From NCBI RefSeq assembly GCF_017798165.1, contig NZ_CP059068.1, positions 4,526,001 through 4,590,000 on the forward strand: a DNA stretch of 64,000 nt, in the 5' to 3' direction. This document shows, piece after piece, positions 1 through 64,000 of this stretch. Source of the DNA: Rhodoferax sp. AJA081-3. Its GTDB lineage: Bacteria; Pseudomonadota; Gammaproteobacteria; Burkholderiales; Burkholderiaceae_C. Positions within the stretch are counted from its first letter, which is position 1, and each line of letters opens with the position of its first letter. A program made the translations under genes and the position numbers. Under the pieces are notes generated by a model. The model searched no databases. It saw only the letters and a list, made by a program, of their open reading frames with translations, and was not told the origin of the DNA.

Positions 1-265
1 CCAGGCGAATGCTTTTCACCTTGGTCCCCATCTTCAGCACGGTGGAAGAGCCCTTGACCTTCAGGTCCTTGATCAAGACCACCGCATCGCCGTCCTGCAG
101 CACGTGGCCGTTGGAGTCTTTGACCACGGCGTCGGCCTCATCCTCCGCAACCGTAGCCGCGGCCATGGGCCATTCATGGCCACAGTCGGCGCAGACAAAA
201 TTGCTGCCGTCGGGGTAGGTGTTCTCTTGTGTGCACTGGGGGCAGGCGGGTGTGGTGGTGGGCAT
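1..265 (-). CDS. PhnA/YjdM-family zinc-ribbon protein, cut by the left window edge
   Basis: The reading frame begins at an ATG at 265 and runs off the left edge without a stop. The visible N-terminus is a zinc ribbon, with CPQC followed by CADC and the typical HEW motif. The PhnA domain follows, reading QDGD, IKDLKVKG and KMGTKVK. This matches the YjdM/PhnA family, small proteins named after the phosphonate operon of Escherichia coli although they are not needed for phosphonate breakdown. The biochemical role is unknown. It lies downstream of prmC in the same direction, separated by a dispersed repeat. Confidence 0.9.
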   Translation of the reverse strand, partial: MPTTTPACPQCTQENTYPDGSNFVCADCGHEWPMAAATVAEDEADAVVKDSNGHVLQDGDAVVLIKDLKVKGSSTVLKMGTKVKSIRL

Positions 266-286
266 GGGTGCAGTCAAAATAAATAT

Positions 287-339
287 GCTACTAAATATAT
301 AGCGGTACCGTTATATTTTACGGGGGCTAGCGGCTCAAG
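287..339 (+). repeat. 17-17-8 dispersed repeat, copy 1
   Basis: The head GCTACTAAATATATAGC occupies 287-303, a 17-nt spacer 304-320 and the CGGGGGCT box 321-328, followed by a degenerate tail. It lies between the phnA-type gene and prmC. It shares exact spacing with 11 other copies in this window. Confidence 0.85.
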
Positions 340-361
340 ATTGCAACAAACATCTGGCAAA

Positions 362-1225
362 TCAAACGCCGTGCCATTGGCCGCCGCTGCAGCGTTCTAT
401 GCCGGCCAAATCCCTGCGGGACTGTACTTTGTGCCAACCGGCGGCGACCAGCAGCGCGCGGACAGCGGGGGCCTGGTCGTAACCATGCTCCAGCAACAGC
501 CAGCCGCCAGGCGACAGGTGGTCGCGTGCTTGGCGGATGATGTCGCGGATGTCGTCCAGGCCGTCCGCACCGCTGGCCAGGGCTTGCAGAGGCTCGTGTT
601 TCAGCGCGGCCAGGTGGTGGTCGGCGCTGGCGATGTAGGGTGGGTTGGATACGATGGCATCGAAGCGCTGGTCCGGTGGCACAGCCTCCAGCCAACTGCC
701 TTGCGCAAACTGCACATCCAATTGCAGCCGCTGGGCGTTGGCCTGGGCCACGGCCAGTGCGTCGGTGCTGAAGTCCACCGCGCTGACCTGCAGGTCGGGC
801 CGGGTGTGCTTGAGCGCCAGGGCTATGGCGCCGCTGCCGGTACCCAAATCGACTACCCGCGCGGGGTGCGTAGGCGTGGCTGCGGGGCTCAGCAGCTCCA
901 GCGCCCATTCGACCAGCGTTTCGGTATCCGGTCGCGGCACCAGCACGCGGGCGTCCACTTGCAAATCCAGGCCAAAGAATTCCTTGTGGCCGGTGATATA
1001 GGCCAGTGGCTCGCCCGCAGCGCGGCGCAACACGGCCGCCTGTAGCGTGGCGTGGGCGGCCTCGGGGAATGCATCGGTGTCGTGCGCCAGCAGCCAGGCG
1101 CGCTCCTGCGCACCACGGCCCAGCGCGTGCAGCACCAGCAGCTGCGCATCCAGGCGGTCCAGATGCTGGGCCTGCGCCCAGCGCAGGGCCTGCGCTACGG
1201 TGGCGGGTGTTTGTGGTGTTCCCAT
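362..1225 (-). CDS. prmC: Peptide chain release factor N5-glutamine methyltransferase PrmC
   Basis: This enzyme methylates the glutamine of the GGQ motif in release factors RF1 and RF2, using S-adenosylmethionine. The 287-residue length is normal for the family. An N-terminal helical release-factor-binding domain precedes a Rossmann methyltransferase domain with the SAM-binding DLGTGSG motif at about 126-132 and the catalytic NPPY at 194-197. It sits directly downstream of prfA, its substrate gene, in the same direction, the usual betaproteobacterial hemA-prfA-prmC order. The ATG at 1225 lies just 2 bp from a dispersed repeat that fills most of the gap to prfA. Confidence 0.96.
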   Translation of the reverse strand: MGTPQTPATVAQALRWAQAQHLDRLDAQLLVLHALGRGAQERAWLLAHDTDAFPEAAHATLQAAVLRRAAGEPLAYITGHKEFFGLDLQVDARVLVPRPDTETLVEWALELLSPAATPTHPARVVDLGTGSGAIALALKHTRPDLQVSAVDFSTDALAVAQANAQRLQLDVQFAQGSWLEAVPPDQRFDAIVSNPPYIASADHHLAALKHEPLQALASGADGLDDIRDIIRQARDHLSPGGWLLLEHGYDQAPAVRALLVAAGWHKVQSRRDLAGIERCSGGQWHGV

Positions 1226-1227
1226 GT

Positions 1228-1277
1228 GCTATGGAATAGGTAGCGTGTTAGTGTTATTTCACCCGGGCTAGGGGCCG
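1228..1277 (+). repeat. 17-17-8 dispersed repeat, copy 2
   Basis: The head GCTATGGAATAGGTAGC is at 1228-1244, the 17-nt spacer at 1245-1261, and a slightly altered box CCCGGGCT at 1262-1269. It fills the gap between the prfA stop and the prmC start, so it would be carried in the prfA-prmC transcript. Confidence 0.8.
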
Positions 1278-1284
1278 GAATCAC

Positions 1285-2394
1285 TTAAACGTTGCTCAGT
1301 TCCAGCGCCGCAAGTTGCTCTGCTGCTTCATAGGCCTGCAGGGCATCCACCACGTCGTCCATGTCGCCTTCCATGATGTTGAGCAGCTTGTACAGCGTCA
1401 GGTTGATGCGGTGGTCGGTCAGTCGGCCCTGGGGGAAGTTGTAGGTGCGGATGCGGTCGCTTCTATCACCACTACCCACCAGGCTCTTGCGCTCGGCGGC
1501 GTCTTTGGCGGCGCGCTCGGAGCGCTCTTTCTCATGGATGCGGGCGGTCAGCACCTTCAGGGCCTGGGCCTTGTTGCTGTGCTGGCTGCGGCCGTCCTGG
1601 CACTCGGCCACGATACCGGTGGGGATGTGGGTGATGCGCACCGCCGAATCGGTCTTGTTGATGTGCTGGCCACCAGCGCCGCTGGCGCGGTAGGTGTCAA
1701 TGCGCAGGTCCGAGGGGTTGATCTTGGCGGCCTCTACCTCGTCCTGCTCGGCCAGCACGGCAATCGTGCAGGCGCTGGTGTGGATGCGGCCCTGCGTCTC
1801 GGTGGCGGGTACGCGTTGCACGCGGTGGCCGCCCGATTCAAACTTCAGCATGCCATAGGCGCCGCACGATCCGGCGCTGGTGGTCGTGCTGCCTTCCACA
1901 CGCAGCACCACTTCCTTGTAGCCGCCCAGTTCACTCTCGGACGCGCTCATGATCTCGGTGCGCAGGCCCTTGGAATCGCAGTAGCGGGTGTACATGCGGG
2001 CCAGGTCGGCGGCAAACAGCGCGGATTCGTCACCACCGGTGCCGGCGCGGATTTCCACAAAGGCGGGGCGGGCGTCGTCCGGGTCTTTGGGCAGCAGCAT
2101 GCGCTGCAGCTCGGTTTCCAATTGGGCCAGCTCGGCGGTGGCGCTGGTGATTTCTTCCTCGGCCATCTCGGCCATGTCGGGGTCACTCTTCATCTCTTCA
2201 GCACTGGCCAGATCGGCCTCGCGCTGCTGGTAACGCGCCCAGCGGCTGGCCACGGCTGCCACATCGGTGTGTTCACGCGAGAGTTTGAGGAACTGCTCCA
2301 TGTCTTTCATGATGTCCTCGCGGGACAGCAAAAATTCCAGTTCACCCTGGCGGTCGGTGTAGCGGGCGAGTTGTTGGCGGAGAAAGGTTTTCAT
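1285..2394 (-). CDS. prfA: Peptide chain release factor 1 (RF1)
   Basis: RF1 recognises UAA and UAG stop codons and triggers peptide release on the ribosome. The codon-recognition PAT motif (196-198) and the catalytic GGQ (241-243) are intact. The protein has 369 residues against about 360 for the family. The surplus is a 9-residue insertion, STTTSAGSC, at 169-177, where Escherichia coli RF1 simply continues into the VYG-R-LKFESG strand. The insertion (1864-1890) is in frame and does not touch catalytic residues. The gene lies between hemA and prmC in a likely operon. Confidence 0.96.
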
Positions 2395-2476
2395 GGGAAC
2401 GAAATTGGGGTATCAAGAAGCGCGTCGTCGGTAAGGCCCGAGCCGAAGCGAAAAAACAAAATGTGGCTGTTAAGCC

Positions 2477-2503
2477 CCCCTCTCGCCCTCTGGGAGAGAG
2501 GGG
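2477..2503. repeat. Short CCCCTCTC/GAGAGGGG hairpin between hemA and prfA
   Basis: Perfect 8-bp arms lie at 2477-2484 and 2496-2503, with an 11-nt loop. It resembles the common interspersed CTCTCCC-type hairpins of proteobacterial genomes. No T-run follows in the direction of transcription, so a terminator role is not supported. Confidence 0.5.
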
Positions 2504-2530
2504 TTGGGGGAGAGTGGGTGGCCAGCGCAG

Positions 2531-3790
2531 CTAACGCTCTTTGCGCAAGAAGAAGTGCTGGATCGCGTTGCTAGCCCGTTCACGGGCAGCACCATCCCCC
2601 GCATGCAGTTCCGCCATGGCCCCATGCAACATCTTTTGCGTCAGCCCTTTGGACAGGGCTTCCAGCACCGTGTCGATTTCCTCACCCTTGGCCAGCAGCT
2701 TGCGCGCACGGGCCAACTCTGCAGCCCGCCAGGCGTCGGCCTGGGCATTGAGCTGCTGGATCAACGGAACCGATCCACGCTGGTCCACCCAGTGCATAAA
2801 ACTCTGCACACCAGCATCCACAATGGCCTCCGCCTGCGCCACAGCGGCCTGGCGGTTGGCCTGGGCGGTTTGCACCACACCGGCCAGGTCGTCCACGGTG
2901 TACAGGTACACGTCTTGCAACGCCTTGACCTCCACCTCGATGTCGCGGGGCACAGCCAGGTCGACCATGAACATGGGGCGGTGGCGGCGTTTCTTCAGGG
3001 CCCGCTCCACGGCACCCAGGCCGATGATGGGCAGGGTGCTGGCGGTGCAGCTGATCACCACGTCAAATTCGTGCAGACGGTCGGGCAGGTCGGCCAGGCG
3101 CATCACCTCGCCGCCAAAACGCGACGCCAGCTTTTCGCCGCGCTCCAAAGTGCGGTTGGCAATCGCCAAGGCCTTGGGCGACTTGGCTGCAAAGTGCGTG
3201 GCGCACAGCTCGATCATCTCGCCCGCGCCGACAAACAATACTTTGACCTTGCCCAGGTCTTCAAACAGGTTGCCGGCCAGGCGCACCGCCGCAGCGGCCA
3301 TGCTGATGCTGTGGGCGCCGATCTCGGTCGACGTGCGCACTTCCTTGGCCACGGCGAAGGAGCGCTGGAACATTTGCGAAAGCGTGGTGCCCAGGGCACC
3401 CGCAGCGTCGGCAGCCCGCACGGCGTCTTTCAGCTGGCCCAATATCTGCGGCTCGCCCAGCACCATGGAATCCAGACCACTGGCTACGCGGAAGGCGTGG
3501 CGCGCTGCCAGGCCGTCTTGCAGGCTGTAGGTGTGGGAGCGCAACACGTCCGGCGAGATGCCGGCCGAGTTGGCCAGCCAGCCCAGCGTGGGCTCCAGCT
3601 CGGACTGTTCACCAGCGCAATAAATCTCGGTGCGGTTGCAGGTGGAGACAATGGCCGCCTCGGGCATGCGGTTCAGCGTCTGGCGCAGGCCGTGCAAATG
3701 CGGTGCGATCTGGTCCATGGCGAACGCAAACCGACCGCGCAAATCCAGAGGTGCGGTGGTGTGGTTGATGCCTAGGGTCCAGACGGCCAT
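2531..3790 (-). CDS. hemA: Glutamyl-tRNA reductase
   Basis: This enzyme reduces glutamyl-tRNA to glutamate-1-semialdehyde with NADPH, the first step of the C5 route to tetrapyrroles. The catalytic cysteine lies in the STCNRTE motif (Cys51) and the N-terminus has the family-typical GINHTTAP. The NADPH-binding Rossmann domain follows around [10 protein letters not shown], and the C-terminus carries the dimerisation helices. The 419-residue length is normal. It is the first gene of the leftward hemA-prfA-prmC group, 136 bp upstream of prfA. Confidence 0.97.
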
Positions 3791-3872
3791 GTGGGGGAAA
3801 CTTTGGGGGTTAAACCGTGATTATAAAATCGGACCCACTTCACACACCTGACGGCCTCTGCGGCCGCCCCGC

Positions 3873-4142
3873 ATGGGCCCGATCAACCTGCTCAACCACC
3901 TGTTCAACTTCCTGGCACCTGCACTGGCTGTGGCGGTTGTCTTGGCTTTGGTGGGGCCATGGTTTATGAAAAAGAGCCCCTCAGCCCCCGGATTACTTGC
4001 CCAGGCAGCTATAAATTTTGTAGCGGGAGCGCTGGCCCTTGGCGCTGGGCTGTGGTTTTTTGGCAATGACGGCAAGATGGCCAGTTATGCCGCCATGGTG
4101 GTGGTCATGGCCACCGGCCAGGTGTTGGTGCTGCGGCGCTAA
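3873..4142 (+). CDS. Small membrane protein of unknown function
   Basis: The 89-residue protein has about three hydrophobic segments (near residues 12-30, 42-60 and 68-86) and no recognised catalytic motif. It is divergent from hemA, starting 82 bp from the hemA start codon. A reverse-oriented copy of the 17-17-8 dispersed repeat lies in frame within it (3983-4024) and encodes the segment around SAPGLLAQAAINFVA, including part of the second membrane segment. Codon use and hydrophobicity support a real gene, but I do not recognise the family. Confidence 0.65.
   Translation: MGPINLLNHLFNFLAPALAVAVVLALVGPWFMKKSPSAPGLLAQAAINFVAGALALGAGLWFFGNDGKMASYAAMVVVMATGQVLVLRR
3975..4024 (-). repeat. 17-17-8 dispersed repeat, copy 12, in frame inside a membrane-protein gene
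   Basis: On the minus strand the head is the complement of GCTATAAATTTTGTAGC (4008-4024), the spacer is exactly 17 nt (3991-4007) and the box is the complement of AGCCCCCG (3983-3990). The tail is degenerate. This copy was found by applying the spacing rule derived from the other copies. Confidence 0.75.
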
Positions 4143-4194
4143 GACTGCCCGAAGAGGTCTCTGTTGCGTTCTGTCTAGATTCAGTAAACACTGA

Positions 4195-4223
4195 TTGAGT
4201 AGATGGTAACTCATTGATTTAAT
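4195..4223 (+). promoter_or_regulatory. Putative sigma-70 promoter of the nucleotidyltransferase-fold gene
   Basis: TTGAGT at 4195-4200 and TTTAAT at 4218-4223 are separated by exactly 17 bp, in a locally AT-rich stretch. The expected transcription start would fall inside the inverted repeats just downstream. Confidence 0.5.
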
Positions 4224-4225
4224 TT

Positions 4226-4269
4226 GATTTTCAGGTTAAAAATAACTTTTTATGAAAATCACCTGAAAT
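4226..4269. promoter_or_regulatory. Nested inverted repeats overlapping a start codon, operator-like
   Basis: The left unit GATTTTCAGGT (4226-4236) is answered on the right by TGAAAATC (4253-4260) and then by ACCTGAAA (4261-4268). The second right arm reaches the first base of the ATG at 4268. The arrangement sits just after a promoter-like sequence and would suit a repressor site or an RNA hairpin masking the start codon. Confidence 0.5.
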
Positions 4270-5212
4270 GCCTCCGATCCTTGAGTTACTGCCCAACCAG
4301 ACACGCCAGTACATTGATGCGGAGACCGTGTTTCTGGAGCTTCAGCGTGCCAGGGCAGAGGCGGCGGAGGTGCGTGGCTCTATGTTTTGGCGCACGCAGG
4401 GTGGGGCGGAGTATCTGATCCGCGAGTCATCGGGTGGGGCGCAAAAGTCGCTCGGGCCGCGCAGTGTTGATACCCAGGCAATCTACGACCGGTTCAAGCA
4501 GCGTAAAAGCGAGGCATCCAGTCGCCTCGCTGCGCTGACAACGGCAGCGCACAACCAGCAGCGGTTGAACAAGGCGCTGCGCGTAGGGCGAGTGCCCGGC
4601 ATCGTGGTAAAGACCCTTAACGCGCTCGAAGCCGCCGGTTTGCAGGATCACTTCATGACGATTGGCACCCACGCCCTGTACGCCTATGAGAGCGCTTGTG
4701 GTGTGCGTTTTGTCCCCGATGCGTTGGCCACACAAGACCTTGACTTGTTGTTTGATACCCGCAAGCGGATGTCATTTGTCTCGCACATGCGGCGAATGGA
4801 CAGTTCGTTCATCGGTGCCTTGCAGAAAGCAGACCCCAGCTTCAGGGTCATGCGGGATCAGAAGCAAACCGCCATCAACGACGCGGGCTTTGAGGTTGAC
4901 GTGATCCGCAGACTGGCCAAAGACCAAGACCCCCATCCTTTCAGAATGAGCGACGATGAAGATGACTTGTGGGCGGTACAGGTGGCCGGTGCAGAGAAGA
5001 TGTTGAGTGCACCCAGGTTTAGCCAGGTTGTAGTGGCTGAGACGGGGCACATGGCGGTGATGAACACCATGAATCCGGTAACCTTTGTCGCCATCAAACG
5101 CATGGTCTCCGCAGCAGCCAACCGGGATCCCAAAAAGCGGCTGAAAGATGCACTGCAGGCCGACTTGGTGGAAAGCCTGATCAAAACGCACATGCCGCAG
5201 TTCGCGGAGTGA
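4268..5212 (+). CDS. GSU2403-type nucleotidyltransferase-fold protein
   Basis: The 314-residue protein matches the GSU2403 family (NTP_transf_8). The central region has the GTHALYAYE motif followed by TQDLDLLFDTRKRM, which carries the paired acidic residues expected of a polymerase-beta-type nucleotidyltransferase fold. No substrate is established for the family. The N-terminal third is helical and charged. It converges on ugpQ, with stops 3 bp apart, and its upstream region is AT-rich with inverted repeats, unlike its neighbours, which suggests an accessory gene gained by transfer. It is not clearly a toxin-antitoxin component, since no partner gene is next to it. Confidence 0.8.
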   Translation: MPPILELLPNQTRQYIDAETVFLELQRARAEAAEVRGSMFWRTQGGAEYLIRESSGGAQKSLGPRSVDTQAIYDRFKQRKSEASSRLAALTTAAHNQQRLNKALRVGRVPGIVVKTLNALEAAGLQDHFMTIGTHALYAYESACGVRFVPDALATQDLDLLFDTRKRMSFVSHMRRMDSSFIGALQKADPSFRVMRDQKQTAINDAGFEVDVIRRLAKDQDPHPFRMSDDEDDLWAVQVAGAEKMLSAPRFSQVVVAETGHMAVMNTMNPVTFVAIKRMVSAAANRDPKKRLKDALQADLVESLIKTHMPQFAE

Positions 5213-5215
5213 GTG

Positions 5216-6037
5216 TTAAACCGGGCTGAACAAATCCACCCGGTCGGTGATGATGCCGTCCGTGCCCAGATCGATGAGCCTTTGGGCCGCCCATTCGTCG
5301 TTCACGGTGTAGCTCAGGGTGCGAAAACCCGCACTTTGGGCTTGGGTCACGCTGCTGCGGTCCCATAGGGCGTGGTTGCAGACGACGGCTTGGCAGTCCA
5401 GGCTGAGCGCGGTTTCCAGCCAGCCTTTCCACAAGGTATCCAGCAGCAGGCCGCGGGGCAACTCGGGTTGCGTGGACTGTGCGCCTTCTAGCGCTTCCAC
5501 CTGGAACGAGGTCAGCAGGGGTTTGATAGCCTGGTCCGCCCACAACTGCGCGGCGTGTTGGGCCACCACCTCGCCGGTGCGGCGCTCCAGCCCGGGTGTG
5601 GGTTTGATTTCGATGTTCAGCAGGTAGCCATTGGCGATGCAAAAGGCCGCAATATTGGTCAATGTGGGCAGGGGTTCGCCAGCGTAGCTGCGGCTGTGCC
5701 AGCTGCCTGCATCCAGCTGTGCCAACTGGGCCCAGGGAAAATCTCCACCAACCAGCGGGGTGGCGTGTGCTATTGAATTAGTAGCGTTTCCACCAGAAAT
5801 CACGGGGGCTGGAAGCACTTTTGACGCATTGGTGGTTCGCCCTAGTGTGGCGTCGTGCATCAGAAAGGGCACACCGTCGGCGCTGAGTTTGACGTCGCAT
5901 TCAAACATGCGGTAGCCATGCTGGGCACCCACGCGGAACGCGGCCAGTGTGTTTTCTGGCGCCAGTTTGCCGGCACCGCGGTGGGCCACCCAGCGCGGGT
6001 AGGGCCAGGCGGGTAGTTCGGGCGTCGTCGGGTCCAT
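5216..6037 (-). CDS. ugpQ: Glycerophosphodiester phosphodiesterase
   Basis: The enzyme hydrolyses glycerophosphodiesters to glycerol-3-phosphate and an alcohol. The GDPD signature is complete: AHRGAGKLAPENT near the start with the catalytic His-Arg and Glu, ECDVKLSADG for metal binding, and MHDATLGRTTN with the second catalytic His. The length is 273 residues. Just after the GRTTN motif comes an in-frame copy of the 17-17-8 repeat (about residues 74-90, read as LPAPVISGGNATNSIAHA), in a loop of the TIM barrel. It is the last gene of the ugpBAECQ operon, 2 bp after ugpC. No signal peptide is seen, so it acts in the cytoplasm. Confidence 0.95.
   Translation of the reverse strand: MDPTTPELPAWPYPRWVAHRGAGKLAPENTLAAFRVGAQHGYRMFECDVKLSADGVPFLMHDATLGRTTNASKVLPAPVISGGNATNSIAHATPLVGGDFPWAQLAQLDAGSWHSRSYAGEPLPTLTNIAAFCIANGYLLNIEIKPTPGLERRTGEVVAQHAAQLWADQAIKPLLTSFQVEALEGAQSTQPELPRGLLLDTLWKGWLETALSLDCQAVVCNHALWDRSSVTQAQSAGFRTLSYTVNDEWAAQRLIDLGTDGIITDRVDLFSPV
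5769..5820 (+). repeat. 17-17-8 dispersed repeat, copy 3, inside ugpQ
   Basis: The head GCTATTGAATTAGTAGC (5769-5785), a 17-nt spacer (5786-5802) and CGGGGGCT (5803-5810) lie antisense to ugpQ and are translated in frame. Confidence 0.85.
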
Positions 6038-6039
6038 AT

Positions 6040-7056
6040 TCAGATCCGTTTACCCGTGGCTGCGTCGAAATAATGCATGCGGTCGGCGCGTGGTGTCACA
6101 TGCACGGTGGCGCCCAAAGCTGGCACGGTGGCGGATTCTTCGATGCGCAGGATGACGATTTCGTCGGTGGCGCTGTGCGCCCATTTGCCATACACAAGGC
6201 GCTCGGCGCCCAGCATTTCCACGGCCTCCACCTGCAGCGCCCAGCCGGTGTCGGTGATGTCCAGGTGCTCCGGGCGCACACCGGTGATGACGCCGGCTTT
6301 GGCATCGGGCGCACTTTTCAGCAGGTTCATCGGTGGTGAACCGATGAAACTGGCCACAAAGGTGCTGGCCGGCCGGGTGTAGACCTCTTCGGGTGTGCCG
6401 AATTGTTCCATCACACCACCATTCATGACGATCATGCGCTGGGCCAGTGTCATGGCTTCGACCTGGTCGTGGGTGACAAACAGCGAGGTGATGCCCAGCT
6501 CGCGGTGCAGTTTCTGGATCTCCAGCCGGGTCTGGGCGCGCAGCTTGGCATCCAGGTTGGACAGTGGCTCGTCAAACAAAAACACCTGGGGCTGGCGCAC
6601 GATGGCGCGGCCCATGGCCACACGCTGGCGCTGGCCGCCCGAGAGTTCGCGGGGTTTGCGTTGCAGGTAGGGGCCCAGCTCCAGAATCTTGGCGGCTTTG
6701 TCGACCCGGGCCGTGATCTCCTCAACCGGCACCTTGGCAATTTTCAGGCCGTAGGCCATGTTGTCGAACACGCTCATATGCGGATACAGCGCGTAGTTCT
6801 GGAACACCATGGCGATGTCGCGTTCGGACGGCTCCAGGTTGTTGACCACGCGCCCGCCGATGCAAATGTCGCCGCCGCTGATTTCTTCCAGCCCGGCCAC
6901 CATGCGCAGGAGCGTGGATTTGCCACAGCCCGATGGGCCGACGATGACGACGAATTCACCGTCGTGTATCTGCGCGTTGACGCCGTGGATGACCTGGTTG
7001 GCGGTCTTGCCTGAGCCGTAGCGTTTGATGACGTTTTTGAGTTCTATGGATGCCAT
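6040..7056 (-). CDS. ugpC: Glycerol-3-phosphate ABC transporter, ATP-binding protein
   Basis: This subunit powers import of sn-glycerol-3-phosphate and glycerophosphodiesters. Walker [10 protein letters not shown] is at 40-48, the ABC signature LSGGQ at 138-142 and Walker B VFLFDEP at about 158-164, with a C-terminal TOBE-like regulatory domain. The 338-residue length is typical of the UgpC/MalK group. It is separated from ugpE by 287 bp holding two long hairpins, while ugpQ follows after 2 bp. Confidence 0.95.
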
Positions 7057-7096
7057 GGGAGAGGGGGAGAATTTATTTCAGACTCGAACGTGTTGA

Positions 7097-7175
7097 GCCG
7101 CGAAGCGCCTGGGGGCTGCGGCCGATTTGTGCGCATTTGGCACCATGAGGCCGTAGCCCCCAGGCGCTTCGCGGC
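7097..7175 (-). repeat. 27-25-27 variable-stem hairpin, copy 1
   Basis: Left arm 7097-7123 and right arm 7149-7175 are complementary at 26 of 27 positions around a 25-nt loop (7124-7148). The loop is the exact reverse complement of the loop of copy 2. The arm sequence, including AAGCGCCTGGGGGC, is unrelated to the arms of copies 2 and 3. Bases just outside the arms do not pair, so the stem is exactly 27 bp. Confidence 0.9.
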
Positions 7176-7222
7176 GGAGCAACTCAGGCAGACGGGTGAT
7201 TCGGCGGGCGTGGCGTGTGTGT

Positions 7223-7301
7223 GCAGCACAGGGCGTAAAGCCGGGGCCCTCATGGTGCCAAATGCGCACAAATCGGGCCCCGGCTTTACGCCCTGTGCTG
7301 C
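7223..7301 (+). repeat. 27-25-27 variable-stem hairpin, copy 2
   Basis: Arms at 7223-7249 and 7275-7301 are perfectly complementary over 27 bp, and the 25-nt loop at 7250-7274 begins TCATGGTGCC and ends GCACAAATC. It lies 47 bp from copy 1 in opposite orientation within the ugpE-ugpC gap, and no T-run follows. The rest of the 287-bp gap holds nothing else I recognise. Confidence 0.9.
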
Positions 7302-7343
7302 GGCCGACATTGCTGGCATGCGGTGAAAAGGGAGCAACCGGGT

Positions 7344-8195
7344 TCATTTTTCGGTATCGACCAGGCCTTTGACAAACCACTTCTGCATCAGCATGACCAC
7401 CAGCGCGGGCGGCAACATGGCCAGCATGGCGGTGGCCATCACGATGTTCCATTCTGTTTGTGCGTCGCCGCCTGAAATCATTTGTTTGATGCCGATGACC
7501 ACGGGGTACATGTTTTCTTCGGTGGTCACCAACAGTGGCCACAGGTACTGGTTCCAGCCGTAGATGAACTGGATCACAAACAGCGCAGCCATGCTGGTGC
7601 GGGACAAGGGCACCAGAATGTCTTTGAAGAACCGCATGGGCCCCGCGCCGTCGACCCGCGCGGCTTCGACCAGCTCATCGGGCACGGTCAGGAAAAACTG
7701 GCGGAACAAAAACGTGGCGGTGGCGGAGGCAATCAGCGGCACAGTCAAACCGGCATAGGTATTGAGCAGGCCCAGATCGGCGACCACTTTGTAGGTGGGG
7801 CCTATGCGCACCTCCACGGGCAGCATCAGAGTGACAAAAATCGCCCAGAAAAACGCCATGCGGAACGGGAAACGGAAGTACACCAACGCAAAAGCCGATA
7901 GCAGCGAAATGGTGATCTTGCCCAGCGAAATGACCAGGGCCGTCACCAGGCTCACGACCATCATGCGGCCCACGGATGCGTGGGAGCCGCTGCCCAGGCG
8001 CTCGCCGGAGAGGGCGGTGGCGTAGTTGTCCAGCAACTGGCTGCCGGGCAACATGGGCATGGGGGACTGCACAACAGCTTCCGACGTGTGCGTGCTGGCC
8101 ACAAAGGTGATGTAGACGGGGAAGGCAATGACCAGCACACCGATGATCAGGATCAGGTGGGACAGGGCGTCCAGCCAGGGGCGGCGTTCTACCAT
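7344..8195 (-). CDS. ugpE: Glycerol-3-phosphate ABC transporter, permease UgpE
   Basis: This inner-membrane permease has about six hydrophobic segments in 283 residues and the binding-protein-dependent permease EAA loop, seen as [21 protein letters not shown]. It pairs with UgpA to form the translocation channel. The start ATG overlaps the ugpA stop as TGATG at 8195, indicating translational coupling. Downstream, ugpC is reached only after two strong hairpins. Confidence 0.95.
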
Positions 8196-9076
8196 CAGTA
8201 ATTGACTTTCTTTTCGACGAACCGGAACTGAACCACGGTCAACGACACAACAATCACCATCAGCACCACACTCTGCGCGGCCGAGCCACCCAGGTCCATG
8301 GCCTTGAAGCCATCAAAGTAGGCCTTGTAAACCAGGATGGCCGTGTCCTTGCCCGGGCCGCCCTTGGTGGCTGCATCCACGATGGCAAAGGTGTCAAAAA
8401 ACGCGTAAACGATATTGATCACGAGCAGGAAAAAAGTGGTGGGCGACAGCAGCGGGAACTGGATGGTCCAGAACCTGCGCCAGGGCCGGGCGCCGTCCAT
8501 GGAGGCTGCTTCGATCAAAGATTTGGGGATGCTTTGCAGCCCGGCCAGGAAGAACAAGAAGTTGTAGGAGATCTGCTTCCACACCGCGGCCATCACGATC
8601 AGGGCCATGGCGTGGTCGCTATTGAGCAACGGGTCCCAGCCAAAGCCCAGTTGACGTATGCCATAGGAGACGATGCCGATGCTGGGCGCAAACATGAACA
8701 GCCACAACACGCCGGCTACGGCGGGTGCCACCGCGTAGGGCCAGATCAGGAAGGTGCGGTAGAGGTTGGAGCCGCGCACCACACGGTCCGCAAAGATGGC
8801 CAGGATGAGGGACAGGGTCAGCCCCAAGCCGGCAACCAGCACCGAAAAGATCGCCGTGGTCTTGAACGATGCCAGGTAGGAATCGTCATTCCACAAATTG
8901 CGGAAGTTCTCCAGCCCCACCCATTCCACAGAGGTGCCAAAAGCATCCGACTGCTGCAAAGACTGCACCAGCGCCTGGCCAGCGGGCCAGAAGAAAAACA
9001 CGGCGATGACCACCACCTGGGGTGCAATCAGCACCCAGGGCAGCCACCAGGACTTAAAAACGACGCGTTTTTCCAC
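8195..9076 (-). CDS. ugpA: Glycerol-3-phosphate ABC transporter, permease UgpA
   Basis: The 293-residue permease has an N-terminal segment [20 protein letters not shown] and about five further membrane spans. The EAA loop appears as [21 protein letters not shown]. It forms the membrane channel together with UgpE. It follows ugpB by 27 bp and overlaps the ugpE start, within the ugpBAECQ operon. Confidence 0.95.
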
Positions 9077-9103
9077 GGCTCTTGGCTTACTCAGGTGGGT
9101 CGA

Positions 9104-10414
9104 TTACTTTTGCTTGTTCGCTTTTTCAAAGCGTTCCAGCATCTCGTCGCCGCGTTTGACGATGCTGTCCAGGGCTTCCTTGGCCGTTTTTTTGCCAGCC
9201 CAGACCTGTTCCAACTCTTCGTCTTCAATGGCGCGGATCTGCACGTAATTGCCCAGGCGGATGCCGCGCGACTTGTCGGTCACCTTGCGGATCATCTGGT
9301 TCACGGCCACATCGGTGCCGGGGTTTTGTTTGTAGAAGCCCGATTTTTCGGTCATCTGGAACGCTGCCATGGTGATGGGCAGGTAACCGGTGCGCTGGTG
9401 GCTGGCCGATTGAACGGCAGGGCTGGACACAAAACCAAAGAACTTGGCCACACCCTTGTACTCCTCGGCCTTCTTGCCGGCCATGACCCACAGGCTGGCC
9501 CCACCGATCACGGTGTTTTGCGGCGCGCCGGGTACGTCGGGGTAATGGGGCAGGGGTGCCAGACCGAAGGCGAACTTGGCGTTCTTCTTGACGTTGCCGT
9601 AGAAGCCGCTGGAGGTGGTCATCATCGCGCATTCACCCGAGACAAAGCTGGCCTCAGGCACATTGCCGCGGCCCTTGTAGACAAACAGGCCTTGTTTGGC
9701 CATGTTGGCCAGGTTGTCGATGTGGCGCACGTGCAGGTCGGAGTTGACCTTCATGCGGGCATCCAGACCGGCCAGACCGTTTTGTTTGGTCGCAAACTCC
9801 ACGTTGTGCCAGGCGGAAAAGCTCTCCAACTGGGTCCAGCCTTGCCAGGAGATGGAGATCGGGCATTTGTGGCCGTTGGCCTTGAGCTTGGCCGCTGCCA
9901 ATGCCACTTCAGGCCAGGTGGCGGGGGCTTTTTCGGCATCCAGACCGGCGGCCTTGAAGGCATCTTTGTTGTAATAGAACACCGTGGTGGAGCTGTTGAA
10001 CGGGAAACTCAGCATCTGGCCACTGGGCGCCGTGTAATAACCTGCGACGGCGGGAATGTAGGCCTTGGGGTCGAAGGCCTGGCCGGCGTCGGACATCACC
10101 TTGCCTACCGGCACGATGGCGTTTTTGCTGGCCATCATGGTGGCCGTACCCACTTCAAACACCTGCAGGATGTGGGGCGCGTTGCCAGCGCGGAAGGCGG
10201 CTACGGCCGCAGTCATGGATTCGTCGTAGCTGCCCTTGTAGGTGGGCACAATTTTGTAGTCCTTCTGGCTGGCGTTGAATTCCTTGGCCAGGTCATTGAC
10301 CCATTCGCCATTGACGGCGGTCATGGAATGCCACCACTGGATTTCGGTTTGGGCCTGTGCGGAGAGCGAAAACGCAGCGGCAAAAGCCAATGCAGTGAAT
10401 TTGAGCTTCATCAT
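9104..10414 (-). CDS. ugpB: Glycerol-3-phosphate-binding periplasmic protein
   Basis: This extracellular solute-binding protein delivers glycerol-3-phosphate or glycerophosphodiesters to UgpAE. The start at 10414 (MMKLKF) is preferred over an upstream in-frame codon because a GGAA-type ribosome site precedes it and a clean signal peptide follows, ending AQAQ near residue 23. The mature protein starts TEIQWWHSM, typical of family-1 binding proteins. The length is 436 residues. It is the first gene of the leftward ugp operon, with the promoter presumably in the gap to the divergent oxidoreductase gene. Confidence 0.95.
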   Translation of the reverse strand: MMKLKFTALAFAAAFSLSAQAQTEIQWWHSMTAVNGEWVNDLAKEFNASQKDYKIVPTYKGSYDESMTAAVAAFRAGNAPHILQVFEVGTATMMASKNAIVPVGKVMSDAGQAFDPKAYIPAVAGYYTAPSGQMLSFPFNSSTTVFYYNKDAFKAAGLDAEKAPATWPEVALAAAKLKANGHKCPISISWQGWTQLESFSAWHNVEFATKQNGLAGLDARMKVNSDLHVRHIDNLANMAKQGLFVYKGRGNVPEASFVSGECAMMTTSSGFYGNVKKNAKFAFGLAPLPHYPDVPGAPQNTVIGGASLWVMAGKKAEEYKGVAKFFGFVSSPAVQSASHQRTGYLPITMAAFQMTEKSGFYKQNPGTDVAVNQMIRKVTDKSRGIRLGNYVQIRAIEDEELEQVWAGKKTAKEALDSIVKRGDEMLERFEKANKQK

Positions 10415-10662
10415 GGGTGTTCCTTTTTTTGGCAAAAACGCACGATCGTACGGACGCTTTATGTCGAACTGATTAAAACTGAAGGGCAGCGCCTCTGCGC
10501 TCGGTGATTTCCACTAGACCGGGTGCAAGCCGCCTGGGTGCATTAGGCTTGCCTAACACAGGTCTTCCCGCAGTTGCATACAGGTGTTTGCTGCACTGCG
10601 GTAACATCTTCCCTCTGCCCCCGTGGGTCATTCCACCGCCTAGATTCCAACAGTACAGCCCG
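10415..10662. other. Divergent intergenic region between ugpB and the FAD/Fe-S gene
   Basis: The 248 bp must hold both promoters. A perfect 8-bp palindrome, ACGATCGT, lies near 10443-10450 about 30 bp upstream of ugpB and could be part of an operator. No promoter pair is strong enough to place with confidence. Confidence 0.35.
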
Positions 10663-13600
10663 ATGAACGCACCCACCTCGCTCAATCACCTTCTGTCGGC
10701 ACCCGGCACCCAGCCGCATGTGCAGGAGCGCATCCGCGAAATTCCGTACAACTACACCTCCTTCTCCGACCGCGAAATCGTGATCCGCCTGCTGGGCGAG
10801 CGTGCCTGGGGCCTGTTGAACCAGCTGCGGGGTGAACGCCGTACCGGCCGCTCGGCCCGCATGTTGTACGAGGTCTTGGGCGATATCTGGGTTGTGCAGC
10901 GCAACCCTTATCTGCAGGACGACCTGCTGGACAACCCCAAGCGCCGCGGCATGCTGGTCGATGCCTTGCACCACCGCCTGCACGAAGTGGAGAAACGCCG
11001 CACCCCCGATGCCGACCCCGAGCGCGACGCCATGGTGGGTGAGCTGCTGGTGCTGGCGGGCGCTGCGGTCGAGGCGTTTAACGCCGCTTCCGTGAACATG
11101 GGCACACTGCGGCGCAAGACCCAGAAGGCCCTGGTCAAACTCACGGCCAAGGACAACATCAAGTTCGACGGCCTGAGCCGTGTGTCCCACGTGACCGATG
11201 CCACCGACTGGCGCGTGGAATACCCCTTTGTGGTGCTGACCCCCGATTCCGAGGAAGAAATGGCCGGTCTGGTCAAGGGCTGTATCGACCTGGGTCTGAC
11301 CATCATCCCGCGGGGCGGCGGCACGGGTTACACCGGTGGTGCGATCCCTCTGACGTGGAAAAGCGCGGTCATCAATACCGAAAAACTTGAGGCCATGACC
11401 GAAGTCGAGATGAAAGTCTTGCCGGGCATGGACCGCGAGGTCGCAACGGTATGGACTGAAGCTGGCGTGGTAACCCAGCGTGTGGCCGATGCGGCCGAGC
11501 GGGGTGGTTATGTGTTTGCCGTGGACCCGACCTCGGCTGAAGCCTCGTGCATAGGCGGCAATGTGGCCATGAATGCCGGTGGCAAGAAGGCAGTGTTGTG
11601 GGGCACGGCGCTGGACAACCTGGCGAGCTGGCGCATGGTGACGCCCCAGGCCGAGTGGCTGGAAGTGACCCGCATCAACCACAACATGGGCAAGATCCAT
11701 GATGCGGAGATGGCCAGCTTCGAGCTGCAGTATTTCAAGGCCGACGGCAAGACCAAGATTCGTACCGAGCGGCTGGACATCCCCGGACAGTCCTTCCGCA
11801 AAGAAGGTCTGGGCAAGGACGTGACGGACAAGTTCTTGAGCGGCCTGCCTGGCATCCAGAAGGAAGGCACGGACGGCCTGATCACCAGCGCCCGTTGGGT
11901 CGTGCACAAGATGCCGGCCCACACGCGCACGGTTTGCCTGGAGTTCTTTGGCAATGCCAAGGACGCCGTGCCCAGCATCGTCGAAATTATCGACTTCATG
12001 TTTGCCGAGCAGAAGCGCAGTGGCGTGCTGTTGGCCGGGCTGGAGCACCTGGACGACCGTTACCTGAAGGCCGTGGGTTACACCACCAAGTCCAAACGCG
12101 GTGTGTTGCCCAAGATGGCCCTGTTTGGCGATATCGCCGGTGACGACGCCGATGCCGTGGCCCGCGCCACATCCGAGGTGGTGCGTATTGCCAATTCGCG
12201 CAGCGGCGAAGGTTTTGTCGCCATCAGCCCCGAGGCACGCAAGAAATTCTGGCTGGACCGCAAGAAGACCGCGGCCATCAGCCGCCATACCAACGCCTTC
12301 AAAATCAACGAAGACGTGGTGATCCCGCTGCCGCGCATGGCTGAATACACCGATGGCATTGAACGCATCAACATCGAGCTGAGCCTGCGCAACAAGCTGG
12401 CGCTGTGTGATGCCTTGACCGAGTTTTTTGAAACCGGCAACCTGCCCCTGAGCAAGGGCGGCGACGCCAATGATATCCCCGCGGCCGAGCTGCTGGAGGA
12501 CCGCGTGGCCCAGGCCCTGGCGCTGATCGCCGATGTGCGCGCCCAGTGGCAAGGCTGGCTGGACGGCGTGGAAGGCCTGTTCGCGGAACTGCAAAACCAC
12601 AGCTTGCGCGCCAGCTGGAAGACGCAGCTGCGTGCGCCGCTGCAAGGCATCTTCAACGGTGTGGCCTTCGAGGCCATCCTGGCCGAATGCACCGCCATCC
12701 ACCAGCGTGTGCTCAAAGGCCGCGTCTGGGTGGCGCTGCACATGCATGCCGGTGACGGTAATGTGCACACCAACATCCCCGTCAACAGCGATGACTACGA
12801 AATGCTGCAGGCCGCCCACGGTGCCGTCAAACGCATCATGGCGCTGGCCCGTTCGCTGGACGGCGTGATCTCGGGTGAACACGGCATTGGCATCACCAAG
12901 CTGGAGTTTCTGACGGATGCTGAGTTGCAGCCGTTTACCGATTACAAGTCGCGAGTCGACCCTGAGGGGCGTTTTAACAAAGGCAAGTTGCTACGAAATC
13001 AGGAGCATCTTAATAAGCATGGACGGGGGCTAGAGGCCAATTCGGCTGAAGGTTTCCCGACCTACGCTGATCTGACCAACGCCTACACGCCCTCCTTTGG
13101 TTTGATGGGCCATGAGTCGCTGATCATGCAGCAGAGCGATATCGGCGCCATCGCCGATTCGGTGAAAGACTGCCTGCGCTGCGGCAAGTGCAAGCCGGTC
13201 TGCGCCACCCATGTGCCGCGTGCCAACCTGTTGTACAGCCCGCGCAACAAGATTCTGGCGACCTCGCTCTTGGTGGAAGCTTTTCTGTACGAAGAGCAGA
13301 CCCGTCGTGGTGTCTCCATCAAACACTGGGAAGAATTTGAAGATGTGGCTGACCACTGCACGGTCTGCCACAAGTGTTTGACACCCTGCCCGGTGAACAT
13401 CGACTTTGGCGATGTGACCATGAATATGCGCAACCTGTTGCGCAAGATGGGCAAGAAGTCGTACCGCCCAGCGGCTGAGTTCCAGGCCTGGTTCATCGGC
13501 ACCGCCAGCCCGAATGCGATTGCGCTGGCCCGCACGGCCACCCGCCTGAGCTTCAAGGCCCAGCGCCTGGGCAACCGCGTGCTGAATGTGCTGGCCCGCA

Positions 13601-14586
13601 AGCAGACCAACGCGCCGCCCGCCACGGTGGGCACGGCCACGGTCAAGGAGCAGGTTATCCACTTCATCAACAAGAAGATGCCCGGCAACCTGCCCAAGCG
13701 TTCGGCCCGTGCCTTGCTGGATATCGAGGACAAGGACTACGTCCCCATCATCCGCAACCCCAAGACCACGACGGCCGAAACCGAGGCGGTGTTCTACTTT
13801 CCCGGCTGCGGTTCGGAGCGCCTGTTCAGCCAGGTGGGTCTGGCCACGCAGGCCATGCTGTGGCATGCCGGTGTGCAAACCGTGCTGCCACCGGGCTACC
13901 TGTGCTGCGGGTATCCACAGCGGGGCTCGGGCCAGTTCGACAAAGCCGAGAAGATCATTACTGACAACCGCGTGTTGTTCCACCGTGTGGCCAATACGCT
14001 GAACTACCTGGACATCAAGACCGTGGTAGTGAGCTGCGGCACCTGTTATGACCAGTTGCAGGGTTATGAATTCGACAAGATATTCCCGGGATGCCGCATC
14101 GTCGACATTCACGAATACCTGTTGGAGAAGAACATCACCCTGGGCGCTGCGGCCGGTGGTGGTTACCTGTACCACGACCCCTGCCACAGCCCGATGAAGC
14201 TGCAGGAGCCGATGAAGACCGTCAAGGCGCTGGTCGGTGACGGTGTGCTGGAGAGCAAACGCTGCTGCGGTGAGAGTGGTGGCCTGGCCACTTCACGGCC
14301 CGATGTATCCACACAGATCCGCTTCCGCAAGGAAGAGGAAATACGCAAAGGCGAAACCGCGCTGCGCGAAGCCGGTACTGTGCAGGCCGACCAGAACGTC
14401 AAGATATTGACGTCTTGCCCCAGCTGCCTGATGGGTCTGAACCGCTACCAGGATGATCTGAAATCCGGCCTGCTGGAGGCGGATTACATCGTCGTGGAAA
14501 TGGCCAACCAGATCCTTGGCAAGGAATGGCTGCCGGAGTATGTGGCGACTGCCAATGCGGGCGGGATTGAGCGGGTGCTGGTCTGA
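10663..14586 (+). CDS. DUF3683-type FAD-linked oxidase fused to a 4Fe-4S/CCG heterodisulfide-reductase-like half
   Basis: The 1307-residue protein joins several modules. A DUF3683-type N-terminal domain is followed by a PCMH-type FAD-binding domain with [11 protein letters not shown] near residue 218 and an FAD-oxidase C-terminal domain containing GDGNVH and SGEHGIG. Next come two 4Fe-4S motifs ([11 protein letters not shown] near 837 and [11 protein letters not shown] near 899) and two cysteine-rich CCG domains (CCGYP near 1083, CCGESGG near 1202). The plan resembles D-lactate or glycolate dehydrogenases merged with a GlcF/GlpC-like subunit, so it is probably a 2-hydroxyacid dehydrogenase passing electrons to quinone. 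The substrate is unknown. The start at 10663 begins the conserved sequence, although the frame stays open upstream. A dispersed repeat is translated in frame around residue 780. Confidence 0.88.
12990..13042 (+). repeat. 17-17-8 dispersed repeat, copy 4, inside the FAD/Fe-S gene
   Basis: The head GCTACGAAATCAGGAGC (12990-13006) has one mismatched pair. The spacer is 17 nt (13007-13023), CGGGGGCT is at 13024-13031, and the tail AGAGGCCAATT matches the consensus. It is sense to the gene and translated in the linker between the FAD-oxidase half and the Fe-S half. Confidence 0.85.
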
Positions 14587-14754
14587 TACAGCCGGTTCAT
14601 GCCGCAATGTGTTGTGAAATGTATCCACCGGGTTACATAGCTGATACGTGGGCGCCTGAAGTGGCGTAAATTCGGGCTTTCCAACGAAAGTGTTGTGATT
14701 TAATCAATTTAGCGTCCCTTCGGCGGCGAGGGGAATGCTTTTTGGAGTTACATC
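14587..14754 (+). promoter_or_regulatory. Upstream region of the two-partner secretion operon
   Basis: The 168-bp gap is the only place for the promoter of the tpsA-fecR-tpsB operon. TTGTGA (14612-14617) and TACATA (14634-14639), 16 bp apart, are a weak candidate. A clear ribosome site, TTTGGAG, precedes the ATG at 14755. No terminator for the upstream gene is evident. Confidence 0.35.
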
Positions 14755-17700
14755 ATGCGTTCTCGGGCCTCACTCAACCATGTGTATAGAACCGTATGGA
14801 ACCAGGCGCTCGGCGCCATGGTCGCGGTAGCGGAAATTTCCTCCAGCGGGGGGCGATCCGGCAGCGCAAGCTCCGACAGCACGCCCAAGAACGCGCTCTT
14901 GGTGCTCCACTGGAGCGCTCTGGCGCTAGGGGTTGCACTGGCCTGGGGTACCTTGGCCACGAATGCCAACGCCAACCCATCCGGCGGCGTCGCCATCGTT
15001 GGGCAGGCCAACATGACCACCACCGGCAACCACATGCTGGTGACCACCCAAAACGGGGCGGGCACCAACCATTCCGCCATCAACTGGCAGAGTTTTTCGA
15101 TTCCTGCAGGCAATACAACACACTTCCTGCAACCCAGTGCTGCCAGCACATCCATCAACCGGGTCGTTACCAATACCCCTTCCGCCATTTTTGGCACCTT
15201 ATCCAGCAACGGCAACCTGGTACTTGTTAACCAGTCGGGCATCGCCGTGGGCGCCGGAGCGGTGGTGGACACTGCCGGGTTTACTGCTTCCAGCTTGCGC
15301 ATGTCGGATGCGGATGCCCTGGCCGGGCGTCTGCGTTTTGGCGATAGCGGTGGTGCGGGGGCCGGCGTGTCGGTTGGCGGCAGCGTTTTGGCGCGCAGCG
15401 GAGACGTGGTCTTGCTGGGTGCCAATGTGGGCACTGAGCAGACTGCATTGGTGCAGGCGCCCAATGGATCGACCATCCTGGCGGCCGGTCAACAGGTCGA
15501 GATCACAGGTCGGGGCTTGGAGGGCATCAAATTGCAGGTGCAGGCGCCGGCGAATGAGGCCGTGAACCTGGGAACGTTGAAGGGCGGTGCGGTAGGCATC
15601 TTTGCCGGCACACTTAAACACAGCGGCCTGATCCAGGCCACCCAGGCCGACTTGCGAGGGGGCAAAGTGGTGCTCAAGGCGTCTGGCGACGCCTTGGTAG
15701 AAGGTGGCGGCAAGATATTGGCCACAGGTACAGAGGGCGGCAGCGTAGATGTGTTGGGAGACCGCGTTGCGGTAACTGACCAGGCTTTGATCGACGCATC
15801 TGGTGATAACAGCGGCGGCAGTGTGCGCGTGGGGGGGGACTACCAAGGCAAAAATGCCGATGTGCAGAACGCGAATTTTGTGTATTTTGGGCCACAGGCA
15901 AGCATCAAGGCCGATGCCAAGGGTAACGGCAATGGCGGCAGGGTGATACTGTGGGCGGACGACACGACGCGTGCACATGGCAGCATTTCGGCACAGGGCG
16001 GCGCCCAGGGTGGAGATGGCGGGTTTGTGGAAACGTCGGGTAAACAGTCTTTGCATCTCACTGGGATAAGGGTAGACACCCGAGCCGCAGCGGGGAAAAC
16101 CGGCTTGTGGCTGCTGGACCCGAACAACATCGACATCAACTCCACTGCCACGGTGAATGTGGGCGGGGCTCCCAACTTTGCGTCTGCAGGAGCAGGTACT
16201 CTCGATGTTGCCGATTTGTTGACAGCGTTGGCGTCTAACAATGTATCGGTAACGGCTCTAGACAATTTGTCTGTGTCCACGCCTATCAGTTATGCAGGGG
16301 GAAATAACTTGTCCCTGACTGCGCAGGGTGGATCGCTGTCGGTGAATCAGCCCATATCGGTGACATCGAGTCTGGCGCTGGAGTCCACCGGGGGGTCGAT
16401 GTTTTTGGGGGCTAATGTCAATTCCGGTGCGGTGAAGTTGAAATCAGGTGGGTCCATTTCGCAGTCTTCCGGGACCATCTCCGCAACTTCATTGGAGATC
16501 GATTCGGGAGGTAGTGTCTCCCTGAACAACGCTAACAATGTGTCCAGCATTGCGGCGAGTGTTGGTAGCGGTGGAATGAGCTTCAAGAGTGTGAATGCGT
16601 TCTCGGTCACAACACTGGGTTCCATTACCGGCATCAACACCAACGGCGGCAATGCCAATCTGGAGAGCACCGGCAGTATCCAGGTCAATCAGGCTATCAA
16701 CGCAGGCGGTGGTGCCGTGACATTGACCAGCACAGGGGGCGGGGTCTCCCAAAGCACCCTTCCAGCCGCGAACATCACTGCCGGCAATTTGTCTGTAAGC
16801 GGTACCGGGGGGGTTGTGTTGAACAACGACTCCAACAGCGCCGCAAACGTCAGCATAAGTTCCGGTGGAACCAATATGGTGACTTACTGGAATTCCGGTT
16901 CGTTTGCGGCTGGGGCCATCACGGTCGGTGGCGCTTTGCAGCTCAAGACCAATGGCGGCAATCTTGCCCAGACCGGCGCCATTTCGGCTGCTGGGACTGG
17001 GCTGGACGTCATTGCTGGCGGTGGCAATGTGACGCTGAGCAACACGTCCAACAATTTGACCAACTTGACGGTGACTAGTGGTGGCGCTGTGAATGTGAAA
17101 AATAGCACTGCTGTTGGGGTTACCTCGGTTGCGTCAGGTTCATTCACCTTGAAGGCGACCGGCTCCATTACACAGAATGGGACCATAACGACTAGCTCAG
17201 GGGGTGTCGATTTGGATTCGGGTGGCTCGATATCTTCTGGATTTGGCATCAATGCCTCTGGCGGGGCAGTGCGGCTGTCGGCAGCGTCTGGTCTTACTTT
17301 GACCGGTCCAGGTATCAGTTCCGACGCCGCTGGTGATGCGGTTTTGCTGATAACGACCGGCGGTTTGTTGTCTGCGTCCGTGCCGATCACCACGAGTGGT
17401 GCGGGCGGGCGTTGGTTGGCTTACGTCCCCAGTTTCCTCAGCAATGTATTCCCCACGGGCTGGGCGTTTAAACAAGTTAACGCGACATATGGTACGACGG
17501 TGCTAGGCGCCGGGAATGGCATTCTCGTGGCTGCCGCTCCTGTGTTGACACTGTCGGGCTCAACCGTCACTGGGACTGTTTCCAAGGTCTATGACGGCAA
17601 TACCAGCATCAACCTCACGGGCGCAATATTGCCAGTAGTTTCAGGCGGGGCAATCGACGCGGACGATGTGTCGGGAGCAACGCTCTCCGGTGGAACCGGC

Positions 17701-19128
17701 ACCCTGGACAACAAGAATGTTGGAACTGGGAAACTCGTAACTGTGAATGGCGTGGGCGTTACGGGCATTACAACCAGTTTGGCCTTGGGTAGCAAACCGG
17801 TGTATGGATACCAGGTTCCAACTGTGAGTGGCAATATTGGCACAGTCACGCAGCGGCCGACTTCCACATGGACGGGTGGGGTAGGCAATTTATGGAGTAC
17901 CACCTTTAACTGGGATGCGTTGCCGGACGGTGTCAACGTCGCGAATGTCATTATTCCTGCCGGGGTGGGGCCGATCGAATTTGATGGAAATATGGGGACT
18001 ACCAGTCTGCAATCGTTGACCAGCGGAAGCCCTATTTTAATATCGGGCGGGTCTTTACAGGTTGGCGGTAGTGTGGACACGGCAGGATTTTTGCAGAGCG
18101 GCGGATCACTCAGCGGGTCCGGAACACTGAAAGTAAATGGTGCTTTTAGTCAAACCGGTGGCAGTGTGGATATGTTTGCCATTGATGTGACAACCCCCAC
18201 CGGTGGGATCGCCTTTAGCAATTTGAAAGCCAAGACGATTGCCCTAACCGCTGTAAATGGCTCGATCACACAAACCGGAGGTGTGGACGCAACTGCGCTC
18301 ATAACCAGTTCAAGCAATGGAGCGGTCCTCAACTCCACCGGTAATCGTATTGGGTCCTTCACTGCGACTAATAGTGGCTCAGGGGCGATTGAATTGACCA
18401 ATGTGGGTGGTCTCAACATTGTGGGCATCAGCAATGCTGGTGGGGACGTAGTGGTTACCAATACGGGTGGGATCCTGACCCAGGGCCCCGTCGCAGCACC
18501 GGGTGGCCGGGTCTCCCTTATGGCCAATAGCCCACTGACCATTGGCTCTGGCGGCGTGTCGGCTGGTGGTGACATCAATCTTGTAGCTACGAACACTACC
18601 AGCGCGGGTGATATGGTGTTGAACGGAAACGTCAACTCTTCGTCGGGTGTTGTAAAACTGGCAGCCGCTAACAATCTGACACAAAACGGTGCGGTTTATG
18701 GCGCGCAGGGTGTGACCGCCACCGTGGGTGGGGTGCTCACAGTTGGCTCCTCTGCAACTTCTGGTAGCACGCCAGTTAATTACTCGGTTGGCGGGCAGCC
18801 CGTTACTGCGCCGCCGTTGAGCGTTGGTGCTCCACCAAACACTCCGATACTCCCATCGAATCCAACAACACCCACAAGCCCGACAACACCGACGGCACCA
18901 ACCAGTCCAACCAGTCCAACCAACCCTACGCTTCCATCCTTTCCGATTGGAACTCCGTCAACTCCGGGTACCTTTGACGTTGTAAAGGACGCGGTGATCC
19001 AGACCAATCTGGTGACAACATTCCTGGATAAGTTTGAGACTGGCTTGCAGACGCAGGATGAAGACAAACGGGATTTGGGTAAACCTAAGAATGACTTGGT
19101 AGTAGAGGGTGAAACATGCCGACCATGA
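14755..19128 (+). CDS. Two-partner secretion exoprotein (TpsA, filamentous-haemagglutinin type)
   Basis: The 1457-residue protein begins with an extended signal peptide of the ESPR type (SLNHVYRTVWNQALGAMVAV), and its hydrophobic core ends near residue 76. The conserved TPS secretion domain follows, with TTQNGAGTNHSAINWQSF and the NPSG-like and IFGTLSSNG motifs. The bulk is repetitive, rich in Gly, Ser, Thr and Asn, as expected of a beta-helix. A YDG-type domain starts near SKVYDGNTS at about 942. A Pro/Thr-rich linker of PTTPTSP type lies near 1365-1395, before a charged tail ending VEGETCRP. No toxin domain is visible, so an adhesin or surface matrix protein is more likely than a contact-dependent toxin. 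Its partner transporter lies two genes downstream. Confidence 0.93.
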   Translation: MRSRASLNHVYRTVWNQALGAMVAVAEISSSGGRSGSASSDSTPKNALLVLHWSALALGVALAWGTLATNANANPSGGVAIVGQANMTTTGNHMLVTTQNGAGTNHSAINWQSFSIPAGNTTHFLQPSAASTSINRVVTNTPSAIFGTLSSNGNLVLVNQSGIAVGAGAVVDTAGFTASSLRMSDADALAGRLRFGDSGGAGAGVSVGGSVLARSGDVVLLGANVGTEQTALVQAPNGSTILAAGQQVEITGRGLEGIKLQVQAPANEAVNLGTLKGGAVGIFAGTLKHSGLIQATQADLRGGKVVLKASGDALVEGGGKILATGTEGGSVDVLGDRVAVTDQALIDASGDNSGGSVRVGGDYQGKNADVQNANFVYFGPQASIKADAKGNGNGGRVILWADDTTRAHGSISAQGGAQGGDGGFVETSGKQSLHLTGIRVDTRAAAGKTGLWLLDPNNIDINSTATVNVGGAPNFASAGAGTLDVADLLTALASNNVSVTALDNLSVSTPISYAGGNNLSLTAQGGSLSVNQPISVTSSLALESTGGSMFLGANVNSGAVKLKSGGSISQSSGTISATSLEIDSGGSVSLNNANNVSSIAASVGSGGMSFKSVNAFSVTTLGSITGINTNGGNANLESTGSIQVNQAINAGGGAVTLTSTGGGVSQSTLPAANITAGNLSVSGTGGVVLNNDSNSAANVSISSGGTNMVTYWNSGSFAAGAITVGGALQLKTNGGNLAQTGAISAAGTGLDVIAGGGNVTLSNTSNNLTNLTVTSGGAVNVKNSTAVGVTSVASGSFTLKATGSITQNGTITTSSGGVDLDSGGSISSGFGINASGGAVRLSAASGLTLTGPGISSDAAGDAVLLITTGGLLSASVPITTSGAGGRWLAYVPSFLSNVFPTGWAFKQVNATYGTTVLGAGNGILVAAAPVLTLSGSTVTGTVSKVYDGNTSINLTGAILPVVSGGAIDADDVSGATLSGGTGTLDNKNVGTGKLVTVNGVGVTGITTSLALGSKPVYGYQVPTVSGNIGTVTQRPTSTWTGGVGNLWSTTFNWDALPDGVNVANVIIPAGVGPIEFDGNMGTTSLQSLTSGSPILISGGSLQVGGSVDTAGFLQSGGSLSGSGTLKVNGAFSQTGGSVDMFAIDVTTPTGGIAFSNLKAKTIALTAVNGSITQTGGVDATALITSSSNGAVLNSTGNRIGSFTATNSGSGAIELTNVGGLNIVGISNAGGDVVVTNTGGILTQGPVAAPGGRVSLMANSPLTIGSGGVSAGGDINLVATNTTSAGDMVLNGNVNSSSGVVKLAAANNLTQNGAVYGAQGVTATVGGVLTVGSSATSGSTPVNYSVGGQPVTAPPLSVGAPPNTPILPSNPTTPTSPTTPTAPTSPTSPTNPTLPSFPIGTPSTPGTFDVVKDAVIQTNLVTTFLDKFETGLQTQDEDKRDLGKPKNDLVVEGETCRP

Positions 19129-20486
19129 ACATAGACGCGCGGTCCGCTCAACTCCGCAGTGTTGTGGGGGCGATTGCTGTCGCTGCGGGCATGTCGTTGC
19201 TTGGTAGTCGAGCAATTGCCCAAAGCGTTGGCGAGGTTGAATTCGCCAGAGGCGTTGGTTTTGCACAAACAGAAGGTCAGGGCCCTCGCACCCTGGGTAA
19301 GGGGCTGTCGCTGAGGCAGGGTGATCGTGTCACCACCGCCGAGGGGGCCTCTGCTATCGTCAAGATGCAAGACGGTACACGCATGACCGTTCGGCCGAAT
19401 TCCGAGCTGGTGATCCAGCAATACAAATTCAGCGAGAGCGCACCCGACAACAGCATGGTGATGCAATTGTTCAGAGGCGGCTTTCGGGCTATCACAGGCT
19501 TGATCACCAAAAATTCGCCGGATGCTGCGCGGGTTGTAACCCGAACCGCGACCTTGGGCATACGGGGCACAGATTTCGATGCCAGAATTTGCACCAACGA
19601 GTGCAAAACGGAGTCCGCCAAGATTCCAGAAAAGGCCAATGCAAACGCCGTACAGGCTAGCGCCAAATTGGTATCGGCCCTGGGTGAGATCAACGCAGTG
19701 GATTCGTTCGGTGTACGCCGGCGGGTGGTCCCAGGTGGTAGCGTGTACCCAGGTGACGTCGTGGAGACTGGCTCCAGTGCAAGCGCGGTGATTGCGTTTC
19801 GGGACGACAGTCGGCTGACCTTAGGCCCGGTCACCCGCTTCAGGGTAGACAGCTTTGTGTTTGATGCAAACAATCCCAAGGATGGGCGTTTTTTGGTGTC
19901 GTTGTTGCGCGGCTCTCTGCGCGCTTTGACGGGCTTGATTGGTAAGTCAAATACCCGTAATGTGGGTTTTGCGACTCCAACTGCCACGGTTGGCATTCGG
20001 GGTACCGGCCTGGACATTGACTGTGCGACCGATGCGGGATGCAGCCTTTTCACCTGGCTGGGGTCTATTGAAGTCACGCCAAATGGGCAAAGTGCGCTGC
20101 AAGTGTTGCAGACTGGCCAAGGGTTGTTCGTGAGCCCCAATGCCATCCGGCCACTGAATGGACCTACCTTGCAAAATCTGCCCCGTCCGGATGGTGTGGT
20201 GGTGGATACCAAACAGCTGTTTTCAGCCGACGCTGTTGATGATGGGCAAGAGGGACTTTTTGTGTTTGTGCGCGATGGTCATATTGAGGTGGTGACCGGT
20301 CGACAGACACTGCATTTGGGTCGGGGCGAGACAGGTTTTGCTGGCATCGATGGCAATACTGCACGCCCCCTGCTGACTCCCCTGTTCCTGGAGTTTGACC
20401 GCACGCCCATGCCGAATAGCAAACACCCTATGCTGAGCACCGTGCTGGGTGAGAATCGCGTCCGTGCGACCAATCAGTGCCGATAA
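19116..20486 (+). CDS. FecR-domain protein within a two-partner secretion operon
   Basis: The 456-residue protein has an N-terminal signal-like segment ending near SRAIAQS. Two FecR-type repeats follow, each starting with a GEV/GEI strand and an RxGDxV/YPGDVV turn. They end in the near-identical motifs TATLGIRGTDFD (first) and TATVGIRGTGLD (second), suggesting internal duplication. It lacks the N-terminal cytoplasmic and membrane part of classical FecR anti-sigma regulators, so a periplasmic or surface role linked to the exoprotein is more plausible. It overlaps the exoprotein gene by 13 bp and the transporter gene by 10 bp, so the three are translationally coupled. An alternative in-frame ATG is at 19125. 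Confidence 0.88.
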   Translation: MPTMNIDARSAQLRSVVGAIAVAAGMSLLGSRAIAQSVGEVEFARGVGFAQTEGQGPRTLGKGLSLRQGDRVTTAEGASAIVKMQDGTRMTVRPNSELVIQQYKFSESAPDNSMVMQLFRGGFRAITGLITKNSPDAARVVTRTATLGIRGTDFDARICTNECKTESAKIPEKANANAVQASAKLVSALGEINAVDSFGVRRRVVPGGSVYPGDVVETGSSASAVIAFRDDSRLTLGPVTRFRVDSFVFDANNPKDGRFLVSLLRGSLRALTGLIGKSNTRNVGFATPTATVGIRGTGLDIDCATDAGCSLFTWLGSIEVTPNGQSALQVLQTGQGLFVSPNAIRPLNGPTLQNLPRPDGVVVDTKQLFSADAVDDGQEGLFVFVRDGHIEVVTGRQTLHLGRGETGFAGIDGNTARPLLTPLFLEFDRTPMPNSKHPMLSTVLGENRVRATNQCR

Positions 20487-22123
20487 AAATGCGTCATACC
20501 CCGATGAATTCAATCCGTAACGCTGTGGGCCTGTCCCGCGCAGCTGGTGTTGGTTTATTTGCAGGTGCAGCGATGTGCTCGATGAGTGCCTATGCACAGC
20601 AGCCACCAGTGTCCCCCGCGCAAAGCCCGTCGCCTGTTTTTGTCATCCGAGGCTTTGATATCACTGGCGACAACCCGCTGGCAGATGGTGAAGTGACCAA
20701 CATACTGGCGCCCTATCTTCGCGCGGACGCAACGATAGAGACCTTGCAGAAGGCGACAGCCGCACTGGAAGCAGCCTTGAAGGACAAAGGATTCACGCTT
20801 TACCGCGTTGCATTGCCACCCCAGGAAGTAGGGCGGACGGTTACGCTCAACATTGTGAAGTTTGTCATTGGCAAGATCAACATAGAAGGCCGGGAGCGTT
20901 ACACCGAGGCCAATATCCGCGCAAGCTTGCCAGAACTGAAGGAAGGCACGGCGCCCAATTTCCGGACCCTGGCGGTGCAGACCGCGATTGCCAATGAATC
21001 CCAGGGCAAGCAGTTACAGGTTGCGGTCAAGGAGTCAGACGATGCAGACAAGATTGATGTGCGCATCATCGTCAAAGAATCCAAACCCTGGAGCTTGTCG
21101 GTTAGCGAAAGCAATACAGGTTCCAGTGCCACGGGTAATGACCGCCTGACGCTGGCGGGAACACACTCCAACCTGTTTGACAGGGACCACCAGTTGACGG
21201 CTGCCTACACGACATCCCTTGAGCGCCCCAGCGATGTTCGACAGTTTGGTCTCAACTACCGCGTGCCACTGTACCGATTGGGCGGTGTCATCGGCATGAG
21301 CTACACGCACTCGGACGTTGTCGGAAATTTTGGCGCCTTCAACAGCACGGGGGCTGGGCAGACTTTCGGGCTCAATTACAACCACTATCTGCCACCGGAC
21401 GGCGGGTACCGGGGCTACGTCAGCCTGGGCCTGGACCACAAGCAGTTTGATGTAACCCACATCAATGGATTCCCGCTGGCTGGGCAGCTTGTGCGGCGCA
21501 GCCAGCCCTTGTCGTTGGGATACACCGCCAAAGTGGAGTCGGATTCCCAAGTTTGGGGCTACAACCTCGACCTTGCCAGCAATCTACCGGGTGGCGCAGG
21601 CAATGACGTTGCGTCCTATCAATCAGAAGACTCCCGCATCACAACGGCAAGCTGGAAGGTGTTGCGCGGCGGGGCAAACTATCTGACAGGTTTTTCCAAT
21701 GGCTGGTTTTTCGGCGTGCGTGCACAGTTCCAGCTCAGTACGGACGCGCTAATTTCGGGTGAGCAATTTGGCCTAGGGGGCGCATCGTCTGTACGGGGCG
21801 TGGGTGAGAGGCCTTTGTCCGGCGATAGCGGAATGCTGCTGTCGACAGAAATTACTTCGCGGGAGCTGGCACCTGGCTTGCGCATGTTGGGTTTTGTGGA
21901 CGCCGGGTGGTTGAGCAATAGAAATCCCAATGGCAATCCCAAGCCCGCGGCAGATTCTCTGTCCAGTGCCGGGGTTGGTTTGCGCTACACCTTGCCCACC
22001 GTCACCATGTCTGCTGACTATGGACGGGTATTGGGCGGCAGTACCTTGCCCTACGTCGCAGGTTCAGGAATCCCGCAGGCGGGGGACCAAAAACTGCACG
22101 TCAACCTGTCGGCGAAGTTTTGA
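20477..22123 (+). CDS. Two-partner secretion outer-membrane transporter (TpsB, ShlB/FhaC family)
   Basis: The 548-residue protein is expected to export the upstream exoprotein across the outer membrane. A signal peptide ends near AYAQQ. It is followed by POTRA domains, the first starting at VIRGFDITGDNPL and the second at IGKINIEGRERYTEANIR. A 16-strand type barrel follows, with the VRGVGER motif, a variant of the family VRGYxE loop motif, near residue 440. The chain ends in the terminal phenylalanine SAKF typical of outer-membrane barrels. The true start may be the internal ATG at 20507, which gives a more compact signal sequence (MNSIRN). Confidence 0.93.
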   Translation: MPIKMRHTPMNSIRNAVGLSRAAGVGLFAGAAMCSMSAYAQQPPVSPAQSPSPVFVIRGFDITGDNPLADGEVTNILAPYLRADATIETLQKATAALEAALKDKGFTLYRVALPPQEVGRTVTLNIVKFVIGKINIEGRERYTEANIRASLPELKEGTAPNFRTLAVQTAIANESQGKQLQVAVKESDDADKIDVRIIVKESKPWSLSVSESNTGSSATGNDRLTLAGTHSNLFDRDHQLTAAYTTSLERPSDVRQFGLNYRVPLYRLGGVIGMSYTHSDVVGNFGAFNSTGAGQTFGLNYNHYLPPDGGYRGYVSLGLDHKQFDVTHINGFPLAGQLVRRSQPLSLGYTAKVESDSQVWGYNLDLASNLPGGAGNDVASYQSEDSRITTASWKVLRGGANYLTGFSNGWFFGVRAQFQLSTDALISGEQFGLGGASSVRGVGERPLSGDSGMLLSTEITSRELAPGLRMLGFVDAGWLSNRNPNGNPKPAADSLSSAGVGLRYTLPTVTMSADYGRVLGGSTLPYVAGSGIPQAGDQKLHVNLSAKF

Positions 22124-22162
22124 CGCGCCGACCCTCTTTCGCTTACTCAGATAAAACTCACC

Positions 22163-22576
22163 ATGGCAGGATTAAAAACTGGCGCTCCAACGCCTCAGGC
22201 GTTGACAGTCCACGGCCAGTCGCGGGTACTGGAGGTCAGTTTCTCTGATGGCGCAAACTTTCGCATCCCGTTTGAGTTGATGCGTGTGTACTCCCCGTCT
22301 GCCGAGGTGCAAGGCCATGGCCCCGGCCAAGAGACCTTGCAAACGGGCAAACGGGATGTTGAGCTCGAAGCGCTGGAACCTGTGGGCAACTACGCCGTGC
22401 AGCCGCGGTTTTCAGATGGCCACGACACCGGAATCTTCTCGTGGGACTATCTGTACTTTTTGGGCTCGCAGCAGGAGCGCCTGTGGCAGGACTATGCGGA
22501 CCGGCTCAAACTGGCCCATGCGGACCGGGATGCGCCTATGGTGGCAAAATCGGGGAATGCCTGCTCCAGCCATTGA
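22163..22576 (+). CDS. DUF971 (gamma-butyrobetaine hydroxylase-like N-terminal domain) protein
   Basis: The 137-residue protein matches the DUF971 family, with SRVLEVSFSDG at the start, the LRVYSPSAEVQGHGPGQ-like loop and the end motif FSDGHDTGIFSWDYL. In related bacteria this gene commonly lies immediately before ubiE, as here. The family is linked to Fe-S or hydroxylase functions in other contexts but no activity is proven. A dispersed repeat begins 10 bp after its stop. Confidence 0.9.
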   Translation: MAGLKTGAPTPQALTVHGQSRVLEVSFSDGANFRIPFELMRVYSPSAEVQGHGPGQETLQTGKRDVELEALEPVGNYAVQPRFSDGHDTGIFSWDYLYFLGSQQERLWQDYADRLKLAHADRDAPMVAKSGNACSSH

Positions 22577-22586
22577 ATGGATGAGC

Positions 22587-22636
22587 GCTATCAAAATAAT
22601 AGCTATACACTCAATAATCTCGGGGGCTGGATGCCA
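22587..22636 (+). repeat. 17-17-8 dispersed repeat, copy 5
   Basis: The head GCTATCAAAATAATAGC (22587-22603) has a perfect 5-bp stem. The spacer is 22604-22620 and CGGGGGCT is at 22621-22628. It lies in the 80-bp gap between DUF971 and ubiE. Confidence 0.9.
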
Positions 22637-22656
22637 TTTTCACCCTCATTAATACT

Positions 22657-23388
22657 ATGACCACTACACATTTCGGCTTCAAGTCGGTAGACGAAGCAGA
22701 AAAAGCACGCCATGTGCGTGGCGTTTTCGACTCGGTTGCGCCCAAATACGATGTGATGAATGACCTCATGTCCATGGGTTTGCACCGCGCGTGGAAGGCT
22801 TACACCGTAATGGTTGCCAATTTGCAAGAGGGTGACAAGGTACTGGACATCGCTGGCGGTACGGGCGACCTGGCTCTGGCTTTTTCCAAGAAGGTTGGCA
22901 ACTCGGGGCAGGTGGTGCACACGGACATCAACGAAGCCATGCTCAGCACCGGGCGCAACCGCCTGATCGACGAAGGGGTGGCGCTGCCCACGCTTGTATG
23001 TGACGCCGAGAAACTGCCATTCGCCGACAATTACTTCAACCTGGTCAGCGTAGCCTTTGGCTTGCGCAATATGACCCACAAGGGTGTGGCTCTGGCCGAG
23101 ATGCAGCGTGTGCTCAAGCCGGGTGGCAAGTTGTTGGTGCTGGAGTTCTCCAAGGTGGCCGCACCGCTTGAGAAGATCTATGACTGGTATTCGTTCAAGG
23201 TCTTGCCCAAATTGGGCAAGTTGGTGGCGGGTGATGACTCAAGCTACCAGTACCTCGCAGAGTCGATTCGTATGCATCCGGGCCAGGCCGAATTGAAGAC
23301 CATGATGCACAAAGGGGGTTTTGGCCATGTGGACTATCACAACCTGACTGGCGGTGTTGTGGCTTTGCATGTTGGAATCAAGTGCTGA
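22657..23388 (+). CDS. ubiE: Ubiquinone/menaquinone biosynthesis C-methyltransferase UbiE
   Basis: This SAM-dependent enzyme adds the C-methyl group to the benzoquinol ring in ubiquinone synthesis. The family signature [18 protein letters not shown] is present near residue 28, the SAM motif [10 protein letters not shown] near 63, and the second signature [16 protein letters not shown] near 150. The length is 243 residues. It begins a likely operon with the Tim44-like gene, ubiJ and ubiB. Confidence 0.97.
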
Positions 23389-23440
23389 GGCTTGTGGATT
23401 CGGCATCTATCCTCACCTTACAAGTTCCTTTGGAGTGAAT

Positions 23441-24424
23441 ATGAAAATTTGGACAGTTATTTTGGTCGCCACGTTGGCGCTTGCCAGCATCAATGCGGAG
23501 GCGGCGCGTCGACTGGGTGGCGGCAAGTCGGTGGGCCAACAATCGTCCAACGTGACCCAACGCGATGCGACACCGGCTGCACCGGCAGCGCCCAGCCAGG
23601 GTGTGAACAATACCGCGGCGGCAAAACCCGCCGCCGCCACACCGCCTGCACCGGCTAAACGCCCCTGGGGTGCCATGCTGGGCGGTCTGGCCGCCGGCTT
23701 GGGTTTGGCGTGGCTTGCAAGTTCCCTCGGCCTCGGTGAAGGAATGGGCCAGGTCCTGATGTTTGCGCTGCTGGCAATGGTCGTCGTTATGGGCATCGGC
23801 TGGTTTATGCGGCGCAAAGCCGCGGCTGCAGCCCCACAGGCGAGCCCTTTTGCCTTCCAGGGTGCCGGCAATACCGGAGCCCCCCCGGTAACCCAGTCCA
23901 AGCCCTACAGCCCGGACCACGTTGGTAACGACGCATCCGCACGTCCCTGGGAGCGTAGCAGCATGGCGTTTGAAGCGTCCAATCCCACCGGGGGTTCCAT
24001 GATTGGCTCCGCACTGATGGGCTCACAGAACTGGGGCATTCCGGCAGGGTTCGATTCCGAAGGATTTTTGGCTGCGGCCAAAACCAACTTTGTGACCTTG
24101 CAGGTTGCCTGGGACAAATCTGACATCCCGGCCTTGCGCGCCATGATGACGGACACCATGCTGCGTGAAATCCAGGCCCAGTTGGCCGAGCGCGAGGCGC
24201 AGCCCGGATCCAGCCCCAACCGAACCGACGTGGTGATGTTGGAAGCCCGTTTGTTGGGTATTGAAGAAACAGCAGATGAGTATTTGGCCAGTGTGGAGTT
24301 CTCCGGCATGATTCGCGAAGAGCCATCGGCCGGCCCCAGCCCGTTCCGTGAGGTCTGGAACATGAGCAAGCCCGTCAGCGGTAACCGCGGCTGGTTGGTG
24401 GCAGGCGTACAAGCCCTGCAGTAG
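23441..24424 (+). CDS. Tim44-like domain membrane protein
   Basis: The 327-residue protein starts at 23441, chosen because TTTGGAG precedes this ATG and a signal peptide (MKIWTVILVATLALASINAE) follows. An Ala/Pro-rich stretch leads to two hydrophobic segments around 75-125 (GAMLGGLAAGLGLAWLASS and VLMFALLAMVVVMGIGWF). A C-terminal Tim44-like lipid-binding domain runs from about 205 to 327. Its position between ubiE and ubiJ-ubiB is common in Burkholderiales and suggests a role in membrane or quinone-related processes, but no function is established. Confidence 0.88.
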   Translation: MKIWTVILVATLALASINAEAARRLGGGKSVGQQSSNVTQRDATPAAPAAPSQGVNNTAAAKPAAATPPAPAKRPWGAMLGGLAAGLGLAWLASSLGLGEGMGQVLMFALLAMVVVMGIGWFMRRKAAAAAPQASPFAFQGAGNTGAPPVTQSKPYSPDHVGNDASARPWERSSMAFEASNPTGGSMIGSALMGSQNWGIPAGFDSEGFLAAAKTNFVTLQVAWDKSDIPALRAMMTDTMLREIQAQLAEREAQPGSSPNRTDVVMLEARLLGIEETADEYLASVEFSGMIREEPSAGPSPFREVWNMSKPVSGNRGWLVAGVQALQ

Positions 24425-24483
24425 CCGCGAACTAGGCCGTGGTGTTCACGGCCATTCACCCGATTCAGGGAATAATGGGGACT

Positions 24484-25032
24484 ATGGCAACACAGTCCCC
24501 TTTTTCATTGCTGGAGGGTCTCCTCCAGAATTTCAGCCTTCCGTTTACGCCACCCGCCTGGGCCATAGACGAGGTGCGCCGACGCGTCGTCCTGTTGCTC
24601 AACCATGTGCTGATGCAGGAGCCCCAGGCCATGGAACGCCTGGTCCGGCAAAAAGGTAGTGTCGTGCGCATGCAGTGGCGCGACATGACCTTTGTAGTGG
24701 TGGTCACGCCGGCCGGTTTGTTGGACCTGGCGGCGGCTGATGCGCAAACCGATCTTTCCTTGGTGATCACGGATGAGTCACCGTTCACGATTGCGCAAAG
24801 CCTGATGGCCGGCAACAAACCCGCTGTCCGCATCGACGGTGATGTGCAATTGGCCGCCGATGTGAGTTGGCTGATTGACCACGTGCGCTGGGATCTGGAA
24901 GAAGACTTGGCGCGGATGTTCGGCGATGCGCCCGCCCACGGGCTGATGCAGGCTGCCGGTGCCATGGCCCAGGCCGTGCGGCAGTTTGCGGGCCGTGCAA
25001 ACAAGGATACATCCGGCGGAACATCTGCATGA
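24484..25032 (+). CDS. ubiJ: Ubiquinone biosynthesis accessory factor UbiJ (SCP2-like)
   Basis: The 182-residue protein has an SCP2-like lipid-binding N-terminal half and a helical C-terminus. UbiJ is an accessory factor that holds ubiquinone intermediates for the Ubi enzyme complex. The assignment rests on weak family resemblance ([19 protein letters not shown], then [14 protein letters not shown]) plus its place between ubiE and ubiB. The start at 24484 (MATQSPF) follows a GGGGAC element. ATGs at 24475 and 24439 are possible alternatives. Its stop overlaps the ubiB start as ATGA. Confidence 0.88.
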
Positions 25033-26594
25033 GCCGCCTGCACCGCGGTTTTTTTATCGTCTGGATTGTTTTTCACTACGGACTCGATGAGCTCGTACTG
25101 AGCAGTTTTGACAAGCCATGGCTGCGGCGCTTGATGCGCCTGTTGACGCTTGGGCGAAATTTGGACGCGCCCAGAGGTGAACGCCTGCGCCAGGCGCTCG
25201 AACGCTTGGGTCCGATATTTGTCAAATTTGGGCAGGTGTTGTCCACCCGGCGCGACCTCTTGCCGCTGGACATTGCGGATGAATTGGCCAAGTTGCAAGA
25301 CCGCGTCCCGCCCTTTCCCTCCGAAGTGGCAGTGGCCACCATTGAGCGCGCCTTGCGCAAACCCTTGGAAGAAATTTTTGTATCGTTTGAGCAGCAGCCG
25401 GTGGCCAGTGCCTCGATTGCGCAGGTCCATTTTGCGGTGTTGCGGGATCGCCAGGGGCAGGAGCGTGAGGTGGCCGTCAAGGTGCTGCGCCCCGGCATGC
25501 TGGGCGCCATCGAGAAGGACCTGCAGTTGATGCGCATGATGGCAGGCTGGGTCGACAGTCTGTCATCGGAAGGCAAACGCCTGCGTCCGCGCGAAGTGGT
25601 GGCCGAATTCGACAAACACCTGCATGACGAGCTGGACCTGGTGCGCGAAGCCTCCAGTGCGGCCCAATTGCGCCGCAATATGGACAGCCTGCAACTGGTG
25701 CTGATCCCCGAGATCCACTGGGACCTGTGCACCACCGAAGTTATGGTTATGGAGCGCATGGTGGGTGTTCCCATCAGCCAGACCGACAAGCTGCGCGAAG
25801 CTGGCGTAGACCTTCCCAAGCTCGCGCGTGACGGGGTGACGATATTCTTCACCCAGGTATTTCGGGATGGTTTTTTCCACGCCGACATGCACCCGGGCAA
25901 TATCCAGGTCAGCTTGGACCCCAAGACCTTTGGCCGTTACATCTCGCTGGATTTCGGCATCGTGGGTACGCTGACCGAGTCCGACAAAGACTACCTGGCG
26001 CAAAACTTCACGGCATTCTTTCGTCGCGATTACAAACGGGTGGCCGAATTACACATCGAGTCTGGTTGGGTGCCGCGCAACACCCGCGTGGATGAGTTGG
26101 AAGCCGGCATTCGATCCGTTTGTGAGCCTTACTTTGACCGGCCGCTCAAGGAAATATCACTGGGCCTGCTGCTGATGCGCCTGTTCCAGATTTCTCGGCG
26201 CTTCCAGGTGGAAATCCAGCCCCAGCTGGTTTTACTACAGAAGACTTTGCTGAATATCGAGGGCCTGGGCCGCGAGCTGGACCCCGATCTGGACCTTTGG
26301 GCCACGGCCAAGCCTTTCCTGGAACAATGGATGCTGGGGCAGGTAGGGCCACAAAAGCTGATGGACCAGTTCAAGGCGCAGGCACCACACTACGCCAAGT
26401 TGCTACCGGAACTGCCCATGTTGCTGCACAACTTTCTGCGGGCCAACCCTGCTGACTCCAGCCGGGCGATGGAGGTATTGCTTGTGGAGCAGCGCCGCAC
26501 CAACAAACTTTTGCAGGGGCTGGTTTACGCCGTGATCGGGTTTGCGCTGGGAATGGTGGTTATGCAATTGGTGATCAGGGTTCGATTGTTTTAG
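25029..26594 (+). CDS. ubiB: Ubiquinone biosynthesis regulatory protein kinase UbiB
   Basis: UbiB is an atypical kinase-like ATPase of the ABC1/ADCK group needed for ubiquinone synthesis. The KxGQ motif appears as [10 protein letters not shown], the alanine-rich nucleotide loop as [12 protein letters not shown], and the catalytic region as [12 protein letters not shown] followed by LDFGIVG. Two C-terminal hydrophobic segments anchor it in the membrane (near 500-518). The length is 521 residues. It overlaps ubiJ by 4 bp. Confidence 0.97.
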
Positions 26595-26609
26595 CTGGCG
26601 GCCTATAAT
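26581..26609 (+). promoter_or_regulatory. Putative sigma-70 promoter for fmdB-DUF502-aspS
   Basis: A perfect TATAAT lies at 26604-26609 and TTCGAT at 26581-26586, with 17 bp between. It overlaps the end of ubiB and lies 38 bp before the fmdB start. Confidence 0.5.
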
Positions 26610-26646
26610 TGAGGGCTTTGCAACTTGAAGCCTGAGTCATCTATCC

Positions 26647-26958
26647 ATGCCTATATACGCCTATAAATGCGAGTCCTGCGGGTTTGCCAAGGACGTATTG
26701 CAAAAAATGTCCGATGCACCGCTGGACGTTTGTCCTGCCTGTAACAAAGCTTCGTTCAAGAAGCAGGTTACTGCAGCGGGCTTCCAGCTCAAGGGTTCTG
26801 GCTGGTATGCCACCGATTTCAAAGGCGGAGGCAGCGCACCAACCAGTGTGCCTGCACCCGCAGACGGCAGCACGGCCGCGCCTGCCACTGAGTCGGCAGC
26901 GCCCAAAGTGGAAGCCACACCGACCACTGGGGCGGCGCCGGCCGCATCCGGGTCCTGA
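26647..26958 (+). CDS. FmdB-family zinc-ribbon protein
   Basis: The 103-residue protein starts MPIYAYKCESCG and has a second CPAC pair, together forming a zinc ribbon typical of the FmdB family. FmdB was named as a putative regulator of formamidase in Methylophilus, but the general role is unknown. The C-terminal half is Ala/Pro-rich and probably disordered. It precedes a DUF502 gene and aspS, an order frequently kept in Burkholderiales. Confidence 0.92.
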   Translation: MPIYAYKCESCGFAKDVLQKMSDAPLDVCPACNKASFKKQVTAAGFQLKGSGWYATDFKGGGSAPTSVPAPADGSTAAPATESAAPKVEATPTTGAAPAASGS

Positions 26959-26987
26959 TTTTGTCTTCCATTGAGCCGGGGGTTTCT

Positions 26988-27641
26988 GTGCCATTCAAGA
27001 AATACATGCTGACCGGGTTGATGGTGTGGTTGCCGCTGGCCATCACCATCTGGGTACTGACGTGGCTCGTCAAATCCTTGGACGGTGTGCTGGGTGGCGT
27101 GCTGTATGGCATCGCCGCGGTAGCGCCAGCCAGCATGGGTTCTTCGATTAGTCGCCTTGCCAATATCCCTGGTCTGGGCGTGTTGTTTGTGGCAACCTTT
27201 ATGCTGGTAACGGGCGCCTTGGTGTCCAACGTTGCCGGGCGCTGGCTGCACAAACAATGGGACGGCTTGTTCACCCGTATCCCCATCGTCAAGTCCATTT
27301 ACAACAGCGTCAAGAAAGTCTCCGACACGCTGTTTTCCAGCAACGGCAATGCATTTCGTACGGCCTTGCTGATCCAGTATCCCCGCGCCGGGAGCTGGAC
27401 GATTGCGTTCCAGACCGGCACCCCTACGGGTGAAGTAGCGTCCCATTTGGGGACCGATTTTGTCAGTGTCTATGTGCCGACCACGCCCAATCCCACCAGT
27501 GGTTTCTTTTTGATGTTGCCCCGTGCGGATGTGGTGGAGCTGGACATGAGTGTGGACCAGGCATTGACCTACGTCATTTCCATGGGTTCTGTTCCCCCTG
27601 CAACACATCTGCCCGTTAAGGCAGTGCCCAAGCCCTCTTAA
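26988..27641 (+). CDS. DUF502 family membrane protein
   Basis: This protein of about 217 residues has two clear membrane segments (LTGLMVWLPLAITIWVLTWL and LGVLFVATFMLVTGALV) and the DUF502 core, including IPIVKSIYNSVKKV and TGFFLML-like strands. The GTG at 26988 is preferred because GGGGG lies just upstream and the family starts close to the KKYMLTG sequence. A TTG at 26961 would add nine residues. Function is unknown. It lies 29 bp after fmdB and 45 bp before aspS. Confidence 0.88.
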   Translation: MPFKKYMLTGLMVWLPLAITIWVLTWLVKSLDGVLGGVLYGIAAVAPASMGSSISRLANIPGLGVLFVATFMLVTGALVSNVAGRWLHKQWDGLFTRIPIVKSIYNSVKKVSDTLFSSNGNAFRTALLIQYPRAGSWTIAFQTGTPTGEVASHLGTDFVSVYVPTTPNPTSGFFLMLPRADVVELDMSVDQALTYVISMGSVPPATHLPVKAVPKPS

Positions 27642-27686
27642 ATTTGCGAAACCCGCTGCCTGTTGGTGGCGCCTTGAAAGACAGTT

Positions 27687-29501
27687 ATGGCCATGCGTTC
27701 TCACTATTGCGGTCTGGTGACCGAAGCCCAAATGGGCGAAACCGTTTCCCTGTGCGGCTGGGTCAACCGCCGGCGTGACCACGGCGGTGTGATTTTTGTC
27801 GATTTGCGCGACCGAGAAGGGTATGTGCAGGTGGTGTGTGACCCCGACCGCGCCGACATGTTTGCCGCGGCCGAAGGCCTGCGCAACGAATTCTGCGTGC
27901 AGATCAAGGGCCTGGTGCGTGCGCGCCCCGAAGGCACTGCCAATGACGCGCTCAAGAGCGGCAAGATTGAAGTCTTGTGCCACGAACTGGTGGTGCTCAA
28001 CCCCTCGGTCACGCCTCCGTTCCAGTTGGACGACGACAACCTGAGTGAGACCACGCGCTTGACCCACCGCGTGCTGGACCTGCGCCGCCCCTACATGCAA
28101 AACAACCTGATGCTGCGTTACCGCGTATCGATGGAAGTGCGCAAGTTCCTGGACGCCAACGGATTTGTCGACATCGAAACACCCATGCTGACCAAGTCTA
28201 CGCCCGAAGGCGCGCGCGACTACCTGGTGCCCAGCCGTGTGCACGATGGCCACTTCTTCGCCTTGCCCCAGTCGCCCCAGTTGTTCAAGCAGTTGTTGAT
28301 GGTGGCCGGTTTTGACCGCTACTACCAGATCACCAAGTGTTTCCGCGACGAAGACCTGCGCGCCGACCGCCAGCCCGAATTCACCCAAATCGATATCGAA
28401 ACCTCCTTCCTGAGTGAAGAAGAAATCCGCGACATCTTCCAGGGCATGATCAAGACCGTGTTCCAGAACACCATCAAGGTGGACCTGGGCGATTTCCCTG
28501 TCATGACCTACCAGGAAGCCATGCAACGTTATGGCTCTGACAAGCCCGATCTGCGCGTGAACCTGGAGTTCACCGAAGTGACCGATGTGATGGCCGATGT
28601 GGACTTCAAAGTCTTCTCCGGCGCCGCCACCATGAAGGGTGGCCGCGTGGTGGCCCTGCGCGTGCCCGGTGGCTCGGTCGAAGGCGGCGGTATCAGCCGT
28701 GGCGAGATCGACGCCTACACCGAGTTCGTCAAGATCTACGGCGCCAAGGGCCTGGCCTATATCCGCGTCAACGACCTGTCCAAGGGCCGTGATGGTTTGC
28801 AAAGCCCCATCGTCAAGAACATCCATGACAAGGCGCTCAACGCGGTGCTGGAACGCTCCGGCGCACAAAACGGCGACCTGATTTTCTTCGGTGCCGACAA
28901 GGCCAAGATTGTCAACGACGCCATCGGCGCCCTGCGCCTCAAGGTCGGCCACAGCGACTTTGGCAAGAAAAATGGCCTGTTTGAAAAAGGCTGGCGTCCG
29001 ATGTGGGTGGTCGACTTCCCGATGTTCGAGTTCGACGAAGAAGCCCAGCGTTACACCGCCACCCACCACCCCTTTACCGCACCCAAGGACGGCCACGAAG
29101 ACTGGATGGTCTCTGCCCCCGAGAAATGTATCTCCAAGGGCTATGACATGGTGCTGAACGGCTGGGAAATGGGCGGTGGTTCCGTGCGTATCCACCGCGC
29201 CGATGTGCAGCAGAAGGTGTTCGATGCACTGAAGATCACACCGGAAGAAGCCCAGCTCAAGTTCGGCTTCCTGCTGGATGCACTGCAATACGGTGCGCCC
29301 CCACACGGTGGCTTGGCCTTTGGCCTGGACCGCATCGTGACGCTGATGACGGGTGCCGAATCCATCCGCGACGTGATTGCCTTCCCCAAGACCCAGCGTG
29401 CCCAGTGCCTGTTGACCCAGGCGCCGAGCCCTGTGGACGAGAAGCAGCTGCGCGAGCTGCACATCCGCCTGCGCACGCCCGAGGCGGCCAAAACTGCGTA
29501 A
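27687..29501 (+). CDS. aspS: Aspartyl-tRNA synthetase
   Basis: This class II synthetase charges tRNA-Asp. The OB-fold anticodon-binding domain is at the N-terminus ([20 protein letters not shown]). The class II catalytic core has motif 2 [18 protein letters not shown] and motif 3 [10 protein letters not shown] bacterial GAD insertion domain lies between about 290 and 420. The length is 604 residues. The bacterial-type architecture leaves open whether it also charges tRNA-Asn. A strong terminator follows the stop. Confidence 0.98.
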
Positions 29502-29522
29502 TCCGCAGCTTGGTGCACAATG

Positions 29523-29552
29523 AAAGGGCGCTCTGGTAGCGCCCTTTTTTTT
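29523..29552 (+). terminator. Rho-independent terminator after aspS
   Basis: A perfect 10-bp stem (AAAGGGCGCT at 29523-29532, AGCGCCCTTT at 29538-29547) with a CTGGT loop is followed by T to 29552. The next gene starts on the very next base. Confidence 0.85.
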
Positions 29553-30059
29553 ATGCCCAAACCCTTCAAAATCCCCCAATCCGTGTTGGTGGTGATCCAC
29601 ACCCCGGCGCTGGACGTTTTGGTGCTGCGGCGCACCGACGGTGATGGCCTGGGCGCGGAGTATTGGCAGTCCGTCACCGGCAGCAAAGACAGCCTGGAGG
29701 AAGACTGGCGGCAAACCGCCGAACGCGAGGTTGCCGAGGAAACCGGCATTGACTGCACGCCACAGGCGGCAGACCGCGCGATATTGCGCGATTGGCAACT
29801 GGAGAACATCTACGACATCTACCCCCAATGGCTGCACCGCTACGCGCCGGGTGTTACACGCAATACCGAGCGCTTGTTTGGCCTGCAAGTGCCGCAACGG
29901 TGCGCCGTGCGGCTGAGCCCCCGCGAACACACGGCCTACCAGTGGCTGCCCTACCAGCAGGCGGCCGAACTGTGTTTTTCGCCGTCCAATGCAGAAGCCA
30001 TCCTGCAGCTCCCACGCTTTGTGGGGCAGCTTGCTATCAACCATGAGGGCGCCGTATGA
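29553..30059 (+). CDS. nudB: Dihydroneopterin triphosphate diphosphatase (Nudix)
   Basis: NudB removes pyrophosphate from dihydroneopterin triphosphate in folate synthesis. The Nudix box is present, with GSKDSLEEDWRQTAEREVAEETG matching the G(x5)E(x7)REVxEE pattern. The start at 29553 (MPKPFKIPQ) fits family N-termini. An ATG at 29520 would place the aspS terminator inside the gene and is less likely. No ribosome site is visible because the T-run directly abuts the ATG. folE, encoding the previous folate enzyme, lies 2 kb downstream. The stop overlaps the next gene by 4 bp. Confidence 0.9.
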   Translation: MPKPFKIPQSVLVVIHTPALDVLVLRRTDGDGLGAEYWQSVTGSKDSLEEDWRQTAEREVAEETGIDCTPQAADRAILRDWQLENIYDIYPQWLHRYAPGVTRNTERLFGLQVPQRCAVRLSPREHTAYQWLPYQQAAELCFSPSNAEAILQLPRFVGQLAINHEGAV

Positions 30060-30799
30060 CGCTGGTTCGGGTCGCCACCTACAACATCCACAAAGGCGTG
30101 CAAGGCATTGGCCCGGCGCGCCGCCTGGAAATCCACAACCTGGCCCACGCGGTGGAGCAGCTCGATGCCGACATCGTCTGCCTGCAGGAGGTGCGCAAGA
30201 TGCACCGGCGCGAAGCGGAGTATTTTCCACAGTGGCCCGAGCTGCCGCAGGCGGACTACCTGGCCCCCGAGGGATATACGGCGGTGTACCGTACCAACGC
30301 CCACACCCGCCATGGCGAACACGGCAATGCCATGTTGTCACGTTGGCCGGTGGTTGCGCACCAGCATGAAGACATGTCGGACCACCGGTTTGAGCAACGC
30401 GGTCTGTTGCACTCCGAAGTGTTGGTGCACGGTGTCGCCCTGCACGTGGTGGTGGTGCACCTGGGTTTGATCAAGGCCAGCCGGGTGCGCCAGTTGGCGC
30501 AATTGCACCAATTCATTAGCCGCGAAATCCCCGCCCATGCACCGCTGGTGGTGGCGGGTGACTTCAACGACTGGGGCACCACAGTACAGAGCGCGCTGGG
30601 CAAGGCGGGCCTGTCGGCCTATACGCAACAAAAGGCCGCCACCTTTCCGTCACGCCTGCCGGTGGTGCAGCTCGACCACGTGTACGCCAGGGGCATGACA
30701 CCCGTGGGTGTGCACGTACCGCGGGGGCGCATCTGGGGGCAAATGTCAGACCATTTGCCGCTGATCGCCGATTTTGACCTGGCGGTGGATCCACTTTGA
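30056..30799 (+). CDS. Endonuclease/exonuclease/phosphatase (EEP) family protein
   Basis: The 247-residue protein has the EEP-fold hallmarks: TYNIHKG near the start, CLQEV with the metal-binding Glu, VVAGDFNDW and the final SDHLPLIAD with the catalytic Asp-His. In related bacteria this gene lies directly before cardiolipin synthase, as here, so a phospholipid-related or nuclease role is possible. The substrate is not predictable. It overlaps nudB by 4 bp and clsB by 4 bp, so the three genes are coupled. Confidence 0.9.
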   Translation: MTLVRVATYNIHKGVQGIGPARRLEIHNLAHAVEQLDADIVCLQEVRKMHRREAEYFPQWPELPQADYLAPEGYTAVYRTNAHTRHGEHGNAMLSRWPVVAHQHEDMSDHRFEQRGLLHSEVLVHGVALHVVVVHLGLIKASRVRQLAQLHQFISREIPAHAPLVVAGDFNDWGTTVQSALGKAGLSAYTQQKAATFPSRLPVVQLDHVYARGMTPVGVHVPRGRIWGQMSDHLPLIADFDLAVDPL

Positions 30800-32016
30800 C
30801 CACGGCGCAACTACAGGACGGACACCATGTTCATCTGTTGCAGGGTGGCTTAGAGTTTTTTCCGGCACTGGTCGCGGCCATTGATGCCAGTTTGCAGGAA
30901 GTGCGGCTGGAAACCTACATCTTCAATTTCGACGATGCCGGGCAACAGGTCGCTGCAGCGCTGGAGCGTGCTGCAGGCCGTGGCGTCCGTGTGTACCTGG
31001 TCGTAGATGGTTTCGGAACACCCGAGATGCCTGGGGCATGGGTTCAACGGTTTGCCGCGGCCGGCGTTCACTGGCGGCAATTTTCCCCGCTGGGGCGGTG
31101 GGGCTTGTTGTTGCCGGTTGGCTGGCGGCGCTTGCACCGCAAGCTGTGTGTGGTCGATGCCGACCTGGCGTTTTGTGGCGGCATCAACGTGCTGGACGAT
31201 TTTTTCGACCCCAGTTACGGCGTTCTGGAGTCAGCGCGTTTTGATTTTGCCCTGTCGGTGCGCGGGCCGCTGGTGCAGGACGCACAACGTGCCATGGTCC
31301 AGTTCTGGAGTCGCTTGCAAATCACACGCCAATTGGAGCAAATGGATTTTCGCCATGCCCGCCAGACCTGGAAAGAATCGGGCGTATCGCAGCGTGCTGT
31401 GCCCCTGCCACATGCCCGGCGTGCAAGTGGCGCGGCAACCGGTAGCAAGGCCATGCTGGTGTTGCGTGACAACCTGCGCAACCGCAACAGCATAGAGCGC
31501 GCCTACCGCAGGGCCATTGCCGGTGCGCAGAGCGAGGTTTTGATTGCCAACGCCTATTTTTTGCCTGGCGGCAAACTGCGTAGGGCCCTTGTGCATGCAG
31601 CCAAGCGGGGCGTGAAAGTGCGTTTGTTGCTGCAGGGGCGTTATGAATACTTCATGCAGTACCACGGGGCCAGACCGGTGTTTGGTGTGTTGTTGGCGGC
31701 CGGCGTGGAGATCCACGAATACTCCGTAGGGTTTCTGCATGCCAAGGTGGCGGTGGTGGATGGACGCTGGGCGACCGTGGGCTCATCCAATCTGGACCCC
31801 TTGAGTTTGCTGCTGGCACGCGAGGCCAATGTGGTGGTCGACGATGTCCCATTTGCCCAATCCCTGCGTGCCCGGCTGCTGACCGCGATGGAGGCCCACG
31901 GCACGCCATTGGATGCCCAGGCCTACGCCCAAAGACCCTGGCGCCAGCGCCTGCTGGACCGTGTGGCTTTCGGGGTGATGCGCCTCTTGCTCTTCCTGGC
32001 AGGGAGACGCTATTAA
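30796..32016 (+). CDS. clsB: Cardiolipin synthase ClsB
   Basis: This phospholipase-D-family enzyme makes cardiolipin from phosphatidylglycerol or related lipids. Two HKD motifs are present, HRKLCVVDADLAFCGG and HAKVAVVDGRWATVGSSN. The 406-residue length and the absence of N-terminal membrane spans fit ClsB rather than ClsA. The start is a TTG at 30796 overlapping the previous stop, since no in-frame ATG lies near the conserved N-terminus. The last Tyr codon and the TAA stop lie inside a dispersed repeat, so the original C-terminus may have been altered. Confidence 0.93.
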   Translation: MTTAQLQDGHHVHLLQGGLEFFPALVAAIDASLQEVRLETYIFNFDDAGQQVAAALERAAGRGVRVYLVVDGFGTPEMPGAWVQRFAAAGVHWRQFSPLGRWGLLLPVGWRRLHRKLCVVDADLAFCGGINVLDDFFDPSYGVLESARFDFALSVRGPLVQDAQRAMVQFWSRLQITRQLEQMDFRHARQTWKESGVSQRAVPLPHARRASGAATGSKAMLVLRDNLRNRNSIERAYRRAIAGAQSEVLIANAYFLPGGKLRRALVHAAKRGVKVRLLLQGRYEYFMQYHGARPVFGVLLAAGVEIHEYSVGFLHAKVAVVDGRWATVGSSNLDPLSLLLAREANVVVDDVPFAQSLRARLLTAMEAHGTPLDAQAYAQRPWRQRLLDRVAFGVMRLLLFLAGRRY

Positions 32017-32060
32017 AAATATAGCTACATAACCAATAAATACGGGGGCTAGAGGCTAAA
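32009..32060 (+). repeat. 17-17-8 dispersed repeat, copy 6, overlapping the clsB stop
   Basis: The head GCTATTAAAAATATAGC (32009-32025) supplies the TAT TAA end of clsB. The spacer is 32026-32042, CGGGGGCT is at 32043-32050, and AGAGGC follows. Confidence 0.9.
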
Positions 32061-32095
32061 GACCTTACTAGTCAAAGGCTGGTAGTATTCCAGCA

Positions 32096-32821
32096 ATGTT
32101 AATGAAATCACCGACTACCATGAACCCATCCGACACCGATGCGGGAACTCCGGTTTCCGTCAAGATCCGGGAGCGCCTGGTGGCCGCCCGCAAACGCTTC
32201 CATGCCAATGACAATATTGCGGAATTTGTAACCCCTGCAGAGCTGGAAAAATTGCTCGACGAGGTCGAGCTCAAGATGCAGGGCGTGTTGGATAGCCTGG
32301 TCATCGACACCGTCAACGACCACAACACCGACAACACGGCCCGCCGTGTGGCCAAGATGTACTTGAACGAGGTGTTTCGCGGCCGCTACGTGGCATGCCC
32401 CAGCATCACGGAGTTTCCCAATGTGGGCCACCTCAACGAGCTGATGATTGTGGGGCCCATCACCGTGCGCAGTGCCTGCAGCCACCACTTTTGCCCTGTG
32501 ATCGGCAAGATCTGGATCGGCATCATGCCCAACGAACACACCAATGTGATCGGCCTGTCCAAGTACGCACGCCTGGCGGAGTGGATCATGGGGCGCCCCC
32601 AGATCCAGGAAGAGGCGGTGGTGCAATTGGCGGACCTGATCCAGGAAAAAACCCAGCCCGATGGCTTGGCCATCGTGATGGAAGCCAGCCACTACTGCAT
32701 GGCCTGGCGGGGCGTGAAGGACATGGACAGCAAAATGATCAATTCGGTCATGCGCGGCGTGTTCCTGAAGGACCCCAATTTGCGGCGCGAATTTTTGTCC
32801 TTGATTCCACGGAAGGGTTAG
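32096..32821 (+). CDS. folE: GTP cyclohydrolase I
   Basis: FolE converts GTP to 7,8-dihydroneopterin triphosphate, the first step of folate synthesis. The zinc and catalytic residues are present in SACSHHFCPVIGKIWIGIMPNEH. The second signature GLSKYARLAEW and the C-terminal SHYCMAWRGVKD are also intact. The length is 241 residues. An in-frame ATG at 32120 is an alternative start. A BLUF photoreceptor gene follows after 3 bp. Confidence 0.97.
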   Translation: MLMKSPTTMNPSDTDAGTPVSVKIRERLVAARKRFHANDNIAEFVTPAELEKLLDEVELKMQGVLDSLVIDTVNDHNTDNTARRVAKMYLNEVFRGRYVACPSITEFPNVGHLNELMIVGPITVRSACSHHFCPVIGKIWIGIMPNEHTNVIGLSKYARLAEWIMGRPQIQEEAVVQLADLIQEKTQPDGLAIVMEASHYCMAWRGVKDMDSKMINSVMRGVFLKDPNLRREFLSLIPRKG

Positions 32822-32824
32822 ACC

Positions 32825-33247
32825 ATGTTGGTACGTTTGTTATATGCCAGCCGCGCGGTGGACCCCAGCGCCGAGGCGATCGAAGCGATTCTGAGCCAGT
32901 CCCGCCACTACAACCCGACCTGCGGCATTACCGGCATCCTGTGTTACGGCGGCGGCATTTTTCTGCAGGCCATTGAAGGTGGCCGTATGCCGGTGAGTGA
33001 TCTGTATGGCCACATCCAGCGCGACGCCCGCCACAAAGATGTGGTCTTGCTGCACTACGAAGAAATCTCCGAGCGCCGCTTTGGCGGCTGGACCATGGGC
33101 CAGGTCAACATGTCCAAGATCAACACCAACATCCTGTTGAAGTATGCAGAGAAGCCCGAACTGGACCCATATTCGGTGTCCGGCAAGGTTTCGTTGGCCT
33201 TGCTCGAAGAATTGATGGCCACCGCTTCCATCATCGGTCGAGCGTGA
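32825..33247 (+). CDS. BLUF-domain blue-light sensor protein
   Basis: This is a short, single-domain BLUF protein of 140 residues that should bind FAD and respond to blue light. All key residues are in place: Tyr7, Asn30, Gln48 within FLQAIEG, and Trp89/Met91 in GWTMG, matching the Trp-x-Met pair of AppA. No output domain is fused, so signalling must go through a partner protein via the C-terminal helices (about residues 105-138). It lies 3 bp after folE with its ribosome site inside the folE end, so the two are cotranscribed. Confidence 0.93.
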   Translation: MLVRLLYASRAVDPSAEAIEAILSQSRHYNPTCGITGILCYGGGIFLQAIEGGRMPVSDLYGHIQRDARHKDVVLLHYEEISERRFGGWTMGQVNMSKINTNILLKYAEKPELDPYSVSGKVSLALLEELMATASIIGRA

Positions 33248-33258
33248 TCCCCTAAGGC

Positions 33259-34140
33259 ATGCCGCTGAGCGCGCTGGCGCTGGTCATACTGGCCGGCCTG
33301 ATCCATGCCAGCTGGAACATCGCCGCCAAGAAGGCCGGTGGTGATGTTCGTTTCTCTTGCTTCAGCTCCCTGGTCATGATGGTGTTCTGGGCGCCGGTTG
33401 GCTTGTGGCTTGGCTGGCAGCAAGTGCCATCCTGGGGGGTGCAGGAGTGGAGCCTGGTGTGGGCCAGCGGCATCTTGCACACCATCTATTTTGTGATCCT
33501 GCTGCGCGGTTACCGCAAGGCCGACCTGACCGTGGTCTACCCGTTGGCGCGGGGTTCTGGCCCGCTGCTGTCGTCCATGGTGGCCATCCTCTTTCTGGGT
33601 GAGCACATCTCGGCCCTGGGCTTTGGCGGCATTCTCGCCGTGGTTCTGGGCGTCTTTCTGATCGCAGGTGGCCCAGGCCTGTTTCGCAATACGCACAGCG
33701 CAGAACACCGGCTACGCGTGCGCAAAGGCATGTTGTACGGACTGCTGACAGGCGTGTTTATTGCCAGCTATACCGTGGTGGACGGGTATGCGGTCAAGAT
33801 GGTGTTTATGTCGCCCATTCTGGTGGACTATTTTGGCAACTTTGTGCGCCTGGCTTTTCTGATGCCCGCTGTGCTGCGTAAACCGCAGGAGGCGCATGTG
33901 TTGTGGCGTGCCCAGTGGAAATACGCCACGGTGGTGGGTGTCATCAGCCCCATATCCTATGTGCTGGTGCTGTATGCCATGCAAGTGGCGCCACTCAGCC
34001 ATGTGGCGCCTGCACGCGAGGTCTCCATGTTGTTTGCAGCCTTCTTGGGTGGTCAGCTGCTGGGGGAGGGCGACCGCATGGCCAGGCTTCTGGGTGCGGC
34101 CTGCATCGGTGTGGGTGTCATGGCGCTGGCTTTGGGCTAA
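33259..34140 (+). CDS. EamA/DMT-family transporter
   Basis: This 293-residue integral membrane protein has about ten hydrophobic segments in two repeats. It carries the typical EamA motifs (LIHASWNIAAKKAGG near the start and VYPLARGSGPLLSS in the first repeat). It is likely an exporter of a small metabolite, but the substrate is not predictable. It starts 11 bp after the BLUF gene and may share its transcript. Confidence 0.9.
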   Translation: MPLSALALVILAGLIHASWNIAAKKAGGDVRFSCFSSLVMMVFWAPVGLWLGWQQVPSWGVQEWSLVWASGILHTIYFVILLRGYRKADLTVVYPLARGSGPLLSSMVAILFLGEHISALGFGGILAVVLGVFLIAGGPGLFRNTHSAEHRLRVRKGMLYGLLTGVFIASYTVVDGYAVKMVFMSPILVDYFGNFVRLAFLMPAVLRKPQEAHVLWRAQWKYATVVGVISPISYVLVLYAMQVAPLSHVAPAREVSMLFAAFLGGQLLGEGDRMARLLGAACIGVGVMALALG

Positions 34141-34152
34141 CGGGGGCACGCC

Positions 34153-34989
34153 ATGCTGATCGGTTGTGACTTTTCAAGCGCGCCCACACGCAGCAAACCC
34201 ATTGTGCTGGCACAGGGCCATCTACGCGGGGCAGTGGTGGTGCTGGATCGGCTGGAATTTTTGCCGTCACTGACTGCCTTCGAGCAATGGTTGCAGCAAG
34301 CCCAAGCCTGGGTAGGGGGCTTCGACTTGCCGTTTGGGTTACCGCGAGAACTGCTGATAACCCTGGGTTGGCCCCTGGATTGGCAAGCCTGCATGCAGCA
34401 CTATGCCGGCCTCAGCCGCGCGGAGATACGCGATGCCTTCGCTGGCTTTTGCGATTCACGGCCTGTGGGCGGCAAGTTTGCGCACCGCGCCTGCGACGGA
34501 CCAGCGGGCTCCAGCCCGTCGATGAAATGGGTCAACCCGCCCGTGGCTTTTATGCTGCACGCCGGCGTGCCGCGGTTGTTGGCGGCCGGAGTGGTCATGC
34601 CTGGCCTGCACATGCCTCCACCCGAACACAACAAAGCACTACACCAGCGCGTGGCGCTGGAGGCATATCCCGGCCTTTTGGCGCGCGAAATCCTGGGCAA
34701 CCGCAGTTACAAAAGTGATGACCGGTCCAAACAAACACCGGAACGCCTGATTGCCCGTAAGGATTTGATCACTGCACTGGAGGCGGGGCAAACCCGACTG
34801 GCTTTGCGCCTCAAGCTCACACACGCGCAGCGTGACGCCCTGGTGGACGATGCCAAGGGCGACGTGTTGGATGCCGTGTTGTGTCTGGTGCAGGCCGCCT
34901 GGGGCAGCCACAAGCACGCCCAGGGTGATCTGCTCTATGGCCTGCCGGCAGACCTGGACCCGCTGGAGGGCTGGATTGTGACGGCCTGA
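34153..34989 (+). CDS. DUF429 family protein
   Basis: The 278-residue protein starts MLIGCDFSSAPTRSK, resembling the first strand of the RNase H-like fold, and contains FDLPFGLP and a conserved EAYPG-like motif (LEAYPGLLAR). The C-terminus has DDAKGDVLDAVLC, supplying conserved acidic residues. These fit DUF429, predicted to be nuclease-like but uncharacterised. It follows the EamA gene by 12 bp and converges on the MinD-like gene. Confidence 0.85.
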   Translation: MLIGCDFSSAPTRSKPIVLAQGHLRGAVVVLDRLEFLPSLTAFEQWLQQAQAWVGGFDLPFGLPRELLITLGWPLDWQACMQHYAGLSRAEIRDAFAGFCDSRPVGGKFAHRACDGPAGSSPSMKWVNPPVAFMLHAGVPRLLAAGVVMPGLHMPPPEHNKALHQRVALEAYPGLLAREILGNRSYKSDDRSKQTPERLIARKDLITALEAGQTRLALRLKLTHAQRDALVDDAKGDVLDAVLCLVQAAWGSHKHAQGDLLYGLPADLDPLEGWIVTA

Positions 34990-35010
34990 GGTTGGTTGTG
35001 TGGTCCGCGC

Positions 35011-35847
35011 TTACTTGTTGCGCGAGATCACAGTTTCTTCGAGCTTGAGCGCCAGTTGTGAAATCGCCATCGCAGCGGGGCAACTGGGCGTGGCCTGCAT
35101 CAGCAACTGGCGGCGCATGATGGCCTGGCGCACCGCCGGGTCGGCCGGGATGTCACCCATGTGCACCAGCTTGATGGGTCGACCGGGTTCGGTAGGGACA
35201 AACCGGTCCAGCACCTGCTGCAACTGCACGGTGATGGCACGCCCGTCGCCCAATCTGGCGGTCTGGTTGATGACCATACGAATGGTCTGGCGCTTTTGTT
35301 GCCCGACCAGTACCTTGACCGTGGCGTAGGCGTCGGTCAGCGATGTCGGCTCGGGCGTGGCGACAACGATCACTTCGGACGCCAGCGACACGGCGAACAG
35401 CACCACATCCGAGATGCCGGCACCGGTGTCCAGCAGCACCACGTCGTAGTGGGGTACCAGCCCACCCATGATGCGCAGAAAGTCATTGCGCACCTCGGGC
35501 GTCAGGCGGGAATATTCCACCATGCCGGAGCCGGCCAACAGCACCGAAAAACCGCCTGGCGCACGGACGATGGCGTCTTCGAGTTTGGCCTTGCCGGTGA
35601 ATACGTCATGCAGCGTGAGCTTGGGGTACAGATTGAGCACCACGTCGAGGTTGGCCAGACCCAGATCGGCGTCCAGCACCAGCACGCGCAGGCCGAGCTT
35701 GGCCAATGCGGCGGCCAGGTTGGCCGACACAAAAGTCTTGCCCACACCACCTTTACCACTGGTTACGGCAATGACTTTGCCCAGCGGGGTCAAGGGCACT
35801 GACGCAGGCGCGTCACTGGGAATTGGGGGGGTTAATACGTCAGCCAT
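35011..35847 (-). CDS. MinD/ParA-type ATPase, FlhG(FleN)-like
   Basis: The 278-residue ATPase has the deviant Walker A GKGGVGKT near residue 25, the switch motif VLDADLGLANLD and VLLDTGAGIS. The overall pattern, without a ParA-type DNA-binding N-terminus, is closest to FlhG/FleN and MinD. No flagellar or cell-division genes are nearby. The ATG at 35847 overlaps the stop of the upstream diguanylate cyclase as TGATG, so the two are made together. In FleN systems these ATPases pair with c-di-GMP-responsive regulators, which makes this partnership suggestive. Confidence 0.88.
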   Translation of the reverse strand: MADVLTPPIPSDAPASVPLTPLGKVIAVTSGKGGVGKTFVSANLAAALAKLGLRVLVLDADLGLANLDVVLNLYPKLTLHDVFTGKAKLEDAIVRAPGGFSVLLAGSGMVEYSRLTPEVRNDFLRIMGGLVPHYDVVLLDTGAGISDVVLFAVSLASEVIVVATPEPTSLTDAYATVKVLVGQQKRQTIRMVINQTARLGDGRAITVQLQQVLDRFVPTEPGRPIKLVHMGDIPADPAVRQAIMRRQLLMQATPSCPAAMAISQLALKLEETVISRNK

Positions 35848-36761
35848 CAATTCACCCTTTGCATGGCACCGCTGGCAGAACTGCCCGGTGCATCGCTGGA
35901 AACACTTTCAATCCACGCTGGGTCACCCAGCGCGAGATGGCCAAAGAGCAGATTCTTTTCTTCTGCGCTGACAAAAATTTCTTGCGGGTGGTCCAGGCAC
36001 ACGCGGTTGCGGCCCTCGCGTTTGGCGCGGTACAGCTGCACATCGGCGCGTTCGGTCCACAGGGCTGCAGTGGACCGAACCCACTCCGGCGCATAGGCGC
36101 CCCCCACGCTGACCGTCACCCTGAGCGTAAGTGTGGGTGAAATGGTGATTACCAGGGCCTCAATCGTGGCGCGAATGCGCTCAGCAACGGTCTCACCGAA
36201 AGACGTGTGGCAATTCGGCAGCACAACGGCAAACTCTTCCCCACCGTAACGGGCCACTGTATCCATGGGGCGCACACAGCTGGCGATACATTTGGCAATC
36301 GCCTGCAACACCTGGTCACCGGCCTGGTGTCCGTGTGTGTCGTTCACCTTCTTGAAGTGGTCAATGTCCAGCATCAACAGCAGCGCCGCGTCCCCTGAAC
36401 GGGCCACGCCGTCAATGGTGCGCTCTTGCACGGCACGGAAGTGGCGGCGGTTGCCCAGCCCCGTCAGGGGGTCTTTGAGCGACAACTCACACAAGCCGTT
36501 GATAACGCCCTGCAGGTAGTCCAGTGGCGACTCCTGCATCGAGGGCAGTGCGGTCAACATGCCGTGGTCCAGCAAGGCGCGTGCATCGTCCAACTGCAAC
36601 TGCTGCAAGTCAATGGGTTGGGGGGACTTTGGGGTGGCCACTGTAGGGGTTAAGGCGGTGCCAATAAAGCATAACAGGAACTGCCTTGATGTTGTCACAA
36701 CTATACGACTTGCCACCACCGCATTTGCAGCGGCTTTACCCCGCAATTGCGCTGCTACCAA
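35847..36761 (-). CDS. Diguanylate cyclase (GGDEF domain)
   Basis: This enzyme makes cyclic di-GMP from two GTP. The active-site motif is GGEEF, preceded five residues upstream by RPMD, an RxxD-type inhibitory I-site. The N-terminal part (about 100 residues) has no recognised sensor or membrane domain. The start is uncertain: the annotated ATG at 36761 gives a poorly conserved N-terminus, and the GTG near 36641 (VATPKSP) may be the real start. It overlaps the MinD-like ATPase gene, indicating tight coupling. Confidence 0.92.
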   Translation of the reverse strand: MVAAQLRGKAAANAVVASRIVVTTSRQFLLCFIGTALTPTVATPKSPQPIDLQQLQLDDARALLDHGMLTALPSMQESPLDYLQGVINGLCELSLKDPLTGLGNRRHFRAVQERTIDGVARSGDAALLLMLDIDHFKKVNDTHGHQAGDQVLQAIAKCIASCVRPMDTVARYGGEEFAVVLPNCHTSFGETVAERIRATIEALVITISPTLTLRVTVSVGGAYAPEWVRSTAALWTERADVQLYRAKREGRNRVCLDHPQEIFVSAEEKNLLFGHLALGDPAWIESVSSDAPGSSASGAMQRVN

Positions 36762-36779
36762 GCTGCGTGTCAGGCCGCT

Positions 36780-37532
36780 TCAGTGTGGTTTGGCGCACAC
36801 CGGGCAATCCGGGTTGCGGGGCAGGCGTATGTCGTTCCAACCCATGGACCGCCCGTCCAGCATCAGCATGCGCCCGACTGCGGGTTCTCCCGCACCACTG
36901 AGCAGTTTCAGTGCCTCTGCGGCTTGCATGCTGCCGACTATGCCCACTAGCGGCGCGAAGACACCCATAGTGGCGCAGCGGGTTTCTTCAAAGTCAGCAT
37001 CGGGCGGGAACACGCAGGCGTAGCAGGGTGAGCTGGCGTCCTTGGGGTTGTAGACGGCCAATTGGCCGTCAAACCGGATGGCAGCACCCGAAACCAGCGG
37101 AACACCGTGGCGCACACAGGCGGCATTGATGGCGTGTCGGGTGGTGAAGTTGTCGCTGCAGTCCAGCACCACATCGGCATCGGCTACCAGCGCGTCCAAC
37201 CGTGCGGCATCGGCGCGTTCGGACAAGGCGGTAACCTGGAGTTGTGGATTGATGGCCAGCAAAGCCTGGCGAGCCGACTCCACCTTGGGTTGCCCCACCC
37301 GGGCCTCGGTATGGGCAATCTGCCGCTGCAAATTGGTCAGATCCACCGTGTCGTGGTCTACCAGAGTCAGGTGGCCAATGCCTGCAGTAGCCAGGTACAG
37401 GGCTACCGGTGAGCCCAGTCCACCAACCCCGATGACCAGCGCCCGCGCCTGCATGATGCGCTGCTGGCCTTCGACCCCGATCTCATCGAGCAGGATGTGG
37501 CGCGAGTAGCGCAGCAGCTGCGAGTCATCCAT
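36780..37532 (-). CDS. moeB: MoeB/ThiF-family adenylyltransferase
   Basis: This E1-like enzyme adenylates the C-terminal glycine of a small sulfur-carrier protein such as MoaD or ThiS. The nucleotide-binding motif GVGGLGSPVALYLATAGIG lies near residue 36. CYAC and CPVC form the zinc site, and RCATMGVFAPLVG contains the catalytic Cys region. The length is 250 residues. No rhodanese domain is fused. It is 2 bp downstream of ctpA in the same direction. Whether it serves molybdopterin or thiamine synthesis cannot be told from context. Confidence 0.92.
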   Translation of the reverse strand: MDDSQLLRYSRHILLDEIGVEGQQRIMQARALVIGVGGLGSPVALYLATAGIGHLTLVDHDTVDLTNLQRQIAHTEARVGQPKVESARQALLAINPQLQVTALSERADAARLDALVADADVVLDCSDNFTTRHAINAACVRHGVPLVSGAAIRFDGQLAVYNPKDASSPCYACVFPPDADFEETRCATMGVFAPLVGIVGSMQAAEALKLLSGAGEPAVGRMLMLDGRSMGWNDIRLPRNPDCPVCAKPH

Positions 37533-37534
37533 CT

Positions 37535-38971
37535 TCAGTTTTCTTTGGGCTCTTCCTTGCGCTCCACCTGGGTCTTGCTGACCAGGACGGGGCGCCCCTT
37601 CAGCTGGTTCAGGGCCTGCTGCAACTGGAAATCTTTATCGGAGCCAAATTCGGGTGGGCGGCGCTCGGACGCGGGCTTGCGGGACTCTTCCTCCAGCCGC
37701 TTCAGCGCTTCGTCACGGGCCTTCTCGCGGCCAGCGTCTTTGACCTCTTCGCCCTGGCCGCTGCCCAGATGTTTGCCCAAATCGGCCTCGCGGGTGCGAA
37801 GGGCTGCATAGGGGCTGCCTTCCTCGGTGTCGTCGATCATCACGTCGGGAACGATGCCCTTGGCCTGTATGGATTTGCCACTGGGCGTGTAATAACGCGA
37901 GGTGGTGATCTTCAGGCCGGTATCGGGTCCCAGGGGGCGGAAGGTCTGGACAGAGCCCTTGCCAAAGGTCTGGCTGCCCATCAGGGTCGCGCGTTTGTGG
38001 TCTTGCAAGGCACCTGCCACAATTTCGCTGGCCGATGCAGAGCCTTCGTTGACCAGCACCACCAGCGGTACCTTTTTCAGGCCCTGGGGCAATTTTTTGA
38101 GCGGGTCCGATCCGTCGCGTCCCAGGTAGTCCCGAACGGTCGCCTTCAGAATCTGTTTGCTGTCCGCTGTTTGGCCGTTGGTGGACACCACGGTCACGTT
38201 CTCGGGCAGGAAGGCCGCAGACACCGCCACGGCAGCGTTCAACAAGCCGCCGGGGTCGTTGCGCAAGTCCAGAACCAGGCCCTTGAGATGGGGTTCCTGC
38301 TTGTACAACTCGTCAATTTTTTTGACAAAGTCTTCTACGGTCTGTTCTTGGAACTGGCTGACGCGAATCCAGCCGTAGCCGGGTTCGACGACCTTGCCAC
38401 GCACCGATTGTTGCTTGATCTCTTCCCGAATGATGTTGACGGGAAATGTGCGGTTTTCGTCTTTGCGGAAGATGGTCAGCACCACCTGGGTGTTGGGTTC
38501 ACCGCGCATGCGTTTAACCGCTTCGTTCAGGGTCAGACCCTTGACCGCCGTATCGTCCACGCGGGTGATCAGGTCGTTGGTCTTGATACCGGCCCGAAAC
38601 GCAGGCGAGCCTTCGATGGGTGAGACCACCTTCACCAGACCGTCTTCCTGGGTGATTTCAATTCCCACGCCCACAAAGCGCCCGGAGGTGCCCTCCCGGA
38701 ATTCCTTGAACGACTTTTTGTCAAAGTACTGGGAGTGCGGGTCCAGGCTGGCCACCATGCCGGCAATGGCTTCGGTGATCAGTTTTTTCTCGTCCACCGG
38801 CTCCACATAGTCGCTCTTGACCATGCCAAACACAGCAGCGAGTTGTTGCAATTCTTCGAGCGGCAGCGGCGCGAGCGTGCTGCGGGCCACGGTCTGCAGC
38901 GAGACCGTGGTCAAGGCGCCCGCCATGACGCCCAAACCAATCCAGCCCGCAATTTTCAGTTTTTGACCCAT
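37535..38971 (-). CDS. ctpA: S41-family C-terminal processing protease
   Basis: This periplasmic serine protease trims or degrades proteins from the C-terminus. A membrane anchor or signal segment is at the N-terminus (IAGWIGLGVMAGALTTVSL). A PDZ domain follows (VGVGIEITQEDGLVKVVSPIEG), then the S41 catalytic domain with Ser in NEGSASASE and Lys in FGKGSVQT, the Ser-Lys dyad. The C-terminus is charged and low complexity. The length is 478 residues. gpmA lies upstream in the same direction, an order common in betaproteobacteria. Confidence 0.95.
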   Translation of the reverse strand: MGQKLKIAGWIGLGVMAGALTTVSLQTVARSTLAPLPLEELQQLAAVFGMVKSDYVEPVDEKKLITEAIAGMVASLDPHSQYFDKKSFKEFREGTSGRFVGVGIEITQEDGLVKVVSPIEGSPAFRAGIKTNDLITRVDDTAVKGLTLNEAVKRMRGEPNTQVVLTIFRKDENRTFPVNIIREEIKQQSVRGKVVEPGYGWIRVSQFQEQTVEDFVKKIDELYKQEPHLKGLVLDLRNDPGGLLNAAVAVSAAFLPENVTVVSTNGQTADSKQILKATVRDYLGRDGSDPLKKLPQGLKKVPLVVLVNEGSASASEIVAGALQDHKRATLMGSQTFGKGSVQTFRPLGPDTGLKITTSRYYTPSGKSIQAKGIVPDVMIDDTEEGSPYAALRTREADLGKHLGSGQGEEVKDAGREKARDEALKRLEEESRKPASERRPPEFGSDKDFQLQQALNQLKGRPVLVSKTQVERKEEPKEN

Positions 38972-39051
38972 AAGTATTCCAGTGCCATTTCAATATACAC
39001 CTTGGAGGAGGTGGCTTGTGGCGAGTTCCTGCTGTTGCCGCGTGGATAACG

Positions 39052-39083
39052 CGGGAAATGCGGCGAAAGTGCCGTATTTCCCG
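39052..39083. terminator. Long hairpin between gpmA and ctpA
   Basis: Thirteen-bp arms (39052-39064 and 39071-39083) with one wobble pair enclose GAAAGT. It lies 6 bp after the gpmA stop on the leftward transcript. The T-rich side (GTTTTATT) is on the opposite strand, so it may act as a 3' stabiliser or a weak terminator rather than a canonical one. Confidence 0.5.
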
Positions 39084-39089
39084 GTTTTA

Positions 39090-39833
39090 TTAGGCCTTGC
39101 CCTGGGATGCCACCGCGGCAGCGGCCTTGGCAGCGGCTTCGGCGTCGCCCAGGTAGTAGTGGCGGATGGGTTTGAGGTTGGCATCCAACTCGTACACCAG
39201 CGGAATGCCATTGGGGATGTTCACACCCACGATGTCGTCGTCACCAATGTTGTCCAGGTATTTGACCAGGGCGCGGATCGAATTGCCGTGAGCAGCCACC
39301 AGTACACGTTGGCCGCCCAGGATGGCAGGGGCAATGGTTTCGTTCCAGAAGGGCATCACGCGTGCAACCGTGTCTTTCAGGCATTCGGTCAGCGGTACTT
39401 GTGAAGGGTCCAGCTTGGCATATCGCAGGTCACCGCGCTCGCTGCGGCTGTCAGTGGGCTCCAGCGCAGGCGGTGGTGTGTCATAACTGCGGCGCCATTG
39501 GAGCACCTGGGCATCGCCGTATTGTTTGGCCATATCGGTCTTGTTCAGGCCTTGCAAAGCACCGTAATGGCGCTCATTCAGACGCCAGGAGTGCACCACG
39601 GGCAGCCAGGTGCGGTCCATTTCGTCCAGGCAATGCCACAGCGTACGGGTGGCACGCTTCAGAACGCTGGTGTAGGCCACGTCAAATTCATAACCTTCGG
39701 CCTTGAGCAGGCGACCGGAACTTTTGGCTTGCTCCACACCCGTGGGTGTCAGGTCCACATCGGTCCAGCCAGTGAAGCGGTTTTCAAGATTCCAGGTGGA
39801 TTCGCCGTGGCGAACGAGAACGAGTTTGTACAT
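39090..39833 (-). CDS. gpmA: 2,3-bisphosphoglycerate-dependent phosphoglycerate mutase
   Basis: This glycolytic enzyme interconverts 3- and 2-phosphoglycerate. The catalytic histidine lies in VRHGESTWN near the start, and the [12 protein letters not shown] motif and the second His in [11 protein letters not shown] are present. The ATG at 39833 ([10 protein letters not shown]) is chosen over an upstream in-frame codon because it fits the family N-terminus. The length is 247 residues. It is divergent from the rhodanese gene, with 101 bp between start codons. Confidence 0.96.
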
Positions 39834-39934
39834 GGTGCAGCGGTAAATGCGGTGATAAGGGGTGGGATTGGGCGGTGGTGCAGCCAGCATTCTAAAATGT
39901 CGGGTTGACCGCTCGCTAACTTACAAGGAATAAA

Positions 39935-40342
39935 GTGAAATTCATTCTCGATAACTGGATGCTGATTGCCGTTGCCATAGCATCCGGCGCAATGCTTTTG
40001 TGGCCCCTGATCCAGGGCGCTGCCACCGCTGGTCTGGACCCTGCCGCTGCGGTGCAGCTGATCAACCGCGAAAAAGGCGTGGTGATCGACGTCTGCGACC
40101 CCACTGAATTCGCCGCGGGCCATGTCGGCGGAGCCAAAAACATCCCCCTGGCGGATTTGGAGAGCAAACTGGGCAATGCCGTCAAAAACAAGGCCCTGCC
40201 GCTGATCCTGGTGTGCCAGACAGGCGCCCGGTCCGGCCGTGCCGTGGCGGTTGCCAAAAAACTGGGCTACGAAAAGGCCCAAAACTTGGCCGGTGGCCTG
40301 GTGGGCTGGAAGGCCGCCAATCTGCCCGTGGAAAAGGGCTGA
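39935..40342 (+). CDS. Membrane-anchored rhodanese-domain protein
   Basis: The 135-residue protein has an N-terminal hydrophobic anchor (MLIAVAIASGAMLLWPLI), then a rhodanese domain with DVCDPTEFAAGHVGGAKNIPL and the active-site loop CQTGARSGRA containing the catalytic Cys. It may handle sulfane sulfur at the membrane. It lies 4 bp before grxC and heads a grxC-secB-gpsA cluster, an order conserved across many Burkholderiales. Confidence 0.93.
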   Translation: MKFILDNWMLIAVAIASGAMLLWPLIQGAATAGLDPAAAVQLINREKGVVIDVCDPTEFAAGHVGGAKNIPLADLESKLGNAVKNKALPLILVCQTGARSGRAVAVAKKLGYEKAQNLAGGLVGWKAANLPVEKG

Positions 40343-40346
40343 TGCC

Positions 40347-40607
40347 GTGCAAGCCGTAAAAATGTACACCACGGCGTTTTGCCCCTATTGCGTGCAGGCC
40401 AAGCGTATTCTGCTGTCCAAGGGTGTTGAAAACATCGACGAAATCCGGGTCGACAACCTGCCCCAGGAACGTGTGAAGATGATGGAGATCACCGGGCGGC
40501 GTACCGTTCCGCAAATCTTCATTGGCGATACCCACGTGGGCGGCTGTGACGACCTGATGGCGCTGGACGGGCGGGGTGGTTTACTGCCTTTGCTGCAGGC
40601 CGCCTAG
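40347..40607 (+). CDS. grxC: Glutaredoxin 3
   Basis: This glutathione-dependent thiol oxidoreductase has 86 residues. The active site is TTAFCPYCVQA (CPYC), and TVPQIFIGDTHVGGCDDL carries the cis-Pro and glutathione-binding turn. The start is a GTG at 40347, since the frame remains open upstream through the rhodanese gene but homology begins at VQAVKMYTT. It lies just after the rhodanese stop and before secB. Confidence 0.95.
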   Translation: MQAVKMYTTAFCPYCVQAKRILLSKGVENIDEIRVDNLPQERVKMMEITGRRTVPQIFIGDTHVGGCDDLMALDGRGGLLPLLQAA

Positions 40608-40630
40608 GGTTGACCCCTACACAGGTTCCC

Positions 40631-40661
40631 TTGAAATGCAGGTGGATCAGCCTGAGATAAT
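40631..40661 (+). promoter_or_regulatory. Putative promoter of secB
   Basis: TTGAAA (40631-40636) and GATAAT (40656-40661) are separated by 19 bp, a slightly long spacer. The 145-bp grxC-secB gap is the only larger gap in this cluster. Confidence 0.4.
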
Positions 40662-40667
40662 CTGCAG

Positions 40668-40686
40668 TTAACGCAATTTACGTTAA
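40668..40686. promoter_or_regulatory. TTAACG/CGTTAA inverted repeat in the secB leader
   Basis: Six-bp perfect arms at 40668-40673 and 40681-40686 flank CAATTTA. It lies just downstream of the putative -10 box, where an operator would act. Confidence 0.35.
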
Positions 40687-40698
40687 TTCCTGTCACTG

Positions 40699-40733
40699 GC
40701 CTGCCCAGAGTGTTTTTGGGCGGGCTTTGTTTT
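40699..40733 (+). terminator. Terminator-like hairpin upstream of secB
   Basis: GCCTGCCCA (40699-40707) pairs with TGGGCGGGC (40717-40725), including one wobble, and TTTGTTTT follows. It lies 20 bp before the secB start. It can end grxC transcription, but it would also lie inside the leader if the putative promoter at 40631 is used. Confidence 0.65.
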
Positions 40734-40752
40734 ACTTTGAAAGACCGTTTTT

Positions 40753-41229
40753 ATGTCCGACCAGACTCCTGCAAACCCTGTGTTCCAGATCCAACGCGTT
40801 TACCTGAAAGAGGCTTCGCTGGAGCAACCCAATTCCCCCGCCATCCTGCTGGAGCAGGAACAGCCTTCCGTGGACATCCAACTGGGTGTGGAAGCTTCCC
40901 CCGTGACCGACGGCATTTTTGAAGTGGCTGTGACCGCCACCGTGCACACCAAGATCAAGGACAAGACCGTGTTCCTGGTGGAAGCCAAACAAGCCGGTAT
41001 TTTTGAAATCCGCGACGTGCCTCAAGACCAGATGGGTCCTCTGATGGGTATCGCTTGCCCCCAGATCGTGTACCCCTACCTGCGTGGCAATGTGGCTGAC
41101 CTGATCCAGCGCGGTGGTTTCCCACCCGTGCACCTGACCGAAATCAACTTCCAGGCCATGTACGAGCAGCAGCAACAAGCCCAGGCCGCTGCCTCGGCCA
41201 ACGCACCTGCCAGCGCGCTGACACAGTAA
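40753..41229 (+). CDS. secB: Protein-export chaperone SecB
   Basis: SecB holds preproteins unfolded and delivers them to SecA. The 158-residue protein contains the family regions [17 protein letters not shown], the core strands around [11 protein letters not shown] and the conserved [16 protein letters not shown]. The C-terminus is Gln/Ala-rich. It is followed by gpsA, the arrangement also seen in Escherichia coli (grxC-secB-gpsA). Confidence 0.97.
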
Positions 41230-41240
41230 GCCTTTGGGCG

Positions 41241-41294
41241 AAATCGCCCTCTAGCCCCCGTACTCATTGCTTCTAATGCTATGAAAATAATAGT
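41241..41294 (-). repeat. 17-17-8 dispersed repeat, copy 7, containing the gpsA start codon
   Basis: On the minus strand the head is at 41278-41294, the spacer at 41261-41277 and the CGGGGGCT box at 41253-41260. On the plus strand the head reads GCTATGAAAATAATAGT, within which ATG AAA ATA ATA begins gpsA. Confidence 0.85.
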
Positions 41295-42297
41295 CATCGG
41301 GGGCGGCGCCTGGGGTACGGCGCTGGCCGTCAATGCAAGCCGCAATGCCGCCGCGCCGCATGCCGTGACCCTGTGGGTGCGTGATGCGGCTCAGGCGTTG
41401 GCCCTGCAACAGGGCCGTGAAAACCAGCGTTATCTGCCGGGCATTGCCCTGCCAACCGGATTGCACATCAGCAGCCAGGCCTTGCCACAGCTGCTGGCCA
41501 GTCTGCACGCTGAAGATCTGGTCATTCTTGCTTCTCCCATGGCGGGCCTGCGCGGCCTGCTCTCCCTGTCAAAGAACTGCAAAGCCGCAGTGGCCTGGCT
41601 GTGCAAGGGTTTTGAGGCCGGTATCGATGGTGCGCCAGGACTGATGGGCCATGAAATCCAGGCCCAGGTCGCCAGCGGCCAAAGCGCCGGCGTGTTGAGC
41701 GGCCCCAGCTTTGCGCAAGAAGTCGCCTTGGGCAAACCCACGGCTCTGGTAGCGGCCAGTGCCGACGCCACCGTGCGTGATGCCCTGGTCGCAGCCTTCC
41801 ACAGTTCCACCTTGCGGGTCTATGCCAACGAGGATGTGGTGGGGGTGGAAGTGGGCGGTGCCGTGAAAAATGTGCTGGCCATTGCCACCGGCTTGTGTGA
41901 CGGGCTGCAACTGGGCCTGAACGCCCGCGCCGCCCTGGTGACGCGCGGGCTGGCCGAGATGACCCGCCTGGGCCTGGCGCTGGGTGCCAAGGCCGAAACC
42001 TTTATGGGCCTGAGCGGGCTCGGTGACCTGGTACTGACCGCGACTGGTGACCTGTCACGCAACCGGCGCGTGGGCCAGGCACTGGCCCAGGGCCAAACTC
42101 TGGAACAGGCGATTGCGTCACTGGGCCATGTCGCCGAAGGGGTGTACAGCGCACGCACCGTGGTGCAGCGGGCCAACAGTCTGGGCATTGACATGCCCAT
42201 TGCCCGTTGTGTGGTGGATCTGCTGGATGGCCGCTTGCAACCCGCGCAGGCGGTGGCCGCCCTGATGGCGCGCGGGCCTACCGCTGAGGGCGTTTAG
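41281..42297 (+). CDS. gpsA: Glycerol-3-phosphate dehydrogenase [NAD(P)+]
   Basis: This enzyme makes sn-glycerol-3-phosphate from dihydroxyacetone phosphate for phospholipid synthesis. The NAD-binding motif [10 protein letters not shown] is at residues 7-16, the catalytic Lys region at [14 protein letters not shown], and the substrate loop at [14 protein letters not shown]. The length is 338 residues. The start codon and first four codons coincide with the head of a dispersed repeat, which replaces any clear ribosome site. The stop overlaps that of the convergent cphA by 4 bp. Confidence 0.95.
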
Positions 42298-44864
42298 CCT
42301 TTTTTCACCTTGGCGCTGATGTGCGCCAAGGCCTCTTCCACCTGGTCCACCAGAATCAGGCACAGGTCACCGGCAACCAGCTTGTCCATGGCGGTGTCAA
42401 TCGCCAAAAACTCACCTTTGATTTCCGACGTTTGGGTTGTGCGCTGTGCATGGGCCAGGCCCTGGCGCAGCAACGCGATGACTTCACCGTCTTGTCGCCC
42501 GCGCTGACATTGGTCTTCATACAGGATGACTTCGTCAAACGCATCGCCCAGGATTTCGGTCTGCTGGCGGATGTCCTGGTCGCGCCGGTCGCCCGCGCCA
42601 CTTATAACTACCGAACGGCGGGCCGCAGGCATGGCCTGCACGGCCTGGACCAGCGCAACCATGGCATCGGGGTTGTGGCCGTAGTCGGCGATCACCGTGG
42701 CACCGCGGTACTGGAAGAAGTTGAAACGGCCCTGGGCGTTGTGCGTGTCGTTGGAGAAACCCGCCAGCCCCGCGCGTATGGTGTCCCAGTCCAGGTCCAG
42801 CGCCCAGGCCGCGGCCACCGAGGCCATCACGTTTTCAACCTGGAAGGGGATCAGTCCACCCATGGTGATGGGGATAGCCGCCAGCGGAATGGTTTGCTGG
42901 AACTCGCCCTTGCTGGCGACGATGTGACCGTTCTCCACATAGACCACGGCCTGGCCCTGGGCACGGTGCGTGGCCATGATGGGGTGGAATTTGTCGACGG
43001 CAAAAAACGTGACCGAGCCGCGGCATTTGCTCGCCATGGCTGCCACGGTGGGGTCGGTGGCGTTGAGCACGGCCACGCCGGTGGGTGACACGTTTTGCAC
43101 AATCACCCGTTTGAGCACGGCCAGGTCTTGCACGGTGGTGATGTAATTCAGGCCCAGGTGGTCGCCGCTGCCCACATTGGTGACCACGGCCACATCGCAG
43201 CGGTCAAAGGCCAGGCCTTCGCGCAGCACACCACCGCGTGCGGTTTCCAGCACGGCGGCATCCACATCGGGGTGCAGCAGCACACTCTTGGCACTCTTAG
43301 GGCCGCTGCAGTCGCCGGTGTCGATGGTGTGGCCGCCAACATAGACTCCATCGGTATTGGTCATGCCCACCGTCAGGCCCTTTTGCGCCAGCAGGTGTGA
43401 GATCAGGCGCACGGTGGTGGTTTTGCCATTGGTACCCGTCACGGCGACGATGGGGATGCGGCCGTTCTGGCCGTTCTTGAACAGGCTGGAGATGATGGCT
43501 TCGCCTACCGCCCGGCCCTTGCCAAACGATGGGCTCAGGTGCATACGCAAACCCGGCGCGGCATTCACCTCCACAATGCCGCCGCCCACTTCCTCGATGG
43601 GGCGCAGGATGCTGTCAGCCACCAGGTCCACACCACAAATGTCCAGACCTACCATGTGGGCCGCAGCCACAGCGCGGGCCGCCACTTCGGGGTGCACGTC
43701 ATCCGTCACGTCGGTGGCAGAGCCGCCGGTGGACAGGTTGGCGTTGTTGCGCAAATTGACACGTTGGCCCTTGGCCGGAATGGCATCCGCAGTAAAGCCC
43801 TGGTTGGCCAGGCAGGCATGGGCGATATCGTCAAAACGGATCTTGGTCAATGATGTGGAGTGGCCCGAACCACGCCGCGGGTCCTGGTTGACCTGATGGA
43901 CCAGCTCGGTGATGGTGTGCACGCCGTCGCCCACCACCTTGGGCGGGTCGCGCCGCGCGGCGGCAACCAGCTTGTCGCCGACCACCAGCAGGCGGAAGTC
44001 GTTGCCCGGCATGTAGCGTTCGACCAGGATATCGTCGCGGAACTCGCTGGCGATGGCAAAGGCCTTGGTCAGGTGTTCCTTGGTCGTGATGTTGACCGTC
44101 ACGCCCTTGCCCTGGTTGCCGTCTTTGGGCTTGACGACGACAGGCAGGCCAATCTCGCAGGCTGCCACCCAGGCGTCTTCGGCGTCGCTCACCTCACGGC
44201 CAGCCGGCACGGGAACGCCAGCAGCAGCCAGCAACTTCTTGGTCAGGTCTTTGTCTTGTGCAATGGCTTCTGCAATCGCACTGGTGGCATCGATCTCGGC
44301 GGCCTGGATGCGCCTTTGTTTGCTGCCCCAACCAAAACGCACCATACTGCCTTCGGTCATGCGGCTGAAGGGGATGCCGCGTGCCACGGCGGCATCCACG
44401 ATGCAACCGGTGCTGGGCCCCAGGCGCACGTCTTCATCCAGATCGCGCAACTGGGTCAGCGCATCGGCCAGGTCAAAGGGTGTGTCGTCCAAGGCGGACT
44501 GGCACAGGGCCTGCGCCAGGTCCATGGCCAGGCGGCCCACCGGCTCTTCGCTGTATTCCACAACCAGTTGGTACACGTCGGCATCCACCGTGGGTGTGCA
44601 GCAGCTAAAGGTGACCGGGCAACCGGCTTGGGCCTGCAAACCCAGTGCCGCCAATTCCAGCACGTGGACCATGTTGATGGAGTCGTCATGGCCGGTGGGC
44701 TGGAAGGGGCTGATCTCGGGGAAGCGGGCACGCAAGCGCTCTTCAAAGCCGGGGATCTTGCCAATGTCGCGCTCCTCGGGCTGGCAGGACACGATGGACT
44801 GTATGGCGGTGTGGTGGCTCCACAAATTGGGGCCACGCAGGGCTCGGATACGGGTGACTTCCAT
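42294..44864 (-). CDS. cphA: Cyanophycin synthetase CphA
   Basis: CphA polymerises Asp and Arg into cyanophycin, a nitrogen storage polymer, using ATP. The 856-residue protein has the three-part plan: an N-terminal domain, an ATP-grasp domain (around 210-460, with [16 protein letters not shown] and [16 protein letters not shown]), and a Mur-ligase-like domain with an intact P-loop GTNGKTT near 476-482 and [10 protein letters not shown]. It lies 51 bp after cphA' in the same direction. The ends of cphA and gpsA overlap by 4 bp. Confidence 0.95.
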
Positions 44865-44915
44865 GATCGTCCTAATCAGTTGAGGACAGAGCTAAAGGTC
44901 TGTCCCGCAAAGTTA

Positions 44916-47093
44916 TCAATACGGTGTTTTTTTGGGGTTGGACTCAAAGGTCCGCAGGCCTGCGCCAATCAGTTCGGGCGGGATGTTCAGGGCCCATGCC
45001 GCCGCCACAGCGGCCATCACCATCTCGGGCTGCGAAGCCTTGGCAGGCTTGAGCGATGCCAGCGGCAGCAGGGCTATGTCTTGCGCGCCATGGGCCAGCA
45101 CGATCTGGTCGTCGCGTACAAACACCACCCGTTCACCCGCGGCGCGGTGCTGTGATAGGACGGCGCTGGTGCCATCCATGCCGTAGAAAATGACCTTGCC
45201 ATCGCACAGCTCGGCCATTTCCACCACCTGGGGGTCGGCGGCATTCAGCACAGCCGTACCCGTGGGCAAAATCACATCGACCTGGGTTCGGGCCACTTTG
45301 TAGGCCTGCTCGGCATCCAGGATGTCAAACGGCACCAGAGATTCATGCCAGCTGACATCGGTGACCACACCCACGGAGCACTTGTCGTAGGCTAGGCCTT
45401 CGGCCAGTATGGTCTGGCTGCCGTTCTCGAACACGGCCGCCTGTACCGAGCGGTTGATCAGCAGGCGCTGGCCGGGCTCCCAGCGGGCACAGTCCTTGGC
45501 GTCTACCTGGCGGCCATCCAGGTACAGGCCTTCGCTGCAGGCCAGACCCACGTGTTTGCCGCTGATATGGGCCAACCAGGCCACCATGCGGGCGATACGC
45601 CCGGTTTTTTGTGTGCCGGTGATGCCCACGATGGGGATGCGACCGTCGCGGTCCATGCCAAACAGGTGTTCGATGATGGCCTTGCCAACCGGGCGACCCT
45701 GGCCCTCGGCCGGCTTGATATGGGCCAGCAAGCCGGGGCTGGCATTGACCTCGATGACGGCAGCACGTTGGGTGTGCAGGGGTTTGGTCGCGTCCTCCAG
45801 CACCATGTCCACACCTGCAATGTCCAGGCCCACCACACGGGCCGCCAGGGCAGCGGCAGCGATCACGCTGGGGTGCACCTGGTCGGTGATGTCGAACGCC
45901 ACATTGCCGTTGGACTGGATCAGCACCCGCGCGTCCTTGGCAGGGACGGATTGTGGCGTCAGCCCCGCACGCTCCAGCTCCAGGATCACCTCACCGGTTT
46001 CACTGGGGATGATGACGTTGAGCGGAAACTCCTCGCCCGTGCCACGGCGCGGATCGGTGTTGATTTGTGTATCGGCCAATTGGTCGATGGTGGAAACACC
46101 GTCGCCCACCACCCACAGCGTCTCTCCCCGGGCCACCGCCACGACCTGGCGCCCTACGACCAGGGCGCGGTGCTCGGTGCCGGGAATGTATTTCTCCACA
46201 ATGACGCTGCTGCCACCACCTTTGCGGTGGGCCAGTGCATAGGCGGCCTCCACATCACTCTGCGTGACCAGGTTCAGCGATACGCCACGGCCATGGTTGC
46301 CGTCGTAGGGTTTCAGCACCACGGGCACACCAATATCTTGCGCCGCCTCCCAGGCTGCCTCGGCGCTGCGCACCAGTTGGCCTTCGGGCACCGGCACGCC
46401 GCAGGATTTGAGCAGGGCCTTGGTCAGGTCCTTGTCGCTGGCAATTTCTTCGGCGATGGCCGAGGTCTGGTCGGTCTCGGCCGTCCAGATGCGGCGCTGG
46501 TTGATGCCGTAACCCAGTTGCACCAGGTTGCCTTCAGTCAGGCGGATGGACGGTATGCGGCGCTCGGTGGCGGCATCCACAATGTGCGCCGTGCTGGGGC
46601 CCAGGCACAAGTCGTCCACCTTTTCGCGCAGTTGGGCCACTACGGCCGCTACGTCATACGGGGTGTTGTTGATGGCTGCCTCGACCAGATCGCGGCCCGC
46701 AACCAGTGCGTCGCGCCCCACCTGCTCCTGGCGGGTGCGGAAGGCCACCTTGTAGACGCCGCGTTTGGAGGTTTGCCGGGCCTTGCCAAAACCGGTGCGC
46801 ATACCGGCCAGGTTTTGCAGCTCCAGCGTGACGTGTTCGACGATGTGCGCCGCGTAAGTGCCTTCCTTCACGCGTTGCAAGAAGCCGCCGCGTACGCCCG
46901 GGCTGCAGTGGTGTTCAACCAGGCTGGGCAGGAAACCGGTGAGTCGCTCGTAAAAGCCGTCGATGGTGTTGGATGGGTAATCCTCCAACTGGCCAATGTC
47001 CAGCCAGGCCTCGATGACCGGGCGGTAGGTCCAGATATTGGGGCCGCGCAGGTGTGTCACCTGCAGAATTGCTATCTTTTTCTGGTCCGTCAT
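44916..47093 (-). CDS. Cyanophycin synthetase-like protein CphA' (second, shorter paralogue)
   Basis: The 725-residue paralogue shares the N-terminal and ATP-grasp domains with CphA (VVLKPYDGNHGRGVSLN, VEKYIPGTEHRALVVG). The Mur-ligase part is about 130 residues shorter and its P-loop reads GTQKTGR where CphA has GTNGKTT. This suggests that the second ATP site is altered or dead. A paired full-length and shorter cphA is known from Cupriavidus necator and relatives. The short partner may modify or prime the polymer, but this is inference. It is divergent from the ABC transporter gene. Confidence 0.9.
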   Translation of the reverse strand: MTDQKKIAILQVTHLRGPNIWTYRPVIEAWLDIGQLEDYPSNTIDGFYERLTGFLPSLVEHHCSPGVRGGFLQRVKEGTYAAHIVEHVTLELQNLAGMRTGFGKARQTSKRGVYKVAFRTRQEQVGRDALVAGRDLVEAAINNTPYDVAAVVAQLREKVDDLCLGPSTAHIVDAATERRIPSIRLTEGNLVQLGYGINQRRIWTAETDQTSAIAEEIASDKDLTKALLKSCGVPVPEGQLVRSAEAAWEAAQDIGVPVVLKPYDGNHGRGVSLNLVTQSDVEAAYALAHRKGGGSSVIVEKYIPGTEHRALVVGRQVVAVARGETLWVVGDGVSTIDQLADTQINTDPRRGTGEEFPLNVIIPSETGEVILELERAGLTPQSVPAKDARVLIQSNGNVAFDITDQVHPSVIAAAALAARVVGLDIAGVDMVLEDATKPLHTQRAAVIEVNASPGLLAHIKPAEGQGRPVGKAIIEHLFGMDRDGRIPIVGITGTQKTGRIARMVAWLAHISGKHVGLACSEGLYLDGRQVDAKDCARWEPGQRLLINRSVQAAVFENGSQTILAEGLAYDKCSVGVVTDVSWHESLVPFDILDAEQAYKVARTQVDVILPTGTAVLNAADPQVVEMAELCDGKVIFYGMDGTSAVLSQHRAAGERVVFVRDDQIVLAHGAQDIALLPLASLKPAKASQPEMVMAAVAAAWALNIPPELIGAGLRTFESNPKKTPY

Positions 47094-47211
47094 GGCTGCT
47101 TTTCAGGGGGCCAGTCCACCAATGTGGTGCTGACCGCGTTGTGTATTCTCATTCGACCCCATCCCCTGTGAATTTGGGTCAAAGTGTTCCAAACCGAGTA
47201 TCGTAAAGTAT

Positions 47212-47235
47212 GCAGCTTGCTGCAATCGCATTGCA
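47212..47235. promoter_or_regulatory. Overlapping palindromes in the cphA'/ABC transporter divergent region
   Basis: GCAGC-TT-GCTGC (47212-47223) runs into TGCAAT-CGC-ATTGCA (47221-47235), a perfect 6-bp inverted repeat. The position, between divergent genes and 54 bp before the transporter start, suits a shared operator. Confidence 0.45.
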
Positions 47236-47258
47236 CCCGGTTTCTGGTTCTAAGTATT

Positions 47259-47280
47259 CGACCATTCTGCGACCATTCTG
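47259..47280 (+). repeat. Tandem 11-bp direct repeat
   Basis: CGACCATTCTG occurs twice in immediate succession (47259-47269 and 47270-47280), ending 8 bp before the transporter start codon. It may be a chance duplication or part of a control site. Confidence 0.6.
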
Positions 47281-47288
47281 CTGTACCC

Positions 47289-49556
47289 ATGACCCCTGTT
47301 GTTCTATCCGAGAGTGCCCAGACGGGTGATATCTCTGTCCGTTGGCGCGAAGCCGCGCAATCGCAGCTTCGACCCCATGAGAACGTTCTGGCGGCGCTGG
47401 AGGTTGACCTTGATGCCAAGCTGCATTTTGTGCCCAGTCTGGTGGTCATCACCAACCAGCGCCTGCTCAGCCGGGCCGCCGGTGCCAGCGTCTGGCAGGA
47501 ATGGGCCTACCGCGACGGCCTGGAACTGCGCCACCACGACCACGCCGGTGTAGGCCACCTGAACCTGGTGGATACCAACGGCCTGCTGGCCACCTGGCGC
47601 TTCACCCTGGCGCAAAACCTGCACGCCATTCGCCTGAGCAACCAGTTTCAGGCCGGCCTGGACAGCTACCTGTCTGGCAAACCCCTGGCCCAGGTGCTGC
47701 AAAACGTGTGCCCCAGCTGCAAGGCCCCGCTGGAGCCAGACCAGGAAGAATGCCCCATTTGCACCAAGGTGGTCCACACACCACCGTCCACCTGGACCCT
47801 GTTTCGCCTGTGGCGCTTTGCCAAACCCTACAAGGGCCAACTGATTCTGGGCTTTGTGCTGATGCTCTTGGGCACGGCAGCTCACCAGGTGCCGCCCTAC
47901 CTGACCGCACCCCTGGTCGACAAGGTGCTGATCCCGCTGCAGAGTGGCCAGACCGTACCCCCGGGCACCATTGCTTTTTACCTGGCTGCATTACTGGGTG
48001 CGGGTCTGCTGGCCTGGGTGCTGAGCTGGGGCAAGACCTATGTGCTGGCCCTGGTGTCCGAGCGTATTGCGGCCGATTTGCGCACCACCACCTATGAACA
48101 CCTGTTGAAACTCTCTTTGGAATACTTCGGCGGCAAACGCACGGGCGATTTGTTGTCCCGTGTGGGTAGTGAGAGTGACCGCATTGCCGTCTACCTGTCG
48201 CTGCACCTGACCGACTTTGCCAGTGACGTGGTCATGATTGTGATGACCGCCGTCATTTTGTTCACGATGGACCCTTACCTGGCCATGATCACGCTGGTGC
48301 CCTTGCCCTTTATCGGCTGGATGATCCATTTTGTGCGTTACCGCCTGCGCACAGGCTTTGAAAAAATCGACCGCGTGTGGGGCGAGGTGACCAACGTGCT
48401 GGCCGACACCATTCCCGGCATCCGTGTGGTCAAGGCCTTTGCCCAGGAGCAGCGTGAGGCCAAACGCTTCCGCGAAGCCAACCACCACAACCTGGTCGTC
48501 AATGACCGCATCAACAAGATCTGGTCACTGTTTTCACCCAGCGTGTCGCTGCTGACCGAAATCGGTTTGTTGGTGGTCTGGGCCTTTGGTATCTGGCAGG
48601 TGTCCAACGGCAAGATCACCGTCGGTATGCTGCTGATGGCCATTGCCTACATCAGCCGCTTTTACGGTCGCTTGGATTCCATGAGCCGCATCGTGTCGGT
48701 CACGCAAAAATCGGCCTCGGCTGCCAAGCGCATCTTCGATATCCTGGACCACGTCTCCAGCGTGCCCGAGCCCGCGCAGCCCGTGGCCATGGGCAAGGTG
48801 CAGGGGCGTATTGAGGTGCGCGATGTGGGCTTTCGCTACGGCAACCGCGAGGTGAACCGCGGCATCAACCTAAAGATTGAGCCCGGTGAAATGATTGGCC
48901 TGGTGGGCCACAGCGGCTCGGGCAAAAGCACACTGGTCAACTTGATCTGCCGTTTCTACGACGTGTCTGAAGGTGCGATCCTGGTGGATGGTGTGGACAT
49001 CCGCTCCTATGCCATTTCAGACTACCGCCAGAACATCGGCCTGGTCTTGCAGGAACCCTTCTTGTTCTTTGGCACCATCGCCGAAAACATTGCCTACGGC
49101 AAGCCCGACGCGACACGTGCCGAGATCATTGCCGCCGCACGTGCGGCCCATGCCCACGAATTCATCCTGCGCCTGCCCCAGGGTTATGACTCCATGGTCG
49201 GTGAGCGCGGCCAGGGCTTGTCAGGTGGTGAGCGGCAGCGCATTTCCATTGCACGCGCCTTGCTGATCGACCCCCGCATTTTGATTCTGGACGAAGCCAC
49301 CTCGTCGGTGGACTCCGAGACGGAAAAAGAAATCCAGAAGGCATTGGAGAACCTCGTAAAGGGCCGCACCACGATCGCCATTGCGCACCGCCTGTCCACG
49401 CTGCACCGCGCCGACCGCCTGGTGGTGCTGGACCGTGGCCGCGTGGTGGAAGAGGGGCCGCACGATGTGCTGATGGCCGCCGAGGGCGCCTACTTCAACC
49501 TGTACCAGGCCCAAGCCCGCAATATGGACGTTGACATGGACGCGTCAGACAAATGA
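47289..49556 (+). CDS. Cyanophycin-associated ABC transporter (fused permease and ATPase)
   Basis: The 755-residue protein starts at 47289 (MTPVVLSESA). An N-terminal domain of about 150 residues ends in a zinc ribbon (CPSCKAPLEPDQEECPIC). Next come six membrane spans of the exporter type and an ATPase with Walker A GHSGSGKST, signature LSGGERQR, Walker B ILILDEATSSVD and H-loop AHRLST. It is divergent from cphA' and followed by a DUF1854 gene, a pairing that recurs at cyanophycin loci of betaproteobacteria. The cargo is unknown. The zinc-ribbon N-terminus is unusual for an ABC exporter. Confidence 0.92.
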   Translation: MTPVVLSESAQTGDISVRWREAAQSQLRPHENVLAALEVDLDAKLHFVPSLVVITNQRLLSRAAGASVWQEWAYRDGLELRHHDHAGVGHLNLVDTNGLLATWRFTLAQNLHAIRLSNQFQAGLDSYLSGKPLAQVLQNVCPSCKAPLEPDQEECPICTKVVHTPPSTWTLFRLWRFAKPYKGQLILGFVLMLLGTAAHQVPPYLTAPLVDKVLIPLQSGQTVPPGTIAFYLAALLGAGLLAWVLSWGKTYVLALVSERIAADLRTTTYEHLLKLSLEYFGGKRTGDLLSRVGSESDRIAVYLSLHLTDFASDVVMIVMTAVILFTMDPYLAMITLVPLPFIGWMIHFVRYRLRTGFEKIDRVWGEVTNVLADTIPGIRVVKAFAQEQREAKRFREANHHNLVVNDRINKIWSLFSPSVSLLTEIGLLVVWAFGIWQVSNGKITVGMLLMAIAYISRFYGRLDSMSRIVSVTQKSASAAKRIFDILDHVSSVPEPAQPVAMGKVQGRIEVRDVGFRYGNREVNRGINLKIEPGEMIGLVGHSGSGKSTLVNLICRFYDVSEGAILVDGVDIRSYAISDYRQNIGLVLQEPFLFFGTIAENIAYGKPDATRAEIIAAARAAHAHEFILRLPQGYDSMVGERGQGLSGGERQRISIARALLIDPRILILDEATSSVDSETEKEIQKALENLVKGRTTIAIAHRLSTLHRADRLVVLDRGRVVEEGPHDVLMAAEGAYFNLYQAQARNMDVDMDASDK

Positions 49557-50044
49557 ACGAACAAAGCATTGTGGTTACCAGCGGCTGGACGCTGCAGCGC
49601 GACACCTTTGGCAAGCTGATCCTGACCAACGCGCAGGGCGAGCGTTCGGAGGGTGTGGTGCCGGTGCGGGCCTTCCCCATCCAGTCGCCCGAAGTGGGCA
49701 TCTCCATGGTCGATACCGATGGCCACGAAGTCGCCTGGATCGAATCCTTGGTCGACCTCGCCGAACCTGCCCAGTCGCTGATCCGTACCGAGCTGGCCAG
49801 CCGCGAGTTCATGCCCGTGATCAGCACCATTGTGTCGGTGACCAGTTTCTCGACACCTTGCACCTGGAAGGTGGAAACCGACCGTGGCGACACCGAGTTT
49901 GTGTTGAAGGGTGATGAAGACATCCGCCGCATTGGCACCGCGGGCAGCCTGCTGGTGGCGGATTCACATGGCATCCAGTTCTTGATCAAGGACCAGCTGG
50001 CGCTGGATGCGCGGAGCAAGAAAATTCTGGATCGGTTTTTGTAG
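49553..50044 (+). CDS. DUF1854 family, cyanophycin-associated protein
   Basis: The 163-residue soluble protein has the DUF1854 features GVVPVRAFPIQSPEVGISMVD, REFMPVISTI and TPCTWKVETDRGDTEF. It overlaps the transporter gene by 4 bp and is therefore translationally coupled to it. DUF1854 proteins next to this transporter and cphA genes are a repeated association, but their activity is not known. A long 27-25-27 hairpin begins 19 bp after the stop. Confidence 0.9.
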   Translation: MNEQSIVVTSGWTLQRDTFGKLILTNAQGERSEGVVPVRAFPIQSPEVGISMVDTDGHEVAWIESLVDLAEPAQSLIRTELASREFMPVISTIVSVTSFSTPCTWKVETDRGDTEFVLKGDEDIRRIGTAGSLLVADSHGIQFLIKDQLALDARSKKILDRFL

Positions 50045-50063
50045 ATTGCCGTTGCATCTGGCA

Positions 50064-50142
50064 GCAGAGCTTGGGGCAGTGGTCCCCGCCTCATGGTGTC
50101 AAAGGCCCACAAATCGGCGGGGACCACTGCCCCAAACTCTGC
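50064..50142 (+). repeat. 27-25-27 variable-stem hairpin, copy 3
   Basis: Arms at 50064-50090 and 50116-50142 match at 26 of 27 positions. The 25-nt loop (50091-50115) differs from that of copy 2 at three positions. The arm sequence, including GGGGCAGTGGTCCCC, is unrelated to the other copies. Confidence 0.9.
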
Positions 50143-50244
50143 GGGTGCGATGGGTGAGGCGCGGACACCAAAGGCAGGGATTTGGTCTGAGGGGGTGTGT
50201 AGTCCCCCATTTAAGCCACAGTGCCAAGCCGAATCGTCTCAAGC

Positions 50245-50299
50245 GAAATCGTGCTCTAGCCCCTGTGAAATATAAGCCTATAGCTATAAAAATAATAGC
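50245..50299 (-). repeat. 17-17-8 dispersed repeat, copy 8
   Basis: On the minus strand the head (50283-50299) has a perfect 5-bp stem, the spacer is 50266-50282 and the box CAGGGGCT is 50258-50265 with AGAGC after it. It lies in the gene-poor stretch 50045-50574. Confidence 0.85.
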
Positions 50300-50314
50300 T
50301 ATTGAGACTCCGCA

Positions 50315-50574
50315 AGCGTCAACATCCATTGCCTGGCAATGTCTACATGCACCAAACACCAGCCGCCAAGCTCGCGGCTTAAATCGGTGCCACCACGTCC
50401 TGCCACACCGCCGTGCGGTTGCTCCCGCCGTGTTTGGCCGTGTACAGGGCCTTCGGCGTCGACCTTGTAGGCCCGCTTGTCGTCGCCGTAGTCGACACCA
50501 TAAGCCAGAGCCAGCGCAATGGTCGGAACAGCGAGTATGAGCAGCACCAGCAGGGAAGTGGCGCAAAAGGCGAG
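50315..50574 (-). pseudogene. Remnant joining a membrane-protein fragment to a diguanylate-cyclase 3' end
   Basis: Positions 50315-50452 align without gaps to 51777-51914, the 3' end and downstream flank of the intact diguanylate cyclase, at roughly 87% identity by eye. In that frame it reads ALYTAKHGGSNRTAVWQDVV and then a stop, matching the end of the intact protein. Rightward, on the gene strand just upstream of the cyclase fragment, lies the start of a different hydrophobic sequence (LVLLILAVPTIALALAYG), presumably the truncated third gene of the PadR-HAAS cassette. Neither piece forms a plausible gene. Confidence 0.75.
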
Positions 50575-51135
50575 TCAGGTCTTCATGGCCCGGTTCAAGA
50601 CCTGCAGCACGCGGTGGGTCAGCAAGCCGATGGTCGCCGCCAGCAGGAAGCCGATCGGTGCAAACATGCGGCCGAGCAGCTCGGGCATATCTGGATGCGG
50701 TGCGCCGGTGAAGGCGATGACCACGCTGTTGCCACCGGCAGTCGACCACATGCCCACGGAGTCTTGCCCCAGCAGCTTGACCAGTGCCAGGCCCAGGCAA
50801 AACAGGGCCAGGCCGTAGCCAAAACCCGCCATCGACCAGTACAGGCCGCGCGTCACGCCCCGCTTGACGGTCTGGATCGCGCGGAAGCCCGTGGGCGGCG
50901 GCGTGCCGGCCAGCACATGGGCCACGTAGCGCGATGCCAGTTCACGCGGCGGGCCGAAGCCGGCCAGGATAGCCTCCAGCCCGACCGTCTTGCCCAGCCG
51001 CTCTTGCTGTTCGAGCACGTCGAGCACATGGCTCTCGATTTCGCGGATCACCTCGGCGGCGTCGGCCGGGTCCAGTGGCGCGAGATAGCGAGCCAGGTCG
51101 CGGCTGTAGTCTTGAATCTTCTGTTGCGTGTCCAT
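50575..51135 (-). CDS. HAAS/DUF1700-type membrane protein, partner of a PadR regulator
   Basis: The 186-residue protein has an N-terminal helical HAAS-like domain (DYSRDLARYLAPLDPADAAEVIREIESHV, then GFGPPRELASRYV) followed by two or three membrane segments (near 100-120 and 155-175). Such proteins usually lie beside a PadR regulator and are thought to transmit membrane signals. It starts 1 bp after the PadR stop. The cassette is bounded by two copies of a diguanylate-cyclase gene end. Confidence 0.85.
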   Translation of the reverse strand: MDTQQKIQDYSRDLARYLAPLDPADAAEVIREIESHVLDVLEQQERLGKTVGLEAILAGFGPPRELASRYVAHVLAGTPPPTGFRAIQTVKRGVTRGLYWSMAGFGYGLALFCLGLALVKLLGQDSVGMWSTAGGNSVVIAFTGAPHPDMPELLGRMFAPIGFLLAATIGLLTHRVLQVLNRAMKT

Positions 51136-51136
51136 T

Positions 51137-51520
51137 TCAGTGTCCTTCTTGTGTGCTCTCGCCGCGTTGCGTCGTGCGGCTGATCAATTGCCCGATGTCT
51201 TCGGCCGTCTGCAGCCAGCAGGCGCTCAGACTGGCCAGCCGTTGCAGGCCCTTGCTGCTGAGCTGGTAGTACTTGCGCGGCCGGGTGTCACCCGCTTGCA
51301 CCCATTGGGCGTCCAGCAGGCCATCCCGCTTGAGGCGGTCCAGCAGCGGATACAGCGTGCCTTCGCTGATGGCTGTGGTCGGGAACTCCTGCAACTGGCG
51401 CAGCAGGTCCAGCCCATACAGCGCGCCGCCCTTCAGCGCCGCCAGCACCACCAGCTCCAGCGTGCCCTTGCGCATCTGGACCTGCCAGCGTTCCTGTGAC
51501 TCGTTCTCTTCGTCATCCAT
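51137..51520 (-). CDS. PadR-family transcriptional regulator
   Basis: This 127-residue winged-helix regulator has the PadR core MRKGTLELVVLAALKGGALYG, the recognition region SEGTLYPLLDRLKRDGLL and the wing RPRKYYQLSSKG, followed by a short dimerisation helix. The ATG at 51520 (MDDEENE) is chosen over upstream codons because those would read through a palindromic operator. The regulator probably represses its own operon with the HAAS gene. Confidence 0.92.
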   Translation of the reverse strand: MDDEENESQERWQVQMRKGTLELVVLAALKGGALYGLDLLRQLQEFPTTAISEGTLYPLLDRLKRDGLLDAQWVQAGDTRPRKYYQLSSKGLQRLASLSACWLQTAEDIGQLISRTTQRGESTQEGH

Positions 51521-51537
51521 GACTATGCAATACCTTA

Positions 51538-51558
51538 ATACTATGTAATGCATAGTAT
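51538..51558. promoter_or_regulatory. Palindromic PadR operator
   Basis: ATACTATG (51538-51545) and CATAGTAT (51551-51558) are perfect 8-bp arms around TAATG, 18 bp upstream of the padR start. A half-site, ACTATG, lies at 51522-51527. The layout resembles known PadR sites with ATGT/ACAT-like cores. Confidence 0.65.
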
Positions 51559-51737
51559 ATTGCATCAAAGAGCCTTGTCAAGCGGCGGTGGTCAGGATTT
51601 GCCAGAGCCGTCCATCGACTGGAAGACGTCCCAGCCAGCTGAAGCTCATGGGGCGGAGGGCAAGTAGCGGCAACGCACGCGGCGGACTGGAGTGCTATTG
51701 GATGTCCGCTGGGGCCGCCGACAGATGGCCCATGCGT

Positions 51738-51759
51738 GGGCTCACGAGGTGGTGAGCCC
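51738..51759. repeat. GGGCTCAC/GTGAGCCC hairpin
   Basis: Perfect 8-bp arms with a 6-nt loop lie about 80 bp after the diguanylate cyclase stop on its transcript. There is no T-run. The remainder of 51521-51840 contains the PadR operator and the copied cyclase 3' flank (from 51777), and nothing else I recognise. Confidence 0.45.
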
Positions 51760-51840
51760 GTACGGTCTCAGCTCTCAGCGTCCACATCCATTGCCTGGCA
51801 AGGTCTGCATGCGCCAAACACCAGCCGCCAAACCCGCGGA

Positions 51841-53361
51841 TTAAAACGCTAACACCGCTTCCTGCCACACCGCCGTGCGGTTGCGCCCGCCGTGTTTGGC
51901 CGCGTACAGCGCCTGGTCGGCATGTTTGATCCAGGTTTCGTGGTCGGGGTGCTTGGGGTGGAACATGGCAATGCCCAGGCTCACTGTGAATTGCAGCGCT
52001 GCGGCTCCTTCGGTGGGCACGGTCTGGCCCGCAATGGCCTCGCGGATACGGTCGGCCAGCGTGGTGGCTCCGGCCACATCCACATTGGGCAGTATCAGCA
52101 AAAACTCTTCACCGCCCCAGCGGGCCGATACATCGATGGTACGAATGGACGCGGTGATGGTTTGGGCCACGCGGCGGATCACGGTGTCGCCCACATCGTG
52201 GCCGTGGCTGTCGTTGATGGCTTTGAAATGGTCTATGTCCAGCATGACCAGGGCGGTTGGCTCGGCAAACCGCATGCAACGTTGTGTTTGCTGCTGCAGG
52301 GCCTCTTCCATGGCGCGGCGGTTGAGCAGGTTGGTCAGCATGTCGGTGCGAGAGGCCAGGCGCAGTTCCGCATGGGTGCGCGCCACCTGCTGCAGCAGCA
52401 GGTCGTTGGAGTCGATCCAGTACGTGAAGACGCGGTACCCAAAAAAACCGACAAACACGATGACCACCGCAGACACCCAGTAAAAGGCCCAGGTGGTAGC
52501 GACCAGGGTTTGGGTCGCCTCCAGAAACTTGCCACTGTCACCCGCGCCCAGCGCCTGCCGGACCGCGTTAGTGCCCAGCCACACCGTCGTCATGCCATAC
52601 CCGAGCACGCCCAGGGTGATGAGCAACATCAGCCGCAGGTTGCGCCGCTTGCGGTCGGTGGACTCGGGCTGAAAATACTCGGGGTGTTGGGCCTGCCAGC
52701 GCGCCAGGCGTGGCCAGGATACCGCCAACAGGGGGCCAACAATCAGCACACTTTGCAGAAAACCGCCCAGCCACCACCCCTGCCAAATGGGGAGTGAGGC
52801 CACGGTGTCGATGCGGTTGGTGTGTATCCAGATCAGGGCTCCGGCGGAACTGAAGACCGCACCCACAAACGCAATCAGGATGTAAAAAACCACACTGTGC
52901 ACGGACCGCATGTGCAAAGGCACGGCCACCGCCCGGTAGCTCTGCGACATGACCGCAAAACCCAGCGGGTTGGCAAAGGCAAACAGCAGCGCCCACGGTG
53001 TTGGCATGCCGGCATACAGCGCCAGCGTCAGGGTTGCCACATAACCGGGCACGGCCCCCCAGGCCCAACCAAAACTGAGGGTCCACCACAGGCAGATGAT
53101 GAGGGGCGGGTAGATGGTCAGGTATACCTGCACGCCGGCAAAGGGCAGTGCAATGCCGGACCATTGGTAAACCACGGTGGCCAGCCCCAGGCCCACACTG
53201 GCCAGCAGCGAGGCCAACCAGCAGCCCAGAATCCAGCGTTTTTCCGTCGGACTGCCGTGGCGCAACAGCAGGGGCAGCGTGACGCTGCGATAACGCAGGG
53301 CATCCGGGGATGATGGCCCGGCAGGCGGTGCAGACGGTGCATGCAGCGCCGCGCCTGGCAT
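51841..53361 (-). CDS. Membrane-bound diguanylate cyclase (MASE1-like sensor plus GGDEF)
   Basis: The 506-residue protein has about eight hydrophobic segments in its first 320 residues, resembling a MASE1-type sensor. A GGDEF domain follows with the active site GGEEF and an RTID I-site five residues upstream. It should synthesise cyclic di-GMP in response to an unknown membrane-sensed signal. The ATG at 53361 overlaps the panC stop as TGATG, so expression is coupled to pantothenate genes. A partial copy of its 3' end lies 1.5 kb downstream. Confidence 0.92.
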   Translation of the reverse strand: MPGAALHAPSAPPAGPSSPDALRYRSVTLPLLLRHGSPTEKRWILGCWLASLLASVGLGLATVVYQWSGIALPFAGVQVYLTIYPPLIICLWWTLSFGWAWGAVPGYVATLTLALYAGMPTPWALLFAFANPLGFAVMSQSYRAVAVPLHMRSVHSVVFYILIAFVGAVFSSAGALIWIHTNRIDTVASLPIWQGWWLGGFLQSVLIVGPLLAVSWPRLARWQAQHPEYFQPESTDRKRRNLRLMLLITLGVLGYGMTTVWLGTNAVRQALGAGDSGKFLEATQTLVATTWAFYWVSAVVIVFVGFFGYRVFTYWIDSNDLLLQQVARTHAELRLASRTDMLTNLLNRRAMEEALQQQTQRCMRFAEPTALVMLDIDHFKAINDSHGHDVGDTVIRRVAQTITASIRTIDVSARWGGEEFLLILPNVDVAGATTLADRIREAIAGQTVPTEGAAALQFTVSLGIAMFHPKHPDHETWIKHADQALYAAKHGGRNRTAVWQEAVLAF

Positions 53362-54197
53362 CACACTTCCAGGTTGTCGATCAAGCGGGTCGCACCCAGG
53401 CGGGCCGCGGCCAGCACCACCATGGCGTCACCGGCCTGCGCAGGCTGCAGATCGGCCTGGCGGCGCACGGCCACGTAGTCCGGGCGCCAGCCCAGGTTGC
53501 TGAGGCTTTGCATGGCCTGGGATTCCAGACGGCTGATGCCCGCGGCGTCCAGCACGGTGTTGGTGCGCAGTGCCTCGGCCACGGTCTTCAGCGTGGCCGA
53601 CAACTGAACGGCCTGTTGGCGCTCGGCAGCACTCAAGTAACCGTTGCGGGATGACAGCGCCAGGCCATCCTCGCTGCGTTGGGTCTCGCCACCCACAATG
53701 TTCACCGGCATCGCAAACTGTTTGACCATGTTGCGGATCACCATCAGCTGCTGGTAGTCCTTCTTGCCAAACAGCGCAGTGCGCGCCTGTGTGCACGACA
53801 GCAGCTTCAGCACCACGGTACACACACCAATAAAAAAGCCGGGGCGGAAGTGGCCTTCCAGAATGTCGGCCAGCTCGGTGGGTGGGTGCACCTTGAAGGT
53901 TTGCGGCTGGGGGTACATCTCCGCCTCTTTGGGCGCGAAGACCAGGTCGCAACCGGCTGCCTCCAACTGCTGGCAATCGGCGTCCAGGGTGCGCGGGTAG
54001 GTGTCGAAATCTTCGTGCGGCGCAAACTGCAGCCGGTTTACAAAAATGGTGGACACCGTGATGTCGCCCAGCGGCTTGGCCTGGCGCACCAGGGCCAGGT
54101 GGCCGGCGTGCAGGTTGCCCATGGTGGGCACCACGGCGGGGTGGCGATAGGCGCTCAGGTGGTCGCGCAGATCAGACAGGGTATGGACAAGTTTCAT
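53361..54197 (-). CDS. panC: Pantothenate synthetase
   Basis: PanC joins pantoate and beta-alanine with ATP to make pantothenate. The nucleotide-binding motif [14 protein letters not shown] lies near residue 25, a variant of the family PTMGALHxGH. The KMSKS-like loop follows as SSRNGYLS near residue 180. The length is 278 residues. It lies 10 bp after panB, the preceding enzyme of the pathway. Confidence 0.96.
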
Positions 54198-54207
54198 GGC
54201 CGCTGCT

Positions 54208-55107
54208 TCACCATGCGTGTAGGCTGTCGTCGGGGAAGCTGCCGTTTTTGACGGCGGCTACATACGCCTCAAACGCGCCGCGTATGGTGCTGGCATCGTC
54301 CATGAAGTTGCGCACAAATTTCGGGTTCTTGCCCAGGTTCAGGCCCAGCATGTCGTGCATCACCAGCACCTGGCCTGCCGTGCCCTTGCCGGCGCCTATG
54401 CCAATGGTGGCGCAGTGCACCAGTTCGTCGGTGAGTTCTTTGGACAGCGGTGCGGGCACCATCTCCAGCACCAGCATGCTGGCGCCGGCGTCTTGTAACT
54501 CATGCGCCTGGCGCTTGAGCAGGTCGGCGCTGACCTGGGTCTTGCCCTGCACGCGGTAGCCGCCCAGCGAGTGCACCGTCTGGGGTGTGAGCCCCAAGTG
54601 GGCGCAAACCGGAATGCCGCGTTCCACCAAAAAGCGAACAGTCTCGGTGGTCCAACCACCGCCTTCGAGTTTGACCATGTGGGCACCGGCCTGCATCAGA
54701 ACCCCAGCGCTACGAATGGCTTGCTCTTTGGACTCCTGGTAGGAGCCAAATGGCAGGTCACCAATCAGCCAGGCCGTGGCCTGTGCGCGGCGCAGGCCGC
54801 GTGACACCATCTCGGTGTGGTAACGCATGTGCTCCAGCGAGACGCCCACCGTGGTGTGCAGGCCCTGGCAGACCATGCCCAGCGAGTCACCCACCAGAAT
54901 GCTGTCGATGCCCGCTGCATCCGCCACCGCCGCAAAGGTGGCGTCGTAGGCGGTGATCATCGTGATTTTTTCGCCCCGGGTGCGCATCTCTGCCAGGCGT
55001 GGCAGGCTGATGGGCTTGCGGCTGGGCATGGGGGATGCGGGTGGCAAGGTGCCGTAAGGCGTGGCGTGCAGCGCAGCTGCGTTGCTGTCAGGTGTTTGTT
55101 GTGTCAT
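54208..55107 (-). CDS. panB: 3-methyl-2-oxobutanoate hydroxymethyltransferase
   Basis: PanB makes ketopantoate from 2-oxoisovalerate and methylene-tetrahydrofolate. Conserved segments include [18 protein letters not shown] (Mg-binding), VKLEGG and [21 protein letters not shown]. The protein is 299 residues, with about 30 extra N-terminal residues before SLPRLAEM. A start at the internal ATG at 55029 (MPSRKP) would give the usual length. It is upstream of panC in the scpA-panB-panC order. Confidence 0.96.
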
Positions 55108-55185
55108 GGGGGAGGAAGGTTCCGGTGACGGTTTGGGGACGTGATCGGGCGAATACTAACCGTATCGCAGTCAACGTGCTGCTGT

Positions 55186-56043
55186 TTACGTGGGAGAGTA
55201 CGCCAGCCGCACGTAGATAGGCGCAAAGGCCTCGGCCTGGGTGATTTCGATCAGAGTTTCCTTGGCCAATTCCAGCAGGGCGATAAAAGTGACCACCAGC
55301 ACCGGCGCGCCACTCTCGGGGTCAAACAAATCCTCAAAGCCCACAAAGCGCCGACCCTGCAAACGCTTGAGCACCATGCCCATGTGTTCCCGCACCGACA
55401 GCTCTTCGCGGGTGATCTTGTGGTGCTGGACCAGCTTGGCGCGCTTCAAAATGTCGCGCCACGCCTCTTGCAAATCGACCACATGCACGTCGGGGAAACG
55501 CGGCACCAGGGACTGTTCGATGGTGATCTCGGCCTTCAAAAAATCGCGGCCAAACTGGGGGATGGCATTCAGGCGGGCCGCGGCCAGTTTCATCTGCTCG
55601 TATTCGATCAGGCGGCGCACCAGCTCGGCGCGCGGGTCTTCGGCCTCTTGTCCCTCGGCCACCTTCTTGGGCGGCAGCAGCATGCGCGATTTGATCTCGA
55701 TCAGCATGGCTGCCATCAGCAGGTATTCGGCCGCCAGCTCTAGGTTGCGCTTGCGGATCTGGTCCACATAGACCAGATACTGCTTGGTCACGCTGAGCAT
55801 GGGAATGTCCAGAATATTGAAATTCTGCTTGCGGATCAGGTACAGCAGCAAGTCCAGCGGGCCTTCAAAGGCCTCCAGAAAGACCTCCAGCGCGTCCGGC
55901 GGGATGTACAAATCCTGCGGCATCGCAAACAGCGGCTCGCCATACAGGCGCGCCACGGCAATGTGGTCTACCACCTGCGGCATGGCCGGCAGTATGGCCA
56001 GATCGGCATCGGGTTCGCCGACAGTGGGGGTGACTTGCGTCAT
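55186..56043 (-). CDS. scpA: Segregation and condensation protein A
   Basis: ScpA is the kleisin subunit bridging SMC heads in chromosome condensation. The 285-residue protein has the family core FEGPLDLLLYLIRKQNFNILDIPM and a charged middle region. The C-terminal winged-helix part contains VTFIALLELAKETLIEITQ. No scpB or smc is in the window. A dispersed repeat begins 6 bp upstream of the start. panB follows after 78 bp. Confidence 0.95.
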   Translation of the reverse strand: MTQVTPTVGEPDADLAILPAMPQVVDHIAVARLYGEPLFAMPQDLYIPPDALEVFLEAFEGPLDLLLYLIRKQNFNILDIPMLSVTKQYLVYVDQIRKRNLELAAEYLLMAAMLIEIKSRMLLPPKKVAEGQEAEDPRAELVRRLIEYEQMKLAAARLNAIPQFGRDFLKAEITIEQSLVPRFPDVHVVDLQEAWRDILKRAKLVQHHKITREELSVREHMGMVLKRLQGRRFVGFEDLFDPESGAPVLVVTFIALLELAKETLIEITQAEAFAPIYVRLAYSPT

Positions 56044-56049
56044 GGGTAT

Positions 56050-56102
56050 GCTATCGAAGCAATAGCAAAATCGTCATATTCGACGGGGGCTAGAGCCTGA
56101 TT
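56050..56102 (+). repeat. 17-17-8 dispersed repeat, copy 9
   Basis: The head GCTATCGAAGCAATAGC (56050-56066) has a perfect stem. The spacer is 56067-56083 and CGGGGGCT is 56084-56091, followed by AGAGCCTGATTT. It occupies most of the gap upstream of scpA. Confidence 0.9.
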
Positions 56103-56120
56103 TGGCTTATAGACTAGGGT

Positions 56121-56330
56121 CTACAGCTTGTTGCTGGTCTGGTAAACGTAGGGCTTCTGTGCCACTTTGGCTTTGCGGTAACCGGTCCAGGCGTCGCGGT
56201 CTACCAGCTTGTTCCACAGCAGGGCCAGGCCCTTGCGCTGTTCACCCACCAGCGTGGGCTTTTCCTGCTTGAGTTGCTCAAGGAACAGCGTGGTGTCGGA
56301 CTTGTAGTCGGGGCGGCGGAAAAAACTCAT
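56121..56330 (-). CDS. DUF3460 family small protein
   Basis: The 69-residue protein begins MSFFRRPDYKSDTTLFLEQL and is rich in charged residues. It matches DUF3460, a betaproteobacterial family with no known function that regularly precedes scpA and the pan genes. It is in the same direction as scpA. Confidence 0.88.
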   Translation of the reverse strand: MSFFRRPDYKSDTTLFLEQLKQEKPTLVGEQRKGLALLWNKLVDRDAWTGYRKAKVAQKPYVYQTSNKL

Positions 56331-56388
56331 GGGGTGACCTCGTGCAGCTGTTGGGAGCGTGTTGCGGCCATTTTACCGGTCTAAAGGG

Positions 56389-58116
56389 TCAGGCTCCGGG
56401 CGAAGGTAGGGGCGGCAGGCATTCTTCCGCGGCGGCCAGGCCGCTGGTCAGGCCGGCAAACAGGGCATCCTCCCCCACCAGGGTGACCAGACCACTGCGC
56501 CGGGCAATGTCCAGGGGCTGGTGCATCAGACCGCAGACCAGCAGGCGCACCCCGTGTTTTCGGCAACTGCGGGCCAGGTCGTGCAGGGCGTCGGCACCGG
56601 AGGAGTCGATGTAGATCACGTTTTTCAGGTCCAGCACCAGCACCCGCGCGGGCAGGGCGTCCTGCACATCCTCGACCAGCTTGACCGCGCCGAAAAACAG
56701 CGCACCATACAGCCGGTAGGCCGCCATCTGCTGGTCCACGCCCGGCCGGTCGGCCAGGCCCGGGACGTCTGCCAGCACCACAGTCTCGCAGCGCGACAGA
56801 CTGGAGATGCGGTAGATAAAGGTGATGCAGGCCGCCACCAGGCCCACCTCGACCGCCACCGTCAGGTCAAACACCACGGTCAGGAAAAACACCGCCAGCA
56901 GCGTGACCCGGTAGGGCAGGCGGTATTGGCGCAGGTGCCAGAACTCGCGCCACTCGCCCATGTTCCAGGCCACAAACATCAGAATGGCCGCCATGGCCGC
57001 CAGCGGGATATTGCGCGCCAGCGGGGCGGCTACCAGAACCACCAGCAACAGCGTGGCGGCATGCACCACACCGGCGATGGGGCTGTTGGCACCACTTTTG
57101 ACATTGGTCACGGTGCGGGCAATGGTGCCGGTGGCCGGCATGCCACCAAAAAATGGCACTACAAAATTAGCCACACCCTGGGCCATCAGCTCCTGGTTGG
57201 GGTTGTGGCGGTCGTCCACCATGCCGTCGGCTACACGGGCGCACAACAGGGATTCAATGGCCCCCAGCAGCGCCAACGTCATGGCAGGAATGAACAGAAA
57301 ACGGGCCGATGCCCACGAGAAATCAGGCCACTGCAGCGTGGGCAGTGCCGATGGAATGCCGCCAAAACGGCTGCCAATCGTCTCTACCGGAAGCTGCAGC
57401 GCCGCAACACAGAGCGTGGCCAGCACCAGGACCACCACCGCACCGGGTACCAGGGCCAGCCGCCGCGCCCAGGGCCAGCGTGTACCCAGGCGCGGCATGC
57501 CGAATTGCCACAACACGATCAGGCCCAGGCTGGTGACGGCCAACAACGTGGCCACACCATTGAGCGTGGGCAGGCCGGCGCGCAGGCTGGACAGGATGCC
57601 AAAAAAATCCCCTGGCATGCTGGTTATGCGCAGGCCTAAAAAGTCTTTGACTTGCGACACCGCCACCAGCACCGCAATGCCGTTGGTAAAACCAATCACC
57701 ACCGAGACTGGAATAAACCGTATCAGCGTGCCCAGCCGGAAGAAACCCATGGCGAACAGGATGACGCCCGACATGGCCGTGGCAATGATCAGGTTGGCCA
57801 GGCCATAACGCTCCACAATGCCGTACACAATCACGATGAAGGCGCCCGCCGGCCCGGCGATCTGCACCCGGCTGCCACCCAGCAGCGAGACGATGAGCCC
57901 GGCAATGATGGCGGTGAACAAACCGGCCTCGGGCTTGAGCCCGCTGGCAATGGCAAAGGCCATGGCCAGTGGCAGGGCCACCACCCCCACAGTCAGCCCC
58001 GCGCCCACATCCTGCGAAAAGCGCTGCCGGTTGTAGCCCTGCAACGCGTCCACGATGCGGGGCCTGAACCAGTGGTGTGCCGACCGCTGTGCAGATGCTG
58101 TCTGTGGGGTGCTCAT
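56389..58116 (-). CDS. SulP-family anion permease with STAS domain
   Basis: The 575-residue transporter has about ten to twelve membrane spans starting at VGVVALPLAMAFAIASG. The family signature around VQIAGPAGAFIVIV is present, and a C-terminal STAS domain (about 455-560) includes VLDLKNVIYIDSSGADALHDL. It may carry sulfate, bicarbonate or another anion. The ATG at 58116 (MSTPQTASAQ) is chosen because the upstream extension is not SulP-like. It lies 19 bp after the DUF1275 gene. Confidence 0.93.
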   Translation of the reverse strand: MSTPQTASAQRSAHHWFRPRIVDALQGYNRQRFSQDVGAGLTVGVVALPLAMAFAIASGLKPEAGLFTAIIAGLIVSLLGGSRVQIAGPAGAFIVIVYGIVERYGLANLIIATAMSGVILFAMGFFRLGTLIRFIPVSVVIGFTNGIAVLVAVSQVKDFLGLRITSMPGDFFGILSSLRAGLPTLNGVATLLAVTSLGLIVLWQFGMPRLGTRWPWARRLALVPGAVVVLVLATLCVAALQLPVETIGSRFGGIPSALPTLQWPDFSWASARFLFIPAMTLALLGAIESLLCARVADGMVDDRHNPNQELMAQGVANFVVPFFGGMPATGTIARTVTNVKSGANSPIAGVVHAATLLLVVLVAAPLARNIPLAAMAAILMFVAWNMGEWREFWHLRQYRLPYRVTLLAVFFLTVVFDLTVAVEVGLVAACITFIYRISSLSRCETVVLADVPGLADRPGVDQQMAAYRLYGALFFGAVKLVEDVQDALPARVLVLDLKNVIYIDSSGADALHDLARSCRKHGVRLLVCGLMHQPLDIARRSGLVTLVGEDALFAGLTSGLAAAEECLPPLPSPGA

Positions 58117-58135
58117 CACATCTTCACGACTGGCA

Positions 58136-58927
58136 CTACGGCGATTCTTGCGGCGGGGCCACACGCTCGGGAGCATCCGGCAGGCCCGAGGCCAGTCTGC
58201 CGTGGCGCAGGTCGTCTGCAATGGGCCCCCCGGTCAGAAGCAACAGCAGCAAGGCCAAGGGCACGGTGGCGATGTAACCGGCGTGTTTGAAACCAAAGGC
58301 ACCCAGCAGCGCACCGCCAAAAAAGCTGCCCACCAGTTTGGCGTGGATGCGCAGCTTGCCCCGGTTGGCAACAACCTTCTTGGGGAATGTGGAGCCGTTG
58401 AGGTAGAACAACTTGCCCAGCTCAATGCCCAGGTCGGTCAACAAACCCGTGACGTGGGTGGTGCGGATTTCTGCGTGGGACACTTTGGTGATGACCGCGT
58501 TTTGCAGGCCCATGATGTAACACAACAGCAGCACGGTGACGGGTACAAACAGCGTCGAAAAATGGTCGATGGCGGTGCCAAAAATGCCGAACACCAGCAG
58601 CAGCCCGGCCTCCACAACCAGGGGGCGGGCAAAGGCGCTGCGCATATTGCGGCGCAGGGCCCAGTTCACCATCCAGGCGGTTGTCATGGAGCCGCCGATG
58701 AAGGCCGCCACCAGCGCCACGCCCACAAGCGCGAGCTGCATTTGCCCCAGGATCAGGTTGTCGGCCACCGAGGACAGAATGCCCGACATGTGCGAGGTGT
58801 ATTGCCCCACGGCCAGAAAACCACCCGCATTGGTAGCCCCTGCAACACCCGCCAGGACGCAGCCCAGGCGCAGGTTGGTCGTTGCGCTGCGGTGAACGTC
58901 GGTCCACCAGTGGATGCGGTGGCTCAT
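58136..58927 (-). CDS. YoaK/DUF1275 family membrane protein
   Basis: The 263-residue membrane protein has about six hydrophobic segments and the DUF1275 hallmarks GATNAGGFLAVGQYTSHMSG near the start and MGLQNAVITKVSHAEIRTTHVTG in the middle. Function is unknown. Such proteins are often predicted as small-molecule transporters. It sits between metG and the SulP gene, in the same direction. Confidence 0.9.
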   Translation of the reverse strand: MSHRIHWWTDVHRSATTNLRLGCVLAGVAGATNAGGFLAVGQYTSHMSGILSSVADNLILGQMQLALVGVALVAAFIGGSMTTAWMVNWALRRNMRSAFARPLVVEAGLLLVFGIFGTAIDHFSTLFVPVTVLLLCYIMGLQNAVITKVSHAEIRTTHVTGLLTDLGIELGKLFYLNGSTFPKKVVANRGKLRIHAKLVGSFFGGALLGAFGFKHAGYIATVPLALLLLLLTGGPIADDLRHGRLASGLPDAPERVAPPQESP

Positions 58928-58939
58928 GAACGCGGGTTT

Positions 58940-61057
58940 TTAGTGGATGCGCATGCCGGGCTGTGCGCCGGGCCATGGGTTGAGGATGTAGATACCGGGG
59001 TTGGCTTTTTCATCACCATGGCTGGCAGCAAGAACCATGCCTTCGGAGATGCCAAACTTCATCTTGCGCGGCGCCAGGTTGGCCACCAGCACGGTGAGCT
59101 GGCCGACCAATTCTTCGGGCTTGTACATGCTGGCGATGCCGCTGAACACATTGCGCATACGGCCTTCGCCAGCATCCAGCGTCAGGCGCAGCAGTTTGGT
59201 GGAGCCTTCCACCGCCGCACATTCGACGATCTTGGCGATGCGCAGGTCGATCTTGACGAAGTCATCGATGCCGATGACTGGGGCGATTTCTTCGCCGCCG
59301 GGCACAGTTGCTATTGTTACAGTAGCGGGCTGAGCAGATTCCACGGGGGCTGGAGGCTCAAACAGTGCATCGAGTTGTTCGGGGGTGACACGTTGCATTA
59401 GGTGCTGGTAGGGTGTGATGGCCTGCACGTTGCCGGCTACTTGCCAGCGCGTCATGTCGCTGCCGACGAAGCCTTGCACAGCCGTGGCCAGGCCAGGCAG
59501 CACCGGCGCCAGGTAACGGGTCAGCGTGGCAAAGGTGTTGATCAGCACCGAGCAGACCTGGTGCAGCGCCTGGTTGTTGGCCACATCCTTGGCCAGGTCC
59601 CAGGGCTTGTTCTGGTCCACATAGGCATTAACCTTGTCGGCCAGCAGCATGATCTCGCGCGTGGCCTTGCCGAACTCGCGGGTCTCATACATCTGCGCAA
59701 TAGCGTCACCCGCACCGCGCACATCGGCCAGCAGGGCGGCACCGGTGGTACCAAAGTCGCTGGTCAGCTTGCCCTCAAACCGCTTGGTCAAAAAGCCCGC
59801 CGCCCGGCTGGCGATGTTGACGTATTTGCCAATCAGGTCGCTGTTCACACGGGCCATGAAGTCATCGGCATTGAAGTCAATGTCTTCATTGCGGGCTGAG
59901 AGTCTGGCCGCCAGGTAGTAACGCAGCCACTCGGCGTTCATGCCCAGGTCTAGGTACTTGAGCGGGCTCAAGCCAGTGCCACGGCTCTTGCTCATCTTTT
60001 CGCCGTTGTTGATCGTCAAAAAGCCGTGCACAAACACGTTGTTGGGCGTCTTACGGCCGCTGAACTTCAGCATCGCGGGCCAGAACAGCGTGTGGAAAGT
60101 CACGATGTCCTTGCCGATGAAGTGGTACTGCTCGGTGTCGTCGGCAGCCATGTATTCGTCAAAGCTGCGCGTATCGCCGTGCTTGATCTTGGGGCCGCCC
60201 TTGTCGAACCAGTTCTTCAGCGACGCCAGGTAGCCCACCGGTGCGTCCAGCCACACATAGAAATACTTGCCCGGCGCATCGGGAATCTCGATACCGAAGT
60301 AGGGCGCATCGCGGCTGATGTCCCAGTCGCCGAGTCCTTCGCTCTTGCTGCCATCGGGGTTGGTGCGAACGCTGAACCATTCCTTGATCTTGTTCGCCAC
60401 CTCGGGCTGCAGCTTCCCGTCTTGCGTCCACTTCTGCAAGAAGTCCACGCAGCGCGGATCGGACAGCTTGAAGAAGAAATGCTCGGAGCTCTTGAGCTCA
60501 GGCTTGGCGCCCGACAACACCGAGAACGGGTTGATCAAATCGGTCGGTGCATAGACCGAGCCACACACCTCGCAGTTGTCTCCGTATTGGTCCTTGGCGT
60601 GGCACTTGGGGCACTCGCCCTTGAAGTAGCGGTCCGGTAAAAACATGTTCTTCTCGGGGTCGAAGAACTGCTCGATGGTCTTGGTCTCGATCAGCGAGCC
60701 ACCTTTATCGGCAGAGAGGTCGCGCAGGTCACGGTAAATCTGGCGCGCCAGCTCGGTGTTTTCGGGCGAATGCGTGCTGTGCCAGTTGTCAAAGCTGAGG
60801 TGGAACCCGTCCAGGTACTGTTTGCGTCCGGCCGCAATGTCTGCAACAAACTGCTCCGGCGTTTTGTCAGCCTTTTCGGCTGCAATCATGATTGGCGCAC
60901 CATGCGTATCGTCCGCGCAGACAAAATTCACCGCATGGCCCTGCATCCGCTGGTACCGCACCCAGATATCGGCCTGGATGTGTTCCATGATGTGGCCGAT
61001 GTGGAATGGGCCATTGGCGTAGGGGAGGGCGGTGGTGACGAAGAGTTGGCGTGGCAT
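58940..61057 (-). CDS. metG: Methionyl-tRNA synthetase
   Basis: This class I synthetase charges tRNA-Met. The HIGH motif lies at 19-22 ([10 protein letters not shown]) and KMSKS near 352 (GEKMSKSRG). The zinc-binding cysteines are CPKC and CEVC. A C-terminal tRNA-binding domain (from about 598) begins near [14 protein letters not shown]. The 705-residue length is normal. The linker between the anticodon domain and the C-terminal domain (about 566-583) is encoded by a reverse 17-17-8 repeat, reading [17 protein letters not shown]. It converges with nothing and follows a hairpin-bearing gap. Confidence 0.97.
59310..59362 (+). repeat. 17-17-8 dispersed repeat, copy 10, inside metG
   Basis: The head GCTATTGTTACAGTAGC (59310-59326), a 17-nt spacer (59327-59343) and CGGGGGCT (59344-59351) with tail GGAGGCTCAAAC are antisense to metG and encode its interdomain linker. 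Confidence 0.9.
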
Positions 61058-61120
61058 GGGAAGTAATCAACTTTCACAGAGGAACCAGTGATTTTAGTCG
61101 CGCGAAGGTCCAAAGCTGGA

Positions 61121-61214
61121 GCCGGCGCGGGCGGTGTGGGCGTTTTGCGCAGGTAAAGGAGGAGCCCGAAGGGCGGGGGACACGGAGCAAAACGTTCACA
61201 CCGCCCGCGCCGGC
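61121..61214. repeat. 28-38-28 long hairpin between the patatin gene and metG
   Basis: Arms at 61121-61148 and 61187-61214 are complementary at 26 of 28 positions. The 38-nt loop (61149-61186) contains a small GCCCGAAGGGC hairpin. The inner arm ends GTTTTGC/GCAAAAC. It differs in sequence and dimensions from the 27-25-27 family. Nothing else is recognised in 61058-61232. Confidence 0.85.
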
Positions 61215-61232
61215 GGGGCGAACCACGAAACC

Positions 61233-62522
61233 CTATCGCAGCCGCAGCGGGTCCCTGCGCCGGTCCACACCGGTTGGCAGGCGGCTGGATTTATCGTCCA
61301 GCAAACACACCGCCTCAGGATCGGTCCAGTTGAAGAAACCACAAATCTCCAGCCGCTGCCGCTGTGCATCGGCATACCCTAGGGCCATCAGTTCGCTGGT
61401 GTAGCCAGTCTCAAACAGCAGGTAGCTGGCCAGCGCCGAACCCTTCACGTCCGCCTTGCGCGACGACACACCCACACCACCCAGCATGGTGCGCACGGCG
61501 TGGGGCAGGGCGTCGATGTGTTTGGACGCGATCATGTCAATGCGTTCGCTGGGCGATATGACCAGCAGCTCCAGTGGACGCAAGGCGCTGGCCTGGCGGG
61601 CCGCCTCGGGCACCAGCTTGATGGTCTGGTTGATACGCTGGGCGCGTTCCACATCCACTGCCAGCGCATCCAGAAAGATGTTGGACAAGGCGTGGCCGGC
61701 TATTTGTGCGATGGACGGGTAGGCGGCTGCGGCGAGCGGCATCTGCTGGTTCTTGGGCTCGTGCATGCGCCCGGCGCCCACCACCAGGATGCGGTCCGCC
61801 CCCAGGTGGATGGCGGGTGAGCAGGGCGCGGACTGGCGCATGGAGCCATCGCCAAAGTACTCCATGTGGCCGTTGATATGCAGCTCGGTCGCCGGGAACA
61901 CAAAAGGGATCGCGCTGGATGCCAATAGGTGGGCATGGGTGATCTTGTCCTGCACGGCCAGGCGCTGGCTGCGTATCCAGGGCAGCAGGCGCTTGTCGCC
62001 CTCGTAAAAGGTCACGTGTTCACCCGAGCTGTAGCTGGATGCCGTGACGGCCAGCGCCTGCATATGGCCCTGGCGTATCAGGTCGGGCAGGCGCTCCAGT
62101 GGCACCAGGCGGGTCAGCAGCTCGGCCAGCGGGGCGTTGTCCAGCAGCGAACGGGGTTTGACCCGGCGCCACTTGGCCAGTATCCAGCCCATGGACAGCA
62201 GCGTCAGCCATGTGGCACCCGAACGCAGCATGGACAGATGGCCGGTGCGGTAGACCTGGTCGGCGTGGAAGCCGCGCCAGGTTTCGGCGATCAGCCGCAC
62301 CGTGGCGTCGAAATTGTCCGAGCCGCAGGCCAGGGCCGAGGCATTGATGGCGCCGGCCGATGTGCCGGTGATGATGGGAAAAGGGTTGGGCTCGTTGCCC
62401 GCGCCGCAGGCCAGGCGTATGTCGGCAATGGCCTCCAGCACGCCCACCTGGTAGGCCGCGCGTGCGCCGCCTCCGGTCAACAAAAGCCCTGCGGGGCGCA
62501 CGTGGGAGATTGGCTCTGGCAT
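61233..62522 (-). CDS. Patatin-like phospholipase
   Basis: The 429-residue protein has the patatin oxyanion motif GGGARA (17-22), the nucleophile motif GTSAG (Ser55) and the catalytic Asp in DGS around residue 224, giving a complete Ser-Asp dyad. It probably hydrolyses acyl esters of phospholipids. The ATG at 62522 (MPEPISHV) lies shortly before the conserved LLLTGGGARAAYQVG. An upstream ATG at 62573 would add 17 residues. No signal peptide or membrane anchor is clear. It is divergent from apbC. Confidence 0.92.
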   Translation of the reverse strand: MPEPISHVRPAGLLLTGGGARAAYQVGVLEAIADIRLACGAGNEPNPFPIITGTSAGAINASALACGSDNFDATVRLIAETWRGFHADQVYRTGHLSMLRSGATWLTLLSMGWILAKWRRVKPRSLLDNAPLAELLTRLVPLERLPDLIRQGHMQALAVTASSYSSGEHVTFYEGDKRLLPWIRSQRLAVQDKITHAHLLASSAIPFVFPATELHINGHMEYFGDGSMRQSAPCSPAIHLGADRILVVGAGRMHEPKNQQMPLAAAAYPSIAQIAGHALSNIFLDALAVDVERAQRINQTIKLVPEAARQASALRPLELLVISPSERIDMIASKHIDALPHAVRTMLGGVGVSSRKADVKGSALASYLLFETGYTSELMALGYADAQRQRLEICGFFNWTDPEAVCLLDDKSSRLPTGVDRRRDPLRLR

Positions 62523-62631
62523 ATGCCAACCATTATGGGAGGTGGTGGGTACTTGTAAATGCCCGGTATGCATGGACGCGACGGGGGTTAACCCGAATCG
62601 ATAGACTAGGCGCATCTTTTGGAGAAATTGA

Positions 62632-63723
62632 ATGAGCGTGACAGTGCAAGCGATCCAGGAAGCCATCCAGGGCGTGATCGACCCCAACACCGGCAAAGAT
62701 TTTGTGTCCACCAAAGCGGTGAAGAACCTCAGCGTAGCGGGTGGTGACGTGGCCTTTGATGTGGAACTGGGTTACCCCGCCAAGAGCCAGGTTGCCAGCC
62801 TGCGGGCTGCGCTGATTGCCGCGGCCAAGGGCGTGGCCGGTGTGGGCAATGTGTCGGTCAATGTAACGACAAACATCGTGGCCCATGCGGTACAGCGCGG
62901 TGTGCAACTGCTGCCCGGTGTGAAAAACATCGTGGCCGTGGCATCTGGCAAGGGCGGCGTGGGCAAGAGCACTACCGCCGTCAACATCGCGCTGGCGCTG
63001 GCCGCCGAGGGTGCGCGCGTGGGCCTGCTGGACGCCGACATCTATGGCCCCAGCCTGCCCATGATGATGGGCCTGCAGGGCCGACCTGAATCCGCCGACG
63101 GCAAGACCATGGAGCCGATGGAAAACCATGGCGTGCAGGTCATGTCTATCGGCTTTCTGGTGGATGGTGACCAGGCCATGATCTGGCGCGGCCCCATGGC
63201 CACGCAGGCGCTGGAGCAGCTGCTGCGCCAGACCAACTGGAAAGACCTGGACTACCTGATCGTCGACCTGCCACCCGGCACCGGCGATATCCAGCTCACG
63301 CTCTCCCAGCGCGTGCCCATGACCGGCGCCGTCATCGTTACCACGCCGCAGGACATTGCTCTGCTGGATGCCAAAAAGGGCATCAAGATGTTTGAAAAGG
63401 TGGGCGTGCCGATTTTGGGCATTGTCGAAAACATGGCTGTACACGTGTGCAGCAACTGCGGCCATGTGGAACACATCTTTGGCGCGGACGGCGGCAAGAA
63501 GATGGCGGCGGACTACGCCATGGACTACCTGGGCGCGCTGCCCCTGGCCCTGCAGATTCGCGTGCAGGCCGACAGCGGCCAGCCCACCGTGGTGGCTGAC
63601 CCCGATGGCGAGATCGCCGGCATCTACAAGGCCGTGGCGCGCCAGGTGGCGGTGTCGATTGCGGCCCGCAACAAGGACTTTTCCAGCAAGTTTCCGTCCA
63701 TCACCATCAGCAAGGCGACCTGA
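62632..63723 (+). CDS. apbC: Iron-sulfur cluster carrier protein ApbC (Mrp/NBP35 family)
   Basis: This P-loop ATPase binds and transfers Fe-S clusters. The N-terminus carries a MIP18/DUF59-type domain. The deviant Walker A GKGGVGKST lies at 106-114, and the cluster-binding CSNC motif near 273-276. The family signature DYLIVDLPPGTGDIQLT is intact. The length is 363 residues. In related genomes apbC lies next to metG, as here with one gene between. A ribosome site TTTGGAG precedes the start. Confidence 0.96.
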   Translation: MSVTVQAIQEAIQGVIDPNTGKDFVSTKAVKNLSVAGGDVAFDVELGYPAKSQVASLRAALIAAAKGVAGVGNVSVNVTTNIVAHAVQRGVQLLPGVKNIVAVASGKGGVGKSTTAVNIALALAAEGARVGLLDADIYGPSLPMMMGLQGRPESADGKTMEPMENHGVQVMSIGFLVDGDQAMIWRGPMATQALEQLLRQTNWKDLDYLIVDLPPGTGDIQLTLSQRVPMTGAVIVTTPQDIALLDAKKGIKMFEKVGVPILGIVENMAVHVCSNCGHVEHIFGADGGKKMAADYAMDYLGALPLALQIRVQADSGQPTVVADPDGEIAGIYKAVARQVAVSIAARNKDFSSKFPSITISKAT

Positions 63724-63738
63724 GGCGTAATTGGTGAA

Positions 63739-63790
63739 ATTGGCCTGTAGCCCCCGTCGTATATACCTATGATGCTACCATTGTTGTAGC
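63739..63790 (-). repeat. 17-17-8 dispersed repeat, copy 11
   Basis: On the minus strand the head (63774-63790) pairs perfectly as GCTAC/GTAGC, the spacer is 63757-63773, and the CGGGGGCT box is 63749-63756 with tail ACAGGCCAATTT. It lies in the gap after apbC, between convergent genes. Confidence 0.9.
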
Positions 63791-63805
63791 ATTTGCCATG
63801 CGGGG

Positions 63806-64000
63806 CTAACGGAAGGGTGACAGCTCGGTGCGCTCGTAGTCGCCAGGATCATCCGCATCGCGGCGGCGTGTGGTCGCGGGGGCGGCGGCTGGTGCAGGGG
63901 CAGCATCCTTGGGCGGCCGTTTTCTTTGGCGCCGGTCCAGTATGGATGGGGGTTCTTCTTCCACCGGTTCGGGTGCAGCGTCGTGGGCCCAGACCACGGG
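63806..64000 (-). CDS. C-terminal fragment of an unidentified gene, cut by the right window edge
   Basis: Only the last 64 or so codons are visible. They are rich in Ala, Pro, Arg and acidic residues (EPVEEEPPS, RRQRKRPPKD, DDPGDYERTEL), typical of a disordered tail, and end in SPFR. The family cannot be assigned. The gene extends beyond 64000 and converges on apbC. Confidence 0.6.
   Translation of the reverse strand, partial: PVVWAHDAAPEPVEEEPPSILDRRQRKRPPKDAAPAPAAAPATTRRRDADDPGDYERTELSPFR

Follow-up and report, generated by a model that had tools for sequence, protein, structure and literature searches.

Three hairpins in a 64-kb stretch of Rhodoferax sp. AJA081-3 DNA (the window, to which all positions refer) raise the question of how a loop and a stem length can be kept while the stem sequence appears free. 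A first-pass annotation had described each as 27-nt arms with 0 or 1 mismatch around a 25-nt loop, and this proved accurate. Hairpins H1 (7097..7175; arms 7097-7123 and 7149-7175, apex 7124-7148) and H2 (7223..7301; arms 7223-7249 and 7275-7301, apex 7250-7274) form an inverted pair with a 47-nt spacer (7176..7222). The pair sits between two co-directional minus-strand genes recognized by their Pfam domains, an ABC transporter ATPase with a TOBE_2 domain (6040..7056), presumably ugpC/malK-like, and an ABC permease with a BPD_transp_1 domain (7344..8195). The lone hairpin, of the T9 type (50064..50142; arms 50064-50090 and 50116-50142, apex 50091-50115), follows the 3' end of a DUF1854 gene (49553..50044, plus strand, Pfam) by 19 bp. 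Past it come a short ORF call (50302-50547) and the next larger gene, which carries a HAAS domain (Pfam) and runs in the opposite direction to the DUF1854 gene (50575..51135, minus strand). The GATT strand, which we regard as the folding strand, is the plus strand in H1 and the minus strand in H2 and the lone hairpin.

In order of position, the arms contain 1, 0 and 1 mismatches. Both lone mismatches are G-U when read on the other strand, so that all three stems are 27/27 paired on the GATT strand. H1 and H2 have the same loop, and that of the lone hairpin departs from it at loop positions 9, 14 and 17, which agrees with the annotation. Fold z-scores on both strands ranged from −9.1 to −12.2, and none of 200 shuffles equaled them. 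No T-run, as an intrinsic terminator would have, was found beside either end of the three hairpins. Rfam 15 gave no match at the gathering score within the window, and 13 other loci gave sub-threshold matches only (nine animal or plant microRNA models and one Streptomyces RNA).

The proposed genome search by loop pattern was productive, with 17 matches in the window genome at up to 3 mismatches and 0 for the reversed control. The family was seen in 64 of 399 sampled genomes and 36 of 141 genera of one bacterial family; in an order-wide sample, hairpins occurred in 5 of 399 genomes, every one from that same family. It is thus a large family that, in the samples taken, is limited to one bacterial family. 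Its carriers are environmental Rhodoferax and relatives, with copies scattered over the genome and in-frame copies inside cobQ, uvrA-like and MmeI-like genes. All 21 neighboring copies within 400 bp of each other were inverted pairs, 7 of them in −/+ order, all at the ugp site.

Each copy is built from a stem, usually of 24-28 bp, together with the motif TCATR...AAATC and an inner hairpin of small size. The folding strand shows a conserved 5x5 internal loop, GATTT / YATGA, and the small inner hairpin covaries. The fixed 27-25-27 size claimed earlier holds for the window trio and fails across the family: in the 164 copies whose loop is 25 nt, stems measured 24-28 bp in 146 cases and 27 bp in 61 (range 15-34), and loops of 19-29 nt were also found. 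The claim of unrelated stems has a similar scope. The window stems are 41-56% alike per arm, whereas within the window genome 5'-arm sharing is 78% among 11 T9-type copies (31% after shuffling), and 8 C9-type copies share 45% (shuffled, 33%). Stems thus fall into subfamilies, yet their sequences drift, with compensating changes that are seen at orthologous sites too. Variable stem length and shared stem sequence, which the annotation had named as evidence against it, were therefore both found in part, and "mostly 24-28" and "diverged within subfamilies" replace "fixed 27" and "unrelated".

In 46 copies chosen by the loop alone, pairing and covariation were higher than in any of 500 shuffles or any slid register. 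On the TCAT strand, 90.4% of cells were paired, with a covariation score of 0.694 (0.088-0.125 in slid registers), and on the GATT strand, 94.9% were paired, with a score of 0.806 (0.093-0.155). For most counts, copies were admitted only if they contained TCAT...AATC and reached a minimum pairing score, and pairing percentages from such preselected copies are conditioned accordingly, whereas the strand asymmetry described below is not.

The mismatches that do occur are asymmetric between strands. In GATT-strand terms, 4632 pairs from 179 copies contained 285 G.T and 38 A.C mismatches, and G.T outnumbered A.C in 107 of 145 deduplicated copies (reverse, 5; ties, 33). A recount over 220 copies gave G.T 406 versus A.C 83, G.A 106 versus C.T 7, G.G 35 versus C.C 10 and T.T 11 versus A.A 6, and 53 hairpins from other genera gave G.T 52 versus A.C 6. 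Among polarized changes, the two wobble-making transitions exceeded their mirrors (70 versus 16 and 25 versus 5); the cobQ copy of genome G007 has two changes in the disfavored direction. The asymmetry is independent of nearby gene direction, since it was present between tandem genes with the TCAT strand as sense (105 versus 13) or the GATT strand as sense (47 versus 2), and in intragenic copies with TCAT sense (46 versus 6). This indicates that the GATT strand is the structurally constrained one. Strand-specific deamination was rejected as the sole cause because transversion mismatches share the asymmetry.

We then compared orthologous copies at two old sites, ugp and cobQ. The stem followed the locus in 17 of 18 cases, with 1 tie, while the tip pair followed the genome in 18 of 18. 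Whole-element gene conversion at these sites was rejected because the stems follow the locus. Within genomes, apex concordance was 0.867 versus 0.489 when shuffled (maximum of 2000 shuffles, 0.621; phylogeny left in), whereas the subfamily base was not concordant (0.561 versus 0.583 shuffled). The inner hairpin's outer pair was largely uniform per genome, over loci and both stem subfamilies; the exceptions were 2 of 19 copies in G000, 1 of 5 in G114 and 1 of 4 in G106, which had the other pair, and G051, which was mixed. Removing 29 loci found with a pattern liable to miss one apex type left the outcome of the apex and stem tests unchanged. Changes were counted in 15 of 19 copies at cobQ and 4 of 6 at ugp H2, after exclusion of near-identical, chimeric and unalignable ones. 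The ugp H2 orthologs showed 37 two-sided Watson-Crick changes and 13 one-sided ones, all 13 being GATT-strand wobbles, and the cobQ orthologs showed 479 two-sided versus 293 one-sided changes. For the H2 stem of G054, similarity to its orthologs does not exceed 0.46, and it may be non-orthologous. G115 was dropped from these tests because the contig carrying its ugp site terminates in an assembly palindrome, which makes a chimeric hairpin; copies in decay, among them that of G052 at cobQ, were left out too. Taken together, stems at the two old sites descend in place, altering mostly by compensated pairs.

No linked transposase or other partner gene was found in the loci examined. When 809 ORFs drawn from 120 stretches were compared all against all, no transposase appeared among the 25 clusters listed; judged by their sequences, the widest comprised ABC ATPases, in 13 stretches, and common enzymes of metabolism. 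None of 30 Y1_Tnp loci, with flanks up to 1.5 kb, contained a hairpin, and none lay beside the window genome's own RAYT-like gene. Of the 399 family genomes, 360 had a RAYT ortholog, far above the 64 with hairpins, and at least two genomes, G242 and G272, bear hairpins but gave no RAYT match. Being near-universal, RAYT presence is uninformative, and RAYT was rejected as a partner. No match came from phages, plasmids or viral contigs, using a single 221-base query for each set plus a single scan for an exact pattern. We saw no target-site duplication, excision or new insertion; as regards MITE criteria, the element is palindromic, and no clean empty site giving an exact junction was found.

Several explanations can be weighed against these results. 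A transcribed GATT strand might act as an RNA hairpin, be it a processing site, a small RNA or a copying intermediate; the very stable RNA folds, the G.U tolerance and the tandem G.A-like positions on this strand are typical of RNA. However, the asymmetry is unchanged where the GATT strand is antisense to flanking genes and in intragenic TCAT-sense copies, which excludes the host transcript as the constrained molecule, the G.A over C.T bias is as strong as that of G.T over A.C, and Rfam has no match in the window. We therefore regard an RNA element as a possible but less probable answer. Replication template switching, known to correct quasipalindromes, could instead copy one arm from the other, so that pairing lasts without any use. 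The excess of two-sided changes at cobQ and ugp H2 fits this mechanism, but it predicts neither the selective survival of one strand's stable mismatches nor the within-genome apex concordance. Moreover, a hand tally of 17 single copies in the window genome (11 versus 6) gave no clear leading/lagging bias, with the origin near 3.3 Mb and the terminus near 0.45 Mb by coarse GC skew from 20 stretches, and we consider such copying unlikely.

Ordinary REP/REPIN-type repeats moved by a resident RAYT-like transposase would account for the inverted neighbors, and a RAYT-like gene is indeed present in the window genome. In 62 of 144 copies a GTGG/GTAG is also found no more than 12 nt from the 5' foot, as read on the TCAT strand, compared with 27 of 144 on the 3' side, although its spacing is not fixed. 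The hairpin-free Y1_Tnp loci, the far wider distribution of RAYT, and a size and free stems unlike those of REPs make this origin quite improbable. The suggestion that a new inverted duplication is built at each insertion site drew on the dissimilar window stems, and is hardly credible now that unrelated sites are seen to share stems and stems are inherited in place, recognizably, across species. The other suggestion of the annotation, selection on loop plus structure, is supported by the covariation, the compensated orthologous changes and the strand-specific mismatch tolerance. Strand asymmetry, the locus-bound stem against the genome-bound tip, and the in-frame gene copies go beyond that reading.

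Our preferred reading, to which we give about an even chance, is that the copies are a dispersed, structure-defined palindromic element whose folded GATT strand, probably as single-stranded DNA, is read by a putative trans-acting factor. Such a structure-specific nuclease, transposase or binding protein would act on the GATT strand in single-stranded form, recognizing its internal loop and inner hairpin, and would need a stiff stem of about 25 bp while being blind to its letters. Factor and apex would change jointly in each lineage, so that the apex would tend to switch in concert among a genome's copies. Past or rare transposition would have spread the element and left the in-frame gene copies. 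Single-stranded DNA seems more likely than RNA as the folded molecule because the stable mismatches G.T, G.A and G.G show a similar bias, with nothing special to G.U; the GATT-wobble excess may be compatible with RNA as well. Selection at transposition alone does not explain the lasting pairing of cobQ-resident copies. We wondered whether a living genome-wide system polices or rewrites the hairpins, its trans-acting machine identifying the GATT strand, when folded, through the inner hairpin and internal loop, enforcing about 25 bp of any-sequence pairing at resident copies, including intragenic ones, and imposing one apex version per genome; this stronger form is speculative and rather doubtful.

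On the preferred reading, the family would be a natural case in which sequence evolution reveals a folding DNA strand; its stem would be a record free to vary and self-compensating, its tip a mark set at the level of the genome. The persistence of palindromic repeats in place becomes testable as structural selection, arm copying or a trans-acting factor, and the hairpins offer a defined bait for the putative factor.

Among known systems, integron attC sites are recognized through the folded structure of one DNA strand, with largely free sequence. The likeness is an analogy only, and attC sites belong with cassette arrays, an integrase and attC boxes. REP, BIME and REPIN sequences, in the accessible parts of their descriptions, are dispersed palindromes that form inverted doublets, with ssDNA folding proposed (PMC3116915; PMC2817692), and our hairpins resemble them in dispersal and inverted pairing. 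REPs, however, are short conserved-stem palindromes of about 20-35 nt that flank their RAYT transposase, whereas the present elements are ~79 nt, with a conserved apex and a drifting stem, include intragenic copies and flanked no RAYT in the examined loci. The Beta-proteobacterial repeat element (BRE), according to the portion of its report available, is 75-91 bp, GC-rich, dispersed, partly intragenic, sequence-conserved and often tandem, and occurs in Bordetella, Polaromonas, Rhodoferax, Delftia and Acidovorax (PMC3110155). Compared by description, BRE is like the hairpins in size, dispersal and coding-sequence copies and may be their kin, but that portion gives neither a stem-free structure nor a strand asymmetry. 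Rickettsia palindromic elements, as partly described, are about 150 bp and lie in-frame within protein genes (PMC10969869). By that description they differ from our hairpins in length and lineage but share in-frame insertion into genes, and with the present copies, palindromic insertions that keep the reading frame are seen beyond Rickettsia, in genes of metabolism and repair.

The first-pass annotation had reported three hairpins with 27-nt arms around a 25-nt loop, and their coordinates and form were reproduced exactly. We assign them to strands as 7097..7175 (+, H1), 7223..7301 (−, H2) and 50064..50142 (−, of the T9 stem type), the sign marking the GATT strand. We refer to the strand carrying the motif TCATR...AAATC as the TCAT strand and to its complement as the GATT strand. 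The 25-nt loop was found in 164 of 179 distinct copies, with a stem of 24-28 bp in 146 of these 164 (27 bp in 61). The remaining loops, 19-29 nt, retained the plan of TCATR, an inner hairpin of varying sequence and AAATC, although the ends of this motif belonged to the search and their constancy is partly by construction. In the 46-copy alignment, the outermost base pair of the inner hairpin (the apex pair) was G-C in 36 copies and C-G in 10, and a GCG/CGC version likewise occurred in some copies. Stems of type T9 had GCAGAGTTTGGGG-like arms, while those of C9 were more diverse. Read on the TCAT strand, a GTGG or GTAG tetranucleotide was enriched within 12 nt of the 5′ foot of the hairpins: 62 of 144 copies had one there and 27 of 144 had one at the 3′ foot, and its distance from the hairpin varied.

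Stem mismatches were distributed unequally between the two strands. Among 4632 stem pairs from the 179 copies, the GATT strand had 285 G.T and 38 A.C mismatches (on the TCAT strand, 285 A.C and 38 G.T). Per copy after deduplication (n=145), 107 leaned toward G.T on the GATT strand and 5 the reverse, with 33 ties; excluding stem positions 8 and 21, where these mismatches were most frequent, left totals of 154 vs 26. With changes polarised against close relatives, each of the two wobble-making transitions outnumbered its mirror (70 vs 16 and 25 vs 5). On the GATT strand of 220 copies, G.T exceeded A.C (406 vs 83), and the transversion classes were skewed alike, with G.A above C.T (106 vs 7), G.G above C.C (35 vs 10) and T.T above A.A (11 vs 6). 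The 20-nt-loop subfamily has, by eye, two fixed non-Watson-Crick positions adjoining the loop, which read as G.A on the GATT strand (C.T/T.C in TCAT-strand terms). The same asymmetry was seen in 53 hairpins from other genera (G.T 52 vs A.C 6) and for either direction of the neighbouring genes, which were identified with a simple codon-position rule. The GATT strand was 94.9% paired in the 46-copy alignment and the TCAT strand 90.4%; all three window stems were 27/27 paired on the GATT strand. We infer that the molecule read is the single-stranded GATT strand. As the excess extends beyond G.U to every stable mismatch class, our judgement leans toward DNA as the folded molecule.

Orthologous copies were compared at two sites, cobQ and ugp (the junction between two ABC transporter genes, occupied by the inverted pair H1/H2). 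In sums over ortholog pairs, which count shared events repeatedly, 105 cobQ pairs gave 1732 unchanged, 479 two-sided Watson-Crick, 121 other two-sided and 293 one-sided positions, the last comprising 228 GATT-strand wobbles, 47 TCAT-strand wobbles and 18 changes that wobble on neither strand. Six ugp H2 pairs gave 112, 37 and 13 unchanged, two-sided Watson-Crick and one-sided positions, and all 13 one-sided changes were GATT-strand wobbles.

For 18 element-genome cases at these sites, the nearest stem was the ortholog rather than another copy of the same genome in 17, with one tie, whereas the apex pair agreed better with its own genome in 18/18 (means 0.95 vs 0.48). Across 116 copies from 38 genomes, a set that leaves out copies found by a biased pattern, apex concordance within genomes was 0.867, compared with 0.489 after shuffling (highest of 2000 shuffles, 0.621), and 0.937 vs 0.510 without the window's genome, G000, both values including any contribution of phylogeny. 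Exceptions were 2/19 copies in G000, 1/5 in G114 and 1/4 in G106, and G051 was mixed. The subfamily base had no within-genome concordance (0.561 vs 0.583). The simplest reading of this pattern is a trans-acting partner that changes along with its genome.

Among the gene clusters listed from 120 fetched stretches, no recurrent candidate family was found beside the copies. The transposase domain Y1_Tnp was present in 96 of 103 genus genomes, and no hairpin lay near it in 30 fetched loci with flanks up to 1.5 kb. A RAYT-like (REP-associated transposase type) protein of G000 scored 78.2 bits, where NCBIfam sets its cut-off at 80; of 399 genomes of the family, 360 contained a match to this protein. 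Its single-copy gene (G000:C1:4465852-4466550, L050) adjoins one that reads like glutamate synthase.

Resident copies lie both within and between genes. An in-frame hairpin was found in 19 of 30 fetched cobQ loci; one further copy was decayed (G052), four loci resembled deletion remnants by eye (G003, G044, G031 and G120), five had no hairpin and one was cut by a contig edge. At this insertion site (L324-L353), part of the left arm survives in the apparent deletions, and related genomes have two main stem sequence types. In-frame copies also occurred in a MmeI-like methyltransferase gene and, in G000 and other genomes, in a uvrA-like gene (UvrA_inter domain). The linkers of a tandem uvrA-like gene encoding 2150 aa (L108:4064-7683; G000:C1:2220063-2223682) contain four in-frame relatives of the hairpin whose loops are 20 nt long, and uvrA-like genes of other genera have similar inserts. 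The ugp site held a hairpin or pair in 7 of 30 fetched loci; G107 and G109 resembled deletion remnants by eye, and several loci had a short gene junction and no hairpin. In G023 this junction carries a different perfect hairpin with 25-bp arms and a 14-nt loop (L256:1373-1436), so the junction may tolerate or attract palindromes. The copy at 50064 was found in 0 of 29 other fetched loci, some ended by contig ends.

The loop pattern (up to 3 mismatches) occurred 17 times in the 5.17-Mb, one-contig genome of the window and 0 times as a reversed control, and was present in 24 of 101 genomes, every one of the same genus. A covariance model built from 46 copies returned 31 rows in that genome at E up to 1, 3 of them opposite-strand duplicates, leaving 28 places. 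It matched 82 of the 103 genomes of the genus, 64 of 399 at family level (36 of 141 genera) and 5 of 399 genomes in an order-wide sample, all five from the same family. A pattern scan of species genomes gave at least 120 stretches with the loop pattern. Among the matches listed, named records with this pattern were mostly Rhodoferax, and titles included Rhodoferax, Polaromonas, Hydrogenophaga, Curvibacter, Serpentinimonas and a Limnohabitans-labelled bin. No match was found in viral contigs (one pattern scan) or in plasmids and phages (one query for each).

A partial literature search, which says little, found no account of free-stem, fixed-apex or strand-asymmetric hairpins. The beta-proteobacteria given in the portions seen of a systematic stem-loop survey are Bordetella and Neisseria (PMC2267715). 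As far as the available portions of these reports go, inverted doublets are shared with REP/REPIN-RAYT systems (PMC3116915, PMC2817692), but size, stem conservation and linkage are all unlike; in-frame insertion is shared with Rickettsia palindromic elements, judging from part of the source (PMC10969869). By host range and length, the closest known system is the Beta-proteobacterial repeat element (BRE), in the part of its description consulted (PMC3110155); because this comparison is by description and not by sequence letters, BRE is the main threat to the novelty of the family.
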